NCBI GenBank assembly: GCA_014871385.1
Contig: CM026423.1
Coordinates: 17,225,690-17,289,689 of the forward strand
Direction: 5' to 3'
DNA from: Ceratodon purpureus
Lineage: Eukaryota > Streptophyta > Bryopsida > Pseudoditrichales > Ditrichaceae
Length of the DNA stretch: 64,000 bases
The translations under genes and the position numbers were made by a program. The notes beneath the pieces are model-generated. The model was given only the letters and a program-made list of their open reading frames with translations. It ran no database searches and was not told the origin of the DNA. Of this stretch, positions 1 to 64,000 are shown in pieces (position 1 is the first letter of the stretch; each line of letters begins with the position of its first letter).

Positions 1-1270
1 TGCACATGTTATAGGATCTGTTCAAACTAATTGTACTATATGTGTAGATTGAAGTTCATTAATGTTTTGTGGTAAATTTAATCGTTTTGAATGCAATGTA
101 TGCAATGCTTTAATTCAAGGTTTCCATAATTTCTCAGCTGATGTTAGAGTTACAAAAAATGTTGGTGGGCCAAGTTGTCTAATCATAGCAAATAGGTTTT
201 TCCTTAGTCCTTCGAAATAATCAGGAGAAGTACGTAGAGCTTGTAAATCACGATAGCCTGTATGTGACTTAAAAATCTGATCTAGATTTGGTTGCTCTCT
301 AACTTGAGAAGCTTTTAATGTCCTAGCATTTAGTTTTCCTTTTCAAATTCTTATAGATGCTGATTGTTTGATTTTTTGAATACATACTTTGGCTGCTTTG
401 AAGAATAAATTTGGAATATTCGTAGAAAAGTCGATAGACTTGTGTAATAATTCCCATTGCAAAATTTGTTGATATGTCAAGTTTTCGTATATAGTTGGAT
501 TTCTAGGATGACCAAAGAATAGTGTGGGAAAGTTGAGTTCTTCTAAATTTTTATCTTTAAATAACCCTAATGGATGGTAGTCTTTACCAAGAGCCACAGA
601 GTATACAATATTTTCATAATCAGATATTTTGGGTGCATCTGAAAAATTATGTATCATTGTGTCTGTTTCTACACCTTATAGGTTTTCATGATCTGAATCA
701 TCAGATGTTGATGTATCATCATCTGAGCCATTAAATGTTGTTGAATCATTTTGAACTTGATCAATTTGTGATTGTGTATGCATAGAAAATAATCCTTTTG
801 AATCTCGGCGTATTGTAATATTTAATTCTTTATATAAAGGAATATTTAGTAAGTCATTTAGTGCAAACATTATGAAGTTTGGACGAACGTTTCCAGACAT
901 ATATGGTGATTTGTATTCAAGACGTCGCTTTAAGAAAACACCAATAGTAGAATCATCTTGAGGTAGGCGTGGTAAAATTGATTGGGTTTCATTAACATTG
1001 GCTGGAACATTGATTACATTGCCATGCATTTTATATTGACCATAACCATGAATCTTATAAATTTGAGCAAAAGCCAAACGAGGAGAAATTAATCGTTCTT
1101 CTAATTGAGTCAATTTTTGTACTGATGGAATGATTTGGTTTCTTGATATTGAGTTTGGTACTTGATAGACAAATTTTCTCTTATTGTTGAAACTACTTAA
1201 ACAATTTGAACAAATGAATAATTTGATGTCATTGTTTTCTTTGATCTTTACATGGCTACATAATATTTAA
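1..1270 (-). pseudogene. Helitron replicase-helicase, central part (interrupted and decayed)
   Basis: Read on the minus strand, this is the middle of a Helitron protein. It holds a second Cys pair (FICSNC), the block LEERLISPRLAFAQI with GQYKMHGNVINVPANV (the DUF6570-like region), a segment with FPTLFFG, and near the window edge the Helitron_like_N block with LFAMIRQLG and LVRTDPITCA. It continues beyond position 1. The reading frame carries a TAA at 676-678, a TGA at 343-345 and a frameshift near 1250-1262, so this copy looks dead. It is the downstream continuation of the OTU-containing part at 61818-63540; a 60.5 kb element separates the two. Family assignment is by motif recognition; the claim that both parts are one copy is inference from complementary content and shared orientation. 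Confidence 0.85.
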
Positions 1271-1283
1271 CTATTTCTGGACT
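1267..1283 (+). repeat. Left end of the 60.5 kb element: TTAA target plus 13 bp TIR
   Basis: TTAA (1267-1270) is followed by CTATTTCTGGACT (1271-1283). The reverse complement occurs at 61801-61813, followed by TTAA at 61814-61817. A second inverted pair, TTTCTGGAC (1274-1282) with GTCCAGAAA (1310-1318), can form a subterminal hairpin. The right end has the analogous pair TTCTGGACT/AGTCCAGAA. The pre-insertion site in the Helitron would be the palindrome ATATTTAAATAT centred on TTAA. Confidence 0.85.
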
Positions 1284-1379
1284 ATTCATTGAGTTATGGA
1301 CTGTAGATCGTCCAGAAAAAGCCAAGGAAAATGAAAGGGGCTTAGTAAAACCATGCCCTACTGTTATGAATAGTGTATT

Positions 1380-1640
1380 ATTTGAATGATTGGATCAGGA
1401 GATCTTCCGATATAGAGTTGTTCCAAGACGAGGGAAATGTGTGGACTAAATAATGTTTAAACATTGTATGATTTGTAAGTCCATGGATCAGGAGATCTTC
1501 CGATATAGTGCCGTTCCGGAAGAACAAATGTATGGACAAAGTAATGTAATGAATAATGTGTGTTTTGCAAAACCATGGATCAGGAGATTTCCCGTTATAG
1601 GTGTCTTCCGGAAGAACAACATCCATCTCACAATTGCACG
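1380..1640 (+). repeat. Left subterminal tandem repeats, about 92 bp, three copies
   Basis: Three diverged copies start near 1388, 1481 and 1573. Each contains ATGGATCAGGAGATCTTCCGAT or a variant. Two also contain TTCCGGAAGAAC and the outer ones ATGTGTGGAC-like words. The core ATCAGGAGATCTTCCGAT is a degenerate relative of the 20 bp palindrome found across the rest of this element. Subterminal repeats of this sort commonly serve as transposase binding sites; that role is inferred here. The stretch 1640-1855 shows nothing further. Confidence 0.6.
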
Positions 1641-1855
1641 AGTGAAATGGTATGGACAAACTAAGTAATATAACATTACAGATAATACACATAGACCGAT
1701 GATGGGAAAATAGTCATTTACATTACAAAAACGGGTTACATAAATATGAGGTATTGTCATGAAAGTCATTCGAATGAACGGTGCCATATTATTACCACTA
1801 ATACATTGTAGTACATAGGGACACGGGATTGTAAGCAACTCACTGTATGTACTGT

Positions 1856-2458
1856 CTATTGTTCTACTCTACTGGTGTACCATTGCCTAAGTGATCTCCT
1901 ACACAATTCCCCATCCATGGGAGTTTTCTGAAGGAACTCAGTAACGGAGTCATAATGAACCAAATCCATAATGAATGGAAGTAAGGCTGTGCCGACGTCT
2001 GGTATGACGTTTCGCGGATTAGGTAGGTGCATTTCACCCTTCCAAGGAGTCGGGAAATAGCAGGAATGATTTCCATTCATTACATTCTTCCATTCACAGT
2101 CATCTACCATGAGAACTTTACCCGGTTTGCAAAACCTGCGAGTTTTTTTATCCATACGAAGTCGTTGCAGGAACTTCTGGAAGAATGGATAAGGCTTCTG
2201 TCGAACACACTTGTCTTGACCATACACAAAAATTAACTGCAATCTAAGCTCCAGTGGAAGCAGATGCGCTAAGACAAGGTCCAAGCGGGATGGGGGCATA
2301 CATGACCATATTCCAACATGGAAGTCTTCAAGAAGCTTTCGAAAGAACGGTCAAATTCCAGGACGGCAAATGACATTCCCTAAGTCCAGCAACGGCGGGC
2401 TGAATCCTTTATAATCCTCGAAGCACAGGACGCCATTAACCGAGAGAACTATCGCCTT
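1856..2458 (-). pseudogene. Second FCP1-like (HAD) phosphatase copy, inactivated
   Basis: A minus-strand exon opens after a splice acceptor (TGTGCAG at about 2459-2465). It encodes a shorter relative of the HAD/FCP1-like protein next door. The phosphatase signature block reads IVLSVNGVL where the neighbour has VVLDLNGVL, so the nucleophile Asp is Ser. Later blocks WSCMPPSR and VLMVDDCEWKN match FWTSIAPRN and VLLVDDSPQKN of the neighbour. An in-frame TGA at 2351-2353 (probably from CGA) breaks it. Loss of the catalytic Asp and the stop both argue for a dead gene. The relation to the neighbour is read directly; any former function follows the HAD family. Confidence 0.7.
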
Positions 2459-2508
2459 CTGCACAGTTGAAATAAAAACATCAGGACATTTCTACATCTG
2501 AGACTAAA

Positions 2509-2578
2509 CATCGAGGGATCTCCCGATGTTTGCAAATGACGAATTCGCTAACATAGTTCATCGGGGGATATCTCGATG
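2509..2578. repeat. Two 20 bp palindromes (TTAA-element family)
   Basis: CATCGAGGGATCTCCCGATG lies at 2509-2528 and CATCGGGGGATATCTCGATG at 2559-2578. Both belong to the family whose consensus resembles CATCGGGAGATCCCCCGATG, found only in this layer of the window. Confidence 0.9.
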
Positions 2579-2765
2579 GCGCCTCCCAACGCCATGGCAC
2601 ACAGAGGTGGTCAGACCATGTCTTGAAAGAGTATTACCACAGCAAAGCGATTTTAAAACAAAACAAATTCAAAGTTCCAGAACTCCATTGCGTTCAGTAA
2701 GACAAATGCAAATTTTCAGGAACTCGGTTAGTTTCATTCTGCTATCAAACATGAGGGAGCTACAG

Positions 2766-2980
2766 CTTCATTACATGGTCATGTGAGAGAATGTATGTGT
2801 TGACAATGAAGAACTCTGAATAAAATGAGTGTTCCATAATCCAAAGTCATTTGCACTAAACTACAATCTTCGCTTCATTACATGGTCATGTGAGAGAATG
2901 TATGTATTGACAATAAAGAACTGTGAATAAAATGAGTGTTCCAAAATCCAGAGTCATTTGTACTAAGCTACACCGCCCTC
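2766..2980 (+). repeat. Two-copy tandem repeat, about 107 bp
   Basis: The copies start at about 2766 and 2873 with CTTCATTACATGGTCATGTG and contain GAATAAAATGAGTGTTCC. They are about 90 percent alike. The second copy runs into the stop codon of the FCP1-like gene (2968-2970), so the duplicated unit is that gene's 3' flank. Confidence 0.8.
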
Positions 2981-5283
2981 AATATCTTCAGTGCCAAGTC
3001 CGACGACCGGTCCATGGGGAACTGACCAAACGGAAGCGGGGCCCGTTTTACATACTCTGGGACAGCTTTCCCTGAGCTGAATAGACCCTCCAGCCACGGT
3101 TTCAGTGTCATCGTAAGAAACCTATCACCACCATCTCCGGACCAGGTTGGGGGGTGGACAGCGTTATGAGGGTCGTTGAGAAGGTTCTTCTGTGGACTAT
3201 CATCCACTAGTAGGACTTTCTCAACGGACTCCAATACCAGCAACTTAGCAAAGACACGGAGATCCTTTAGAAAGAACGGCTTGTCTGGTTTTGACGACTC
3301 CACGTATGACGAACGTGTGCATTCGTTCTGGCTAAGAACCTGCACATCTGGCAGCTGTAAGGAGGTGCCCTGAAGAACAACAGGAAGAGTTTCAGGTATA
3401 TTCCTAGGCGCGATGCTGGTCCAAAAGGCTACCGTTGCCTGAGTATGAAGCCAGTTCAGGAATTCCTGGCATCCAGGTCTGATCATTATAGGGCGCTTTT
3501 TTCCCTTGACAAAAATCCCACGGTGAACGAGAACCCCGTTTAAGTCTAGTACAACCAAATACCTTCGACCGGGTACCTTTCCGATCACCTTTGCTGGAAC
3601 GGAGGATGGGAGAGGGGGCCCTGGAAAATGCAACAAAAAAAAGTCTCATCAGAATTCAGCATCGGGAGATCCCTCGATAAAGATGTCCACTGTAAACAGG
3701 TGTGATCAACATTCAGCATCGGGAGATCCCTCGATATAGATGTCCACTGTAAACAGGTGTGATCAACATTCAGCATCGGGAGATCCCTCGATATAGATGT
3801 CCACTGAAAGAATGTCATAGTAGATCCAAGCATCGGGAGATCCCTCGATGCACATGTTTACTGAATTCCTCAAGCATCTACAGGAGACCCTACACGTTCT
3901 ACATATGTCCAATCTGAGGACATTAGAACTATCAGTCCTACAATTAGAGTCCGACTAGATACCTTTCACACTGTCGTCCAAATTCGGATCTTCGGCTTCC
4001 GATGAAATGCCAACCGTTTTAGACGTCGGAATCTGGTAAAGGTTTTTTTTCAAAGTCATTAGTAAATGGGATTTTATCATTATAGTCCTTGTAAACGAAC
4101 TTGTGAGCCTGTCTAACTGCTTCAAGATGCTTAGCCTTGCGAGAGGGTGGGGTGTAATTCCCTCGCTGGGATATGTGATCCCTTACCTGTTCGTCCAGAC
4201 TAGCACGAGCTCCTGCTGGAGTGCTTTTTCCCTTAGGCTCTCTCTCAGCACCGGAACCTTTTCCCTTCCCCTTGACCCCCGTTCCGGTGCTAGGCCCAGA
4301 CTTACCCTTTCCTCGTGTGGCCGGGGGACCGGATGTTGTTCCCGACGGAAGTTCCGGCGGAAGGGATCGTTGCAAACGCTTCTCTAGCACAAGTGAGCGA
4401 CATTCACAATCTGTGTCCTTAGATTTCTCCACCTCGACTACATCTACCTCAGTGGATACCTCCGTAAGTGCGCCCTTCATATAAATCCTCGGTAGACTCC
4501 TCCACTTCCGCGTCGTTGTCTTTGACCTCGTCACATGCCTTCACATCGTCGCACACCGGGGCTTCCGCGTCGCACGACGTCTTCTCCGGGCTGAACGCGT
4601 CTAAATCCTTCAGAGTGTCGTCAACAACATCTTCGTTCATGTCAGGAGCCACGGGGGGAGACTGATGAGTCTCCCCGGGAGATGTAATCCGTGGGAGAAG
4701 AGGCGGGGGGCTGGATGGGAGAGGAGGCGGGGGGCTGCAAGGGATCACATAAGGTGTGACGGACAGCGAACTCTGAGGACCGCACTCCTCAGGTACGGGG
4801 GATTGGTGCACTGCCTTCTGTCATCGGGATATCTCCCGATGGTGGGATGCACGGTTCATGCTGACTATCAGCTACTCCTCCCTCCGTCTCCTGCTCTTGA
4901 AGAGGAGAAATCCTTCCCGGGTCCACAGCATCCCTATCCGTCCCCTCCGTATCCCTGTGAACTCCCGCGTCCTCCTCTCCTGCTGGTGCGGATTCATTCA
5001 TTCGCGGAACCGCAGCGAAGTTCTGGACATTAAAGTCCAAGTCATCCAGCCCGTCAGCACCCTCTCCCACGTCTTCTGCGCCACCTTCAGGTTCCGTAGT
5101 CTCAGTCTGGTGATCCACCGGTAATATCCTCATATCCAGCAGCGACCGAGCTACGTCCTTCGTGTTTCCCGACACGGTGGCAACATCGCTTCGTGGCGTC
5201 AAGGACTCCCCCACGTGAGAATCGTCAAAGGTGTGATCCCTCGACGCAGCTCCACCATAAACGCGCCCGGAGTTCAGCAGTCC
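2968..5283 (-). CDS. FCP1/NLI-type HAD phosphatase-like protein with long acidic N-terminal part; frameshifted
   Basis: The last exon (3620 down to 2968) has the FCP1 homology signature. YLVVLDLNGVLVHR is the DxDx(T/V) site with the second Asp replaced by Asn. It is followed by RPGCQEFLNWL, FWTSIA and VLLVDDSPQKN. Plant HAD relatives with D-x-N-G-L are known. An intron of about 0.3 kb (3621 to about 3965), loaded with 57 bp repeats, precedes it. The donor GTGAAAG|GTATCT and acceptor TTTTCCAG agree in phase. Upstream the frame is acidic, low-complexity and Pro-rich, starting after acceptor ATATTGCAG at about 5284. It is broken by a C5 run (4797-4801), a shift near 4480-4492 and an A8 run (4043-4050); each behaves as one extra base. 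A donor (ACCTCG|GTAGGT) just inside the end of the 5667-7452 exons matches in phase, so this may be the C-terminal part of the ParB-like gene. Confidence 0.6.
3660..3850. repeat. 57 bp tandem repeat, four copies, each with a 20 bp palindrome
   Basis: CATCGGGAGATCCCTCGAT occurs at 3660, 3717, 3774 and 3831, exactly 57 bp apart. The first three are separated by the same spacer (TAGATGTCCACTGTAAACAG type) and the last spacer has diverged. The array lies in the intron before the HAD-like exon. The strict spacing shows local tandem duplication, unlike the scattered copies elsewhere. Confidence 0.9.
4822..4841. repeat. 20 bp palindrome
   Basis: CATCGGGATATCTCCCGATG is a perfect inverted repeat. 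It lies within the reading frame of the acidic region, where it encodes PSGDIPMT. Confidence 0.85.
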
Positions 5284-5897
5284 CTGCAATATGAGCGCAG
5301 GTAACCATTAGCGGTAAGAAAAGCTGCAGTGGAGTAGAAATTGGGTTCCAGTATATGGTACAGGAATACTACAATGCCTTCGAAGTTAACCCGAGGAGCA
5401 GTGCTAAGCAAACAAAAGAGAGGTGCCTTGCTCACAAGAGTAGGGAATTTAGTCGTGAGGGGGATGTTACATGGAATGAAATAATTGGTCGGGAGAGGAA
5501 TAGCGTTTTCCAGAAATATAAATTCCTCATTTTCCATAATGGTATGCAATTTATGATGCTTACAGAATGGTACAGTTTCTTACAGAACCCCTACACGAGG
5601 ATAGTAATCATGCTAGATTTCGCCACTCGATAAAACAACATGGAATCCCAAATTAGGGAAGCCTGCCTAAGGTCGAGAACCTACCGAGGTGCAAGCCGTC
5701 TCCTCCTCGTCAGAGTTGGATTCGGAATCATCAGGCGGCGATTGCCCGCAGGCATCTTCATCAGCAGCCACACCATCTTCATTATCACCCTCTCCACCGC
5801 CTGCCTCATCATCACCATCGTCACCACCATCATTGGTTACCAATTTATCTGGGTCAACTGCGTCCTTGTAAAGTATGTCCCATATCTGCTTCGACGT

Positions 5898-5949
5898 CTT
5901 CTTCGCGTGTTCCTCATCATCGTCTTCTTCGCGTGTTCCTCATCATCGT
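5898..5949 (+). repeat. 26 bp tandem duplication inside an exon
   Basis: The unit starting CTTCTTCGCGTGTTCCTCAT is present twice back to back. Since 26 is not a multiple of three, it moves the minus-strand coding frame from the segment with EEHAKKT into a basic dead frame. The sequence after the second copy is open only in the original frame. Confidence 0.85.
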
Positions 5950-6112
5950 CACAGAAGACAACTTCGAGGACCATGGCTTCGTTTTCCTGTAGACATGCAG
6001 GCGATATGAACATGTATAAAATGCGAACAGCAGACTGTAACCAAATGTCACGTTCAATTTCATTGCGTAAGGGATCAGAGGTGCCGGGAAATGTGGACAG
6101 AAGTGCATGATT

Positions 6113-6197
6113 TATCGGGGGATCCCTCGATGATTTGAGAACCCCTTAAGCCTAGACTTTTAAGACGTTATCCGTCCATCGAGGGATCCCCCGATAA
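6113..6197. repeat. Inverted pair of 20 bp palindromes
   Basis: TATCGGGGGATCCCTCGATG (6113-6132) and CATCGAGGGATCCCCCGATA (6178-6197) are reverse complements of each other. The match extends a few bases outward (GATT/AATC), so the pair can form one long hairpin with a 45 bp loop. They lie in an intron of the ParB-like gene. Confidence 0.9.
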
Positions 6198-7452
6198 ATC
6201 TTGTATCCGTGAGGACATATCCGGAAACACTGAGGCTGAGAACAGAGAAGGACTTCTGACTTAGATTCTATATACGTGAGTGAACGAGTGCATATATCGC
6301 GAGTACTATAAGTGGAGGACATCTGCATAATAAGCCTCAAGAACAACAGTGTATTCGCACAAGTATGAACTAAAGTGGAAGCATTCGAGTCAGTGAAAGA
6401 GAAATATCTAATATGACTTCAACATTCGAAGGGTGCAGACAGAGTACTTACAAGTCCAAGGAGGGTGAAGTGAGCCCCGCCGTTGACGTTTACGAGCACC
6501 ATGTTATCTTTTAATGTGCTGCTGAAAGATAGTAGAAAGGGCGGCCACCTTAATCGTTGGTCGACCAGGTCGTCTCCATTGCTGGATGGTTTCCGTAATG
6601 TCTTTGGCCAGGTACACTGCGTCGAATGGCCTCTTGCCCGCAAAGAAATCCCCGAAGCATTCCTTCGGAGACTGCGTTGGCGAATAAGCGAAGCAGAAAA
6701 TCATGTAGACAACGTATGAAGAACCCAGCTCCGGTTCGGGAAATCCGTCCTCGCGGGAAGGGACGTAGTGGACCACATGCCAGTTCCACAACCTCCTCTT
6801 CGCTGTCCTCGTGCGCGTTTCGATGTGCAGTAGTGTCGCATGGAATCCCGCCGCATCTGTGAAGACAACTGCTCCTGAGCGAACAAAGACCTGCGTGCTG
6901 TTAAGTTCCTGCCCCAATAGAGGATCGAATATCCGAGACAGGACGTTCTCCTGTAGCACCTGAGCTTTCACTGGCATGTCAGCGATCGCATCAAACAGGA
7001 AGTACATGAATATGTGTGGTTTTGCCCCTCCTCTCCAACTATACACTTCTTCACTTCGCAAAATAACAGAAATCTCGGGCCTACTCCGGTCCGTAAGCAC
7101 GCACTTATACTTCTGATTGAACCCCTTCTGGATGTGCGATAAGTGACTTGCTTGCTCTTGTACCATGTTGTGAGCGTCCCACATCACCTTAACGAAGTCA
7201 GGCACGTCCGCAGGATCACACGTCTTGTTGAGGTTCCTGTTTCGGTCGTCCAGCCACTTCTTCCCTGCAGCCGTTGCATACGCCTTATCCAGCCAGCTCT
7301 CCAGCTCCGCCCGACCGATGTCTCTCGTATCGGCTAACTCCTCCCAGTCCGCAGCAGAATACATTATGTATGTGCTCTTACGGCTTGGAAGCTCGAAACC
7401 CATATAGTAGTTCATTAACTCGTTCTTCATACATCTGATCAGTCTTTCCCTA

Positions 7453-7479
7453 TTCCCTGCCATGGTTGTCATAATGGAC
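7453..7479 (+). repeat. hAT left end: target duplication TTCCCTGC plus 19 bp TIR
   Basis: TTCCCTGC (7453-7460) is followed by CATGGTTGTCATAATGGAC (7461-7479). The same TIR is inverted at 45073-45091, followed by TTCCCTGC (45092-45099). An 8 bp duplication is the hallmark of hAT transposons. Subterminal GTCCGTTA/GTCCGTCA words follow inside the left end and CGTCCG words inside the right end. Confidence 0.95.
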
Positions 7480-7594
7480 CGACCGTCCGTTAGTCCGTTA
7501 GTCCGTCATGGTGACAAGACAGACCCCCGTGTCCGTCACATAAGGGCGTTGACCAGTTGACTCACGGTAAGGGTAAAACGAATTTACCTAGCGC

Positions 7595-7915
7595 TGAATT
7601 AGTGCGGGCGCGAGCGCGATTACGGGCGCGAGCGGGTGGGCGCGAGCAGGACGACGGGCGCGAGCGTCCGCGCGAACGCGATGTCACGGGCGCGCGCTGG
7701 AGTGCGCGAGAGCGAGGGCGCGTGCGTCGTTCCGGCCGCGCGCGTGCGCCTGCGAACGGGCGCGAGCGTCGCTGCGGGCGCGATCCAGTCGACGGTCGCG
7801 AGCACACTTATCGGGCGCGGTCATGTGGGCGCGAGCCTGGATCGGGCGCGTGCATTTGGGCAAGTGCGCTGCATCGGGCGCCGGCGGTCGGGCGCGAGCG
7901 CTGCAGGTTAGTAGG
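7595..7915. repeat. GC-rich GGGCGCG array 1
   Basis: Irregular tandem words of GGGCGCG(A)GC type fill this stretch near the left end of the hAT element. All long open frames in it (Arg/Ala-rich) are by-products of the repeat. From 7915 to 8099 there is AT-rich sequence with no gene. Confidence 0.85.
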
Positions 7916-8099
7916 GAAAGAGCGACATCGGGCAAAATCATAAATGACAAGAGAGGGCATGTATTTCAGAAGAGGGCAATTGGGAAGTGCAATGTTTATT
8001 GAAAAGTTTTGCAAAATTGTGGCAGTAAACCACTTACAAAAAATGTCCCCTCTTATGGAGAACTGAGAATATCACATTGTTGTCACTACTTGCCTACTT

Positions 8100-9669
8100 C
8101 TAAATATGTTTGCGATAACAACACTCTGGGATTTGGAAATTGTAGGGAGGGGCTGTTAGAGTAGCGTGGACCAAACGCAAGGTGGAGCGGCTCTTGGGAT
8201 CGGGATTTGTGAGCTCCTTCAACGCCACCGCAAATCTAGCCTTCCCCGCTGTATCCTTGAAAAGGTCGAAGTCGTCCTCGTTATCCCAAATCTTATTTTG
8301 CTACCACTCCAACCGAGTACGCATCGGCAGCCTGCGTATATAGATGTCTCCTCCTTACAGTTTCATAAGAGGTCTCCGAATTTCGCTTACCATAAGTGTA
8401 CCACAACTCCGGAGCCACAAAACTACCACGTTCCTTGAAGGCTTCCGTACGCGCCTCATCACTTGGGTAACCGTACCTTGAAGGAGTTGTCTCACACACC
8501 CGACTTGCAAGGCCCCAGTCGCATACTCCAATGTAAACCTCGCTCACTTTATCCTCTGGGAAGTGAAGCAAGACATTTCCCGGGGAGATGTCATTATGCT
8601 GCAAATACCCCTTATGGACCCGGTCCATAATACAGATGAGTGCCCAAGCTAGCTTGGCCCTATGGGTGCGGAAGGCCTTAACACGGTCACGTGTTTCCAT
8701 GGGCATATCGATCTGCTTGTGGATGTTACGGTTCTGAGTACCCTCACCGATATTTGAATTGAACTTGTGCAGAAAATTCTGCAGGCAATCCCCATTCCAC
8801 CAAAGCGTGTAGGCTTCCATCGTCCAGTCATTGACCGCAAAAAACTTAATAACGCCGGGATGGTCAATTCTGCAAACCATGGCTTCTATTGATGTCTCGT
8901 GCCGCTTCTGGGTCTCGTCAGGAGCCTTGGACGTCTTCCCCGCAAAGACACAAGTCTCAGGTATGGTTTGCATGCCAACAATACGTAATTTTCGGACTTT
9001 ACCATAACCGCCTTCCTTTGTGCCTGACAGCGGAACCAACTTGACCCCTCTCGGAACTCCAACCACTGCTCCCCACAAGTACTTCTCCATTGCGCTTTTC
9101 AGTCCAGCTTCAAGCCATGGCCTCGCCCTCGTCTTATTATTCGAGAATCTCGCGCACGAATCCTGGACATATTTGAGCTTCTCTATCTCCTCCTTCTGCG
9201 CCCGCGAGTAGCCCTCCTTTGGCTTCTTGTTGACACACTCAAAGACATGCACAATGTTCGTAGTGTTTGTTGTTATTTGTTGCTCCATCCACTTAGGGAA
9301 ATGAAAGTAATGAATACAATCATTATATCTCTCGGAAAGGTCCAGCTTCTTCCACAAATACTCTTCCAAATGGGTCTTCAAGTCCTTAATTCCGGTCTCC
9401 CCCTTCTCAACGTATGTACGGGTAATCATCTCCCATTTCCGACATCCGTACCACTCCAATGCTAGCTCTCTAACGAAATCCTGGTACCGAGGAGGTGGGT
9501 AGTCCGGGTCCCTCTCACTCGCCGACTTCCGGTTCTTCTTTCCCGATGAGCTTGATGACGGGTTTGAGCCTGTAACGGTCGGTGCTGTGGAGGTTGCCAT
9601 CACATCCTCTACAGGAGCATCAAGATCTACGTAGGCAGGGCGTTTCCCGGATCCGCGAGAGACCGACAT
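8100..9669 (-). CDS. Protein kinase-like protein (FunK1-like active-site loop), frameshifted near the C-terminus
   Basis: The start is taken at ATG 9667-9669, giving about 522 residues once one extra base is allowed for. Residues 1-215 are Ser-rich and then helical, with no domain I know. A Gly loop (GGYGKV) is near 220. The catalytic loop LQHNDISPGNVLL is near 350, with the H-x-D-x4-N pattern. CDWG replaces DFG near 385, APELWY is near 415, and a C-lobe block LTNPDPKSR follows. 'DISPGN' resembles the FunK1-type kinases described in fungi and some other eukaryotes. The frame is broken at an A4 run (8296-8299) that would be A3 in the intact frame; open coding continues to TAG at 8100-8102. Its promoter has a TATA-like TAAAAG at about 9847-9853 and GC array 2 just upstream. 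Kinase fold is a confident call; substrate is unknown. Confidence 0.8.
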
Positions 9670-9846
9670 AGTTGGAATAATGAACTGGACACACAATAAA
9701 AAAAAAACCAAAAGATCCCCCCCACCCAATCTGGTTGCTCCCACTTCCTGCAGTTCCAAGCAGAGCACGTGGAGTCACGGGCTAGGACAAGGAGCCACCT
9801 GGAAGAGGAGACTTTGAAAAGTAGAAAATAAGGGTTAAGGGGCGCC

Positions 9847-9853
9847 TTTTATG
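9847..9853 (-). promoter_or_regulatory. TATA box of the kinase gene
   Basis: On the minus strand GCATAAAAGGCG lies about 180 bp before the ATG. GC array 2 begins immediately upstream. The same order (GC array, TATA, leader, ATG) recurs at three other genes of this element. Confidence 0.6.
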
Positions 9854-9854
9854 C

Positions 9855-10215
9855 TCCCCTCGGCTGTTCGCGCCCGTAAGCGCGTACACGCGCGCGCACA
9901 GGGCCTCCACACGCGCCCGTCTGCACGCGCCCGTCCACCGCGTTCGCGCGGGGGACTGCCCGCGCCCGTGCCCGCGTGTGCGCGCCCGTGCCCACGTGCG
10001 CGCCCGTCAGCCCACATGATACATCGGGCGCGCCCGACGCCGCAGGCGCCCGTGCCCGCGTGCTCGCGCCCGTACCCCCTGCGCGCGCCGGTTATCTGTA
10101 CGCGCGAGCACGCTGTACGCGCCCGTGACCGTGCACGCGCCTGTCCCCGCGCACGCGCCCGACACCGTGCACTCGCCCGCCTTCCTGTACGCGCCCGTCC
10201 CAGTGCACGCGCCCG
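9855..10215. repeat. GC-rich array 2 (opposite orientation)
   Basis: CGCGCCCGT words, the reverse of the other arrays, fill the region between the kinase promoter and the 3' flank of the hAT transposase gene. From 10216 to 10552 there is AT-rich sequence and an A-run with no gene. Confidence 0.85.
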
Positions 10216-10552
10216 GATAGGCAGCGTTACATACACTGTACAAGTTCGGTTACGGTATACTCGTATATTGAACAGAATACCAAAAAAATTCACTGCGAAA
10301 TTACTCAATGGAGATATATTAACCGCATTTAGCGCACAAAAATTAATACAGAGCACAACCATACAATTCCTTCGAGTGTGAGATAATGAACTAGGTTGAC
10401 TCTAAGTAACAGTATAAGCCTACGTAATAAGAAGGTGCTACCAAAAAAAAAAAAAAAACATTAAGAATAACGTAGTATTTTTTTGGTTTTTAGCCGGTAG
10501 ATTGTATGTTTAGATTTACTGCTACTTCATGCGCTAAAAAGGTGACCACAGT

Positions 10553-13500
10553 CTAGACTCTCCTTGCTTTGCGGGGCTTCTTCTTGCGTGAAGATTGTCT
10601 TTTCCGAGCCACAGTGGGCCCCAATTCGTGCCGGATTATCACATCTTCGTCATCTGGCGCCTCATCGCAATCGGGGTCTTCCTCCTCTGAGTGCTCGTTG
10701 TCACCTTCATCCTCAGGAGCTCCGACCACTGGAGCTTGTACCTCTCCTTCCACCTCCGATGTAAGATTGCGCACTTGCACGGAAACTTCACCCGTATTGC
10801 CATCTCTGGCACTTACTAGGCGCTTCATAGGCCTCTCCTTTCCGGAATTACCGATGGCTGTGATGCCATCCTCAAAGTTTATGCGTGTGCGAACAACCCC
10901 AGTTCCAGAAGAAGGCCCCCCTTCAGTGTACCCTGTATAGAATGGAAGGGGATCAGGTCCAGTTCTTTTGCTTGACTTTCGTGTTCCTCCGCGGGGTTCT
11001 TGTGATGGTGGTTTCCTAACAACCTTGGCTGTGGACTTCTTCGCACCACGTTGGGCCACATTCTGTACGGCTTCGTCTATAGCTGGCGCCACGGGGACTA
11101 GCTTGGCGGTGGAGGCACCACGCCGACTACCACTAGCTCGATTGAGTGGAGGCCTCGCCGCTGCTGATGATCTAAGGAGTCGAGCTATTTTTGCGCCCAT
11201 TGAACTTGTGGGCCTCAGAGCCAGGCTTCCATCCACGATTGTATCTGGTTCGATACCCCCCGTACCAGTGGGTTGCGATGGAGCCACAGTCTGTGCGGGG
11301 ATTGCGTGCACAGTCCTTCTCTCGTGAGCAGGAGGAATCTCTTGAAACAAGCTTGAGTCGCCTTGTGCCGGAACGGTTCCCCACTTGCCCTCCCCACTAA
11401 CGAGGCCGGTCCAATGAGGTCCATCTACAGCCCGTCCATGACTTCCATCACCCCCTTCGTCACTGTCCTCATCATCATCGCCAGCATGGATATCGTTGCC
11501 TAGATGGTCCTCGCTGGATGAATCATCTGCAACCCCGTCATTGTTCTCAGGATTGATTTGGACTGGAATAGCATCTCTTTCGTCACGAGCGCCTCTTCCT
11601 TCTGCATTAGCCGCTTCATCAAATACCGGGAGCGTGGGTAATTCGTCTCCATAGATGTTCATGTCCGGGTTTCCCTAGTTATATTCTGGTTCATTGTTGA
11701 AGTCGTACTCATCACCGTTATCATCGTGGTTGTTGCGGTCACGCGGATTGTTGCGGTTAGCGTCACCGCGTCCGTTGCCATTACCGTCGTTTTGCCCATT
11801 CGTGTTAACGTCGACGTTATCATGTCCCCAGACATCATCATCCCCACTGCCTGCATGGTCAACTGGTATGTAATGATCGTCGTCATCTCCTTCCTCTTCG
11901 CTTGGATCTCTCTCCGGATCTGACTCCTCTGACCATGCATTGTTCTCGTACCATCTGAGGGGGTTGGGCTTTGGGCGTTCGCGGAGGAGTCTGCTATTCG
12001 TATAAATGTACACCAAGGCCTCAGACTTCTCTAACCCCAGGCGGTTGCGTACCTTGTTGTGGACAAACAAATACATGCTCCAATTCCGTTCACACGATGA
12101 GGCGGAGCAGACCTGAGATAAAATGCGCTTCGCAATGACTGCCAATGGTCCCCCTCCAATCCTCTGCCACCATTGATGGGGTTCCAGATTCAAACCTCTG
12201 ATATCGATGGTCACTTCGGGGCTGTAAGGGCCACGTCCCTCGTCGAACTCGATCATCTCTTTCATAAGATCGCCAAATGGAATTCCCATTTGGCCACCCA
12301 CCTGACGAAACACCCGATTGAGAGCCGCCTTCGCTTCTCCTATGACTTGTAAGCCCTTATGCGTTCTAACCCAAGGGTTCAAGAGCGCCGCGGCATAATG
12401 AAGATCGGTATGCATCATGTCCCATCTACGGTCGAACCGCAGCTCCATCCTTGTTGCCATGACAGGTGGGAAAAAGCAAGGGGATCCTCGGAGATTGTAC
12501 ACGTGATCCTTTAGGTTGCTCATTGTAATCCATGCCTTGCCCATTGCCGGCTGGCTTCCATCGAAGGTCCTGAGAGCTACTAGGGCTGGTTTCACTAGGT
12601 GCGTGAAGTTGTCACACTGATGCCAGAACCCATCGTCACGAATTGTTTGACGCACTACGCTTGCGCGTGCATGATTACGCACCCCCTCGGTTTGGTTGAA
12701 TAAACCGTCGACATACTCGTACCACTCCTGTGCCATGACCACTTGCTCCAAAGCAAATTTAACCTCCATAAGGCGCTCTATCATCAGATAGTTACAAGCG
12801 AATCTGGTTTCAGCGGGAACCACCAAGGACAACTTCGGTTCAAATTTGCGGAAAAGGGCCATGGGAACATGATGTCTCCGAATGTAATGACACACGTGTT
12901 TAGCCTTGGCGACCAAATCCTTCACAAAGACTTCCTTGCCCCAGTCCTCCATAAGAAGATCTAGAATATGGGCACAACAGCCCTGCTTGTACATGTGAGG
13001 AAACTCCTCCAGGATATTATCCATGGCGCCAAGCATGTTGGCTGCATTGTCCGTGCAAATCTGGACAACATTCTGAGGGCCAATTTCTCGAATATATTTC
13101 TTCATCTCCCCGGCAATATATCCCATTGACTTCTTCTCGCCAGTCGTATCAACAGACCCAAGAAATACATCGCCTGCCGGACATACTAGCATGACATTCA
13201 TCAACGGTCGGCGATTCACATTATCCCAGCCATCGGAGCATATGGTACCCCCGTATAACTCGGTCGAGGTTTTCGTACGTTCATCAATCTTTGCCTTGAT
13301 TAACTTCTTTTTTTCCTTGATGTGCGTTGTTCGCATCGCGTCATAGGAAGGAGGACTGTAGTTAAATCCGGCAGCCGCGGTTGTGCTCACCGCCTTAATA
13401 AATGCTGGGTGCTTGGCCACGTTGAATGCGACGTTGGCTTCGTAAAAGAAGGATGACCACAACATGTCCAGCTCCTTCCGCTTGGCGATCTGGAGTACTT

Positions 13501-13999
13501 CACTCATGTCCTATTGCCGCAAGCTCCTAGTGGTATTCGAACCGGCCCTACTAGGTGCAACACTGGAGACATTTCGGTCCTCTTCGGAATCATTATACGA
13601 GGGTTCGGATCCACCGTACAGAGTGCCGTGTGTGGAAGCACTGGATGTTCCACGTTGAACTGACGCGGGGAACGTTGGCCTGATACCATCCACCTCCTCC
13701 TGTGTCAAAGGGCCGGGAATCTTTCCAGCGCAAAACTGAAACTTCCTCTTCACTACGGTAGGTGCCTTTTGGCAAACCCTCGAGAGATTGGACTGGTCCC
13801 AACCATAATGCTGAAAGCACCTATGCCTCACGTACGAAAACTTGGTCCTGCAATACACACATTGGGCTACCTTATGTGACAGTGACCCTTCCTGGAACTT
13901 GATCGAAAACCATGGTGCCCACTCTCTCGTACCGAGTCTTGGAATGGCTCTAGCCGGAGCAACCACTTCAACCGGTTCAACCGCTTCATCCGGATCCAT
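10553..13999 (-). CDS. hAT transposase: BED zinc finger, DUF659, hAT dimerisation domain; two in-frame TAG codons
   Basis: The ATG at 13997-13999 opens a frame of 1,149 codons to the TAG at 10553-10555. It is interrupted only by TAG at 13511-13513 and 11675-11677. A BED-type finger (QCVYCRTKFS then HRCFQHYGW) spans residues about 25-70. DUF659, an RNase-H-like hAT core, spans about 190-340 (ICSDGWDNVNRRPLMN, QICTDNAANMLGA, CCAHILDLL). The hATC dimerisation block (SSCERNWSMY) is near 635. After that comes a 400-residue acidic, Asn/Asp-rich and then basic tail. The two TAGs could be decayed CAG codons, read-through sites, or edges of short introns; open coding of the same character on both sides makes decay the simplest reading. 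This is the evident mobiliser of the surrounding element. Confidence 0.85.
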
Positions 14000-14242
14000 A
14001 GTGAATGATTAAGGAAGTATCGGGACTAATAGGACCAGTAGTACCAAAAGATTATTATCTGAATAACTTAGTGTGTCTGAAAAGTGCTTGACACATTGAT
14101 TTATGGAGAGAAGAATTTTTACATTCCCCCCACCCAAACCAAGTGTCTCCCCAAGCTAACAGTTTCAAGCAAGGAGCCCTCAAGGAGACCCAGGACATGA
14201 AGCACGCAAGGAGGTAAGGTGGATGTCAAATCAAGGGGGCAG

Positions 14243-14252
14243 TTTATATACT
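14243..14252 (-). promoter_or_regulatory. TATA box of the hAT transposase gene
   Basis: Minus-strand TATATAAACT lies about 245 bp before the ATG and directly downstream of GC array 3. The leader contains a CCCCCCAC tract, as does the kinase leader. The 14000-14240 leader holds no gene. Confidence 0.65.
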
Positions 14253-14269
14253 GCCGCCCTCGACCGGGC

Positions 14270-14590
14270 GAGTACTGTCCGGACGGGCGCGACCGAACGG
14301 ACGCGCGCTCACCAGAAAATCGGGCGCGCTCCGACGCGAACGGGCGGGCGCAGGTGGGTGCGCGCGATTGAAGGCCGCGTGGCGGATAGCGCGCGCGGTG
14401 GAAGACGGGCGGGGGCGGGCGCATGCGGGCGCGAGCGCTGGATCGCGAAGCGGGCGGGCGCGGGCGGGCGCGGGCGGAGAGCGGCGGGCGAATGTCGGCG
14501 CGGGCGCGCACGGGCGGAGAGCGGCGGGCGAATGCAGGCGCGGGCGCGCACGGGCGGTCGGGTGCGGGCGCGATCAAACGGCCGGGATCG
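14270..14590. repeat. GC-rich array 3
   Basis: GGGCGCG, GGCGGGCGC and CGGGCGGAG words repeat, including a directly repeated block (near 14467-14545). It lies just upstream of the hAT gene TATA box. Arg/Ala-rich open frames here are artefacts. Confidence 0.85.
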
Positions 14591-14919
14591 ATTTGGCCAC
14601 CTCAATTCAACGAGAAGGAGTAACAACGAGAGGGAAAAATGAATAAAATTTAAATAAATCAAAGTGTGTAAACTACATACACGTGCACATCTACATAAAA
14701 AGGAATCCTATTTAAGTGAAAAGATTGAGAAACATGAGAGTGCGGGAGGACTACCCACCCCATTTACACATGTCTAAGAACTGGAGCAGGCTGTCATCTC
14801 GCTCTTTCATGTTTCTGCCCACCCACTGGAAGGTAAGTCGTTTTAAGCTAACCTCAGGGAGTGTTAACTTAAAATATGGGATAAATTTTACTAGTTACTG
14901 CACTAATCCAGTTGAAACC

Positions 14920-15165
14920 CCGAGCGCGCGCGCAGGCGGCGTGGGGCGCGAGCAGGCGCGCGCGAACGGGTAGGCGCGAGCAGGGCGAGCGCAGGTCGGG
15001 GACGACGCGTGCGCGCGTCGAACAAGCAGGCGCGCGCGCGTACTTGCGGGCGCGGTCGCGAGTGTGCGCGCGCGCGCGTGGGCAGGTTCAGTGGGTCGAC
15101 TGCGGACACCACCGCGCGGGCGCCTGCGGGCGCGTTCGGACGCGCGCGATCCAACAGGGCGCGCT
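14920..15165. repeat. GC-rich array 4
   Basis: GCGCGCGCG and GGGCGCGAGC words, similar to array 3. No gene start was found next to it. The preceding 14640-14920 interval shows no clear gene. Confidence 0.8.
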
Positions 15166-15289
15166 CAATGAAGTTTAAAAGTCGTAAGTTCAAAAAAAGA
15201 AAAAAAATAAAGCTTAAGGGAGAGAATGGACTACACTGAAATACCATACATTAGTATGGGAGATTGGAGTACCCAAAAGAAAAAAAAAA

Positions 15290-15690
15290 AAAAAAAAAGT
15301 AAACGAATAGGCATTCAAATTTATAAAATGAAGAAAAAAATAAAAAAACAAATTAAATAGCATAGGAGTATTGAATAAAAATAAGGCGGGAGGATGGGGG
15401 AGATGTGGAATTATAAAAATGAACAAACGAAATGAGAGAAGGAATTAAATAGAAGCATAGTGTTCAACGAAGAGGGGAAAAAAAAAAAAAAAGGAATTAA
15501 AGAGCGTAGGAGTATTGAATAAAAATAAGGCATGAAGATGGGGGAGAGGTGGAATTATAAAAATGAACAAACAAAATGAGAGAAGGTATTAAATGAAAGC
15601 GTAGTGTTCAACGAAGGGGAAAAAAAAATATAAAACAAATTACAGAGCGTAGAAGTATTGAATAAAAATAAGGCGGGAAGATGGAGGAGA
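15290..15690 (+). repeat. 144 bp AT-rich tandem repeat, left part (MULE target)
   Basis: Units contain GTGGAATTATAAAAATGAAC at 15405 and 15549, GCGTAGTGTTCAACGAAG, poly-A, and AATAAGGCGGGAAGATGG. The array is cut at 15690 by the MULE and resumes at 38725. Confidence 0.9.
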
Positions 15691-15758
15691 GGACGATGCT
15701 AAAGTGCGAGCCTTGAGCGGTGAGCGGAGAGCGGTGAGCGGTAACTTTGCGGAAATTT
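15681..15758 (+). repeat. MULE left end: 10 bp target duplication plus 68 bp TIR
   Basis: ATGGAGGAGA (15681-15690) is followed by a 68 bp TIR (15691-15758) starting GGACGATGCTA and containing GAGCGGTGAGCGG words and GGTAACTTTGCGGAAATTT. The inverted copy at 38657-38724 matches at 60 of 68 positions by my count. The target copy follows at 38725-38734. Ten bp is within the usual 8-11 bp of Mutator-like elements. Confidence 0.95.
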
Positions 15759-16470
15759 GGATGAGAATATGATTTAGAGCAGTAAGATTACGGTATTTTA
15801 TGGACTAACAATGTTTTTATTTTTTAAAATTCTAAATATAGTTCATAATGTGACCTATGGCCGTGGTCCATTTCAGTGAAATGACTGAAGGACCTGGATC
15901 TATGGCCGTGGAAAATCTCGGTGTTGGGATGAGTGGGCAGTACGGGCCTGCAGCCGTGGGACGGTGTAATAAAAACTATTTAGCTAGGGCTTATTTTGGG
16001 GACGTGTACTGAGGTGACGGTCACACGGAAGCGGCCTTCTGTTCTAATTATGATATTGATTTAGGTACAGATATTGTCACTGTTGTATGACAGTGTAGAC
16101 TTTGTATCTTTGTGAACATGCTAAAGAGACCTTACATAATTCAACATACTTTCAACCGGACAACTCCTCACATGCCTCCGACGATTCAAATCATGGAACT
16201 ACAATTACTGATCATTTTTTAATTACATCCAACCAAGTGAATGACTGCTTAAATTTGAGTTGAATACATTGTCATCCTTCTTTTACCAGAACATTTGGTA
16301 GCTCTATTAGGTTCTATTGGTAGCTCTATTAGGTTCTTTGCTTCGACAACGTATAAATTAGTAAATGTAAAAGAAACAATCTATTCCGCAAATTTTCGTA
16401 TGAAACAAGAAGATGGGATTGCGTGCAATCCTATACTGTTGAACCTCTCTAAGTTTAGGACCATCCAAAA
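15759..16470. other. No recognisable gene
   Basis: AT-rich sequence inside the left end of the MULE. A 20 bp direct repeat (TTGGTAGCTCTATTAGGTTC) stands at about 16289-16330. Short open frames show no family resemblance. Confidence 0.5.
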
Positions 16471-16473
16471 CTG

Positions 16474-17166
16474 TTGAGCAAGCGAAACAAGTGGGCAGGG
16501 TACTTGCGCGATGACTGTCCAATCTGTGATGAATGGCCGCATACCAAGGAACCTCAGTGTCGTTGGAAGATTCAGGCTGATGGAGTATATGTCTTTCAAT
16601 TCAGTCCTCCTCGAGGTTTAGGGTACTTTCTGAGGAAGGGCCACTATGGAATAAATCCATACACCTGGGAATTGATTGATGCATTGCGGACTACTTTGTT
16701 TCAATACCTAATTACCTCGACCACAAATTGATGCTGGTTTACAGACCAATAAATGGCGCTAGGAGAGTCAGAATATTTCCATCCCGTCTTCAGAGACAAG
16801 CTAGGAATGAACGTACACCAGCCGGTTATTTTAAGGAGAGCTACACATTCACATGTTATTACGAAATGGATGTGCAAGTTCATTCTACCTGCAACAAGGC
16901 GATTCCGCGAGGATGTGATCCTATGGATACCTCCTGATGACCCAGATGATCCCTTGATGTCTATTGATTGCTCTTCGAAAGCAGATGACAGTGGTATTTT
17001 TTGGGATAGAAGAAGCTGTAATCAGAACAGCCCTGACTGGATAAAACAATTTGATTGGATTAGACGTCGTTTGCCAGCAGTGGATGTGGAGGACCGTCAT
17101 CCAACGTCCTATGCGGATGATGAAAATCGAAGCAAGTGTCAAGAACTGGAACACGATGAATTCTGA
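16474..17166 (+). pseudogene. Unknown protein fragment, broken
   Basis: Two plus-strand stretches in the same frame (16474-16731 and 16753-17166) are separated by a TGA and a TAA only 20 bp apart. The first has a Cys pair in DDCPICDEW and a segment YFLRKGHYGINPYTW. The second has VILWIPPDDPDDPLMS and many charged residues. Codon use looks coding-like, and a short intron or decay could explain the stops. I do not recognise the family and assign no function. Confidence 0.4.
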
Positions 17167-17449
17167 CTGCTGTGCACAAAAGGAAAGTGATTAGAACATG
17201 CATATGCAACATAGCATACACTCGTTCACACGTACAGCAATCGATGATAGAAAGAGCGGTTCCGACGAGGATATAGATCACTGTAGCGGACCGTGAATTG
17301 AAAACGGTTTAGGGTCTCCAAGGTCGTGCATTAACCTCGTGGTCGGTGTGATATGGTCAAAGGCTTTTACCCTGGTCATTATTGTACCTCCTAGGCTCCC
17401 TTTGACTGAGAGTGCAATAGGTTTACGGAGTCTGTAAAAAGGTTTGTTC

Positions 17450-17760
17450 GAGCCAAGGCGCGCTTACTGTATGGCTCCATCCTAAACCCTGAAAATGGTT
17501 TGTTCGGGCCCGAACACACTTGGGTGACTCCCTCCTAATCCCTGAAAAAGGGTTGTTCGGGCCCGAACACACTTGGGTGACTCCCTCCTAAACCCTGAAA
17601 AAGGTTTGTTCGGGCCCGAACACACTTAGGTGACTCCCTCCTAATCCCTGAAAAAGGTTTGTTTGGGCCCGAACACACTTAGGTGACTCCCTCCTAATCC
17701 CTGAAAAAGGTTTGTTCGGGCCCGAACACACTTGGGTGACTCCCTCTAAAATCGGATTAT
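17450..17760 (+). repeat. 52-54 bp tandem repeat with palindromic core, five copies
   Basis: Units read GTTCGGGCCCGAACACACTT, then GGGTGACTCCCTCCTAATCC, then CTGAAAAAGG. Cores occur at about 17502, 17554, 17608, 17662 and 17714. The 14 bp core GTTCGGGCCCGAAC is a perfect palindrome (one copy has GTTTGGG). It lies downstream of the MULE transposase gene. The flanking 17167-17450 and 17760-17970 stretches hold no gene. Confidence 0.9.
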
Positions 17761-17971
17761 CCAGACCTCTCTAGGAATTAAATAGTTCCTTACATTGCTC
17801 TCTAAACAGTTCTTTATAGTGCTTATATATATTCAGAGCGAAATTCACACGAAGTTGGAGAAATGGAATCTAGTGCTACTCCAATTTTTTGGTAGTGGCC
17901 CTTTTAGTCTCACTACTTCACCATTGAAATGATTTCAGGCGACACATGTACAAACAACGAATCAGATATCA

Positions 17972-20900
17972 CTAGTTGTCCAAGTACTTGAGAAGGCCAC
18001 TCTCCAGGACTCGCTTCACTTCGTTGAAGCTAAAACTAGGTGCATGAATGAATGTTTCCGACTCTGATTCAAGACCGCAAACTACAGTGAAGACATAGTA
18101 CAGATGCTTACAGTTAGCCCATTGACCCCGCTTCCCAAGTGCCTGCATTGCCATCTCCTTGAAATTTGGGCACGTGCAGGAAGGGTGTTGCGAAATGGTC
18201 AAGTAATACTGCTGTACCTTCGGAACCTTCCCGGAGTCCAATGTGACGATGCATCCCAGGGCTGGGGCTGGCAGCATGCACAACTTGCTCACCTTCGCGT
18301 TCAACGACAAGGCAGAGGCACAATTATTGCTATGCTTTGTTGACGGGGCCTTCTTGTTCCGTCGAATGAGCTTTCCTAATCGCCGGGTAGGGAACTCATC
18401 CGGATAAGCCGGCGTAGGGTAGGCAGATAAGTCCACTGGCGCTGCCCGGTCTTGAAAGAGTCTTCTCGGCGACATCTCCTTCTGCTGTGGGAGTCTGAAG
18501 CCGGCACTCTCTAGAGACAGGATTTCTTTCTTCGTTAACTTCGTGCCAAGCTTCACGGGCCACACCTCAGGTACCTTAGGCACTGATAATACCCACTTCC
18601 GTTTGCTACCCTTTACGCACCTGTCAATGTCGTCGTTGCAGAAAAAGAACTGATGAGTCTCTATTCTGTCTTTCCTATAGTTCTTCATGGGGCCCGTGTA
18701 TGTCGGCGCCACAGTGCTCTTCCCGTGCTGCACGATCCGAGCCACGCATTTCTTCTTAGTCACAGCATGTTGGGCGAAGCACGCCTTGGCGGATGTCTTA
18801 GGAAGTCGTGCAATGTGCCACTCGGAAGGGCTGCAGGCGGTCTCCTCCACTGAAGTGACGTGATGGTAGTCAACTGGAGGTGGAGACTGGTGAGGGTGAA
18901 GGTCAGCTTGGTCCTCTTCGCTGCTTGTAGGGGACTCTGCTATTACCACCGTCGGAGGATATTCGCTCTCCAGGCGTGCAGCTCGGGTCTGGACACGGGG
19001 TCTCGACACAGTGATCTTATCTGGCCTATGAGACTCCCGTTCATCTCCGAATGCAACATCAGGTTTTCGTTTCAGAGAGACACAGACCTCCTCCCCTTCA
19101 AGATGCGGGTTCCTGGTGCACCATTCGTCTGCTCCTGGCATGTTCAGAATTGCTTCGTGTAGAACTTTTGGGTTTCCTGTTCTTGCTGCAGATCTCTGTG
19201 CCCGTCGGAGCTTGAGCTCTTCTTTTGACGGACCTTTCCCAGGACGCTCCCCCTTCAGGAACTGGAAGTAGGCAACGCATTGCATGAAGGCCCGTACAAA
19301 GTCGTCGACAGCTGCGACATACAAGTCGCTGCCCCGATCTCCAGACTGCTGCTTCCATCTGTTGTGGATTGATTCAGCAAGGTTGCAGGACGGCATCTCC
19401 GCGAGTTCGTCTTCGCTGTGATTCTGCACACATCGTTGATTAGGTCAGATAGCTCAGTGTTGGATAACTGACTGTAGAGCAAGTTGCCTTAGATGTGACA
19501 AAGATTGAAAGGGGGAGAGTTTGATTACCAATTCCATGAAGCCTCCCCACTGGCGGTACCGGTGGTGCCAGTACGCGAGCCACGTTTCCAGATTTGAGAG
19601 CCCTTTCTCTGTGGCAGCGCCGGATGACATCCACCATGCTCGGATTGCCAAGAACTTTGTTTCAGCTTCAGCAAGTGTCGTCGCGTCCTTATACTGCTGG
19701 CAGAGTTTGATGTGCTGTGCTCGGAGGTCCTGGCGGATGTTAGCATTTGTATGTTGCTCCAAAGACTGCCTCCAATGGAATAAGCATGTCCTCTCCCTAT
19801 CAATCATCCTCTCGGAGGCGTTACCGCTCCCATAGATAATTCGAACCGCGTTCCAGTTCGCTTGGGCACCATCCGCCATGAAGCCCTTAAAGTTTACACT
19901 CACGACCCCGTGAGTCTCCATGACGGCATTCAAATTCTTCCACAGGACGGACTGGGCTGCCGTGTCCTCCGACTGCATGTCGCACGCTGCGATTGTCATT
20001 ATCCGACAATAGGTGGGGTCGTAGACGTGGCAGGCCATTGTTACCCAGTCCCGAACTCGCCTCACGTGGTCAAACATGATCCACGCATCCTCCAAGTCAC
20101 CGCCAGCCTGCATACGCTTAACTAAATTGACTCCACTACCCGGCCCTACCTCAGACATCTTGAAGACATACACCTTCGCCGCATCATCGCCTTGCCCCGG
20201 GAACATGTTGTTTTGGATGAACTTCCAGTTGCTGAAGCCTCGCAGTAGCCTGATGCCATCCATGGTCCCAAAGCGCCTAACATTCTTGAACAATGTAATG
20301 CAATTTCGAATGTTTGGGGAAGAGAGGTGCTTACAGCGGTCGAATATTGGTTCCAGCTCCTCCAATTCCAGAATCTTCTGCGGTTCACCCTCCTTGGCCA
20401 GAAGTAACGGTCCAAGCAGCTCCTTCGCTGTTTCAAGGACGATGGCGGAATTCGTGGCGGACGGAGTTCGGTCCACCTGCTCCCTGATCAAGTTCTCCGT
20501 GTGGTCGACAAAGTCTCGGTTCTCTCCCGACTTCACTGGGTGGTCATGAGTTCCCAGGTGAACGCAGGCCCTCGTCATGTGAGGTCCTGCAGTGACATAG
20601 TAAATCTTTGCAGGGCATAGTGCAAGGCAGGTCGGTGGAGTACCGCAAGATTTACAAACTACAGTGGAATTGTGCGGCGGAGTGGAACCAACCTCAAACA
20701 GTTTCTCGGAAATTCCATCCCACTCAGTCTCGTTCACTAGCGTGGTCCTATTCTTACGTGTCAAGAACTCACATTTGGAATTGTCACAGCGGAGATGGCC
20801 AAGGCACGATGAAGAGCGGAATGTTAGCTTCAGGTCGTTCTGAATGTTAGAGGTCACCGTTCGAGTCCAAGGGTGGCCATCGTACTTCCTATCCATCCCG

Positions 20901-21622
20901 CGTAACTGCTTTGCAGCAGAGTGATGGCCGTGTGCACCTAGGGGTGGGAACTCGAAAATCACATCGCCATTGTACACTGGTGGGAGGAATTGAACTTCCT
21001 GCATTCTAATTGCATTGAAATCAATGCGCGACAGAACACTCTTGGACCTCTTACGGACGCTAAGCTTCATGAGGCACTGAACGACGCTCACTGATGAGGA
21101 GACAACAACGGTAGACGCAACCGAGGACTTTGCAGAGACAAGCACTTCTTCACAACTATCATCTAGGGTTGGCAATGTCTTACCCTTGCTCTCATGAATT
21201 ACAGTGGTGTCTTCTGCGTTCTCACTATCGGAGTCATCACTCAACTCATAGATTGTCTGAAGACCTGGCTCGGTTTTTACCTTCCTCAACAATGGTTCAG
21301 ACTCTATGCAAACTGTTGTGGACGAACGGGGAGTAAGCAATTCAGTAGAGCCACCTAGGCCAGACTCCGTAACTCCGTAAACTCTATACTTTCCAGGTTT
21401 CAGCATCCAGAACGTTCCAATCTCATTCTGAGTTGGTAACTGACCCACTGCATGCGAGAGTCCACCAGTAATGTCGTCGAAAAATTCCTCTTCTACATGG
21501 AGGGAGTCCTCCCGAAACCGAAATCGAAGACTAAGAGTTGTGGAACTGATCATAGCACACCCATCTGCACCCAATGGAAAGGTAATTGGAACAGAATGCG
21601 AGTCCGCACAAAGGTAGGCCAT
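17972..21622 (-). CDS. Mutator-like transposase: zinc-binding N-terminus, DDE core, SWIM finger
   Basis: The model is complement(17972-19423, 19529-21622), about 1,181 residues, with a 105 bp intron (TTG|GTAATC ... GTGCAG|AAT) in phase 0. The chosen ATG precedes AYLCADSHS; an upstream frame adds a hydrophobic stretch less typical of the family. Residues about 270-360 form a WRKY/GCM1-like zinc site (LRCDNSKCEF, CKSCG, GTHDHPV). The DDE core has FDHVRR near 515, ADGAQANW near 583 and NLAESIHNRW near 711 as likely acidic positions. A SWIM finger (SCTCPNFKEM ... NCKHLYY) is near 1110-1150. This order is typical of plant MULE transposases. It should act on the 68 bp TIRs. The gene ends TAG TGA in tandem and no disabling lesion was seen. 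Confidence 0.85.
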
Positions 21623-22077
21623 CCTGAGCAGATTAAGTGGCACTCGCAACAGTGAGATGAGATAGCAGAAAGAAAGCAAAGCAGATTACACAAAAACATA
21701 TGAGTATTGGAGTACTAAGATTACAAATTCGATGGAAACCAATTAACAATCACAAGTTCAGAGAATGAGAGGCATCATCATCGTTGGTTTAACTTCAGTC
21801 ATTGCTGAACTGTATGTACGTGTATTGAAATTACTTAGGTGAGAAGTACTCCAACTCTGGACATGGTGGTGGGATAGCCTAGCCTAATCACAATAATTAT
21901 GACAAGTGCTGCGATAACAGAGCCATTACATGAAATGACGGCAAACCGCCAATAAATTGCAGCATCTTCGATAAAATAAAACCGTGAAGAGTACATTGGA
22001 ACCATCTACATCTTCATAATGTAGAAGTATCTAATTACTGCACGGCCCACTAATCTATATCAGGCCACTAATCTATA

Positions 22078-22527
22078 TCAGCCCTGGCGGCTGCGCTTTT
22101 TAGATCCCTGAACACTGTTTGAATCCTTGATACTATCTTCCTGTGGCCCTTCGATGCTCTCAACTGCCCAGCATCCCATACTCTTTAACTTACGACCTCT
22201 AGGGCGGGGGGTCCTTCTTAATAAAAGCCTAGAGTACGTTCCAGGTTTGATGACCCCTACTCTTGCATAGGAATGGGATGCTTTACTTGAATTGCCCTGG
22301 GTGCGCTCTACTTCAGCCACAGCTGAATGAAGCGACTCGCCACAGCCCTTCCCATCTACAGCATGGACTCCATCGATGGGGGCATCAGATTTGTTGCACT
22401 CCGGAATGTTGCATTCAGGAACTGGTTCAAATGGACCATGAAATTCATCTATGGACACGACCTGATCTGTCTCCTGCTCTGATCCTGAAGCGAGGTGACT
22501 ACGGGGATGTAGCGGGTTGCTGTCCAT
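22078..22527 (-). CDS. Hypothetical protein, 149 residues
   Basis: A single open frame on the minus strand has an acidic N-terminal half (DQVVSIDEFHGPFEPVPEC) and a basic C-terminus (RRTPRPRGRKLK, GSKKRSRQG) that could be a nuclear localisation signal. No family is recognised. It is divergent to the ParB-like/methyltransferase gene that begins at 22933, so the 400 bp between could be a shared promoter. It might instead be an exon of a longer gene. 21680-22077 holds nothing recognisable. Confidence 0.4.
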   Translation of the reverse strand: MDSNPLHPRSHLASGSEQETDQVVSIDEFHGPFEPVPECNIPECNKSDAPIDGVHAVDGKGCGESLHSAVAEVERTQGNSSKASHSYARVGVIKPGTYSRLLLRRTPRPRGRKLKSMGCWAVESIEGPQEDSIKDSNSVQGSKKRSRQG

Positions 22528-22932
22528 CCCTTCCGAAACATACGAGTATCTACCCAGAGAAGGGAAGTCTGAAAATCAAATCTGATACCAAATGAGACAT
22601 CCAGGTCACTTATATAGAGAATGATAGTATTAAGCATGGAGTTGCCTTCTTTTAAGTTATTTTCTTTATTTTTTGAAGAGGGTTACATTGATGGACGCCG
22701 CTAATAAAAGACGGCAGTTTTTTAATAAGAGAGGCTAACATACAGTAAGTTACTGACAGTGTGGAAGTTGAACCAACTTCCTTGGACCAACAATGAAGTC
22801 CAGGATATGAAAATCTTACGACATTTATGTCTTGGTGCCTTCGAGGAATTCTGAACATTTAGTCAGTTCATAGATTGTTGAGGCGGCAATGTCATGGATT
22901 AATCTGAGACTCTCGTAGTAGCATTCACAGAG

Positions 22933-25900
22933 ATGATAACCAGATCGAGTGCAAAAGCTAAGCTCGAATTTAGAAGAGAGCAACGTCAAGAGAGGTTACG
23001 TAAGTTAGCGTGCAGGGACGGTTTAGGTACTCCATACAACTTGCGTTCAACAATGGGAAGGAAGGGAGGGAAGTCTAATCAGGCTGGTGTTAGCAAGGAA
23101 ATGGGAGACGGCAACGGGTTTGACGATGGAGAGGTTCAGCCAGTTAAATTGGCATTTTTAGACGGAGAGGCTTCTTCACGTCAGAAAGAAAGTACAAAGG
23201 AGGTAAGCGAGTGCGATGCCACTGGTTATCATTGTACTCAAAGCATAGATTTTGGGTCGCATTTTCTCGCAGCTAATGAAATGCTTGCAATTCGGGTGTT
23301 GAATCTAGGGTTCAACTGTCGAAGGCAGTCTAGTGCCTGAGTCTCTTCAAACCCTCCCACGGTCCGCATGCTCGTACGCTCCACTACCCTCTCTTGCCTG
23401 CGATTCTAATTTGAACTTCTCTTGTCGAAAGTAATGCCACTGGGTGGATTATGTGCGCAGGATGTAAGATCCGGGTCCGAAGACTCCTCTTTGGGTCAGA
23501 CGAGAGAGCAGCGGCCTAAACGAGTACAAGGCTCTAAGACTTCACGGAGTCTCAAATCCGTGTCGGAATCTACTTCAGGTTTGCAGAATCGAGGAATGGA
23601 GGACCTAGCAGCTGCAAGGGCCCTAGGAGATGAGGAACGTATGGAAGTCGACGAGGTAAATCTGAAACCTAGCCTCTATTAGTCCTTGAACTGTGCCGAG
23701 CAATCTTGTAGGTCAGTAAAAGACTTTGCTCTTCTATGCATCAACTTTAAGGAGAGCACAAGCTGCAGTGACATGGATGAGCTGTACCGACAGGTTACAA
23801 AATGCATCATTACTGAAATTCAATCTGTATTTGAACTACATGATGATTCGGGTCACTGCATCCAAGTGATTGGTACGTCAGTCCATTCTCTTTCACTGAG
23901 TAGAAGGTGTATTTATCTTATCAAGTGAGGCACAGGTTAGAACTATGGAGGGTTGTAAGAGAGTGATCGTCCCTTCCAGAGTTGCAATGGGGCTCCTTAA
24001 CCATGTTCTCATTAGATTTTCTGCACAAAGTATGGACTGTGGCAGTGGATTGATTGTTTCACTGAAGGCTCGAGTGACGGATGATGAGGGCCGTGGGAGA
24101 GTGATCTGCCCCTAGCAAACCTGTAAAGCGCAGTTAAGCTTGCAATGTTCTGATCTTCTGTACAAAGTATAGACCGTAAGAGTGTGGTAGGCCCCGATCA
24201 CAGTCTTAGTGGCAGTGGATCGGTTTGTTTTTTGTACGCTCGGGTGTGGACTAATGTGGGCCGTGGGAGATTGATCGGCCCCTAGCAAAGTTGCAGTGGG
24301 CAGTTAAGCTAGGACTCATTTGTTCGTTTGTTGAATGTATGGACCGTAAGAGTGTGGTAGGCCCCGATCAGACTTGCAATGGGCAGTGAATTCATTGGTT
24401 TTTCGAAGGCTCGGGTGAGGACTAATGTGGGCTGTGGGAGAGTGATCGGCCCCTAGCAGAGTTGCAGTGGTTAGTTAAACTAGGACTAATTCGTTTATTT
24501 GTACAAAGTATGGACCGTAAGAGTGTGGTAGTCCCCGAGCAGACTTGCAATGGGCAGTCAATTCATTGGTTTTTGAAGGCTCGGGTGAGGACTAACGTGG
24601 GCTGTGGGAGAGTGATCGGCCCCAAGCAGAGTTGCAGTGGTTAGTTAAGCTAGGAGTAATTCGTTTGTTTGTACATAGTATGGACCGTAAGAGTGTGATA
24701 GGCCCCGATCAGACTTGCAATGAGCATGGGATGCGTTGGTTTTTAGAAGGCTCAGGTGAGGACTAATGTGGGCTGTGGGAGAGTGATCGGCCCCTACCAG
24801 AGTTGCAGTGGGCAGTTAATGTACGAGTCATTTGTTTGTTTGTACATAGTATGGACTGTAAGAGTGTGATAGGCCCCGATCAGACTTGCAATGGGCAGTG
24901 AATTCATTGGTTTTTTAAAGGCTCGGGTGAGGACTAATGTGGGCTGTGGGAGAGTGATCGGCCCCTAGCAGAGTTGCAGTGGTTAGTTAAACTAGGACTA
25001 ATTCGTTTGTTTGTACAAAGTATGGACCGTAAGAGTGTGATAGGCCCCGATCAGACTTGCAATGAGCATGGGATGCGTTGGTTTTTAGAAGGCTCAGGTG
25101 AGGACTAATGTGGGCTGTGGGAGAGTGATCGGCCCCTACCAGAGTTGCAATGGAGCTGGTTAAGCTAGGAGTAATTCGTTTGTTTGTACAAAGTTTGTCC
25201 TGTGAGAGTGTGGTAGGCCCCGATCAAACTTGCAATGGGCAGTGAATTCATTGGTTTTTTGAAGGCTCGGGTGAGGACAAATGAGGGCCGTGGGAGAGTG
25301 ATCGGCCCCTACCAGAGTTGCAGTGGGCAGTTAATGTACGAGTCATTTGTTTGTTTGTACATAGTATGGACGGTAAGAGTGTGATAGGCCCCGATCAGAC
25401 TTGCAATGGGCAGTGAATTCATTGGTTTTTCGAAGGCTCGGGAGAGGACTAATGTGGGCTGTGGGAGAGTGATCGGCCCCTAGCAGAGTTGCAGTGGTTA
25501 GTTAAACTAGGACTAATTCGTTTATTTGTACAAAGTATGGACCGTAAGAGTGTGGTAGTCCCCGATCAGACTTGCAATGGGCAGTCAATTCATTGGTTTT
25601 TGAAGGCTCGGGTGAGGACTAACGTGGGCTGTGGGAGAGTGATCGGCCCCTAGCAGAGTTGCAGTGGTCAGTTAAGCTAGGAGTAATTCGTTTGTTTGTA
25701 CATAGTATGGACCGTAAGAGTGTGATAGGCCCCGATCAGACTTGCAATGAGCAGTGGATGCGTTGGTTTTTAGAAGGCTCAGGTGAGGACTAATGTGGGC
25801 TGTGGGAGAGTGATCGGCCCCTACCAGAGTTACAGTGGGCAGTTAATGTACGAGTCATTTGTTTGTTTGTACATAGTATGGACTGTAAGAGTGTGATAGG

Positions 25901-28900
25901 CCCCGATCAGACTTGCAATGGGCGGTGAATTCATTGGTTTTTTAAAGGCTCGGGTGAGGACTAATGTGGGCTGTGGGAGAGTGATCGGCCCCTAGCAGAG
26001 TTGCAGTGGTTAGTTAAACTTGGACTAATTCGTTTGTTTGTACAAAGTATGGACTGTAAGAGTGTGGTAGGCCCCGATCAGACTTGCAATGGGCAGTGAA
26101 TTTATTGGTTTTTTTAAGGCTCGGGTGAGGACTAATGTGGGCTGTGGGAGAGTGATCGGCCCCTAGCTGAGTATGAATGGGTAGTTAAGCTTCAATTCTT
26201 TTGAATTCCTCTACAAGGTATGGACTGTATGAGGTTGGTTGGCCCCGATCAGAGTTGTAGTGGCTGTTTTAATTGGTTAGTTGAAGGCTCAGGTGAGGAA
26301 TGCGGAGGGCTGTGGGATAGTGATCCGCCCATAGCAGACTTCAAAAGACCACTTCAGCTTGTACTGTTTTGATTTTTTGTATAAAGTATGGACTGTAAGA
26401 GTGTGGTAGGCCCCGATCAGACTTGCAATGGGCAGTAGATTCATTGGTTTTTTGAAGGCTCGCGTGGGGATTAATGTGGAGTGTGGGAGAGTGATCGGCC
26501 CCTAGCAGAGTTGCAGTGGGCAGTTAAGCTACGAGTCGTTTGTTTGTTTGTTCAAAGTATGGACCGTAAGAGTGTGATAGGCCCCGATCAGACTTGCAAT
26601 GAGCAGTGCATGCGTTGGTTTTTTGAAGGCTCAGGTGAGGACTAATGTGGGCTGTGGGAGAGTGATCGGCCCCTAGCAGAGTTGCAGTGGTCAGTTAAGC
26701 TAGGAGTAATTCGTTTGTTTGTACATAGTATGGACCGTAAGAGTGTGATAGGCCCCGATCAGACTTGCAATGAGCAGTGCATGCGTTGGTTTTTTTAAGG
26801 CTCAGGTGAGGACTAATGTCGGCTGTGGGAGAGTGATCGGTCCCTACCAGAGTTACAGTGGGCAGTTAAACTAGGACTAATTCGTTTATTTGTACAAAGT
26901 ATGGACTGTAAGAGTGTGGTAGGCCCCGATCAGACTTGCAATGGGCAGTAGATTCATTGGTTTTTTGAAGGCTCGCGTGGGGACTATTGTGGGCTGTGGG
27001 AGAGTGATCGGCCCCTACCAGAGTTACAGTGGGCAGCTAATGTACGAGTCATTTGTTTGTTTTGTACAAAGTATGGACCGTAAGAGTGTGGTAGGCCCCG
27101 ATCAGACTTGCAATGAGCAGTGCATGCGTTGGTTTTTTGAAGGCTCGGGTGAGGACTAATGTGGGCTGTGGGAGAGTGATCGGCCCCTAGCAAAGTTGCA
27201 GTGGTTAGTTAAACTAGGACTAATTCGTTTCTTGGTACAAAGTATGGACCGTAAGAGTGTGGTAGGCCCCGATCAGACTTGCAATGGGCAGTGAATTTAT
27301 TGGTTTTTTTAAGGCTCGGGTGAGGACTAATGTGGGCTGTGGGAGAGTGATCGGCTCCTAGCAGAGTTGCAGTGGTTAGTTAAACTAGGACTAATTCGTT
27401 TGTTTGTACAAAGTATGGACTGTGAGAGTGTGGTAGGCCCTGATCAGACTTGCAATGGGCAGTAGATTCATTGGTTTTTTTAAGGCTCGGGTGAGGACTA
27501 ATGTGGGCTGTGGGAGAGTGATCGGCCCCTAGCAGAGTTGCAGTGGTTAGTTAAACTAGGACTAATTCGTTTGTTTGTACAAAGTATGGACCATAAGAGT
27601 GTGGTAGGCCCGATCAGAGTCTTAGTGGCAGTGGATCGAATGGTTTCTCTGTACGCTCGGGTGAGGACTAATGAGGGCCGTGGGAGAGTGATCGGCCCCT
27701 AGCAGAGTTGCAATGAGTTGTTATTGATGGTGGGATCAACATGCTTGTAGGACCAACACCCTCCGGTTGAGGAGGTTCATGATGAAGATGCGCTAGCTTT
27801 GACACAGAAGACAGATGGCCAGGACGAAGATTCCGATGGCGACGAGGACTCCATTGGCGAAGCATATGCTGGAAACGAGGACGACATTCGAACACGACAG
27901 AGGGTCAACTCTGTCTCGACAATTGCAGATATCCGGCTGCAGCCACTTAGCGCATCCAGATTCAACATTCCCCTGTGTCGAATGCATCCCATGCCGATGG
28001 TCCGCCCAACCTTACAAAGCGATCTCTCAAAACTCGAGCAGGAGTTTGTTCACGGTTATCGAGAGGGTGCAGCAGTATTCTATGTGTCAACTACTGACGA
28101 GGACGGCAAGACTAGAGAGGTTACCGAGGCTGACACGTGGAAGTGGGGACCAATTTGGACTAAGAAAAACGAGGAATTTAATAACTTCCTTTTGACAATT
28201 CCAGAGTTAGCTTCCTTCACAAACACGATGTTCTTCGTGTGTGATGGCAACCACCGATACCAAGCCTGGACAAACCATATTGATCGATTGCACAAGACGG
28301 AGGAGTCCTGGCATTACCTAGTTGACTCCATTCTCCTAGACACTAAGGGGAGAATCGGTCTTGTCATGCAGTTGATGCACAATATCAACAAGTAAGTAAT
28401 ATTACTTTTCACTGACCAATCTTTTCAAGCAAATATGTAGGTGATTTAAGGTATTTCGTATATAGGTGTTTTGAGGTTTTTACTTGCTTATGAGTTGTTT
28501 TAATATTGTCCCCTGTGATAGGCACACGGAGGACTCTCATGTCAAAACCAATCCAGTTCATACCCTCTTCAGAGTTCAAAAATATGGCTTGATGCCTTTG
28601 GAACAATTCAAGGATATCTTGTCGGATTCAGATTTGAAAAAATGTAAGAAAACAAAGCACAATACATGGCAGACCTTGCCGATTAAAGTGTTTACGAGTT
28701 TCATCTTCCAGGTATGTTCACAATAAAGCATATCAGGAAGGGCTTATGCCATAGTATAGCCCCAGTTATATCAGTACTTCATTCAGGGATTGGTCGGTAA
28801 CATGTTGATCTTGATGGGAGCTGTATGGCGGGATTATTTGTTTGCTTTCATTTCCTATAGATTGCTTCCACGGTATCTATGGCAAACTGTTCCAATGTTT

Positions 28901-31900
28901 TTATTTTATAATTATGGATGCGAAGCTAACGTGTTCTTTTGTATTTGGACTGTCTGTGTTTTAGCATGAGATTAGCCGCGCGGCCGACGATGGTCTAAGA
29001 GGTTTCTTGGAGCAGAACGATGGTGATGTCTCTGAAGCGGAAAAAGTGTTTGCTATGAAAGCTGCCGTGAAGAAGGTAACGGAAAAACTCAGACAAAAGA
29101 TGAATAAATATGTTGCTGTGGCGAATCCCGAGCTGACACCGGCTTGGTTACGTGAGGTACATAAATTCCGGCCCAAGCTCCGTAATGCAATTTGCGTTAG
29201 ACTCTATGTGGTATTCAAGCAACACTTTATAAATATACGATTTAACAGACTTGCTTCACAGAGGCATACTTTTAAGTAACATTGATGAGGGGCACTTCGC
29301 TTCCCACGAAGTGCTTGGTACAGAATGCTACAGTGTTGAACTCATCCGAGTCTTGCCAGTGTGGAGATTTCTGCTGGCAGTTGCTCCTCTTCTGAATTAA
29401 TGACTCACCGTCGCGCTCTTTGTGTGCTAGGTCGAGCGACATTACGCTTTCAACTCTAGTAACACGGAATTGACCATGGAAAAACTGCAGCTCATGGTGA
29501 CCGCGAAGGCCTCAGCAGCAGCAAAGATCAAGTGGCTCGAGTTCTTTAATTCCTCTGCTGCCACCCGCGAGGCCCGGAAGATCCCTCCAAAGCCTGTCAA
29601 CGAAGAGAAGCTTACTGTATGGCTGCATAAAGCCACATTCTGGGCAGAGGTATGACCTTCACCACAATACCCCCTACTTGCGCACGCATCCTGATCCACC
29701 AATTTTTATTGAGATGCATAGTCAGGTTGATCGTGACTTCCCCAGAGGTGCGTCCAGCCGTAGCTTACAATTTTGCATGCATATTCGACAGCTATCAGAT
29801 CAAGCCACGGCAGCCTTTGACGAGATCGTGCGTCAAGACCGTGTTGGCATTGATATGTCAGTATCAGGGGACCCAATGACGTTGCCTGCTTATGTGGAGG
29901 ACTGCCGGATGAAGCTGTGGGACAATGTCTTTCTTTCTTACTTTCGCGGAAATGAAGCTTTCCAAAAAGGACAAGACTTTCGGGATTTGAAGGGATCAGA
30001 GCTGATCGTCAGGCGTCTCCTCTACCGGTACTCATCTCCTACCTCTCATACTGTTTCGGCCCCTAACAATGTCAATTGTGCGTGTGTCTGCGAAATCTTA
30101 ATATTGTTGTCATGGCAGTGTTGCCACCCCTAATTTTGTAATTCGTAGAAGGTGTGCTCCAGTCAATTATCCTTTGATTACATTGGCTTTCTTTAAAGGC
30201 TTTGTTCCAGGGTGTAATGTACTGATGAAGTAATTTGATGGTCGAATACAACTTCTCCATTTTGAAGCCTCGATTTCTCCACATGGCTTGGTGTAAGGGT
30301 TCTTCTCGGTAAGCTGTCTAATCTGCTATGCATTTTTGGAGAGAGCTAACTCGATTATTATGTGTTGAGTCCTGCGTAGGTACTTCAAATTCGAGCTCTT
30401 AGCCAAGCACGCCATTTCGAAGGAAAACCTTCCTGTTTTTCTTGCAGCCTGGGTCGATCGATCAAATCCAGCGTGCATGTTCTCCGCTTTACAACAGCGG
30501 ACATGGACGACTTCGCACCTCACTGCAGGTGCATGGTACTTGGACTGTGTGCCAAGCTTTACTCCATCATTTGAGATCGAGCTCAGGAGGTCTAGGGACG
30601 CCATTGGGGAGTCTGGTATCGAAATGGTTGATCTTATCGGAATAGAAGACGAAGAAGAGAGAGCGAAGGCGCTGAAGAGGAGGCTCGAAGAGGACCGTAA
30701 GAAAGCCCAAAAAGTGAGAGAAGCAGAGCAGAAGGCGGAGCAGAAGGAGCTCGAGAAGCAGCAGAGGGCACAAGAGAAAACAGCGAAAAAGGGCAAGAAG
30801 AGGGTCACTACCCCGGGTCAGGAGGGTATGGAGACTCCACCTAATGAATACGGGCAGCAAGAGCAAACGGGGTCGAGGAATCGAAAAAGGAGAACAACCT
30901 ATGACGATCTCAATCAGCTTCTTGAATTCAACGATGCTGGGGACTGTGGAAAAAATGAAGAATTGATCCTGAACTCTTCCCTCGACGATGTTCTAGGAGG
31001 CAAAGACGATGACTACACGCCAACTTACCTGGAAATCAAGGATTTCCTTCTTAAGGTAAAATAGGTCACATCCCTTTGAATCAGGTCATCCTTGGATTGG
31101 TAGCATATGAGACATTGAGAGAAAAATGTACACTTCATAATAGTGGTCGGCCCGGACCACAGTTCCAGTGAGCATATCATGACTAGTTCCTACTCTCGCA
31201 CGGAAGAACAAGTATGGACTGTGGGAGAGTGGTCGGCCCCGATCAGAGTTCTTTGAAGGCTCAGGTGAGATCTAGCATGGACCGTGGGAGAGTAATTGGC
31301 CCCTACCAGAGTTGCAATGCGCAGTTCAGCTCGTACCCTTTCAATTATTTGTACAAAGTATGGACCGTAAGAGTGTCGTAGGCCCCGACCAGAGTTGGAG
31401 AGGCAGTGGATCGACTGGATTTATGAAGGCTCGGGTGAGGACTAATGTGGGCTGTGGGAGAGTGATCGGCCCCTAGCAGAGTTGCAGTGGTTAGTTAAAC
31501 TAGGACTAATTCGTTTGTTTGTACAAAGTATGGACCGTAAGAGTGTGATAGGCCCCGATCAGACTTGCAATGAGCATGGGATGCGTTGGTTTTTAGAAGG
31601 CTCAGGTGAGGACTAATGTGGGCTGTGGGAGAGTGATCGGCCCCTACCAGAGTTACAGTGGGCAGTTAATGTACGAGTCATTTGTTTGTTTGTACATAGT
31701 ATGGACTGTAAGAGTGTGATAGGCCCCGATCAGACTTGCAATGGGCAGTGAATTCATTGGTTTTTTAAAGGCTCGGCTGAGGATCAATGTGGGCTATGGG
31801 AGAGTGATCGGCCCCTAGCAGAGTTGCAGTGGGCAGTTAAGCCTCAATTCTTTTAACTTTTTGTACAAAGTATGGACTCTAAGAGTGTGGTCGGCCCTGA

Positions 31901-34414
31901 TCAGTGCTGCATTGGCTATGACGCATTTAGCTGATTCAAGGCGTGGGTGAGGACAAATTGAGGGCTGTGGGAGAGTGATTGGCCCTTACCACAGTTGCAA
32001 TGGGGCTGTTTAAGCTTCAATCCTTTTCCTTTTTTGTTCAAAGTATGGACCGTAAGAGTGTGGTAGGCCCCGATCAGACTTGCAGTGGTCAGTCCATTGA
32101 TTATATCTTTGAGGCTCGGGTGAGGACTAAAGAGGGCAGTGGGTGAGACGTCGGCATGACCAGAGTTGCATTCGGCAGTGGTTCGATTGGTTTTGTGACT
32201 TCAGAGAACAAGAGAACTAATAATAAAAGCAGAGTGATCAACCCCGTGCAGAGCTCTTATGAGCAGCTACTGAACTAGTTGCTTGACTTGGGATGCAGCG
32301 AGCTTCGCTTAGGCCTGGCCCTTACAGTCTTGTAGGCTGTGCCATTGGCACTCTAGGATGTTGCTCGTGTATCTTGGAATCGAGTGTGATTCGCCTCTTC
32401 GGTGCATTTAACTGGTGGCCGTGAAGTTTCCTCAGTCCTTATGTGCCTTCACTTTAGTTGAACTTTTGTCTTTCCAATGTCTGCTTTGCTCTACTCTAGT
32501 TTGTCATAGAATGTTTCCTTGGTCGCAGGTGCAATGAGCATCGCAATGGTCCAGGTGAAGCTTTTTCCATATATTTAAATAGGAGCTCACGTCTAACAAC
32601 TTATTAGTTGCGGGATGAGTAGGACCTTACTTTATTCTGAGGCCTCCTGAATTTCAGTTCTCTTGTTGCGTACAGTTAACTTCATTCTATATGCTTTTTG
32701 TGCAGGTCACTAACGGAAGAGCCCTGTATTTGAAGGGTGATGAAGTCAGTCACCCGTTCGTTGACCTCATCATTGCTGACTTGCCAGAAGGCCTCCCTGT
32801 CCCAGGCGTCTCCGACCCTCCCACATCCATCCCCGCTTGGAATGACGGAGCTTCTGATTGGTTGCAGAGCATTTTTGACTTTGCAGAGAATCACCTCCAG
32901 GATGACGGGGCGATGATACTTTTTCATCCCTTTCGAGCATCAACAAAATCTACAATACTAGGTTACTGTCATACGTATGGAATGAAAGTCCGCAAGGAAT
33001 GGTGGGCAATGAACCGACTCCACTTGACATCACCCTTGGATCAATCCGTTACTGTAAGTTCTAACTTCACATTAATCTCCTCCATTTCTTCCTTAGTCAC
33101 CTAGGGTTAGCATAGTCACTCTCCTGGTAACAATTGGAAATCAGCTTAGACTTACATTCATAGCCATGGCCCACGAGCTTGCCTTCATGAAAAACCATTA
33201 GTCTCCTTGCTGTACCGAGTGCTTGCGGCCAGAGCATAAGGCCATCGAGAAGAAGCCATGAAGAGGACCACTTTCAAAAAAAAACCTCTGGTCCTTTGAG
33301 TAGTCTACCATCATTAATCAATCCCTATCAGAGTTCGAAATTCCCCTAGCACAATGCGATCACAGAGTCGTAGTGATCTACTACTAACTTGCTCTTTCAA
33401 AATGGGATGCAGACACTCAGGTTCGGAATTACATTGGCAGTGAAAAGTGGAGTTCCTGCATCAAAGTTTGCTTTCAGGCCCGTGCCCAAGCTGCTTAGCC
33501 GCCACGGTGTAAACGTGGGTCGCGATGACTGCTTACAGAACATTGTTCTGCCCGAGAACCAATTGTGTGACGGTCAGAAGCCATGGAGAGGCCCTCGGGA
33601 AAAATCGGTTGTACTCATGGAAATGTTGATTGAAGCTGCATCCGATCCGGGGAATGTCATATTAGATTGTACGGCAGCAACTGGTCAGTTTCTTCTCCCT
33701 AATATTTTCTTGTACCCTATGTTGCAGTACTTGTCTTCTTTGGCCATGGTAATTATCAGCACTACATATACTCATTGGGTCGTGTATCAGGTTCATCAAT
33801 CCATGCCTGCCGCAACGTTGACCGCCATATCGTGGCCTTGGAGGCCGATTCAGCCATTTTCAAGGCTTTGCTGGAACCATTGATTCGCAGTACATTGGTT
33901 CCAGAAGCCAGCACCGCACAGCATGTCAGCTCTGAGGATCCTGAGGGCGAAGTTCCTATAATGAAGATCGTGAAGAGATCTCGGTTCAAGAAGTGAGTTT
34001 AGACACTTTTTCTCTAGTGTTACCTTTCATCTACACGCATTGAATGTAAAGTGGATTCATAAACAACTTGCCATTTACATTTGCAGATGCGATAATATGA
34101 GGTATCCCGTGCGTCGTCCTTTCTTTTCTGATCCTAATTTCCACCCGAGCCCACCACAGTCTTGGACTCTTCCATCTTATGCAAATGATGCAGCTATCGA
34201 ACTAGCTCGTGGTTCGTACCGCTACTTTAGATCTAAAAATGCACCAAGTAGATCGTTGGAGTTTCTTGATGTTGAAGCCGATGAGTCAGACGACCATCTC
34301 TCAGATATTAGCCCCTCCTCAATCACCCTATCGTCCTCTGATCAATCCGACCTTGAAGAAGAGCGCCGTGTAGATCGATCTGTCAGTACTTTGGAGGACA
34401 TTTTGGAAATGTGA
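22933..34414 (+). CDS. ParB-like domain + coiled coil + N4/N6-type DNA methyltransferase-like protein (12 exons)
   Basis: My exon model is 22933-23202, 23461-23655, 27751-28391, 28522-28711, 28965-29156, 29431-29649, 29792-30027, 30380-31055, 32706-33053, 33413-33683, 33791-33992, 34087-34414. All junctions are GT..AG, phases agree, and the sum is 3,768 nt (1,255 residues). Residues 1-155 are charged and low-complexity. Near 319 is FFVCDGNHRYQAW, resembling the DGxHR core of ParB/sulfiredoxin-fold domains, preceded by MHPMPMVRP and an HGYREGAAV strand. A Glu/Lys coiled coil follows (EERAKALKRRLEED). The C-terminal third looks like a beta-class methyltransferase: VDLIIADLPEG at motif IV near 897, then VILDCTAATGSSIHAC (SAM motif I) near 1072 and HIVALEAD. 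DLPE departs from the usual (D/N)PP(Y/F), so activity is uncertain. ParB-methylase fusions are known in bacteria and phages. The 29792 acceptor and any exon inside 23656-27750 are uncertain. Confidence 0.75.
23940..27720 (+). repeat. 170 bp satellite in an intron, about 22 copies
   Basis: Units of about 170 bp contain GTATGGACCGTAAGAGTGTG, GGCCCCGATCAGACTTGCAATG, AAGGCTCGGGTGAGGACTAA, TGTGGGAGAGTGATCGGCCCC and TTTGTTTGTACAAAGTATGG. The first copies (23940-24300) and the last (27600-27720) are more diverged, as in most satellites. It fills the large third intron of the methyltransferase gene; related copies are at 31140-32230 and 35090-35460. Confidence 0.92.
31140..32230 (+). repeat. 170 bp satellite, second block (intron)
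   Basis: The same unit as at 23940-27720, about six copies, lies between the coiled-coil exon and the motif IV exon. It is the only other intron of this gene with satellite. 32230-32700 holds no repeat or gene. Confidence 0.9.
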
Positions 34415-35080
34415 GTCAGGGCTGTAAGCGAGTTGATATAGAACTCGCATGTACTGAAGAGCTTAGCCAGAGCTCTGTATATGAATTCCCTTAATTCCTA
34501 GTTGCATTATCTATTTTTTGATCTTTTCCCCATTCCATTCATTATTTGCATATATCCCTTCCACTTTAAATGTCCTTTCTCATTCTCATTCCCCTCCCCC
34601 CCCAATTTTATCTTTTTTACCATTCCTTTTTTAATTTCTTGTTTTTCCATTCTTCTCGGATCCTTCTCCTTCATTAACATCCCAGTTTTTTGTTGCATCT
34701 ATTTCCATTCCTTTTTTGATATCTCATTTATCCATTCTACTTGCACCTTCCTTTTTCATTAACATAATTTTTATTTTTATGTTTCCATTCACCCCAGTAA
34801 TTTCACTTATCCCTTCCACTCCAACTATCCACTCTCTTTCCTATCCCCGTTATTAGTTTTGCTTTCCTTTTTCTGCATTTCCATTTGGTTTTTTTGTTTA
34901 TCCTTTCCATCCGCACATTTCTTTTTGTTTAACATATGCTTTATTTTCTTTTTGGGTGCTGGCATTCCACCCCCTATTTTCATTAATCTTTTACTGTCCC
35001 ACTGTCCACTGCGATTATTACACATGGACCGACCAGTCTATGACTTTGCATTACTAAGGTTATTCTAACGATTCTTAGGA
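34415..35080. other. Pyrimidine-rich low-complexity 3' flank
   Basis: Long T/C-rich tracts (TTTTCCATTC type) with no coding support. Confidence 0.6.
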
Positions 35081-35089
35081 GGGTGCTTG

Positions 35090-35460
35090 GAATGCACACT
35101 GTACCCTTACTGGAGTGTGGTAGGCCCCGATCAGAGTTGCATTGGCGGCGACGCTTTAAGCTCATTCAAGGGGTGGGATCCTTCCAATGAGGGCTGTGGT
35201 GGAGTGATCGGCCCCTAGCAGAGTTGGAATGGGGCTGGTTAAGCTTGTATTCTTTTGAATTTTTGTACAAAGTATGGACCGTAAGAGTGTGGTAGGCCCC
35301 GATCAGAGTTGTATTGGCAGCGACGCATTAAGCTCATTCAAGAGGTGGGATCCTTCCAATGAGGGCCGTGGGAGAGTGATCGGCCCCTAGCAGAGTTGCA
35401 ATGGAGCTGGTTAAGCTTGTATTCTTTTGAATTTTTGTACAAAGTATGAACTGGATTCGA
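35090..35460 (+). repeat. 170 bp satellite, third block
   Basis: Two to three diverged units (GGCCCCGATCAGAGTTG, GTGATCGGCCCCTAGCAGAG) lie outside the methyltransferase gene. A 25 bp direct repeat follows (ATGAACTGGATTCGATTGGC at 35447 and 35488). Confidence 0.85.
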
Positions 35461-35645
35461 TTGGCTGAATGAAGAGGAGTTGAAGAATGAACTGGATTCG
35501 ATTGGCTGGTCACGAAAAATCATCACATTTTATTGCCTTCCATGATAATACTGCAGAAACGTACACATAACCTTCTAGGTAAACATGACCATATTCGATT
35601 CTAAACAGTCCAACCACTGAACATACGTAGCTCAAGTGAGCCTTA

Positions 35646-36374
35646 CTAGCCTAGATTTACCAGGGTCAAACCCGTGTATTGCGATAAAGCCCCGGTGATT
35701 GAGTCAGTGGATTCCCAGGACGAACCTGCTCTGCTCCAGTTTGTCACTGTTCTAGTCGAGTTGTTGAGTCCAATGAGGGAGTCTACAACTGAAAAGACCA
35801 TAAGGTTCGCGTAGTCATCCTGGAGGTACTTCTGTTTCCAGAAATCTGCACGCAGAAATGTTGGACCGTAAGGCACACTCGGCTGCGTAAATGCTAGGAC
35901 AATAGTATTCTGGTCAGGGACGGTTCCACCGCGTCCAAGTCCGAGCACTTGCGCCGCTCCGGGATCTTGCACCTCCGGAATAAGAATTCCTCCGGATATC
36001 GCCTCCTTGAATCCAAGCCCGTACTCCCAAACCATCAGCATCATGCACTTCATGTTCGGAGGAAACTCACTACCTCCATCACTATCTAAAGCACAAAGAA
36101 CCGACGACGAGAAGATCTTCAGCACCCATGTCTTATGATACTGATTCCACTGTTCCGGAGACTTGTATAGATAGTACTGGATGATGGAATCCGCCTTTAC
36201 TCTACGTATAACTATATCCCCTACTTGCGGTTCCAGCGTTGCTCCAAGGTTGAGCAAGAACTGTGATCCTGAGTGGAGGCTAAACATGAGAGGAGACATA
36301 GTTACGAGGCCAAAAAATGATGATACTCTCCGCCTTAGCATGAAATAAGCATTCAGGTCTTCTGAGAAATGCAT
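35646..36374 (-). CDS. Hypothetical protein, 242 residues
   Basis: A minus-strand frame with normal amino-acid composition and a splice acceptor (ATATCAG|GGGCAAG) just upstream in phase, so it is probably the last exon of a longer gene. It contains WNQYHKTWVLKIFSSS and PYGPTFLRADFWKQKYLQDD and is rich in aromatic residues. I do not recognise the family. Its place in the right arm of the MULE makes it cargo or a captured host exon. Confidence 0.45.
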   Translation of the reverse strand: MHFSEDLNAYFMLRRRVSSFFGLVTMSPLMFSLHSGSQFLLNLGATLEPQVGDIVIRRVKADSIIQYYLYKSPEQWNQYHKTWVLKIFSSSVLCALDSDGGSEFPPNMKCMMLMVWEYGLGFKEAISGGILIPEVQDPGAAQVLGLGRGGTVPDQNTIVLAFTQPSVPYGPTFLRADFWKQKYLQDDYANLMVFSVVDSLIGLNNSTRTVTNWSRAGSSWESTDSITGALSQYTGLTLVNLG

Positions 36375-36399
36375 GTTGTGCTTGCCCCTGATATATGAT

Positions 36400-37560
36400 G
36401 CAGTATAGCGTCAATTTCACGTCAAGGCGCCGGCGGCATCTCCTTGATATTCATAGTACTCTGTCCATGTTTATGACCCTATTTTGCATTCCTTAATGAT
36501 ACACCGCCACCCAGTCTCGTGTCCGGCGAACAGATAGTCCCTGATCCTCTGCATTAATCGATATAGTGTTAAGAAGACATGTATGGCGCCGGCGCCATCA
36601 CGTCAAAACTTACTTTCACACGATAATGTCAGTTGTTGATACCCCAGCACGAAAATGCACGTAGCTCACATAGCCTTTAACAGGTACAAATCCGGCAGAT
36701 GGAAGCGGATCAGATATCTGCCTACCTGTACATCAGCTAGGAGGCTCGAGAAGAGTGCGTGCATTAAGAATCGCCCCTATGAACAAAGTATGAATGGCCC
36801 AGCAACGAATTAAAACTAACCGGTATGTGGAACAACCAAGGGAAATTGGAACTAAGCCAATCATACTCTATGTTTACCCTATTTTTATTTAGGATTGTAA
36901 GTGAATAGTTCATCGAAGACCTATGAGCTTTATTAGCACAATCTTGCCTGATGCCTTAAAGAAATTCAGGGAGACTCACAAAACTTCGAATAAACTCTGT
37001 TCGGCCCCGACCACTCTTGAATTGCATACTTGAAGTCCTCTTATTGGAACTCTGGGGGTTCCAGTTTCATATTAAGATTCTGTAATGTACCCAATTCTTT
37101 ACATTACATTTTTTTAATTTAAGTTTCTAGTCATATACATCCCTCTGAAATTTACAGATTGCTGGGTCCGAGTCCTTATCTTATTCAGCACAAAATCCAG
37201 ACCTCCCACCCTTTATAGAACTTATACAACCTTGCTCCGGAATTTTACTCTACGCTTCTCTTTTCTTCCTTTCATGCTTATTAGTTTTCTTTACTTCCCT
37301 TTCCTTTTTTTCGTAAATAATATAAAGTTTATTCCGTTTTTTCATTAAATTGTTTTTCTCTTCATGCTCATTTAATTTTTATTTAAATTCTCTTTCTTTT
37401 TTATATTAGAAGGTATAAAACTTATTTGATTTTTTTTTTTGGGACGATGAAACCCCTGAAGCCACCTCCTTCGTTTGAATCACAAAATCTCCATTCTCAC
37501 AGGTTTCCTCTAGAATTTAAGTTTGGTATTTCTCCAAAATTCAAAATGAACTACATTAAT
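36400..37560. other. No recognisable gene
   Basis: Mixed sequence with T-rich tracts from about 37080. No conserved frame was found. Confidence 0.5.
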
Positions 37561-37564
37561 TATA

Positions 37565-37945
37565 TCCATGCCGTCACATACACATCACATGCACATCACA
37601 TACACATCACATTCAGATCACATACACATCACGTACACATCGCATATACATCCCATACACATCACCCATACATCCCATACACATCATCCATACATCCCAT
37701 ACACATCATCCATACATCCCATGCACATCACCCATACATCCCATTCACATCACGAATACATCCCATACACATCACCCATACATCCCATGCACATCACCCA
37801 TACATCCCATGCACATCACCCATACATCCCATGCACATCACCCATACATCCCGTACACATCACCCATACATCCCATACACATCACCCATACATCCCATAT
37901 ACATCATCCATACAACCCATACACATCACCCATACAGCCATACTA
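37565..37945 (+). repeat. 22 bp minisatellite (CATACATCCCATACACATCACC)
   Basis: About 16 diverged copies of a 21-22 bp unit (words CCATACATCCCATACACATC). Both open frames over it (His/Ile/Tyr/Thr/Pro-rich) are repeat artefacts. 37950-38640 shows no gene. Confidence 0.9.
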
Positions 37946-38656
37946 ATCAAGGTCGATCACATAAGCCTGTTCGCTCTAAACCAAGTTTATCCCATAATCT
38001 TTGCTGGCTCAGAATATAACTTCAATATAATCCTGAACATGTGAGTTAATTATCGTCACTTGGGCAGTGGCTTCGGTGTGTTATACTTCTCGAGAGAAAG
38101 CAATGGACGTCGTACCTCGCAAAGGATAATTGCTGGGGCCATTCCCAAACTGACATAAACAAATTCAAATCGGATGAAAAGAATATGTAATAAAAAAAAT
38201 GCAGTCATAAGAAAAATCTGCAGTTGCTTCGCAGTCTTTTTATACCCCTTTCACATGATCTAATAGTGATCGCCAGTTTACCTTTATCTCTCTTACTTGG
38301 CTATACTTTATCTTGATAATAGACTTAGGGACTAAATAAAGAATAATATTGTAATCTTTAAAAAATTTGATGAAATCTAGTAGTCTTCATTACCCTAAAC
38401 CGTATCCACTCCAAAATAAACTCAACCCATCTACTTCTTCTGAATTTAGTACGTGGAAAGATAAAAAGTCAAAATACTAACACCCGTGGCCTTCAATGAT
38501 GGCTGTAAAACACATCTAAAGAAGGATATATGCATGCACGGGAATAGGCACGCACGGTCATGGGTGTTTTTAGGTCCTACTTTTTGAAAAAAAAAAAAAA
38601 AAATCAAAACAACATGCTGCAGTTGTTGAGTGTGAGAAACTTCACCAAAAACATCA

Positions 38657-38734
38657 AAATTTCCGCAAAGTTACCGCTCACCGCTCTCCGCTCACCGCTC
38701 ACCGCTCGCAGAATAGCATGCCCCATGGAGGAGA
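38657..38734 (-). repeat. MULE right TIR and target duplication
   Basis: The 68 bp TIR (38657-38724) ends in CATGCCCC and is followed by ATGGAGGAGA (38725-38734). It is the inverted partner of 15691-15758. Confidence 0.95.
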
Positions 38735-39520
38735 GGTGGAATTATAAAATTGAACAAACGAAATGAGAGAAGGAATTAAATAAAAGCGTAGTGTTCAACA
38801 AAGGGGAAAAAAAAATATAAAACAAATTACAGAGCGTAGAAGTATTGAATAAAAATAAGGCGGGAAGATGGGGGAGAGGTGGAATTATAAAATTGAACAA
38901 ACGAAATGAAAGAAGGAATTAAATAAAAGCGTAGTGTTCAACGAAGGGGGAAAAAAAAAAAGGAATTAAAGAGCGTAGGAGTATTGAATAAATATAAGGC
39001 GGGAGGATAGACTAGAGGTGGAATTATAAAAATGAACAAACAAAATGAGAGAAGGTATTAAATGAAAGCGTAGTGTTCAACGAAGGGGAAAAAAAAATAT
39101 AAAACAAATTACAGAGCGTAGAAGTATTGAATAAAAATAAGGCGGGAAGATGGGGGAGAGGTGGAATTATAAAATTGAACAAACGAAATGAAAGAAGGAA
39201 TTAAATAAAAGCGTAGTGTTCAACGAAGGGGGAAAAAAAAAACAGTGGGAAAAAAAAAAATAGTGGATATAAATCAGCTGAACTCAGGCGCTTAGAGGAT
39301 CTTCATGTGACTCTGGGTCGACATGAAGATTTACTACCTTTAGTATATTATAAAAATGAACAGACAAAATGAGATTACGAGTTAAATAAAAACGTAGTGT
39401 TCAAAGAGGGGGAAAAAAAACAATTAAAAATTTAGAGAGTGTGGGATTATTTAATAAAAACAAGGGGATACGATGGGAGAGTGGTGGAATCATAAAATTT
39501 ATTTGAGTGATGTTGTTGGA
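38725..39520 (+). repeat. 144 bp AT-rich tandem repeat, right part
   Basis: This continues the array interrupted at 15690: GGTGGAATTATAAAATTGAAC, AGCGTAGTGTTCAACGAAGG and AAGGCGGGAAGATGGGGGAG recur, with poly-A runs. The last unit (about 39340-39500) is diverged. Confidence 0.9.
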
Positions 39521-39529
39521 GTGCTTGGG

Positions 39530-40145
39530 CGCGTGCAAAACGGGCGCCCGCATTGATGGGCGCGAGCGCGTCCGGGCGCGTGTAAATGGAACGAGGGACT
39601 GAATGGGGAGAAATTACTTCCATGACATGGTTGCAGTGCGCGCGCGCGAGTATTGACGGGCGCACGCAATCGGGCGCGCGCGAAATTGGGCGCGAACGAA
39701 ATGCGGGGGACATTGTGGGGGAGGAAGAGATTCAGAATCACGCGACCGCGCGCGCGCGGTTGGTTTGACGTGCGCGATCAGGACGCGCGCGCGCGTACGG
39801 GCGCGTGCAAATGGAAAAGAGAGTTTGGGGAGAAAAATTAGTCCCCCACCCAGGTTGCAGTGCGCGCGCGCGTGCACTGTCGGGCGCGCGCAAAATCGGG
39901 CGGGCGCATGCGGAATCGGGCGCGAGCGAAACGACGGAGACACCGTCGGGTGTTCCACATTTCAGTATCCGTTCGCGCGCTGTAGGCGCGACGGGCGCGA
40001 GCACTTCGCACGCGCGCGAGCAGTTCGTGCGCGCGCGCACGGGCGGGCGTAATCCTGGTTTTATTCTCGCTGGGGCAGGTTCGCGCGCGCGCGAGTACGC
40101 ACACTACGGGCGCGCGCAAACGCGCGCGACCATGCGGGCGGGATC
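39530..40145. repeat. GC-rich array 5
   Basis: The longest GGGCGCG array (GGGCGCGCGC, GGGCGCGAGCG words). Two A-rich spacers with CAAATGGAA(A/C)GA and CAGTGCGCGCGCG recur, suggesting segmental duplication of about 220-260 bp. Confidence 0.85.
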
Positions 40146-40715
40146 AGAGTTCAAATCCACGTAACATAAAATTCAGTCCATAAGTTAAATACACTTACAA
40201 TAACTTAAGTTCTCTTAGCGTGACTTAAATCCAGCAAGAACCCCAGCCCCCGATCCCCGACTCTGGCCTATCACGAGACCCAACCCCCTGTAAATTAACT
40301 CGAACCCTGTGAATCGGAAACGGGTTTTTTGGAGGGCCCGGAGTTAGACAGTCGGTAGCCGGTGGTACACACCTCCAGGTGTGAAGGGACCCTTAGCGTG
40401 ACTTAAATCCACTGTCCATATTAAACATTTTGGTGTGCAACAGAGATATTTATACACTTATCATACGATGGAAGGAGATGAGACAACGGGCGGAATGAAT
40501 AACATGATTGGCAATCCAAAAAAGGGAGGCCAATGTATTATGAAGGGAGCATAAAAGCGTCTTGAGAATCACGACAATGATTTACAAAAGCAAATTATCA
40601 TCCATTGTTTGAGTTTAACAAACATTAAACATGTGAATGTAATCCCAAACCTATCCATACCCCTATGCCATCTACATGTATTTATATTCCGATATCTTTT
40701 TACAAAACGTTGTCT
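40146..40715. other. 3' flank of the RING gene
   Basis: A direct repeat CTTAGCGTGACTTAAATCCA stands at 40214 and 40392. No gene was found. Confidence 0.55.
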
Positions 40716-43295
40716 TCACTCATGGATCTCCACGACGTCACGTGCCCGGTGCAGAGGAACTCGACTCGATCCACCCTCATCGTGTCGAGCACGAGAGGTA
40801 CCTGCTGCACTACTTTCTGCCCCATCGTTGGCGATGAGTTTCCGCTTGGCAGAACGGGTTCTCTTCGCTATGCCATCTCCTCCAAGCATTGCTTCCATGA
40901 AGTTGTTGTTGCGCATCCGACGGAGCACTGTTACGACATCCGGAGCCACTTCAGCACATAGGAAATCCACGGCTTGATTCTTGAACAATATATCCCATTC
41001 AGATTCCGCGGTTTGTACTTCCTCAGCGATCCGGAAATCCTCTGGAGTCATGTCGTGCAACTCCTTGATTTGATCCGCAACCAACTCCCCTTTGGAATTC
41101 CACTTAAATCCAAGAGGATGGCGGCCGTACTGGAATGTACGAGTTTGAATATCCCAGTGCCCATGTAGCACTTGGTAGAAGAAATTCCTCCTTCCCTCGA
41201 GTTCCTCCTCCGTCCCGCCCTTGATGAGTTCGTGGCAGATCCGTACAATCTCCGCAGGTTTCTGGTCCCACCTCCACTGATCGCTCATTTGTTTAATATA
41301 GGACAGGTGCATTCCCATAAGCCAATTCCAAATCAAGTCTTCACCCCACTTGTCCGGAAAGTCAGGAGTATTTTCCTTATTTAGCTCCCAATGCGGTGGC
41401 ATCCAATTCACTAGGCCGAATTGCTCATAAAAACGCTTGTGTAAGGGGGCCTTACATACTGCACACTTCCGACGTATCAAGGCATGGGAAATCAAGCATT
41501 GTGGATGATACATGCATTGACAGGATCCCAATTGCCAGCCCCCCTCTGGCCCAAATAGATTGCAACAAACTGGACACTCGGTTCCATCCAACACATACTT
41601 CGCTGGATTGGGCCAGAGCAAGCTTGGCTTTGCATTTTTAGCGATCTTCTCATTGGATATGGCGGTCTTGTACTCCCACCCCAACTGCGTCCAATCTATT
41701 GCTTTACCAATCATCGGTAGGCTGTCAGGGAACATTTCATTTGGATCTGCCCACGAGGTAAGTCCGAAATCTCTCTTGGAGTTAAGCTGGAGGTAGTCGC
41801 GGTCAATCCTCTCGAACTCAGCGCGCATCTGTCTGAAACGGTCGACGTTCATGATGCATGCAATCTTCCATTGGTAGTACTGTCTGCTCATCTTGATCAG
41901 ATACTTTCTGAGCATCCCGTTGGTAGCTTGCAATTCGGAGACAGTGGGTACTGATGGCTGTTGAAATCCCAAAGAGTCCTCCGTCTCTTGAGAATCTACG
42001 AACATGATTTGCCGCTGGGGGGGGTGCATCACTTGACTTGATGACGCGAATGGAATAATTGGCTTACGGGGAACTCGGACCGGGGTATCTTCCAGGAGAC
42101 CGTGCGTGGCCGATTCAATGATGGCATTAACGTCTTCCTCGTTCATTCCAGGGCTACCAGGGATTGGAGCTTGGCTTGCTTCGGGTACGTAAGTCGGAGT
42201 CTTCGCAGATCTAAGTTGCGAAATCTCTTCATTCTGCTTCTGTATAATCTCATTCATCCTATCAGCTTCCTCGTACAAGTTCTGGATAGTCTTCTCCATC
42301 TCAGAAATTATTGCATTTTTTCCTTCCAGCTCCTTCTGCAATGCATCGACTTGCGGGCCCTGGGCATCAGCGGCGGCTATTGTAGCCTCCAACTCATCTG
42401 CAAACCCAGTGTCATCATCTTCCATTACATTGCTCGGGCCCGCAATTTGTGGATTCAGTACATGAGGAGCTACATCAACATTGCTCGGGCCCGCAATCTG
42501 TGGAACTAATATTGGAGGAGCAACATCAACATTGCTCGGGCCCCCGACGATTGCTAGAGGAGCCTGATGAGGAATACCCGGTCCAGTAGGATTTGCAGGC
42601 GGTGCACGATTCCTCGTCGACAAACAGGCAGCTAGCTCAGGATCCTTCTTTTTTAACCGTGTGATTCTAGCACTAGTCGCTGCTCTTGTCTGTGACTGAG
42701 GGGGACGGTCTACCGTACCATCAGAATCACTATCCTCCCCTGAGTCACTCCATTGAACAGGCGCTTGATCCTCAGGATCATCCAAGTATGTCCAGTCCAC
42801 ACCTGGGAATCTTAGGACCCCTGTAGGTATCGCCATCTCATGTGGACGCCGGTGGACGCTAGGAGTCAACCGTATGGTCCTCCAATCCACCTGCCTATGA
42901 AGCACTACCTCGGCATATACCATTCTACAAATAAAGAGCGGAACCTCATTCCTCTCGTTCATCGCCTGGTTGTATAGGACCTGCCACACCTCCAAACACC
43001 GCCTCCCGAACTGACGGTTCTTGCAATATTTCATGTTCGCCTTGTTTGATTGACGATTGCATTTATGACGGTGCAACGGGAATAACTTCCCAATGTGGCA
43101 CCATTCAATGAATTGTTCACACGTTGCTAGAGTCCACGGTTGCGATGCAGCTTCCCACCCTCTGAATGCCAGCTTTGCTGGATTCAATAAGACGTGGACC
43201 CTCTTATGTTGGAGGTTTCCATGCCTGGGCCGTCCCGCATCCTTTTGCTTTTTCCTCTGCTCTGCCGCCGTGAGTGCTGGTTGTTGCCGTTCCAT
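40716..43295 (-). CDS. RING-finger protein, 859 residues (hAT cargo)
   Basis: The start is chosen at ATG 43293-43295 (ERQQPALTAAEQRKKQ); the frame opens earlier but without a better methionine. Residues 1-190 are basic, with several Cys/His. A disordered part follows with three direct repeats of about 18 residues built on IAGPSNVDVAP. A coiled coil comes next (ALQKELEGKNAIISEMEKTI). Near residues 570-615 is a RING-like finger: CPVCCNLF, then LGSCQCMYHPQCL and RRKCAVCKAPL, giving Cys-x2-Cys, Cys-x-Cys-x2-His-x2-Cys and Cys-x2-Cys. RING proteins usually act as ubiquitin or SUMO ligases; target and activity here are unknown. The frame is intact over 860 codons. A TATA box and GC array 6 lie upstream. 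Confidence 0.78.
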   Translation of the reverse strand: MERQQPALTAAEQRKKQKDAGRPRHGNLQHKRVHVLLNPAKLAFRGWEAASQPWTLATCEQFIEWCHIGKLFPLHRHKCNRQSNKANMKYCKNRQFGRRCLEVWQVLYNQAMNERNEVPLFICRMVYAEVVLHRQVDWRTIRLTPSVHRRPHEMAIPTGVLRFPGVDWTYLDDPEDQAPVQWSDSGEDSDSDGTVDRPPQSQTRAATSARITRLKKKDPELAACLSTRNRAPPANPTGPGIPHQAPLAIVGGPSNVDVAPPILVPQIAGPSNVDVAPHVLNPQIAGPSNVMEDDDTGFADELEATIAAADAQGPQVDALQKELEGKNAIISEMEKTIQNLYEEADRMNEIIQKQNEEISQLRSAKTPTYVPEASQAPIPGSPGMNEEDVNAIIESATHGLLEDTPVRVPRKPIIPFASSSQVMHPPQRQIMFVDSQETEDSLGFQQPSVPTVSELQATNGMLRKYLIKMSRQYYQWKIACIMNVDRFRQMRAEFERIDRDYLQLNSKRDFGLTSWADPNEMFPDSLPMIGKAIDWTQLGWEYKTAISNEKIAKNAKPSLLWPNPAKYVLDGTECPVCCNLFGPEGGWQLGSCQCMYHPQCLISHALIRRKCAVCKAPLHKRFYEQFGLVNWMPPHWELNKENTPDFPDKWGEDLIWNWLMGMHLSYIKQMSDQWRWDQKPAEIVRICHELIKGGTEEELEGRRNFFYQVLHGHWDIQTRTFQYGRHPLGFKWNSKGELVADQIKELHDMTPEDFRIAEEVQTAESEWDILFKNQAVDFLCAEVAPDVVTVLRRMRNNNFMEAMLGGDGIAKRTRSAKRKLIANDGAESSAAGTSRARHDEGGSSRVPLHRARDVVEIHE

Positions 43296-43570
43296 GTCTG
43301 CTCGAGGTAGATCGTTCTTCGAAGTCTTCCGAAGGTGCAAAATTAAAAGCCTACGACTACCCCAGAACCTCAATCACATTTACAAATTATAAACATTTAC
43401 AAAATTCTCAAATGTAATACACAGACACCATAGAGTTCTGGAGAATAAAAACAAGGACACGTGTCAGAGTGCTGGGACCCACCTGAGTACCACGCAATCA
43501 GCTACCCGGGGGCTGTTGAAGGCAAGGTGCTCAAAGGGGGGGGAGTGCAAAATGAGGTGGGAAATCGCCC

Positions 43571-43580
43571 TTTTATAGTC
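43571..43580 (-). promoter_or_regulatory. TATA box of the RING gene
   Basis: Minus-strand GACTATAAAAGGG, with GC array 6 directly upstream. The downstream leader (ACGCAATCAGCTACCCGG and GGCTGTTGAAGGCAAG on the plus strand) is nearly the same as that of the coiled-coil gene. Confidence 0.65.
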
Positions 43581-43584
43581 ACGG

Positions 43585-43985
43585 GCGCCAGGGAACGGGC
43601 GCGAACAGCCTGCTACGGGCGCGAGCGGAAACCCGACGGGCGCGCGCGGGCACCGACGGGCGCGCGCGGGCACCGACGGGCGCGCGCGGGCACCGACGGG
43701 CGCGCGCGGGCACCGACGGCGGGGTTTCGGCCGTGTATCCGTCCGCGCCCGCGCGGATATCAACGGGCGCGAGCGGTTCAGTGGCGGGTATATGACGGGC
43801 GCGCGCGGGTACCGACCCGGTCTTCGTCGGGCGCGAGCGGGCGTCGTCCGGGTACCGAAGGGGCGCGCGCGCGGACGTCGACGCGGGCGCGCGGATATTT
43901 TCGGGCGCGATCCGAACTGTACGGGCGCGACCGTCGGGCGCCAACGCTGAATGGACGGGCGCGAGCAGTGGGCCAGGACGGGCGC
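43585..43985. repeat. GC-rich array 6
   Basis: It contains four perfect copies of CACCGACGGGCGCGCGCGGG (period 20 bp, about 43645-43725) and further GGGCGCGAGCG words. Confidence 0.9.
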
Positions 43986-44101
43986 CACCACAACCTAGAA
44001 CACTGTTAAAAATCAAAGTAACCAAAGAGGACTTGCAAATTCAGAGTTAAAAAAGAATACTTTATTTATTTTGGAAATGTATCACGTCATTGTAATGTCG
44101 A

Positions 44102-44506
44102 TTACAGTGCCATGCACTCTAGGTACCGGTCCTCTAGGTCTTTCAAGTGCGTCTCGAAATGGTTCGTTTGAGCACTAGAGACAATATTGGGGACACAAAG
44201 TATTGCCATCTCCTTCTTCAGTTCTTTGATGAGATCGCCAATCTCACAGTCAAGTTCTTCGACAGTCGCTTGGGTTGCCAACTGCTCTTCAGTGGTTGGA
44301 GGCAGAGGGCGTCCATTCTCTGCGTAGGCCACCAATTTGTCACGGCGAGAGATCCAATCCTCGAAGAACTCAATCAGTTGACGGAGTCGCTCCAGCTTTG
44401 ACCAAATAACTGTGTCCGTTCGCTGTGCAGTGCCCGGTGGAGTAGCACCATTCGTTAAACTCATAATGGACTTGATTTGTTGGCAATTGCAGGCGTTGGA
44501 ATTCAT
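44102..44506 (-). CDS. Small coiled-coil protein, 134 residues (hAT cargo)
   Basis: The ATG at 44504-44506 follows a TATA box by about 125 bp. The product has a short N-terminus with CNC, then two predicted helices (WSKLERLRQLIEFFEDWIS and VEELDCEIGDLIKELKKEM) that look like a coiled coil, and a helical C-terminus (FETHLKDLEDRYLE). No catalytic motif is visible. The promoter is a near-copy of the RING gene promoter, which suggests co-expression of the two. Family not recognised. Confidence 0.65.
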   Translation of the reverse strand: MNSNACNCQQIKSIMSLTNGATPPGTAQRTDTVIWSKLERLRQLIEFFEDWISRRDKLVAYAENGRPLPPTTEEQLATQATVEELDCEIGDLIKELKKEMAILCVPNIVSSAQTNHFETHLKDLEDRYLECMAL

Positions 44507-44627
44507 GTTGGACGGTACACCGAATGTTGAGAAACCCACCGTAGCACTAAGCAATCAGCTACCCTTGGGCTGTTGAAGGCAAAATGCACAAAGTGGGGGG
44601 GTGCGAAATCAGTGGAGGAGGGTGGCA

Positions 44628-44638
44628 ATTTATACTCA
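44628..44638 (-). promoter_or_regulatory. TATA box of the coiled-coil gene
   Basis: Minus-strand GAGTATAAATT. Plus-strand leader words GCAATCAGCTACCC and GGGCTGTTGAAGGCAA match the RING gene leader. Confidence 0.65.
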
Positions 44639-44649
44639 CAGGGCCGACA

Positions 44650-44945
44650 GTGTGGGCGCGAGCAGGTTGGGCGCGCGCAGGCTGCTACGGGCGCGAGCAT
44701 GTTACGGGCGCGGGCGACCCTGATCGGGCGAGGGTAATCGGGCGCGATCACCGCGCGCGCGCGAGACTGACGACGGGCGCGATCACAGCGAGCGCGCGAC
44801 GGGCGCGGGCGACCCTGGTCGGGCGAGGGTAATCGGGCGCGATCACCGCGCGCGCGCGAGACTGACGACGGGCGCGAACAGCCACAAATGACCGGCGCGA
44901 ACAGGCGCAAAGACGCGCGCGGACACGACGACGGGCGCCACCCAT
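44650..44945. repeat. GC-rich array 7 with a 100 bp duplication
   Basis: GGGCGCG words include a block duplicated about 107 bp apart (GCGACCCTGATCGGGCGAGG at 44711 and GCGACCCTGGTCGGGCGAGG at 44818). It lies next to the hAT right end. Confidence 0.85.
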
Positions 44946-45072
44946 GGTAAACAGTAGTAAACTGTGAGGACAGTAATTTTGCTCGCGGTCGGGAGCCCGT
45001 CCGATAAGCGTCCGTGCGATAACCGTCCGTCACGTTCGTCACGTGACTACACGACAATTTTTTGGCCCGTCC

Positions 45073-45099
45073 GTCCATTATGACAACCATGTTCCCTGC
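45073..45099 (-). repeat. hAT right TIR and target duplication
   Basis: GTCCATTATGACAACCATG (45073-45091) followed by TTCCCTGC (45092-45099). Confidence 0.95.
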
Positions 45100-45503
45100 T
45101 GTTTGAAGGGACGGTAATCTCGCCACTTTATCACCTTTGGTGGCCTTCGATCCCTTCACAGATATTTCTTTCTTCTCCACGAGGTCAGCAAGGTGATGGA
45201 TATCCTCTGAGCGCAGGCCGTATAGTGGTTTCAAATCGTTCTCGACAAATGGCTTCCGCTTGAGGTCATAGTTCGTCTGCACATTCCCTTGCGCATCTGG
45301 GAGCTTCCCCTTCATGTACTGTTTCTCAATCTCCACCCACCGGTCAACCGCCGTATCGTCTTCAAGAAACAGTAGCGGTATCTTGCAGTCCCTTAGCTCT
45401 GATTCCTTCACGTTTGTGAAGATCGATGCCAGAGCTTGAGTGAATTGCTGCGTACCACACGTCGGGGGAGGGGTTAGTAGAGCTCTCCGACAAAGGAAGT
45501 TGC

Positions 45504-45652
45504 CATCGGGGGATCGCCCGATGATGGGAAGTACGAGGAATACTCTAAGGGGCCACATACATTTCTACAACTCGGATCATCGGGGGATCTCTCGATGACT
45601 TTGATACATATATACAGATATACAACTAAGATCATCGGGGGATCTCTCGATG
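45504..45652. repeat. Three 20 bp palindromes in an intron
   Basis: Copies at 45504-45523 (CATCGGGGGATCGCCCGATG), 45578-45597 and 45633-45652 (both CATCGGGGGATCTCTCGATG), separated by dissimilar sequence. Confidence 0.92.
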
Positions 45653-46964
45653 AGGGGGGGAATACAGACTTACGAGAAACTCTATAGGGTGCTGCCGTCC
45701 CTGTAAAGCTGGCATCGGGCACTTCAACTCTTTCCACTTGATTCTGGCGTGGAGCACCTGCATCATGAATGTGTGCTCCTTCTGTGGCCCGGCCATATCC
45801 TGGTTCAGGACCCGTGAGAGGAGCACGAGATCTCGGTAACACTGAACCGTATGCTGGCCCCCAATGATGAAGAATGGAGTGGAGCTGTTGATCTGATTCT
45901 TCTCCAGAGGTTTACTGAAAAACTCTACTTTTTTATCCGGTCCATAAGGTCCCTTCTTCAGTGGAAGTACAGTGATTTCTCTATCTGTTCCACTGTACCT
46001 CGGAGCGATGCGCGCCTGGTTCGTCAAGGCTTTTAGCCTGTCCGGAACAAGTCCTCGGTAGACGATTGAACCTGGAGGGGCCCTGTGCAGCTTTGAGAAA
46101 TGCACAGTTATTGGCGCATCGTTCTCATCCTTGAGCCTCTCGTGGCCCCACTTGTACAGTGGTTCAAACGCCTCGCTGTACAGGTTCTTCATCTCCGTCT
46201 GCTTGGTCTTGTCCAGCTTCTCAATATCCGAAGCTGACATTGTCACACACTGCTGTAGAGTGAGCTTGTCATCACCCTTTCCCTTCTTGCCCTTCCCTGT
46301 GTCCGACACCGTAGTTTCCCCGTCATTGATCAAGGAAGATTTCCGTTTTGTGCCCCGCGTCTTCGTAGGAGTAGTCGCAGTCGGAGTCTTCGATATAACA
46401 GGAGCAGCAGCTTCAACCTCACTTCGCGCCTTGTCAATTAGGTTCCACTGGTTTTCAATTTGTGCCGGAGTCCACTTCGCCTTATCCTCCGGCAGGTACA
46501 TCAAGCCCTTGGCAGTGAGGGATGCACACTGATTCAGGCTGAGCTTGCCGAGGTCGAGGATTAGTCCATAAGTTACAGTCCGATCGGACTTCGGCATCTT
46601 CTCCTCCACCACCATGATAGCTGTCCCCACATCAAGGCCCTTCAGTTTGAGAACGTTCAATCCAATCGGGGAATGGATCCGCCCTTCACAGGTGAGATGG
46701 GGGACAATGACGGCCATGCCTCCTGCCGTATCCTTCCACGACATGGCCCATTCGGTGACGTTCTTATCGCAGCGGTAAACTGCGCACGGATTTGATTCTC
46801 CGACGTGATTGTAGCTATGGATCCAGTGATCGACAAAGGGGAACAGCTTCACGGGCTTGTGGTCCAATGGTGGATCCATTATTTGTTCATTCCTGCAGAA
46901 CAGACATACATCACTGTTGGTCAAATCCCTGCTCCAAATCAGTTAACATTTATAAAAATCGGAT

Positions 46965-47735
46965 CATCGGGGGATCTCTCGATGACTTCGATTCATACAC
47001 ACGCATAGGGGGCTATGCGCATTACGTAGAGGACAACAACTATCTCACAGTACCATTGAAGAAATCAGAGGCACGAAAGGGCACTGAGGTCATCGGGAGA
47101 TCCCCCGATGTTCTGCCATACCTACAGGATGAGAAGGGATACCAACACATCGAGGGATCCCCCGATGGACCAACGATATGACACCTAATCAAAATAGCGC
47201 TGTCCATACAGTTCATTGTCCTCGGTGAGGTTACCTGGTTATAAGTTTATGTTTTATTAATATGGTTTGTAGTGAGTGGGTCATCGAGAGATCCCCCGAT
47301 GTTCTGCCATACCCACAGGATGGGAAGGGGATTCGAAGACATCGAGGGATCCCCCGATGGACCAAGGACATGTGCAGAGTGGTCATCGGGAGATCCCCCG
47401 ATGGCTTGCCGTCCCCACAGACTGGTAAGGGGATAGTGACGCATCAATGGTAATTTCAAGTGAAAAAGGTCATCGGGAGATCCCCCGATGGCATGCCGTT
47501 CCGAAAGAGTGGAAAGGGATACTGACGCATCGAGAGATCCCCCGATGGACCAAGGACATGTGCAGAGTGGTCATCGGGAGATCCCCCGATGGCTTGCCGT
47601 CCCCACAGACTGGTAAGGGGATAGTGACGCATCAATGGTAATTTCAAGTGAAAAAGGTCATCGGGAGATCCCCCGATGGCATGCCGTTCCGAAAGAGTGG
47701 AAAGGGATACTGACGCATCGAGAGATCCCCCGATG
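46965..47735. repeat. Cluster of eleven 20 bp palindromes in the first intron
   Basis: Copies start at 46965, 47091, 47148, 47282, 47340, 47384, 47471, 47528, 47572, 47659 and 47716. Half-arms alternate between CATCGGGAG, CATCGAGAG and CATCGAGGG, nearly always with a CCCCCGATG partner. A 188 bp segment is duplicated (47384 to 47571 and 47572 to 47759). 47740-47970 shows no other feature. Confidence 0.93.
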
Positions 47736-48025
47736 GACCAAAGACATTTTTATCGCATCAACGAATATCACTGAAGTTTGTTACAGTGTCCGTACAGTTT
47801 ATTTTGTTGGAAGAGGTTCTCAGTTCCGTACAGTTTATGTTCAAACCTTAGTGTTTACAGTATATAAGAGGTGGAGCTGGTTTTTAAGCCGGACTGGGAC
47901 GTAGGCATTTCGAGATGTGATAAAGGAAAAATGTCACTAAGCACAGAATTTGAGATTAAGAAAAAAACTTACGGGTCCTCCCAGATTCTTGCGGTCCCGG
48001 GCCCTCTGGATGAACTCCCTGCCAT

Positions 48026-48840
48026 AGCTGCCTGCAAACTCTGCACGGCGATGGCACGATGCACGGGATGACAAATTTTCGATTAAGATTGAGAATGACA
48101 AATAAGCCCTTGGTCGAGCAATGTCGAAGCATGCACAATACTGAAGTCATGGAGGACAGAGGCTACTATAGAATTTAAATTGACGAGAGTTTCATGCACT
48201 TGAACGACGTCTACAGACCCGTCGCCCTCATCCGGCGGAATAGAATCCACTGGGCGGAACATACTATCTACAACATTTTGGAGCAACAGAACCAATGAAG
48301 GTAAAAAAAATGCCACATTGCACGGGAAACAGACCCGATTCGATTAAGAATGTAGAGAAAAAAGTACCTGTGAATGCACTCGCAGGTGAAAAACCACTCG
48401 TCCGCTGCTTCGTCTTCTTCCTCAACGCACGCTCCGACGATCTGAAAAACCACTCGTCCGCCCCTCGATCCAAAAGCTCTCCCTCGATCTCGCTTAGTGC
48501 ACCTCCGAAACTCAGACCTCTCAAATGCGACCTAAAAGAAACCTCTCACTCGCCTCCCAAACACCTCGAATCTCGCCCTAAACCTCCCGACCACGAATTA
48601 AGCACCCTGAAGCTGCGAAGCACCTCTCAATTGCCCTAAACCTCCCTCGCAACTCGACACAGACGCAATCACGACGACCTATGACTCTCGGTAGGGAAGC
48701 GGAAAACTCGGAGCGACCTACAGCATACCAGGCGCGAAAGCGAGGTAGAGCGAGGTAGAGCGAAGGAAAAACACTCGAGCGACGCCGTCTTTGCACTGTA
48801 CAGTGGAGAACTTAGTACCATATTAAAAAAGAAAACGGGT
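48026..48840. other. 5' flank of the ParB-like gene
   Basis: A plus-strand frame (48295-48639) exists but is charged and low in structure; I do not support it as a gene. A 10 bp duplication (GCGAGGTAGA) is at about 48739. Confidence 0.4.
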
Positions 48841-51310
48841 TAGGACGTTCTTGGAGGAGAACGACGTACATTAAGGGGCACCAATCTCTGGCTCATGAGT
48901 GCATGCAGTCAATTGAAGTGACCCCTTGATATTAATTGGAAATTAATGAACGATGGGAAATGAACAAAGAAAATAGAAAATTAAATTGGATATTCAGAAT
49001 AACGAAAAAATATATATAAAATAGAATGAAGTGAATAAAAGAGTTTAATGGGATTACTTTTAAAAGTAATTGAGAATTAAAAATTAAAAAAAATTAAAAA
49101 AACTAAAAATAAAAAATAAGAAATCAAATATAAAAGAGAACCGAATGAAATATAAACGAGAAGGAATTACATTCAATAAGAATTAAAAGAAAACTCATAA
49201 TAGGAAATAATGATATCACGGGCATAAAAGAAAACGCACATTGAAAAATAAAAGATAAATAAATGATAGATAAAAGAGAAGCGAATGCAAATGGTGGAAT
49301 AGAGAATGCCATGTTAAAAGAGACGGCAATTAACTTAAAAAGAAAAATGAAATTAAAAACAACTAATATGGAGTACGCCTTTCGAGATTTCATGAATTAG
49401 GTAGATCCTCAAGAGATTTATGTCACATACTAGAAGATGCAATAATAGATACTCCCAGATAAATAAACCTGGAGCTCGAAGAACCTATATGGAGTTTCCC
49501 TTATAGGTTGCCCTACCGTCATCCACATGGTACCGCGCATGGATTATAACTCTAACATTCTCAAAAAACCACCATTAACTTTTTTTATATATATAATTTT
49601 CATTTGAATACCTTAAATAGTGGCAACCACTACTGATTTATTGCAAGATATAAATCATCCTCACGTTTTCATACTTGATAAATCAGACTCATAGTAGTCT
49701 ATCCAACAACAGTCATTATGAAATCATTATTTTTAAAAAGAAAATGGTGCAAGTCATTTTTCTTTGAAATTACTTTCACGCGAACTGTTAAGTCATTCAT
49801 TTTACCCTTATATTATCTTCTTAAAATTTCCCGTCATAAATAAGAGTACCATGTTATCAGAAAATGACCCGTTACAAATTAAAATCAATGATAACAAAGG
49901 TTAGGTGATATAAAGATACCTTAATTACAATATAGCATTTTTATACAACGTTACTTCGACGCTTTTTAAAGAAAATACTTACATGTGTGACTTAATTACA
50001 TAAACCATTCACATCATAATTGAGATTGAATTCAATTTTTACTTTGTGATGCACCGTATTTAAAATACCAACACACTAAATCCCTAGAAAATTACTTGAA
50101 AGAGTCACGATTAAAAATTCACGTTTTGAAGAGTCACGTTTTGAAGAGTCACTCATTTTCAGAAACGTGAAAGGTCACAGGAATGAATATAAAAAAGTAA
50201 TGAATATAAAAAAAAAAAAAAAAAAAAAAACATTTGAATGGTGTGTAAATGCAAAATGGGGGCAAATTTTGGTGATGCTTGTCATTTACTTCAAGACACT
50301 ATAAATTAAATTGACCAATACTTTTCATCAGAATAAAAAATTACCAATACTTTTCATCAGAATAAAAAAAAATGAGTTCCCTATCCTGTTTAGTTTTCAT
50401 TGGAACTCACATTGGGTTGGCAACCTCAACCCCATTCACAGTACACATTAAGGGACATGGTTCTCCAACTCCATGTGAGTTATTGGAGCCATCATGGTGA
50501 ATTCTTCTTAAGGTGAGAAAGAGCAGGTTTACCAAACCTTATGGGGTTAACAATATGGAGACTGAACCGCACTATCTATCTTTAAAGTAACTTCCTATAA
50601 AAAGTTATTCACTTCCTCACTACCCGTATCAGGTTAATACAAATAAAATACAAAAAGGGTCAGTAATATTTAATTCGCAATTCTTACAAATATTGATATT
50701 ACCAATCAGTGATTCTGATATAACTAAAATTATTATTCCATAATGAAAAGTATATTTTTAAATTGCAGTATCTATGTACATGCTTGTATATGAATTCTGA
50801 ATTACCAAAATCTTCAAAATTGCATGGAATTTATTTGGAATAGAATTCTAATTCATAATTAAACTAACAAGTTGTAGAAGAATAATATGATGATAACATT
50901 TGCGTAAATATGTTCCCAATTATAGTATAGTCAATAAATTTTCATTGCTAATAGTGTATTTATATTTGATGCATTTGTAATATAATTACAAAACTATTTC
51001 GAATATATTTGTATATCATTTTTAGATTTGAGTATACTTGAATATAGATTATTATTCTCGTTTCATAATCAATAACTAAAAATAAATTTGGAAAAGAATA
51101 TATTAGTACCTTAGTATACTATACTATATTATTATATTATAATTAAATTATGTTCCTAACATGTACTTTAGGAATATGATGATTATATTTACGTAAATAT
51201 GTTTCCAATTTGCGTATATGAAATTCATTATCATTGCAAGTAGTGTATTTGAATTTGATGCTTCGGCAAATAACTACAAATTATTATTACAAAATTGGAA
51301 GAAGCATTAT
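48841..51310. other. AT-rich gene-poor region
   Basis: Strongly AT-rich with short words (AAATTAAAAA). One isolated unit of the 127 bp satellite lies at 50210-50330. No TIR or target duplication was found that would mark a further insertion. Confidence 0.6.
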
Positions 51311-53230
51311 TGAATTGATGCAAAATGGGGGCAAATTTTGGTGATGCTTGTCATTTACTTCAAGACACCATAAATTAAATTGACCCTTACGAGATTTATG
51401 TGACTTCAAAAAAAAAAAAAAAAAAAACATTTGAATGGTGTGTAAATGCAAAATGGGGGCAAATTTTGGTGATGCTTGTCATTTACTTCAAGACACCATA
51501 AATTAAATTGACCCTTACGAGACTTATGTGATTTCAGAAAAAAAAAATAAAAAATATGTGAATGGTGTGTAAATTAGATATGGGGGCAAATTTTGGTGAT
51601 GCTTGTCATTTACTTCAAGACACCATAAATTAAATTGACCCTTACGAGATTTATGTGACTTCAAAAAAAAAAAAAAAAACATTTGAATGGTGTGTAAATG
51701 CAAAATGGGGGCAAATTTTGGTGATGCTTGTCATTTACTTCAAGACACCATAAATTAAATTGACCCTTACGAGATTTATGTGACTTCAAAAAAAAAAAAA
51801 AAAAAACATTTGAATGGTGTGTAAATGCAAAATGGGGGCAAATTTTGGTGATGCTTGTCATTTACTTCAAGACACCATAAATTAAATTGACCCTTACGAG
51901 ACTTATGTGATTTCAGAAAAAAAAAAAAAAAAAAATATGTGAATGGTGTGTAAATTAGATATGGGGGCAAATTTTGGTGATGCTTGTCATTTACTTCAAG
52001 ACACCATAAATTAAATTGACCCTTACGAGATTTATGTGACTTCAAAAAAAAAAAAAAAAAAACATTTGAATGGTGTGTAAATGCAAAATGGGGGCAAATT
52101 TTGGTGATGCTTGTCATTTACTTCAAGACACCATAAATTAAATTGACCCTTACGAGACTTATGTGATTTCAGAAAAAAAAAAAAAAAAATATGTGAATGG
52201 TGTGTAAATTAGATATGGGGGCAAATTTTGGTGATGCTTGTCATTTACTTCAAGACACCATAAATTAAATTGACCCTTACGAGATTTATGTGACTTCAAA
52301 AAAAAAAAAAAAAACATTTGAATGGTGTGTAAATGCAAAATGGGGGCAAATTTTGGTGATGCTTGTCATTTACTTCAAGACACCATAAATTAAATTGACC
52401 CTTACGAGATTTATGTGACTTCAAAAAAAAAAAAAAAAAAACATTTGAATGGTGTGTAAATGCAAAATGGGGGCAAATTTTGGTGATGCTTGTCATTTAC
52501 TTCAAGACACCATAAATTAAATTGACCCTTACGAGACTTATGTGATTTCAGAAAAAAAAAAAAAAAAAAATATGTGAATGGTGTGTAAATTAGATATGGG
52601 GGCAAATTTTGGTGATGCTTGTCATTTACTTCAAGACACCATAAATTAAATTGACCCTTACGAGATTTATGTGACTTCAAAAAAAAAAAAAAAAAAACAT
52701 TTGAATGGTGTGTAAATGCAAAATGGGGGCAAATTTTGGTGATGCTTGTCATTTACTTCAAGACACCATAAATTAAATTGACCCTTACGAGACTTATGTG
52801 ATTTCAGAAAAAAAAAAAAAAAAATATGTGAATGGTGTGTAAATTAGATATGGGGGCAAATTTTGGTGATGCTTGTCATTTACTTCAAGACACCATAAAT
52901 TAAATTGACCCTTACGAGATTTATGTGACTTCAAAAAAAAAAAAAAAAAACATTTGAATGGTGTGTAAATGCAAAATGGGGGCAAATTTTGGTGATGCTT
53001 GTCATTTACTTCAAGACACCATAAATTAAATTGACCCTTACGAGATTTATGTGACTTCAAAAAAAAAAAAAAAAAAACATTTGAATGGTGTGTAAATGCA
53101 AAATGGGGGCAAATTTTGGTGATGCTTGTCATTTACTTCAAGACACCATAAATTAAATTGACCCTTACGAGACTTATGTGATTACAGAAAAAAAAAATAA
53201 AAAATATGTGAATGGTGTGTAAATTAGATA
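51310..53230 (+). repeat. 127 bp satellite with 635 bp higher-order repeat
   Basis: About 15 units carry GGGGGCAAATTTTGGTGATG, CTTGTCATTTACTTCAAGAC, ATAAATTAAATTGACCCTTA and a poly-A run. Type A has ATTTGAATGGTGTGTAAATG with GATTTATGTGACTTC. Type B has TATGTGAATGGTGTGTAAAT with TTAGATATGG. Segments recur at exactly 635 bp (51661 and 52296; 51776 and 52411), showing a five-unit higher-order repeat. Confidence 0.92.
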
Positions 53231-53273
53231 GTCCCTCCAAAGTTTTATGTGACCTCGAAAATTCTAAAATAGA

Positions 53274-53355
53274 GAAACCCTAAACCCTAAACCGTAACCC
53301 TTAAACCCTGATCCCTGAAACCCTGAACCCTGAAACCCTGAACCCTGAACCCTCA
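53274..53355 (+). repeat. Short interstitial plant-type telomere-like repeat
   Basis: AAACCCTAAACCCTAAACC followed by decayed CCCTGAA words. CCCTAAA is the usual plant telomere unit. The run is too short and impure to be a telomere. Confidence 0.75.
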
Positions 53356-53555
53356 AGCTTGAACTCAGAAATGGCCTATTACGCCAGCACTCCCATGAAA
53401 AGTGTGGGAACAGAAACGTGGCTTAAAGGTCGTGGTACGTGACTCTAATAAATCATGCCCTGGTGTGGCTATCTACGTAACAGATCTTGACATATAAATA
53501 CATCTTGGTCCTTCGTAGAGAGCGACTATAGTACAGTAGTGGACCAGGTGATGAT

Positions 53556-54012
53556 ATGGACACTCCTACAGAAGTAAGGGGGACAGATCGAGATTCGTTG
53601 CATCATGAAATGGAAACCACCCTCACGAAAGTACTGCTGGATGGTTTATGCATCATGACATGTATGTTCCCTTCAAATTCAAACCTGAAGGGCTCGATCT
53701 TGTTTCCCCCTTCTGAATTGGCGGGGATTCCCCGTTTGAATTCTCTGCTGGACCGCCATCTCCTGATTCATTCACATCAATTCAGAGCAGTCTCCTCAGA
53801 GTTGTTTCATTAGCGCGTTTCAGAGTACCAGTTTCCTGCAACATAGCATGTCGTAGACGGGTTGTAGAACCTTGGACTGGTGGTAGAACCTGAGATTAGA
53901 GGGTTGCAGGGGACCGAGGATGGGATTGAGGTGCCGGAGAATCATTCGAGGAGGCGGAGGGAGCATCTGCTCGGGTGTTTAGAGCGGCCGATTACATTCG
54001 CAGAGAGCGCAG
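53556..54012 (+). CDS. Possible 5' exons of unknown gene
   Basis: An ATG frame (53556-53810, DTPTEVRGTDRDS) and a second open stretch ending at a good donor (GCGCAG|GTATGA at 54013) have exon-like character: EIRGLQGTEDGIEVPE and RRRREHLLGCLERP. They may be leader exons of the DDE gene 0.7 kb downstream or remnants of another gene. No family is recognised. Confidence 0.3.
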
Positions 54013-54368
54013 GTATGATCTCGGTTTTTCCTTGGAAGATCTTTTGTCAATCGGGTTTATTTCATTGCTCTTGAATGGTGTGTTCTATCTCCTGTACACG
54101 TTACATGTGCTGATCATGTGATCCATCGCGGAATCCCCTATTGTAAGTAGAATTGTTCATGTAGTTCTCCGCGGATTATGTAGAATTTGCAAAGGTATCG
54201 GGGAATTTCTAGTTAAGATCAACCCTTGCATGTTGCATATTGGTGGAATGAACTGCACTTATGTAATTTCCGTGTTGTTGTAGAAATTATTCTGTACGGA
54301 CAGGAATCTCACTGTACGGACAGGGGGTGGCGAGGTGGAGGCTGCTTCTTAGTGGACCCAACTACACT

Positions 54369-54677
54369 CATCGGGAGATCCCTCGATGCTGCTTTGGAGA
54401 TCATAATCGAGAGACACTCATCGGGAGATCCCCCGATCCTATAGAAGTTAGACCCTCATCGAGAGATCCCCCGATACTTCTTTGGAGATCCTCATCGAGA
54501 GACCCCCATCGGGAGATCCCCCGATCCTAAAGGATTTAGACCATAATCGAGAGATCCCTCGATACTTCATTGGAGATCCTCATCGGGAGATCCCCCGATC
54601 CTATCGAATTTAGACCCTCATCGGGAGATCCCTCGATCCAATAGAATTTAGACCCGCATCGAGAGATCCCCCGATAC
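54369..54677. repeat. Eight 20 bp palindromes in front of the DDE gene
   Basis: Copies start at 54369, 54419, 54458, 54508, 54545, 54581, 54619 and 54658, with a partial at 54492. Spacers repeat short words such as ACTTCTTTGGAGATC and TAGACC. The last copy ends 19 bp before the proposed start codon at 54697, so the cluster sits where a promoter or 5' leader is expected. Confidence 0.92.
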
Positions 54678-54696
54678 TTCTTTGGCTCTCGTGAAA

Positions 54697-57600
54697 ATGG
54701 ACTCTGAGAGTGACAGTGACGGTCCCCAGATGCCGTCTGTGGGTCCTTCCCGTCACGACTTCTCTCAGGAGTCAACTGCTCGCTCAGATGAGCTTCGACC
54801 CGGGCAGTCTGTGAAGCTTGTCGTCCCCCGTTTCGGAGATGTTGGAATCGGATCTGTTGTCGACGTTAATCCTTCTGGGCAGTGGCTTGGGGTTTGCATT
54901 CCACCTAGCTCTTCAGAATTTTTTCTTGTGCGACCATCAAGCATCGTGTCGGACGCAGAGGACCTCTTTCTCGAACCACGCCAGAGAGGCTGCATCGTTT
55001 TGAGGGATGCTTTAAATCGAACAGTCCTCTAGAGAGCTGGTGATGCGATTGCATTGTTGCAGGATCCTCCCACGAACGATGTTGAATACGTTCGTCAACA
55101 ATCCTGGATTGGTCTGGAAGTTCAGAAAGTGGACCTTGCGGGTGCGGTTATAGCCTCCGGTAGAGTGTTCTGCTCAGAACCGGAGGAGTATTTCCGAGAC
55201 GGAAGATTGGGCGAGGGATACATTGGAGTGACAATCCTCGACGTCTTTGTCGGGGACACTGATGCCATAATGAGTAATGAGCGTTGGTTGATATCTGAAT
55301 GCAAATTCCCGAACGGCCCTTCTCTTCGGTCAACAGTAGAGCACTTCTCCCGAATCCCAATGGAGGTAGATCCACAGGAGCACCTTGGAGGCAGACGGAA
55401 GGCACCTTACCGGTTTATAGTGCGGAAACCTAAAACGCATGAAAAACGTTTGCTGTACAATACGAAGACAGCGGATGCTGAAGTGAGGAAGGTTAGCTCC
55501 GAACGATGCTGCTCGAAGCATTGCTGTCAGACATTTCCCCAGGAGCTCACGCTAATAGTGCGTAAGAAATTCTATTCGAAATCCTTTCAGGGAAGACGGG
55601 AATACGGGATTGCGGCGGGTGGACAGATGCATTCAGTCGACGGTGACCGTAGGAGGAAGTACTTGACGCTGCATGGTTCGGAAGTTTGCGCAACTGCGTG
55701 GTATCTTATTCACGGAGTTCCCAAGTCAACTTTTCATAGCTATGTCCAAAGATACAACGAAGGGGTTCTATCAACAGCGCATGGAAACAAGGGCTACAAG
55801 CGACCGAGGATCGGAACAGTTCAAGTCATGGGTACTATTGCTGCTATTGTAGACGAGAATGCAGATCAGATGCCCCATCAAATGCGAGGAATCGGAAATG
55901 GACGAGTGGACACTCTGAAATATCTTCCAGCAGGCAACAACTGGAAGCGGGTGATGGCTGATGCCAATGAGGTATGAGTCCTTGCTTCGCGTTTCTTGTA
56001 GTGTCATTGCATCGGGAGATCTCCCGATAGAGGTTACTTTCGTATTGACAGTCAGTTCTCTGTCTTATAGTATCGTTGCACTCTACCTACGTCATGCAAT
56101 ATAGAACTCTTTTTCTCGTCTTCGGTGATTTGTCTGAATTTGTCGTCTAATACTTCGAGCTTGTTTGCTTGCGTGCGTCGCTTTCTTTTCCTCACCAGCC
56201 ATTTGAACGTACCGGTGCTTTGCAGACAAATGTTTCATTAGGTCTGCCTACAGTGAGCCAGTCTACAATTAGTAGAATTAGAAGTTCACTCTTCAACAAT
56301 ATCGCAATCAAACCGGTTGGAAGTTCTTTTGCGAAATGCTCGACGTGTGACCAACTTCAAGAATTCATTCTGAAGTCAGCCAACGGAAGTCCAGAATATG
56401 TTGACTTCGTGAAGCAACGGGAGGAGCATCTTGCTCACCAAGCCTCTTGTCGTCGTCTGTATGGTGCATGGCGCAAAGAATCAAAGCGCAATCCCAGTGA
56501 GATTCTGTGCATCATTCATGATAAGATGGATACTGCAAAAACCGCCCTTCCCCGGATGCGGGTTACAACAAAGGCTACTCAAGGTTTGGGCCAACTTCCC
56601 ATGAACGTCACTGGTATGGTTTCACATGGGCACGGGGATGGCGCCTATGCACATTACTGTCCTCAATGTTGGCCAGGAGATTCTAACGTCACAATATCGT
56701 CGTTGGCGAGGCTGTTCCGTCGACTGGAAGGCCCCTCATTTCGGGAGTCTGGGAAACTATTTGAGTACCCCCCGCAAAACTCACTGTTCGAGACATTGTT
56801 GAGGGGGAAGTCTAGGTGCCTCGACATTTTACCGCGTATCGAGGGATCCCCCGATGTCCCAGGGTCGAAACCTTTACCGAGGAAGTTATACCTTCAACTG
56901 GATAACTCCGCCAAAGATAACAAGAACCAATATCTCATGGCGTTTCTCTCCCTACTAACTGCACGGGGTGTTTTCAAGGAAATTCAGGCTGGATTTCTAC
57001 TAGTGGGTCATACGCACGAAGATATTGACGCTTATTTTAGCCATTTGTCGAAGGCGTTAAAAAGCAAGAATACGTTCGTTCTAGCGGATCTAATGAAGGC
57101 CTTCATGCAGTCCCAGGAGTTGTCATTCATGCCGGAGTTCATTCAAGAGGTTGCAGACTTCAAGTCTTTCATCAAAGGCTACCAAAGTAGTGGTGCAGCA
57201 CGCCTTATTGGACTTGGAGAGATGCACCTTTTCAAGTTCTATGTGGACGATGATGGTTGGCCGGTTATGAGGTACAAGAAGTCAGCCGTCGACCCACAAT
57301 GGCTACCCCTCAACAGACCCCCTATTCGATTGTGGAATGAAAACATGGATGGCGGCCCAAAACTTCCTCACGGCTCACCGAAGCCGGTTCCGTTCAAACC
57401 TATGTGGGGAAGTGAGGTTCCTAAATCTACTGGGAATCAGGTGAAGGCGAGAGAGACCGCAGCCAAAGCTACTGAGAACAAGAAATTCATGAAGTGCGGA
57501 CTCCAAAAGTACATTGAGTACTGGAAAAATGGAATGGCAAAATGCGAGGGATTTGCAGCAGCGTTTGGGCCTTATGTTGACTACTGGACTCGTTTGTTGT

Positions 57601-58166
57601 CTGAGCTTGATAAGCCTTTGCCAGTGACAAATCCTGAATTGTTAGAGGGTTTCTGGCCCCGCCATGACAGGAGGGACGTATCCAACGGAGTACCGCGCCC
57701 AAGATTTTTACAATTTTTACTTGAGGATGTGACTCCTGAGGATGAGGAACCAGAAGCGTATTGTGGCCCAGCAAACCAAGCTCCGGAGAGTCCTTTCAAT
57801 CCGTGGCGTGATATTCGGCCTGGCAGCTGGGTTCTTTTGAGACCTGAAGATCCACTCATTTGTCCTGTATGGCAGGGAAGAGCAGCGACTGCTGTATGCA
57901 GAGAAGAAGGCCATGTAAACCATGGGAAATTTTTAATTCAGTTTTGGGAACCTCGTAGCGCGGAAAGAGACCTTGCATTGAAATACCGTAACTGTTGGTC
58001 TGCTAAGTGGGTAGTAGAGACGCGTGCTCCGGAGTGGGTCTCTGTTGGTGCAACTCTGTTTCAAAATTGGTCAAAAATCAAGGACCCGTCCACTAGAACC
58101 ATTCCTAAGAAATCTATGGAGGCTGCTTTAGCAAACTTAGAGAGAGCTAACGTAGTTGATCCATGA
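54697..58166 (+). CDS. DUF7869-like DDE transposase candidate
   Basis: The model is join(54697-55971, 56199-58166), about 1,080 residues, with a TAG at 55030-55032 inside an otherwise open frame. A Cys-rich segment (ERCCSKHCCQTFP) is near residue 270 and a KCSTCDQL/SCRRLYGAW zinc-like block near 470-510. The RNase-H-like core has IHDKMDTAKTALPRM near 530, KLYLQLDNSAKDNKN near 654 and GHTHEDIDAYFSHL near 694. These are the conserved blocks of the DUF7869 family, whose acidic positions fit a DDE nuclease. A 20 bp palindrome (56837-56856) is inserted in frame between the first and second blocks. It is the only transposase-like gene in the net TTAA element, hence the likely mobiliser. The 3' acceptor at 56198 could instead be 56225. 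Confidence 0.75.
56010..56029. repeat. 20 bp palindrome in the intron of the DDE gene
   Basis: CATCGGGAGATCTCCCGATA; one mismatch from a perfect inverted repeat. Confidence 0.88.
56837..56856. repeat. 20 bp palindrome inside the DDE coding exon
   Basis: TATCGAGGGATCCCCCGATG encodes part of RIEGSPDVPG, between CLDIL and KPLPRKLYLQLDN, and keeps the frame open. Confidence 0.9.
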
Positions 58167-59287
58167 TCCTCTATGCCACTTAGGCACGACAGAGGGTCAT
58201 CCCTCGATGATTACATCTGAGTCACCTGTCTTCCTCATTCTCCATTAAAGAAATAAGAGTCATCACTGCTTGACCGTTTCTCATCCCCGTGTAATATCAT
58301 CCTTCCTCGTCTCAATGATGTTTGTTTCTGAGATTTGTGACACTTTAAGAACCATGACGATCATGACTGCGCAACGTGGAGACTGGTTGTGGAAGCAGAT
58401 GGAGTAGTGGGAAACTGGAGGAAGGAAGTAGAAGCTTTTAGAACAAGGGGGGAAGGAGAGAAACTGCAGATTCATACGCCCAGTTCATTTGGTGTCGATA
58501 AACTTGAACTCCGGGCGTTCTGTTCAGGAGCGACTTTGGCAGCGGCAGTAGAAAGCAACGCAAGTTCCCGAGCAGGTGAGAGCAATGCACACATGCAGGG
58601 GCCATGGCCAATCGACTTTAGTTTTTAGTTGAAATTCTCTTTTTTGCGTTTTTGGTTGTGTTGCGTATCGAGTCTGTTGGGTTCTTGAGCAATTAGCAAC
58701 ACGAGTCATTGAGATTAGCTGGTGTATTAGTTTGAGCAGATACGGTTGGCATGTAATTAGGTTTTGGTCCACTGGAGTCGTCGTTTTCCTAATACATATG
58801 GACATACAATGTCGACAGCCTGATCCCACTGTATGTTGTTGCATTTTTGTCTAAGTTTTATCACTGTTATCGTGACGAGTTGAGCGGGTTTCATTTGTTG
58901 AGGTAAAGACGCAGTTGATTGATGTCTACTCGAGACATCTACTTGTTCACGAATTGGTAGTTTGTTTGAGGGGTACTACTGATAACACATGTCGATCGAG
59001 TACTTTTGTTGAGGTGGAAATTTGGCTAAGTGATGCGATGAACTTGTAGAAAAAAGGATTTGCTGTTTAGGGTTCAGGGTTTAGGGCTCTGGAGGTGGAT
59101 TTACATTCATATACATCATGTGTTTCAGTTGAAGGGTTTGAGATAACATATCTTGTCATCAGTTTTTTAGTTTCTTTGAAGTGTGTTGTGGTTATTGGTT
59201 CTTTCGGATCTGCTTTTATGAACTTCATGTGGGTCTAGAATTTTCTAATCTTTTTCTCTTGAATTTTTTTTTCCACAGTTCCCAGGT
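58167..59287. other. Intergenic; degenerate palindrome and weak exon candidate
   Basis: A degenerate palindrome (GAGGGTCATCCCTCGATG) at about 58190. A short frame (58389-58628) could be a leader exon of the next gene: a TTCCACAG acceptor precedes 59280. No family is recognised. Confidence 0.4.
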
Positions 59288-59920
59288 ATGGAACAGGATC
59301 CGACTCTCACGAAGGGGAAGATGATGATGATTGAGGATGGTTCAACCTCCCAGAAGGAAGTCCAGAATATGGTCTTCAATGGAGATTGCGAGAAACCAGA
59401 ACTTCCAGTCTGGAGAGATTCAGCAGCAAGGAGAGGTGGAGAGTTTCAATTCATGAAAGATGCACCTCTCAACCTGCCATGCCTACGACATTGGCTGAAG
59501 GATCTGAAGACATTTCAAGAGACAACAAAGTATGAAGTTCCTGATTATGACAAAGTTTCTGGGATGAATTGTGAAGGATGGGATGGAACTTGGAGCTCCA
59601 TTGCTTTGAGGCAATTTGTGGCCGTTGCAAATGCAACTGGGGTGATGCACCCTCCAAGGAACAAGAAGAACCAACTCGACTACATGAGGAATCAGGTCCT
59701 TTCCATCATGAAGCACCTGGAAGAGACAATGGAGATAGAAGGGACAATGGAGACAGAGCCAGCTCCAGCTCCAACAGTGCCAGCTCCGACAATGGCAACT
59801 CCGAAAGCGACTGGATATTCTTTCGCCAAATATCAAGCCGCCATCAACAAAATGGAAGAAAACCTCAACAAAATGGAAGAAAACCTCAACAAAATGGAAG
59901 AAAACCGCAAGGACCTGTAA
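59288..59920 (+). CDS. Hypothetical protein, 210 residues, with triplicated C-terminal heptad
   Basis: The frame starts EQDPTLTKGKMMM. The middle (CLRHWLKDLKTFQETTKYE, GWDGTWSSIALRQFVAV, NQLDYMRNQVLSIMKHLEE) looks like a folded helical domain with conserved-looking Trp and aromatic residues. It is followed by a Pro/Ala/Thr linker and three direct repeats of NKMEENL (21 bp units, about 59848-59910) that would extend a coiled coil. Family unknown. It is the last intact gene before the right end of the TTAA element, downstream of the DDE gene on the same strand. Confidence 0.55.
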   Translation: MEQDPTLTKGKMMMIEDGSTSQKEVQNMVFNGDCEKPELPVWRDSAARRGGEFQFMKDAPLNLPCLRHWLKDLKTFQETTKYEVPDYDKVSGMNCEGWDGTWSSIALRQFVAVANATGVMHPPRNKKNQLDYMRNQVLSIMKHLEETMEIEGTMETEPAPAPTVPAPTMATPKATGYSFAKYQAAINKMEENLNKMEENLNKMEENRKDL

Positions 59921-61100
59921 GTGTGGTGGATGCCTTACGAGGAGGATTTTACTTCTGATGTAGCGGATATGTTGTAGTCAGAGACTTCAGGTGCCATTGA
60001 GGCAGGTTTTGTAGTTCTATGTTTCAGCGGACACGTAGGAGATTTTGTGTAAAAACATTTCTACTGTTCTCGTTCTCTGGACAATTCTGTTTAAGTACTT
60101 TCACAGACTTTAGTTGCCATTGAGCCCGGTTTAGAATTTTGACTAGATGACATGAAGTACTCGTAATTGTAAATTCTCAATCTGTAATGGTGGTTGTATG
60201 AGCACGGTTACACCTATTTGTTAAATAGGTTTGAATGTGTGAATATCGCAATGCACTGGATCGGCAGGACGTAATTGACCGATTGCAAAATTAAAATAAA
60301 TTAATTCCTCAGAAAACAAAAACTAACATCGCACAGAAAATAACGCCCTAAACCAAAACTGTTTACAGTTTTTTGATCAGAGATCCTATATGCTGTTTAG
60401 GTACGACATCGGGAGATCCCTCGATGATTACGTCTGAGTCACCTGACTTCCTCATTCTCTATTAAAGAACGCCCTCCTCATGTTCTCATAGTAATAGATT
60501 ACGTTCGCTGTATGTCTTGCGCAGAATTCCATTGCCTGATGATCAGTTCGTGGTGATTGTCAAGAGGATGAGTCCGTGCTTTAGACCTGCACTTCTCGGT
60601 TTTAATCCCTGAACTTCATACCATCTGATCCTGTTTTCCTCTTTGCTTCTGAACTTGCAGGCATTTTCCACATGTTTAACTTCTTGCTGCTAATCAGCTC
60701 AGATATCGGAAGGGGACTTTAGCAAGTAGTTAGCAAGACCGTTATATCCTACGATGTTTGGTAACCATAGATGTAAAAACAGATCACTTTCATCTTTTTG
60801 TATCTCTTGTCGAAGGTGTCCCCCGTGTGGGTTGTGAACTACTTTTTGAATGGAATGCCTTCAAAACAGAGTTGCTTTGAATAATAAACAGAGTTTCATT
60901 TGATGCTTTCATATTTGTATATTTCGTATTCTAAGATTTCCATGGTTTAGAATAAATTTAGTAGTAGCAAATCTAGAATAGTTTCAAAACTGCTTCACAT
61001 TATAATATGTCGGTCATGTTTGATATTGGGGTATTGCGTGAAAAATAATTCTGAGGCCGCAAGCCTTGTACCTGATTGTATGTTTGCCATGTGATATCCA
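59921..61100. other. Gene-poor; duplicated 3' flank of the DDE gene
   Basis: 60395-60475 (palindrome at 60408-60427, then ACGTCTGAGTCACCTGACTT) repeats the 3' flank of the DDE gene at 58178-58255. Nothing else is recognised. Confidence 0.6.
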
Positions 61101-61135
61101 TGGTTCTACTCTGACATCGCGGGATCCCCCGATGA

Positions 61136-61363
61136 ATGGTAGAGTACTTCCGAGCCCACATCTCTTCCTCTCTTCCGTTGGTCACTGTTGATGACGTGGT
61201 GTATGCAACTTCGTCGTGGATCATGGATCCGACGTGTAGAATCATTCCCAAGATAGCCATGGAATCTGCGTTAGCAAATGTATTGGGAGACAATGTTTCT
61301 GATCGGAGACCCTATGTGCTGTTTAGGTACGACATCGGGAGATCCCACGACGAGTCCGTCTGA
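61136..61363 (+). pseudogene. Duplicated tail of the DDE gene
   Basis: The frame contains DPTCRIIPKIAMESALANV, which mirrors DPSTRTIPKKSMEAALANL at the very C-terminus of the DDE protein, followed by the same 3' flank with a damaged palindrome at about 61333. Palindrome CATCGCGGGATCCCCCGATG at 61115-61134 lies just before it. Only the gene's end has been copied. Confidence 0.75.
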
Positions 61364-61780
61364 GTTAATTCTCTTCCTGAGTTAATTCTCTTCCTTCTGA
61401 TCGGAGATCCTATGTGCCCCCATCTCTTCTATTCATTTGTATTACCGTAATCCCAATGTATGTATATCTCGGTCAAGTTGGGTGCTGGGGATCCCGTGAT
61501 GAATATTGTAGAGCCGAAATCCCTTCTGTTTTCCGTTCCTTGCTCGCAATGTACGTATAATTATCTGGGTCAGTTTTGCTATCGGGGGATCTCGTGACAC
61601 ATACTCTGGAGCCCAAATGTCCTCTGCTCTTTAATATCTCGCTCGCAATTTACTTATATCTTGGTCAAGTTCGGTGTCGAGAGATCCCGTGATGAATACT
61701 TCTGAGCCCGTCCACGACGGTTCTTCCCATACATTGTTACATTTATGCTCTAAATTTGAGGACCAATGATCGGGTGATTA
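61364..61780. repeat. Right subterminal degenerate repeats
   Basis: About four units of 90-110 bp carry decayed palindromes (GGGATCCCGTGATGAATA, GGGGGATCTCGTGACACATA, GAGAGATCCCGTGATGAATA) plus TATATCT(C/T)GGTCAAGTT. They mirror the left subterminal repeats (1380-1640) in position and in using a palindrome variant. Confidence 0.65.
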
Positions 61781-61785
61781 CTTAA

Positions 61786-61817
61786 TTCTGGACTCTGGAC
61801 AGTCCAGAAATAGTTAA
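61786..61817 (-). repeat. Right end of the 60.5 kb element: TIR and TTAA
   Basis: AGTCCAGAAATAG (61801-61813), then TTAA (61814-61817). TTCTGGACT (61786-61794) with AGTCCAGAA (61801-61809) forms a hairpin with a 6 bp loop. Confidence 0.85.
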
Positions 61818-63540
61818 ATATGGCATATATTTTTTGTTCTAATCTTTTTGTAATTGGATGGAGTTGTTTTTGAAAAAACAATCTTTCACAAATAAAACAA
61901 GATATTATTGGAACATCTTCGATGTTTTTGTTGAAAATATCTACATGCTTAGATTGAAAATTGTTTTTATTAATTCTGTTTTTTAAAATTTCTTGGCTTT
62001 CTTCATCAATGGTTTCATTTTGAGTTGGGATTATGTTATTAGATGTGTTTTTTTGTAAATCACTAATAAATCTTAGAACTTCAACTTTTGTTCTATCAAT
62101 GTTTGGAAAATAGTTTGTGATTAATTCTATCTTGTCGTTAAGACTTGAATTAGTGTTAAGTTCTAGAATTTTAGCAATTGTATTTTGATATGGTGTCCAA
62201 TCAAACACTTTTCTTTTTTGCGTTTTATTTTTTAAATAACGAATGTGTTTCTCCAACTGAAGCGAAGTGATGTTGGTTTTAGATATACAATTAAATGAAG
62301 ATAAGACAACTGGAAGTGATGAGTTAGGATTCTGTTCTAAGATTTGAAATAATACTGCATCATGATTTTTATTGAATCGAAATGTTTTAATACTTTGATT
62401 AATTTCGGTAATGTTTGAAATACCCGAGGGAGATTGTGTGTCGGGCTTTGAAAACAAACTAAAATTCTTCTCTCTATTTAGTTTAGTGTTTGGTAAAGAT
62501 TTATTTATTTTTATTTCTAAACTTACACTTAGTGTAGTTGTGTTTATTACTGTACTAATAGCGCCATCAAGAATTGTTTTTTGTTTTTTGTTTTCAGAAT
62601 TTAGGGTATGTACTTCTTCATTATCTCCTTCATTTGAAATAATATTAAAGGACACTTCTTTTTCATAGCAAGGTGTACAATCACTACCTTCATTAAAGTT
62701 CTTTTTCATATTGTTCAGTTTTCTTTTTTTAAGCACAGTCATATGATTTCTTAGTTGGACAATACTAATTTTTGTCTTACAAAATGTATTGAATAATAGT
62801 AAAATGTTTGATAAAGGTAACTCTTTATTATTACTTAAGATCTCTGTTAACGTTGATTCATACTCATTTGTCCAACAAAATTTCTTGGTTGATTGTGAAA
62901 AGTCCTTTTTATTAGAATCATTTAGTATTGATGATTGAAGTTGTGTTTCATTCAAATCTTGTATATAATCAATAGGTTCATAATGACCATCATTTTTTAA
63001 GCCTGTACTAAATGCTATATGCAAAGGATCACCAATATAATCAACCCCACACTTTTGCATGATGCGTTTTGATAATTTGCTCCACACATGAATTGGTCTT
63101 TGTAAATATTCAGCTATCCAACATGTGGCTGTGAAATCTCTCCATATCCCTCCATTTGTTGCACTAAGTGACATCCTTTCAATATATTGATGTTCATTTA
63201 ATATTTGTCCATCATGCAAATCATGCAAAAATTGTAGATTCAATTCTCGAAGTCGACATTGTTGTGCTTTTGGTGTATTATTTGTCAAACAATGTTTTAA
63301 GTAATTCATGCTATTTTGTCTCAATGAAATAGATGACATAGAATATTTAAGCAAGTAAGATATAATATCAAATAAACAATCACCAACATTGTAGTGATAT
63401 CTAGGATTCAAATGCAAGTTGTATGAAAGTAGCACATCATCAAATGAATGAAGCAAAGTGTTCTGATTAACTTGACTCACTTCTCCTAGTTCTTCAAGTG
63501 AAACACATACATAGTCATTTGAAGAAGACATTTTGGCCAC
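61818..63540 (-). pseudogene. Helitron protein N-terminal part: OTU protease, three Myb-like repeats, first Cys pair
   Basis: The minus-strand frame starts at 63540 or at the next Met (SSSNDY). OTU-type cysteine protease signatures are NVGDCLFDIIS (Asp/Cys near 54-55) and GHYEPI (His near 187). Three repeats of about 55 residues with WT...LTEIL, spaced at about 220-275, 383-435 and 443-495 (FCWTNEYESTL, FRFNKNHDAVLF, FDWTPYQNTIAKIL), look like Myb/SANT-type DNA-binding units. A zinc pair CFICERLFF is near 547. OTU domains occur in Helentron-type Helitrons. Coding is cut at 61817 by the TTAA element (the 23 codons read into it are spurious) and resumes in the left part at 1-1270. Confidence 0.82.
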
Positions 63541-63936
63541 TCAAAGTTTTTGCTTAGTTAAATAATGAACAATAAAAATAAATAAAATCTCGGTATTCTC
63601 GGAAATCTCGGAATCGCGGGAAACAATACATATACTACAAATATATAAAACACAATGAAAAAAATTACTCTTATAACAATATAAGTATCACAAGTATATT
63701 TTTTTTGAAACTAAACAAAATCTATATAAAAGATTATTGAAGTATTATAGTCACTCTATATATTGTAGAAACTAGTCATCTATCAAAATCAAATATTATA
63801 AACTTTAAACATGAAGCATTAATGTACTATTCAATGTAAACATAAACATAAAATATGTATATAGAATATATATATCTCTATACAATAAGATTTTCAACTA
63901 CCTTATATAATAAAAAAATATGACAAATGAACACTT

Positions 63937-63974
<38 letters not shown>

Positions 63975-64000
63975 ATGAAGATGGAGCCTCTTCAAACAAC
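63541..64000. other. Helitron 5' flank
   Basis: AT-rich, with a 33-35 bp poly-T tract at about 63940-63973. No Helitron 5' terminus could be fixed. Confidence 0.5.

What the first reader, a model, noticed from the sequence alone, without database searches (positions are those of the whole stretch)
1..64000. Four transposons nested like Russian dolls: Helitron > TTAA element > hAT > MULE
Three complete sets of terminal inverted repeats with matching target duplications (TTAA; TTCCCTGC; ATGGAGGAGA) lie one inside another, and the outermost flanks are two parts of one Helitron gene. Each set has a superfamily-appropriate duplication length. The order of insertion can be read directly: Helitron first, MULE last. 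Each guest is a large multi-gene element, so this is a stack of cargo-carrying giants and not a pile of small MITEs.
Basis: partly seen in the sequence, partly recalled or inferred. Interest (0 to 1): 0.93.

Follow-up and report, generated by a model that had tools for sequence, protein, structure and literature searches.

The report
Three giant transposons nested in Helitron
In the DNA of an unidentified eukaryote, three unusually large cut-and-paste jumping genes sit one inside another within the remains of a fourth, and one of them appears to carry its own DNA-methylating enzyme gene.

Summary
The nest is real. The two halves of each split element share DNA words with each other; the other 19 segment pairs stay within chance. 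The outer flanks are a decayed Helitron-family gene whose ends are not in the window. Removing the hAT leaves a 473-aa open frame in its host; removing the MULE leaves a regular tandem array. The guests' own lengths are 22.9, 14.6 and 23.0 kb.

What I add: (1) the TTAA element encodes a DUF7869 protein predicted to have a DDE/RNase-H integrase fold, best read as a Sola-like transposase; (2) that element alone carries 38 copies of an 18-bp near-palindrome; (3) the innermost transposase has no convincing Pfam match, but its fold matches ISCth4 and a GCM DNA-binding domain; (4) the MULE carries a methyltransferase-type domain, scored on exons joined by hand.

Nesting itself is ordinary; sizes, cargo and the DUF7869 link are the new points. 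The host genome could not be searched, so other copies and empty alleles are untested.

The parts
61750..63540 (-). Right flank: N-terminal part of the Helitron-family gene, OTU-like (the last bases of this ORF at 61750-61817 are element and TSD)
   Evidence: OTU E 9.5e-4, 20.1 bits, below the Pfam cut-off of 23.3; one metagenomic homologue, 48% identity, which bears the OTU domain
118..1266 (-). Left flank: later part of the same gene, DUF6570 and Helitron_like_N, four stops in the frame, gene runs off the window
   Evidence: DUF6570 E 2.3e-17; Helitron_like_N E 4e-7, 30.9 bits over 28.9; stops
1267..61817 (.). TTAA element with both TTAA copies; 22.9 kb of its own DNA; interrupted by the hAT
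   Evidence: TSD and 13-bp TIR; own length
55033..55977 (+). ORF upstream of the DUF7869 ORF, read as first exon of the same transposase gene
   Evidence: resembles the N-terminal half of Physcomitrium P0018 by eye; no Pfam hit
56151..58166 (+). DUF7869 protein, predicted DDE/RNase-H fold: candidate transposase of the TTAA element
2968..3645 (-). Cargo of the TTAA element: NIF/FCP1-type phosphatase domain
   Evidence: PF03031 E 1e-16, 61.5 bits over 21.8
45632..46942 (-). Cargo of the TTAA element ('gene A', first part), with a ParB-like FFIIGGQH signature by eye
   Evidence: no Pfam hit; aligns with the MULE ORF 27751-28395 at that signature, E 0.006 in a single comparison
6504..7460 (-). Downstream part of the TTAA-element gene split by the hAT; frame open for 473 aa across the joined site
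   Evidence: 155 aa before and 318 aa after the junction
1394..61351 (.). 38 copies (31 exact) of the near-palindrome ATCGRGRGATCYCYCGAT, only in the TTAA element's two halves; first at 1394, last at 61334
   Evidence: 2 of 38 start inside listed ORFs, 45505 and 56838
7453..45099 (.). hAT element 7461-45091 with its TTCCCTGC duplications; 14.6 kb of its own DNA; interrupted by the MULE
11675..13510 (-). hAT transposase
   Evidence: DUF659 E 1.1e-34 and Dimer_Tnp_hAT 25 bits over 21.4
8293..9774 (-). hAT cargo: protein-kinase-like ORF
   Evidence: Pkinase E 7.7e-7, 29.2 bits, below the cut-off of 31.7
40716..43373 (-). hAT cargo: 885-aa ORF, RING-like cysteine cluster by eye
   Evidence: zf-RING_2 only at E 1.4
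15333..15690 (.). 143/144-bp tandem array of the hAT, left part, target of the MULE
38725..39242 (.). Same array, right part
15681..38734 (.). MULE 15691-38724 (23.0 kb) with its ATGGAGGAGA duplications
   Evidence: TSD; 68-nt TIRs, arms 15696-15763 and 38652-38719
19454..21685 (-). MULE transposase, main ORF: GCM-like DNA-binding part and RNase-H fold
17972..19444 (-). ORF after the main transposase ORF, with a SWIM pattern CxC-x20-CxH
   Evidence: pattern found; no Pfam hit
27751..33993 (+). MULE cargo: split gene; ParB-like signature by eye in its first ORF, methyltransferase domain in exons at about 32.7-33.9 kb
   Evidence: three hand-joined exons: N6_N4_Mtase E 5e-7, 30.3 bits over 26.7, profile positions 163-217 of 221 only; DpnA E 3.6e-7; one join is a GT-AG intron 33684-33790
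24041..27712 (.). 171-bp satellite of the MULE, 21.5 copies; further copies at 31252-32179 and 35112-35448

Best explanation
Successive cut-and-paste insertions built this locus. A TTAA-targeting DNA transposon, probably Sola-like with a DUF7869 DDE/D transposase, inserted into a Helitron-family gene. A hAT element inserted into a gene of that transposon with an 8-bp duplication. Last, a Mutator-like element inserted into a tandem array inside the hAT with a 10-bp duplication. Each guest is a large element with a transposase, other genes and its own repeat arrays. Shown: boundaries, duplications, layer-specific repeats, an open frame across the hAT site, a regular array across the MULE site. 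Inferred: that the DUF7869 protein moves the TTAA element, that the element is Sola, that the elements were autonomous, and what the cargo does.
For: TSDs and TIRs. Layer-specific DNA words and near-palindrome. Open frame of 473 aa across the hAT site; random joins median 43, 99th percentile 448. Array restored at the MULE site. hAT domains. MULE fold and SWIM pattern. Helitron domains. DUF7869 fold. Sola description: DDD transposase, 4-bp TSDs, TIRs from 11 bp, some over 15 kb, present in Physcomitrella (PMC10741241, passages); DUF7869 relatives in Physcomitrium and Ceratodon.
Confidence: 0.85

Rival explanations
1. The TTAA element is a piggyBac or Kolobok element and the DUF7869 protein is only cargo.
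For: Both superfamilies make TTAA duplications (PMC9587614, passages).
Against: No transposase domain of either kind among the 17 TTAA-element ORFs scanned with Pfam. Kolobok ends in 5'-RR and YY-3'; this element begins 5'-CT. The DUF7869 model shows the order of strands, helices and acidic residues of a DDE enzyme.
Confidence: 0.12
2. The innermost element is not a Mutator-like element but belongs to an undescribed superfamily.
For: Pfam does not recognise its transposase: 0 families at E 10 or better for both ORFs; of 43 alignment members one reaches Transposase_mut, at E 0.18. None of 71 homologues has an organism name.
Against: ISCth4 holds Foldseek ranks 1-4 and the GCM domain rank 5; ISCth4 tops the second aligner. 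[quoted passage not shown] SWIM pattern, 10-bp TSD, 68-nt TIRs.
Confidence: 0.08
3. The nest is an assembly artefact: unrelated repeats joined by the assembler.
For: The MULE sits in a tandem array, a common place for misjoins; long reads were not available.
Against: Misjoins do not make matching 4-, 8- and 10-bp duplications next to inverted repeats, nor an open frame over one joined site.
Confidence: 0.03

Closest known systems
Sola DNA transposons (for the TTAA element)
   Same: 4-bp TSD, short TIR, DDD-type transposase, presence in moss, some members over 15 kb (PMC10741241, passages)
   Different: Own length 22.9 kb with cargo and 38 near-palindromes; sequence relation to reference Sola transposases not tested
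hAT superfamily
   Same: 8-bp TSD, TIRs, DUF659 and Dimer_Tnp_hAT
   Different: 14.6 kb of its own DNA with kinase-like and large unknown ORFs
Mutator-like elements (MULE) and Pack-MULEs
   Same: 10-bp TSD, 68-nt TIRs, Mutator/IS256-type fold, SWIM pattern
   Different: 23.0 kb; the Pack-MULEs of one study did not exceed 7 kb (PMC6431247, passages); carries a methyltransferase-type gene; transposase unrecognised by Pfam
Helitron
   Same: DUF6570 and Helitron_like_N domains
   Different: decayed fragment; helicase and ends not in the window
Giant eukaryotic transposons (Polintons, Teratorn, Chondrus EnSpm, Starships)
   Same: multi-gene cargo in a defined element; 15-25 kb, 41-182 kb and 16-20 kb for the first three (PMC6431247, passages); Starships seen in a search listing
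   Different: three different cut-and-paste superfamilies stacked in one place; no viral genes or tyrosine recombinase among the ORFs scanned

Membership tests
hAT | 8-bp TSD with TIRs | tested here: met
   TTCCCTGC, perfect 19-bp TIR
hAT | hAT transposase domains | tested here: met
   DUF659 and Dimer_Tnp_hAT above cut-off
MULE | TSD of 7-12 bp (PMC10741241) | tested here: met
   10-bp ATGGAGGAGA; flanking array units differ from other units
MULE | relatively long TIRs | tested here: met
   68 nt, 91% complementary
MULE | Mutator/IS256-type transposase | tested here: met
MULE | recognition by curated MULE profiles | tested here: inconclusive
   no Pfam hit at E 10 or better; 1 of 43 members to Transposase_mut at E 0.18
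Sola | 4-bp TSD and TIR of 11 bp or more | tested here: met
   TTAA, 13 bp
Sola | DDD-type transposase | tested here: inconclusive
   DDE/D order and RNase-H fold predicted, weak by Foldseek
Sola | sequence relation to reference Sola transposases | not tested
   no reference sequence was available
piggyBac | piggyBac transposase domain | tested here: inconclusive
   not found in 17 scanned ORFs of the element; shorter ORFs not scanned
Kolobok | termini 5'-RR and YY-3' | tested here: not met
   element begins 5'-CT and ends AG-3'
Helitron | Helitron_like_N protein | tested here: met
   E 4e-7, above cut-off
Helitron | Helitron ends and helicase domain | not testable with these tools
   outside the window; the gene still runs at its left edge

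The most novel reading that the evidence does not exclude
An uncultured eukaryote lineage hosts a guild of giant cut-and-paste transposons with regulatory cargo. The TTAA element is moved by DUF7869, an unrecognised transposase family. Its element-wide array of 38 GATC-centred 18-bp near-palindromes is the binding or marking site of an element-encoded ParB-like protein, and the MULE carries its own N6/N4-type DNA methyltransferase, so that these elements organise and modify their own chromatin.
Probability: 0.15. Interest if true: 0.78.

Novelty: new variant of a known kind. Interest (0 to 1): 0.52.

Why it matters
Transposition efficiency of DNA transposons is said to drop above about 6 kb of cargo (PMC6431247, passages). 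Three elements of 15-23 kb from three superfamilies, stacked in one place, show that natural ones can be much larger. Linking DUF7869 to a transposase-type fold and a TTAA-bounded element would give a function to a Pfam family of unknown function found in mosses, a liverwort and lancelets. A methyltransferase-type domain inside a MULE gives a testable case of a transposon that may modify DNA. The stack also gives a readable relative chronology.

Tried and rejected
Host identity: not found. Named DUF7869 relatives are Physcomitrium, Ceratodon, Riccia and Branchiostoma (120 of 122 listed, only the 8000 best candidates scored); the closest relatives (up to 84% identity) are unnamed metagenomic proteins. 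None of the 71 MULE-transposase homologues has an organism name.

Other copies: viral contigs gave no DUF7869 relative, 8 contigs with the 17-base TTAA-plus-TIR string (I take these as chance, by my own rough estimate, and read none), none with the hAT TIR, none with two near-palindromes close together. Genome contigs gave two contigs.

Viral origin of DUF7869: no match at E 0.001 or better in BFVD. Kolobok: rejected on its termini. piggyBac: no support. A mobile near-palindrome inserted into the transposase gene: dropped, because relatives P0001 and P0002 are nearly as long at that place (by eye). A home-made gene finder fused neighbouring genes; its models are not used as parts. Further nested elements: a scan for TSDs of 4-10 bp with 10-bp TIRs gave no other convincing pair by eye. 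Papers: DUF7869 in none of the held papers; searches on nested or giant cargo elements and on transposon methyltransferases showed, in their listings, no report of this stack or of a methyltransferase in a MULE; most listed papers were not opened.
Full report
1. The observation. Every coordinate in the finding checks out. TTAA stands at 1267 and 61814, outside a perfect 13-bp inverted repeat. TTCCCTGC stands at 7453 and 45092, outside a perfect 19-bp inverted repeat. ATGGAGGAGA stands at 15681 and 38725, outside a 68-nt inverted repeat that is 91% complementary. A scan of the window for pairs more than 2 kb apart gave one pair with an exact 8-bp duplication and a 12-bp TIR, the hAT pair, and 8 pairs with a 4-bp duplication and a 13-bp TIR: the TTAA pair and its register shift, a register of the hAT repeat, three hits between near-palindrome copies, and two poly-A hits. 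The MULE duplication lies in a tandem array; of five units matching ATGGNGGAGAGG only the two flanking the MULE have the A, so it is not simply the array's own repetition.

2. Independent test of the layers. I counted 13-mers shared between seven segments, low-complexity words left out, against 20 Markov resamplings. The two hAT segments share 215 (mean 2.4, maximum 8). The two TTAA segments share 29 (mean 4.2, maximum 14). Each of the other 19 pairs lies within its resampled maximum (0 to 11 shared). The near-palindrome ATCGRGRGATCYCYCGAT occurs 31 times exactly and 38 times with up to 2 mismatches, 11 in the left and 27 in the right TTAA segment and 0 elsewhere; five resampled sequences gave none. 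It probably makes much of the TTAA excess, so the two are not independent. It starts 123 bp inside the left end and stops 462 bp short of the right end; 2 of 38 copies start inside the ORFs that I list. Joining the hAT's flanks leaves a frame open for 473 aa; random joins in the same DNA had median 43, 99th percentile 448 and maximum 624, with 24 of 2000 at 400 or more, so this supports rather than proves. Joining the MULE's flanks continues the array.

3. The outer layer. On the minus strand the right flank reads an OTU-like protein (E 9.5e-4, below the Pfam cut-off), with one metagenomic homologue. The left flank reads DUF6570 (E 2.3e-17) and Helitron_like_N (E 4e-7). The joined site is out of frame and the left part has four stops. 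This is a decayed Helitron-family gene whose ends and helicase are not in the window.

5. Which superfamily. A review describes Sola as having a DDD transposase, 4-bp TSDs, TIRs of 11 to 1124 bp, mostly 2-9 kb with some over 15 kb, and as present in the moss Physcomitrella (PMC10741241, passages). The element fits what could be tested, and DUF7869 occurs in Physcomitrium and Ceratodon. I recall, from no call, that one Sola group prefers TTAA. Kolobok fails on its stated termini (PMC9587614, passages). No piggyBac domain was found in the 17 ORFs of the element that I scanned; many shorter ORFs were not scanned (one search lists 367 of 60 aa or more in the window). Comparison with Sola sequences was not possible.

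6. The hAT (14,587 bp of its own): DUF659 and Dimer_Tnp_hAT above cut-off, a kinase-like ORF just below it, and an 885-aa ORF with a RING-like cluster by eye, which Pfam gives only at E 1.4.

8. The MULE's cargo. Plus-strand exons between 27.7 and 34 kb include a methyltransferase-type domain. One exon alone gives only E 0.041. A 245-aa sequence that I joined by hand from three exons scores 30.3 bits against a cut-off of 26.7, but only over profile positions 163-217 of 221, and matches the adenine methyltransferase DpnA at E 3.6e-7. I chose the joins by eye, which favours a match; the decisive join does correspond to a GT-AG intron at 33684-33790, the other is not resolved. The catalytic DPPY-type motif is read by eye as DLIIADLP. 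The first ORF has a ParB-like GNH signature by eye; gene A of the TTAA element has GQH, and the two align there at E 0.006 in a single comparison, which is weak. Pfam names no ParB domain in either.

9. Mechanism and order. From established knowledge of DDE transposition, staggered strand transfer makes the duplications, so each marks one insertion, and nesting gives the order TTAA element, hAT, MULE. The Helitron gene predates all three.

10. Novelty. Nested transposons are well known (for example papers listed, seen as a listing only). Searches on nested or giant cargo elements showed no report of this stack in their listings, and the library is partial. In the review passages read (PMC6431247) the Pack-MULEs of one study did not exceed 7 kb and EnSpm elements of 16-20 kb are called enlarged. 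The sizes, the methyltransferase-type gene in a MULE and the DUF7869 link are the new points; the last two rest on prediction.

11. Limits. The host-genome tool did not complete (15 calls), so there is no organism, other copy or empty allele. Exon structures are unproven. Cargo functions are inferred from domains.

Noticed in passing
window 53274-53353: A short degenerate AAACCCT/GAACCCT stretch, like plant-type telomere repeats, inside the TTAA element beside a 127-bp tandem array (51318-53224).
   Followed up: no
window 1-1266 and 61818-64000 against the rest: Helitron flanks are 28.5% G+C, the guests 43.7%, 51.6% and 46.0%.
   Followed up: no
window 24041-27712, 31252-32179, 35112-35448, 15333-15690, 38725-39242: Each guest has tandem arrays of its own: 171-bp satellite in the MULE, 143/144-bp array in the hAT.
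   Followed up: partly
L001 2761-3408, L002 6081-6257: Two contigs binned as Bacteroidetes MAGs encode DUF7869 relatives; perhaps eukaryotic contamination of the bins.
   Followed up: no
P0028 and P0141: A DUF7869 relative and a MULE-transposase relative report the same longest contig length, 204,689, so both families may occur on one contig.
   Followed up: no
P0094, P0096: Two lancelet DUF7869 proteins are fused to a Ulp1-type peptidase.
   Followed up: no
window 37582-37943: 22-bp tandem array, 16.5 copies, inside the MULE, which makes an open frame of short repeats.
   Followed up: no
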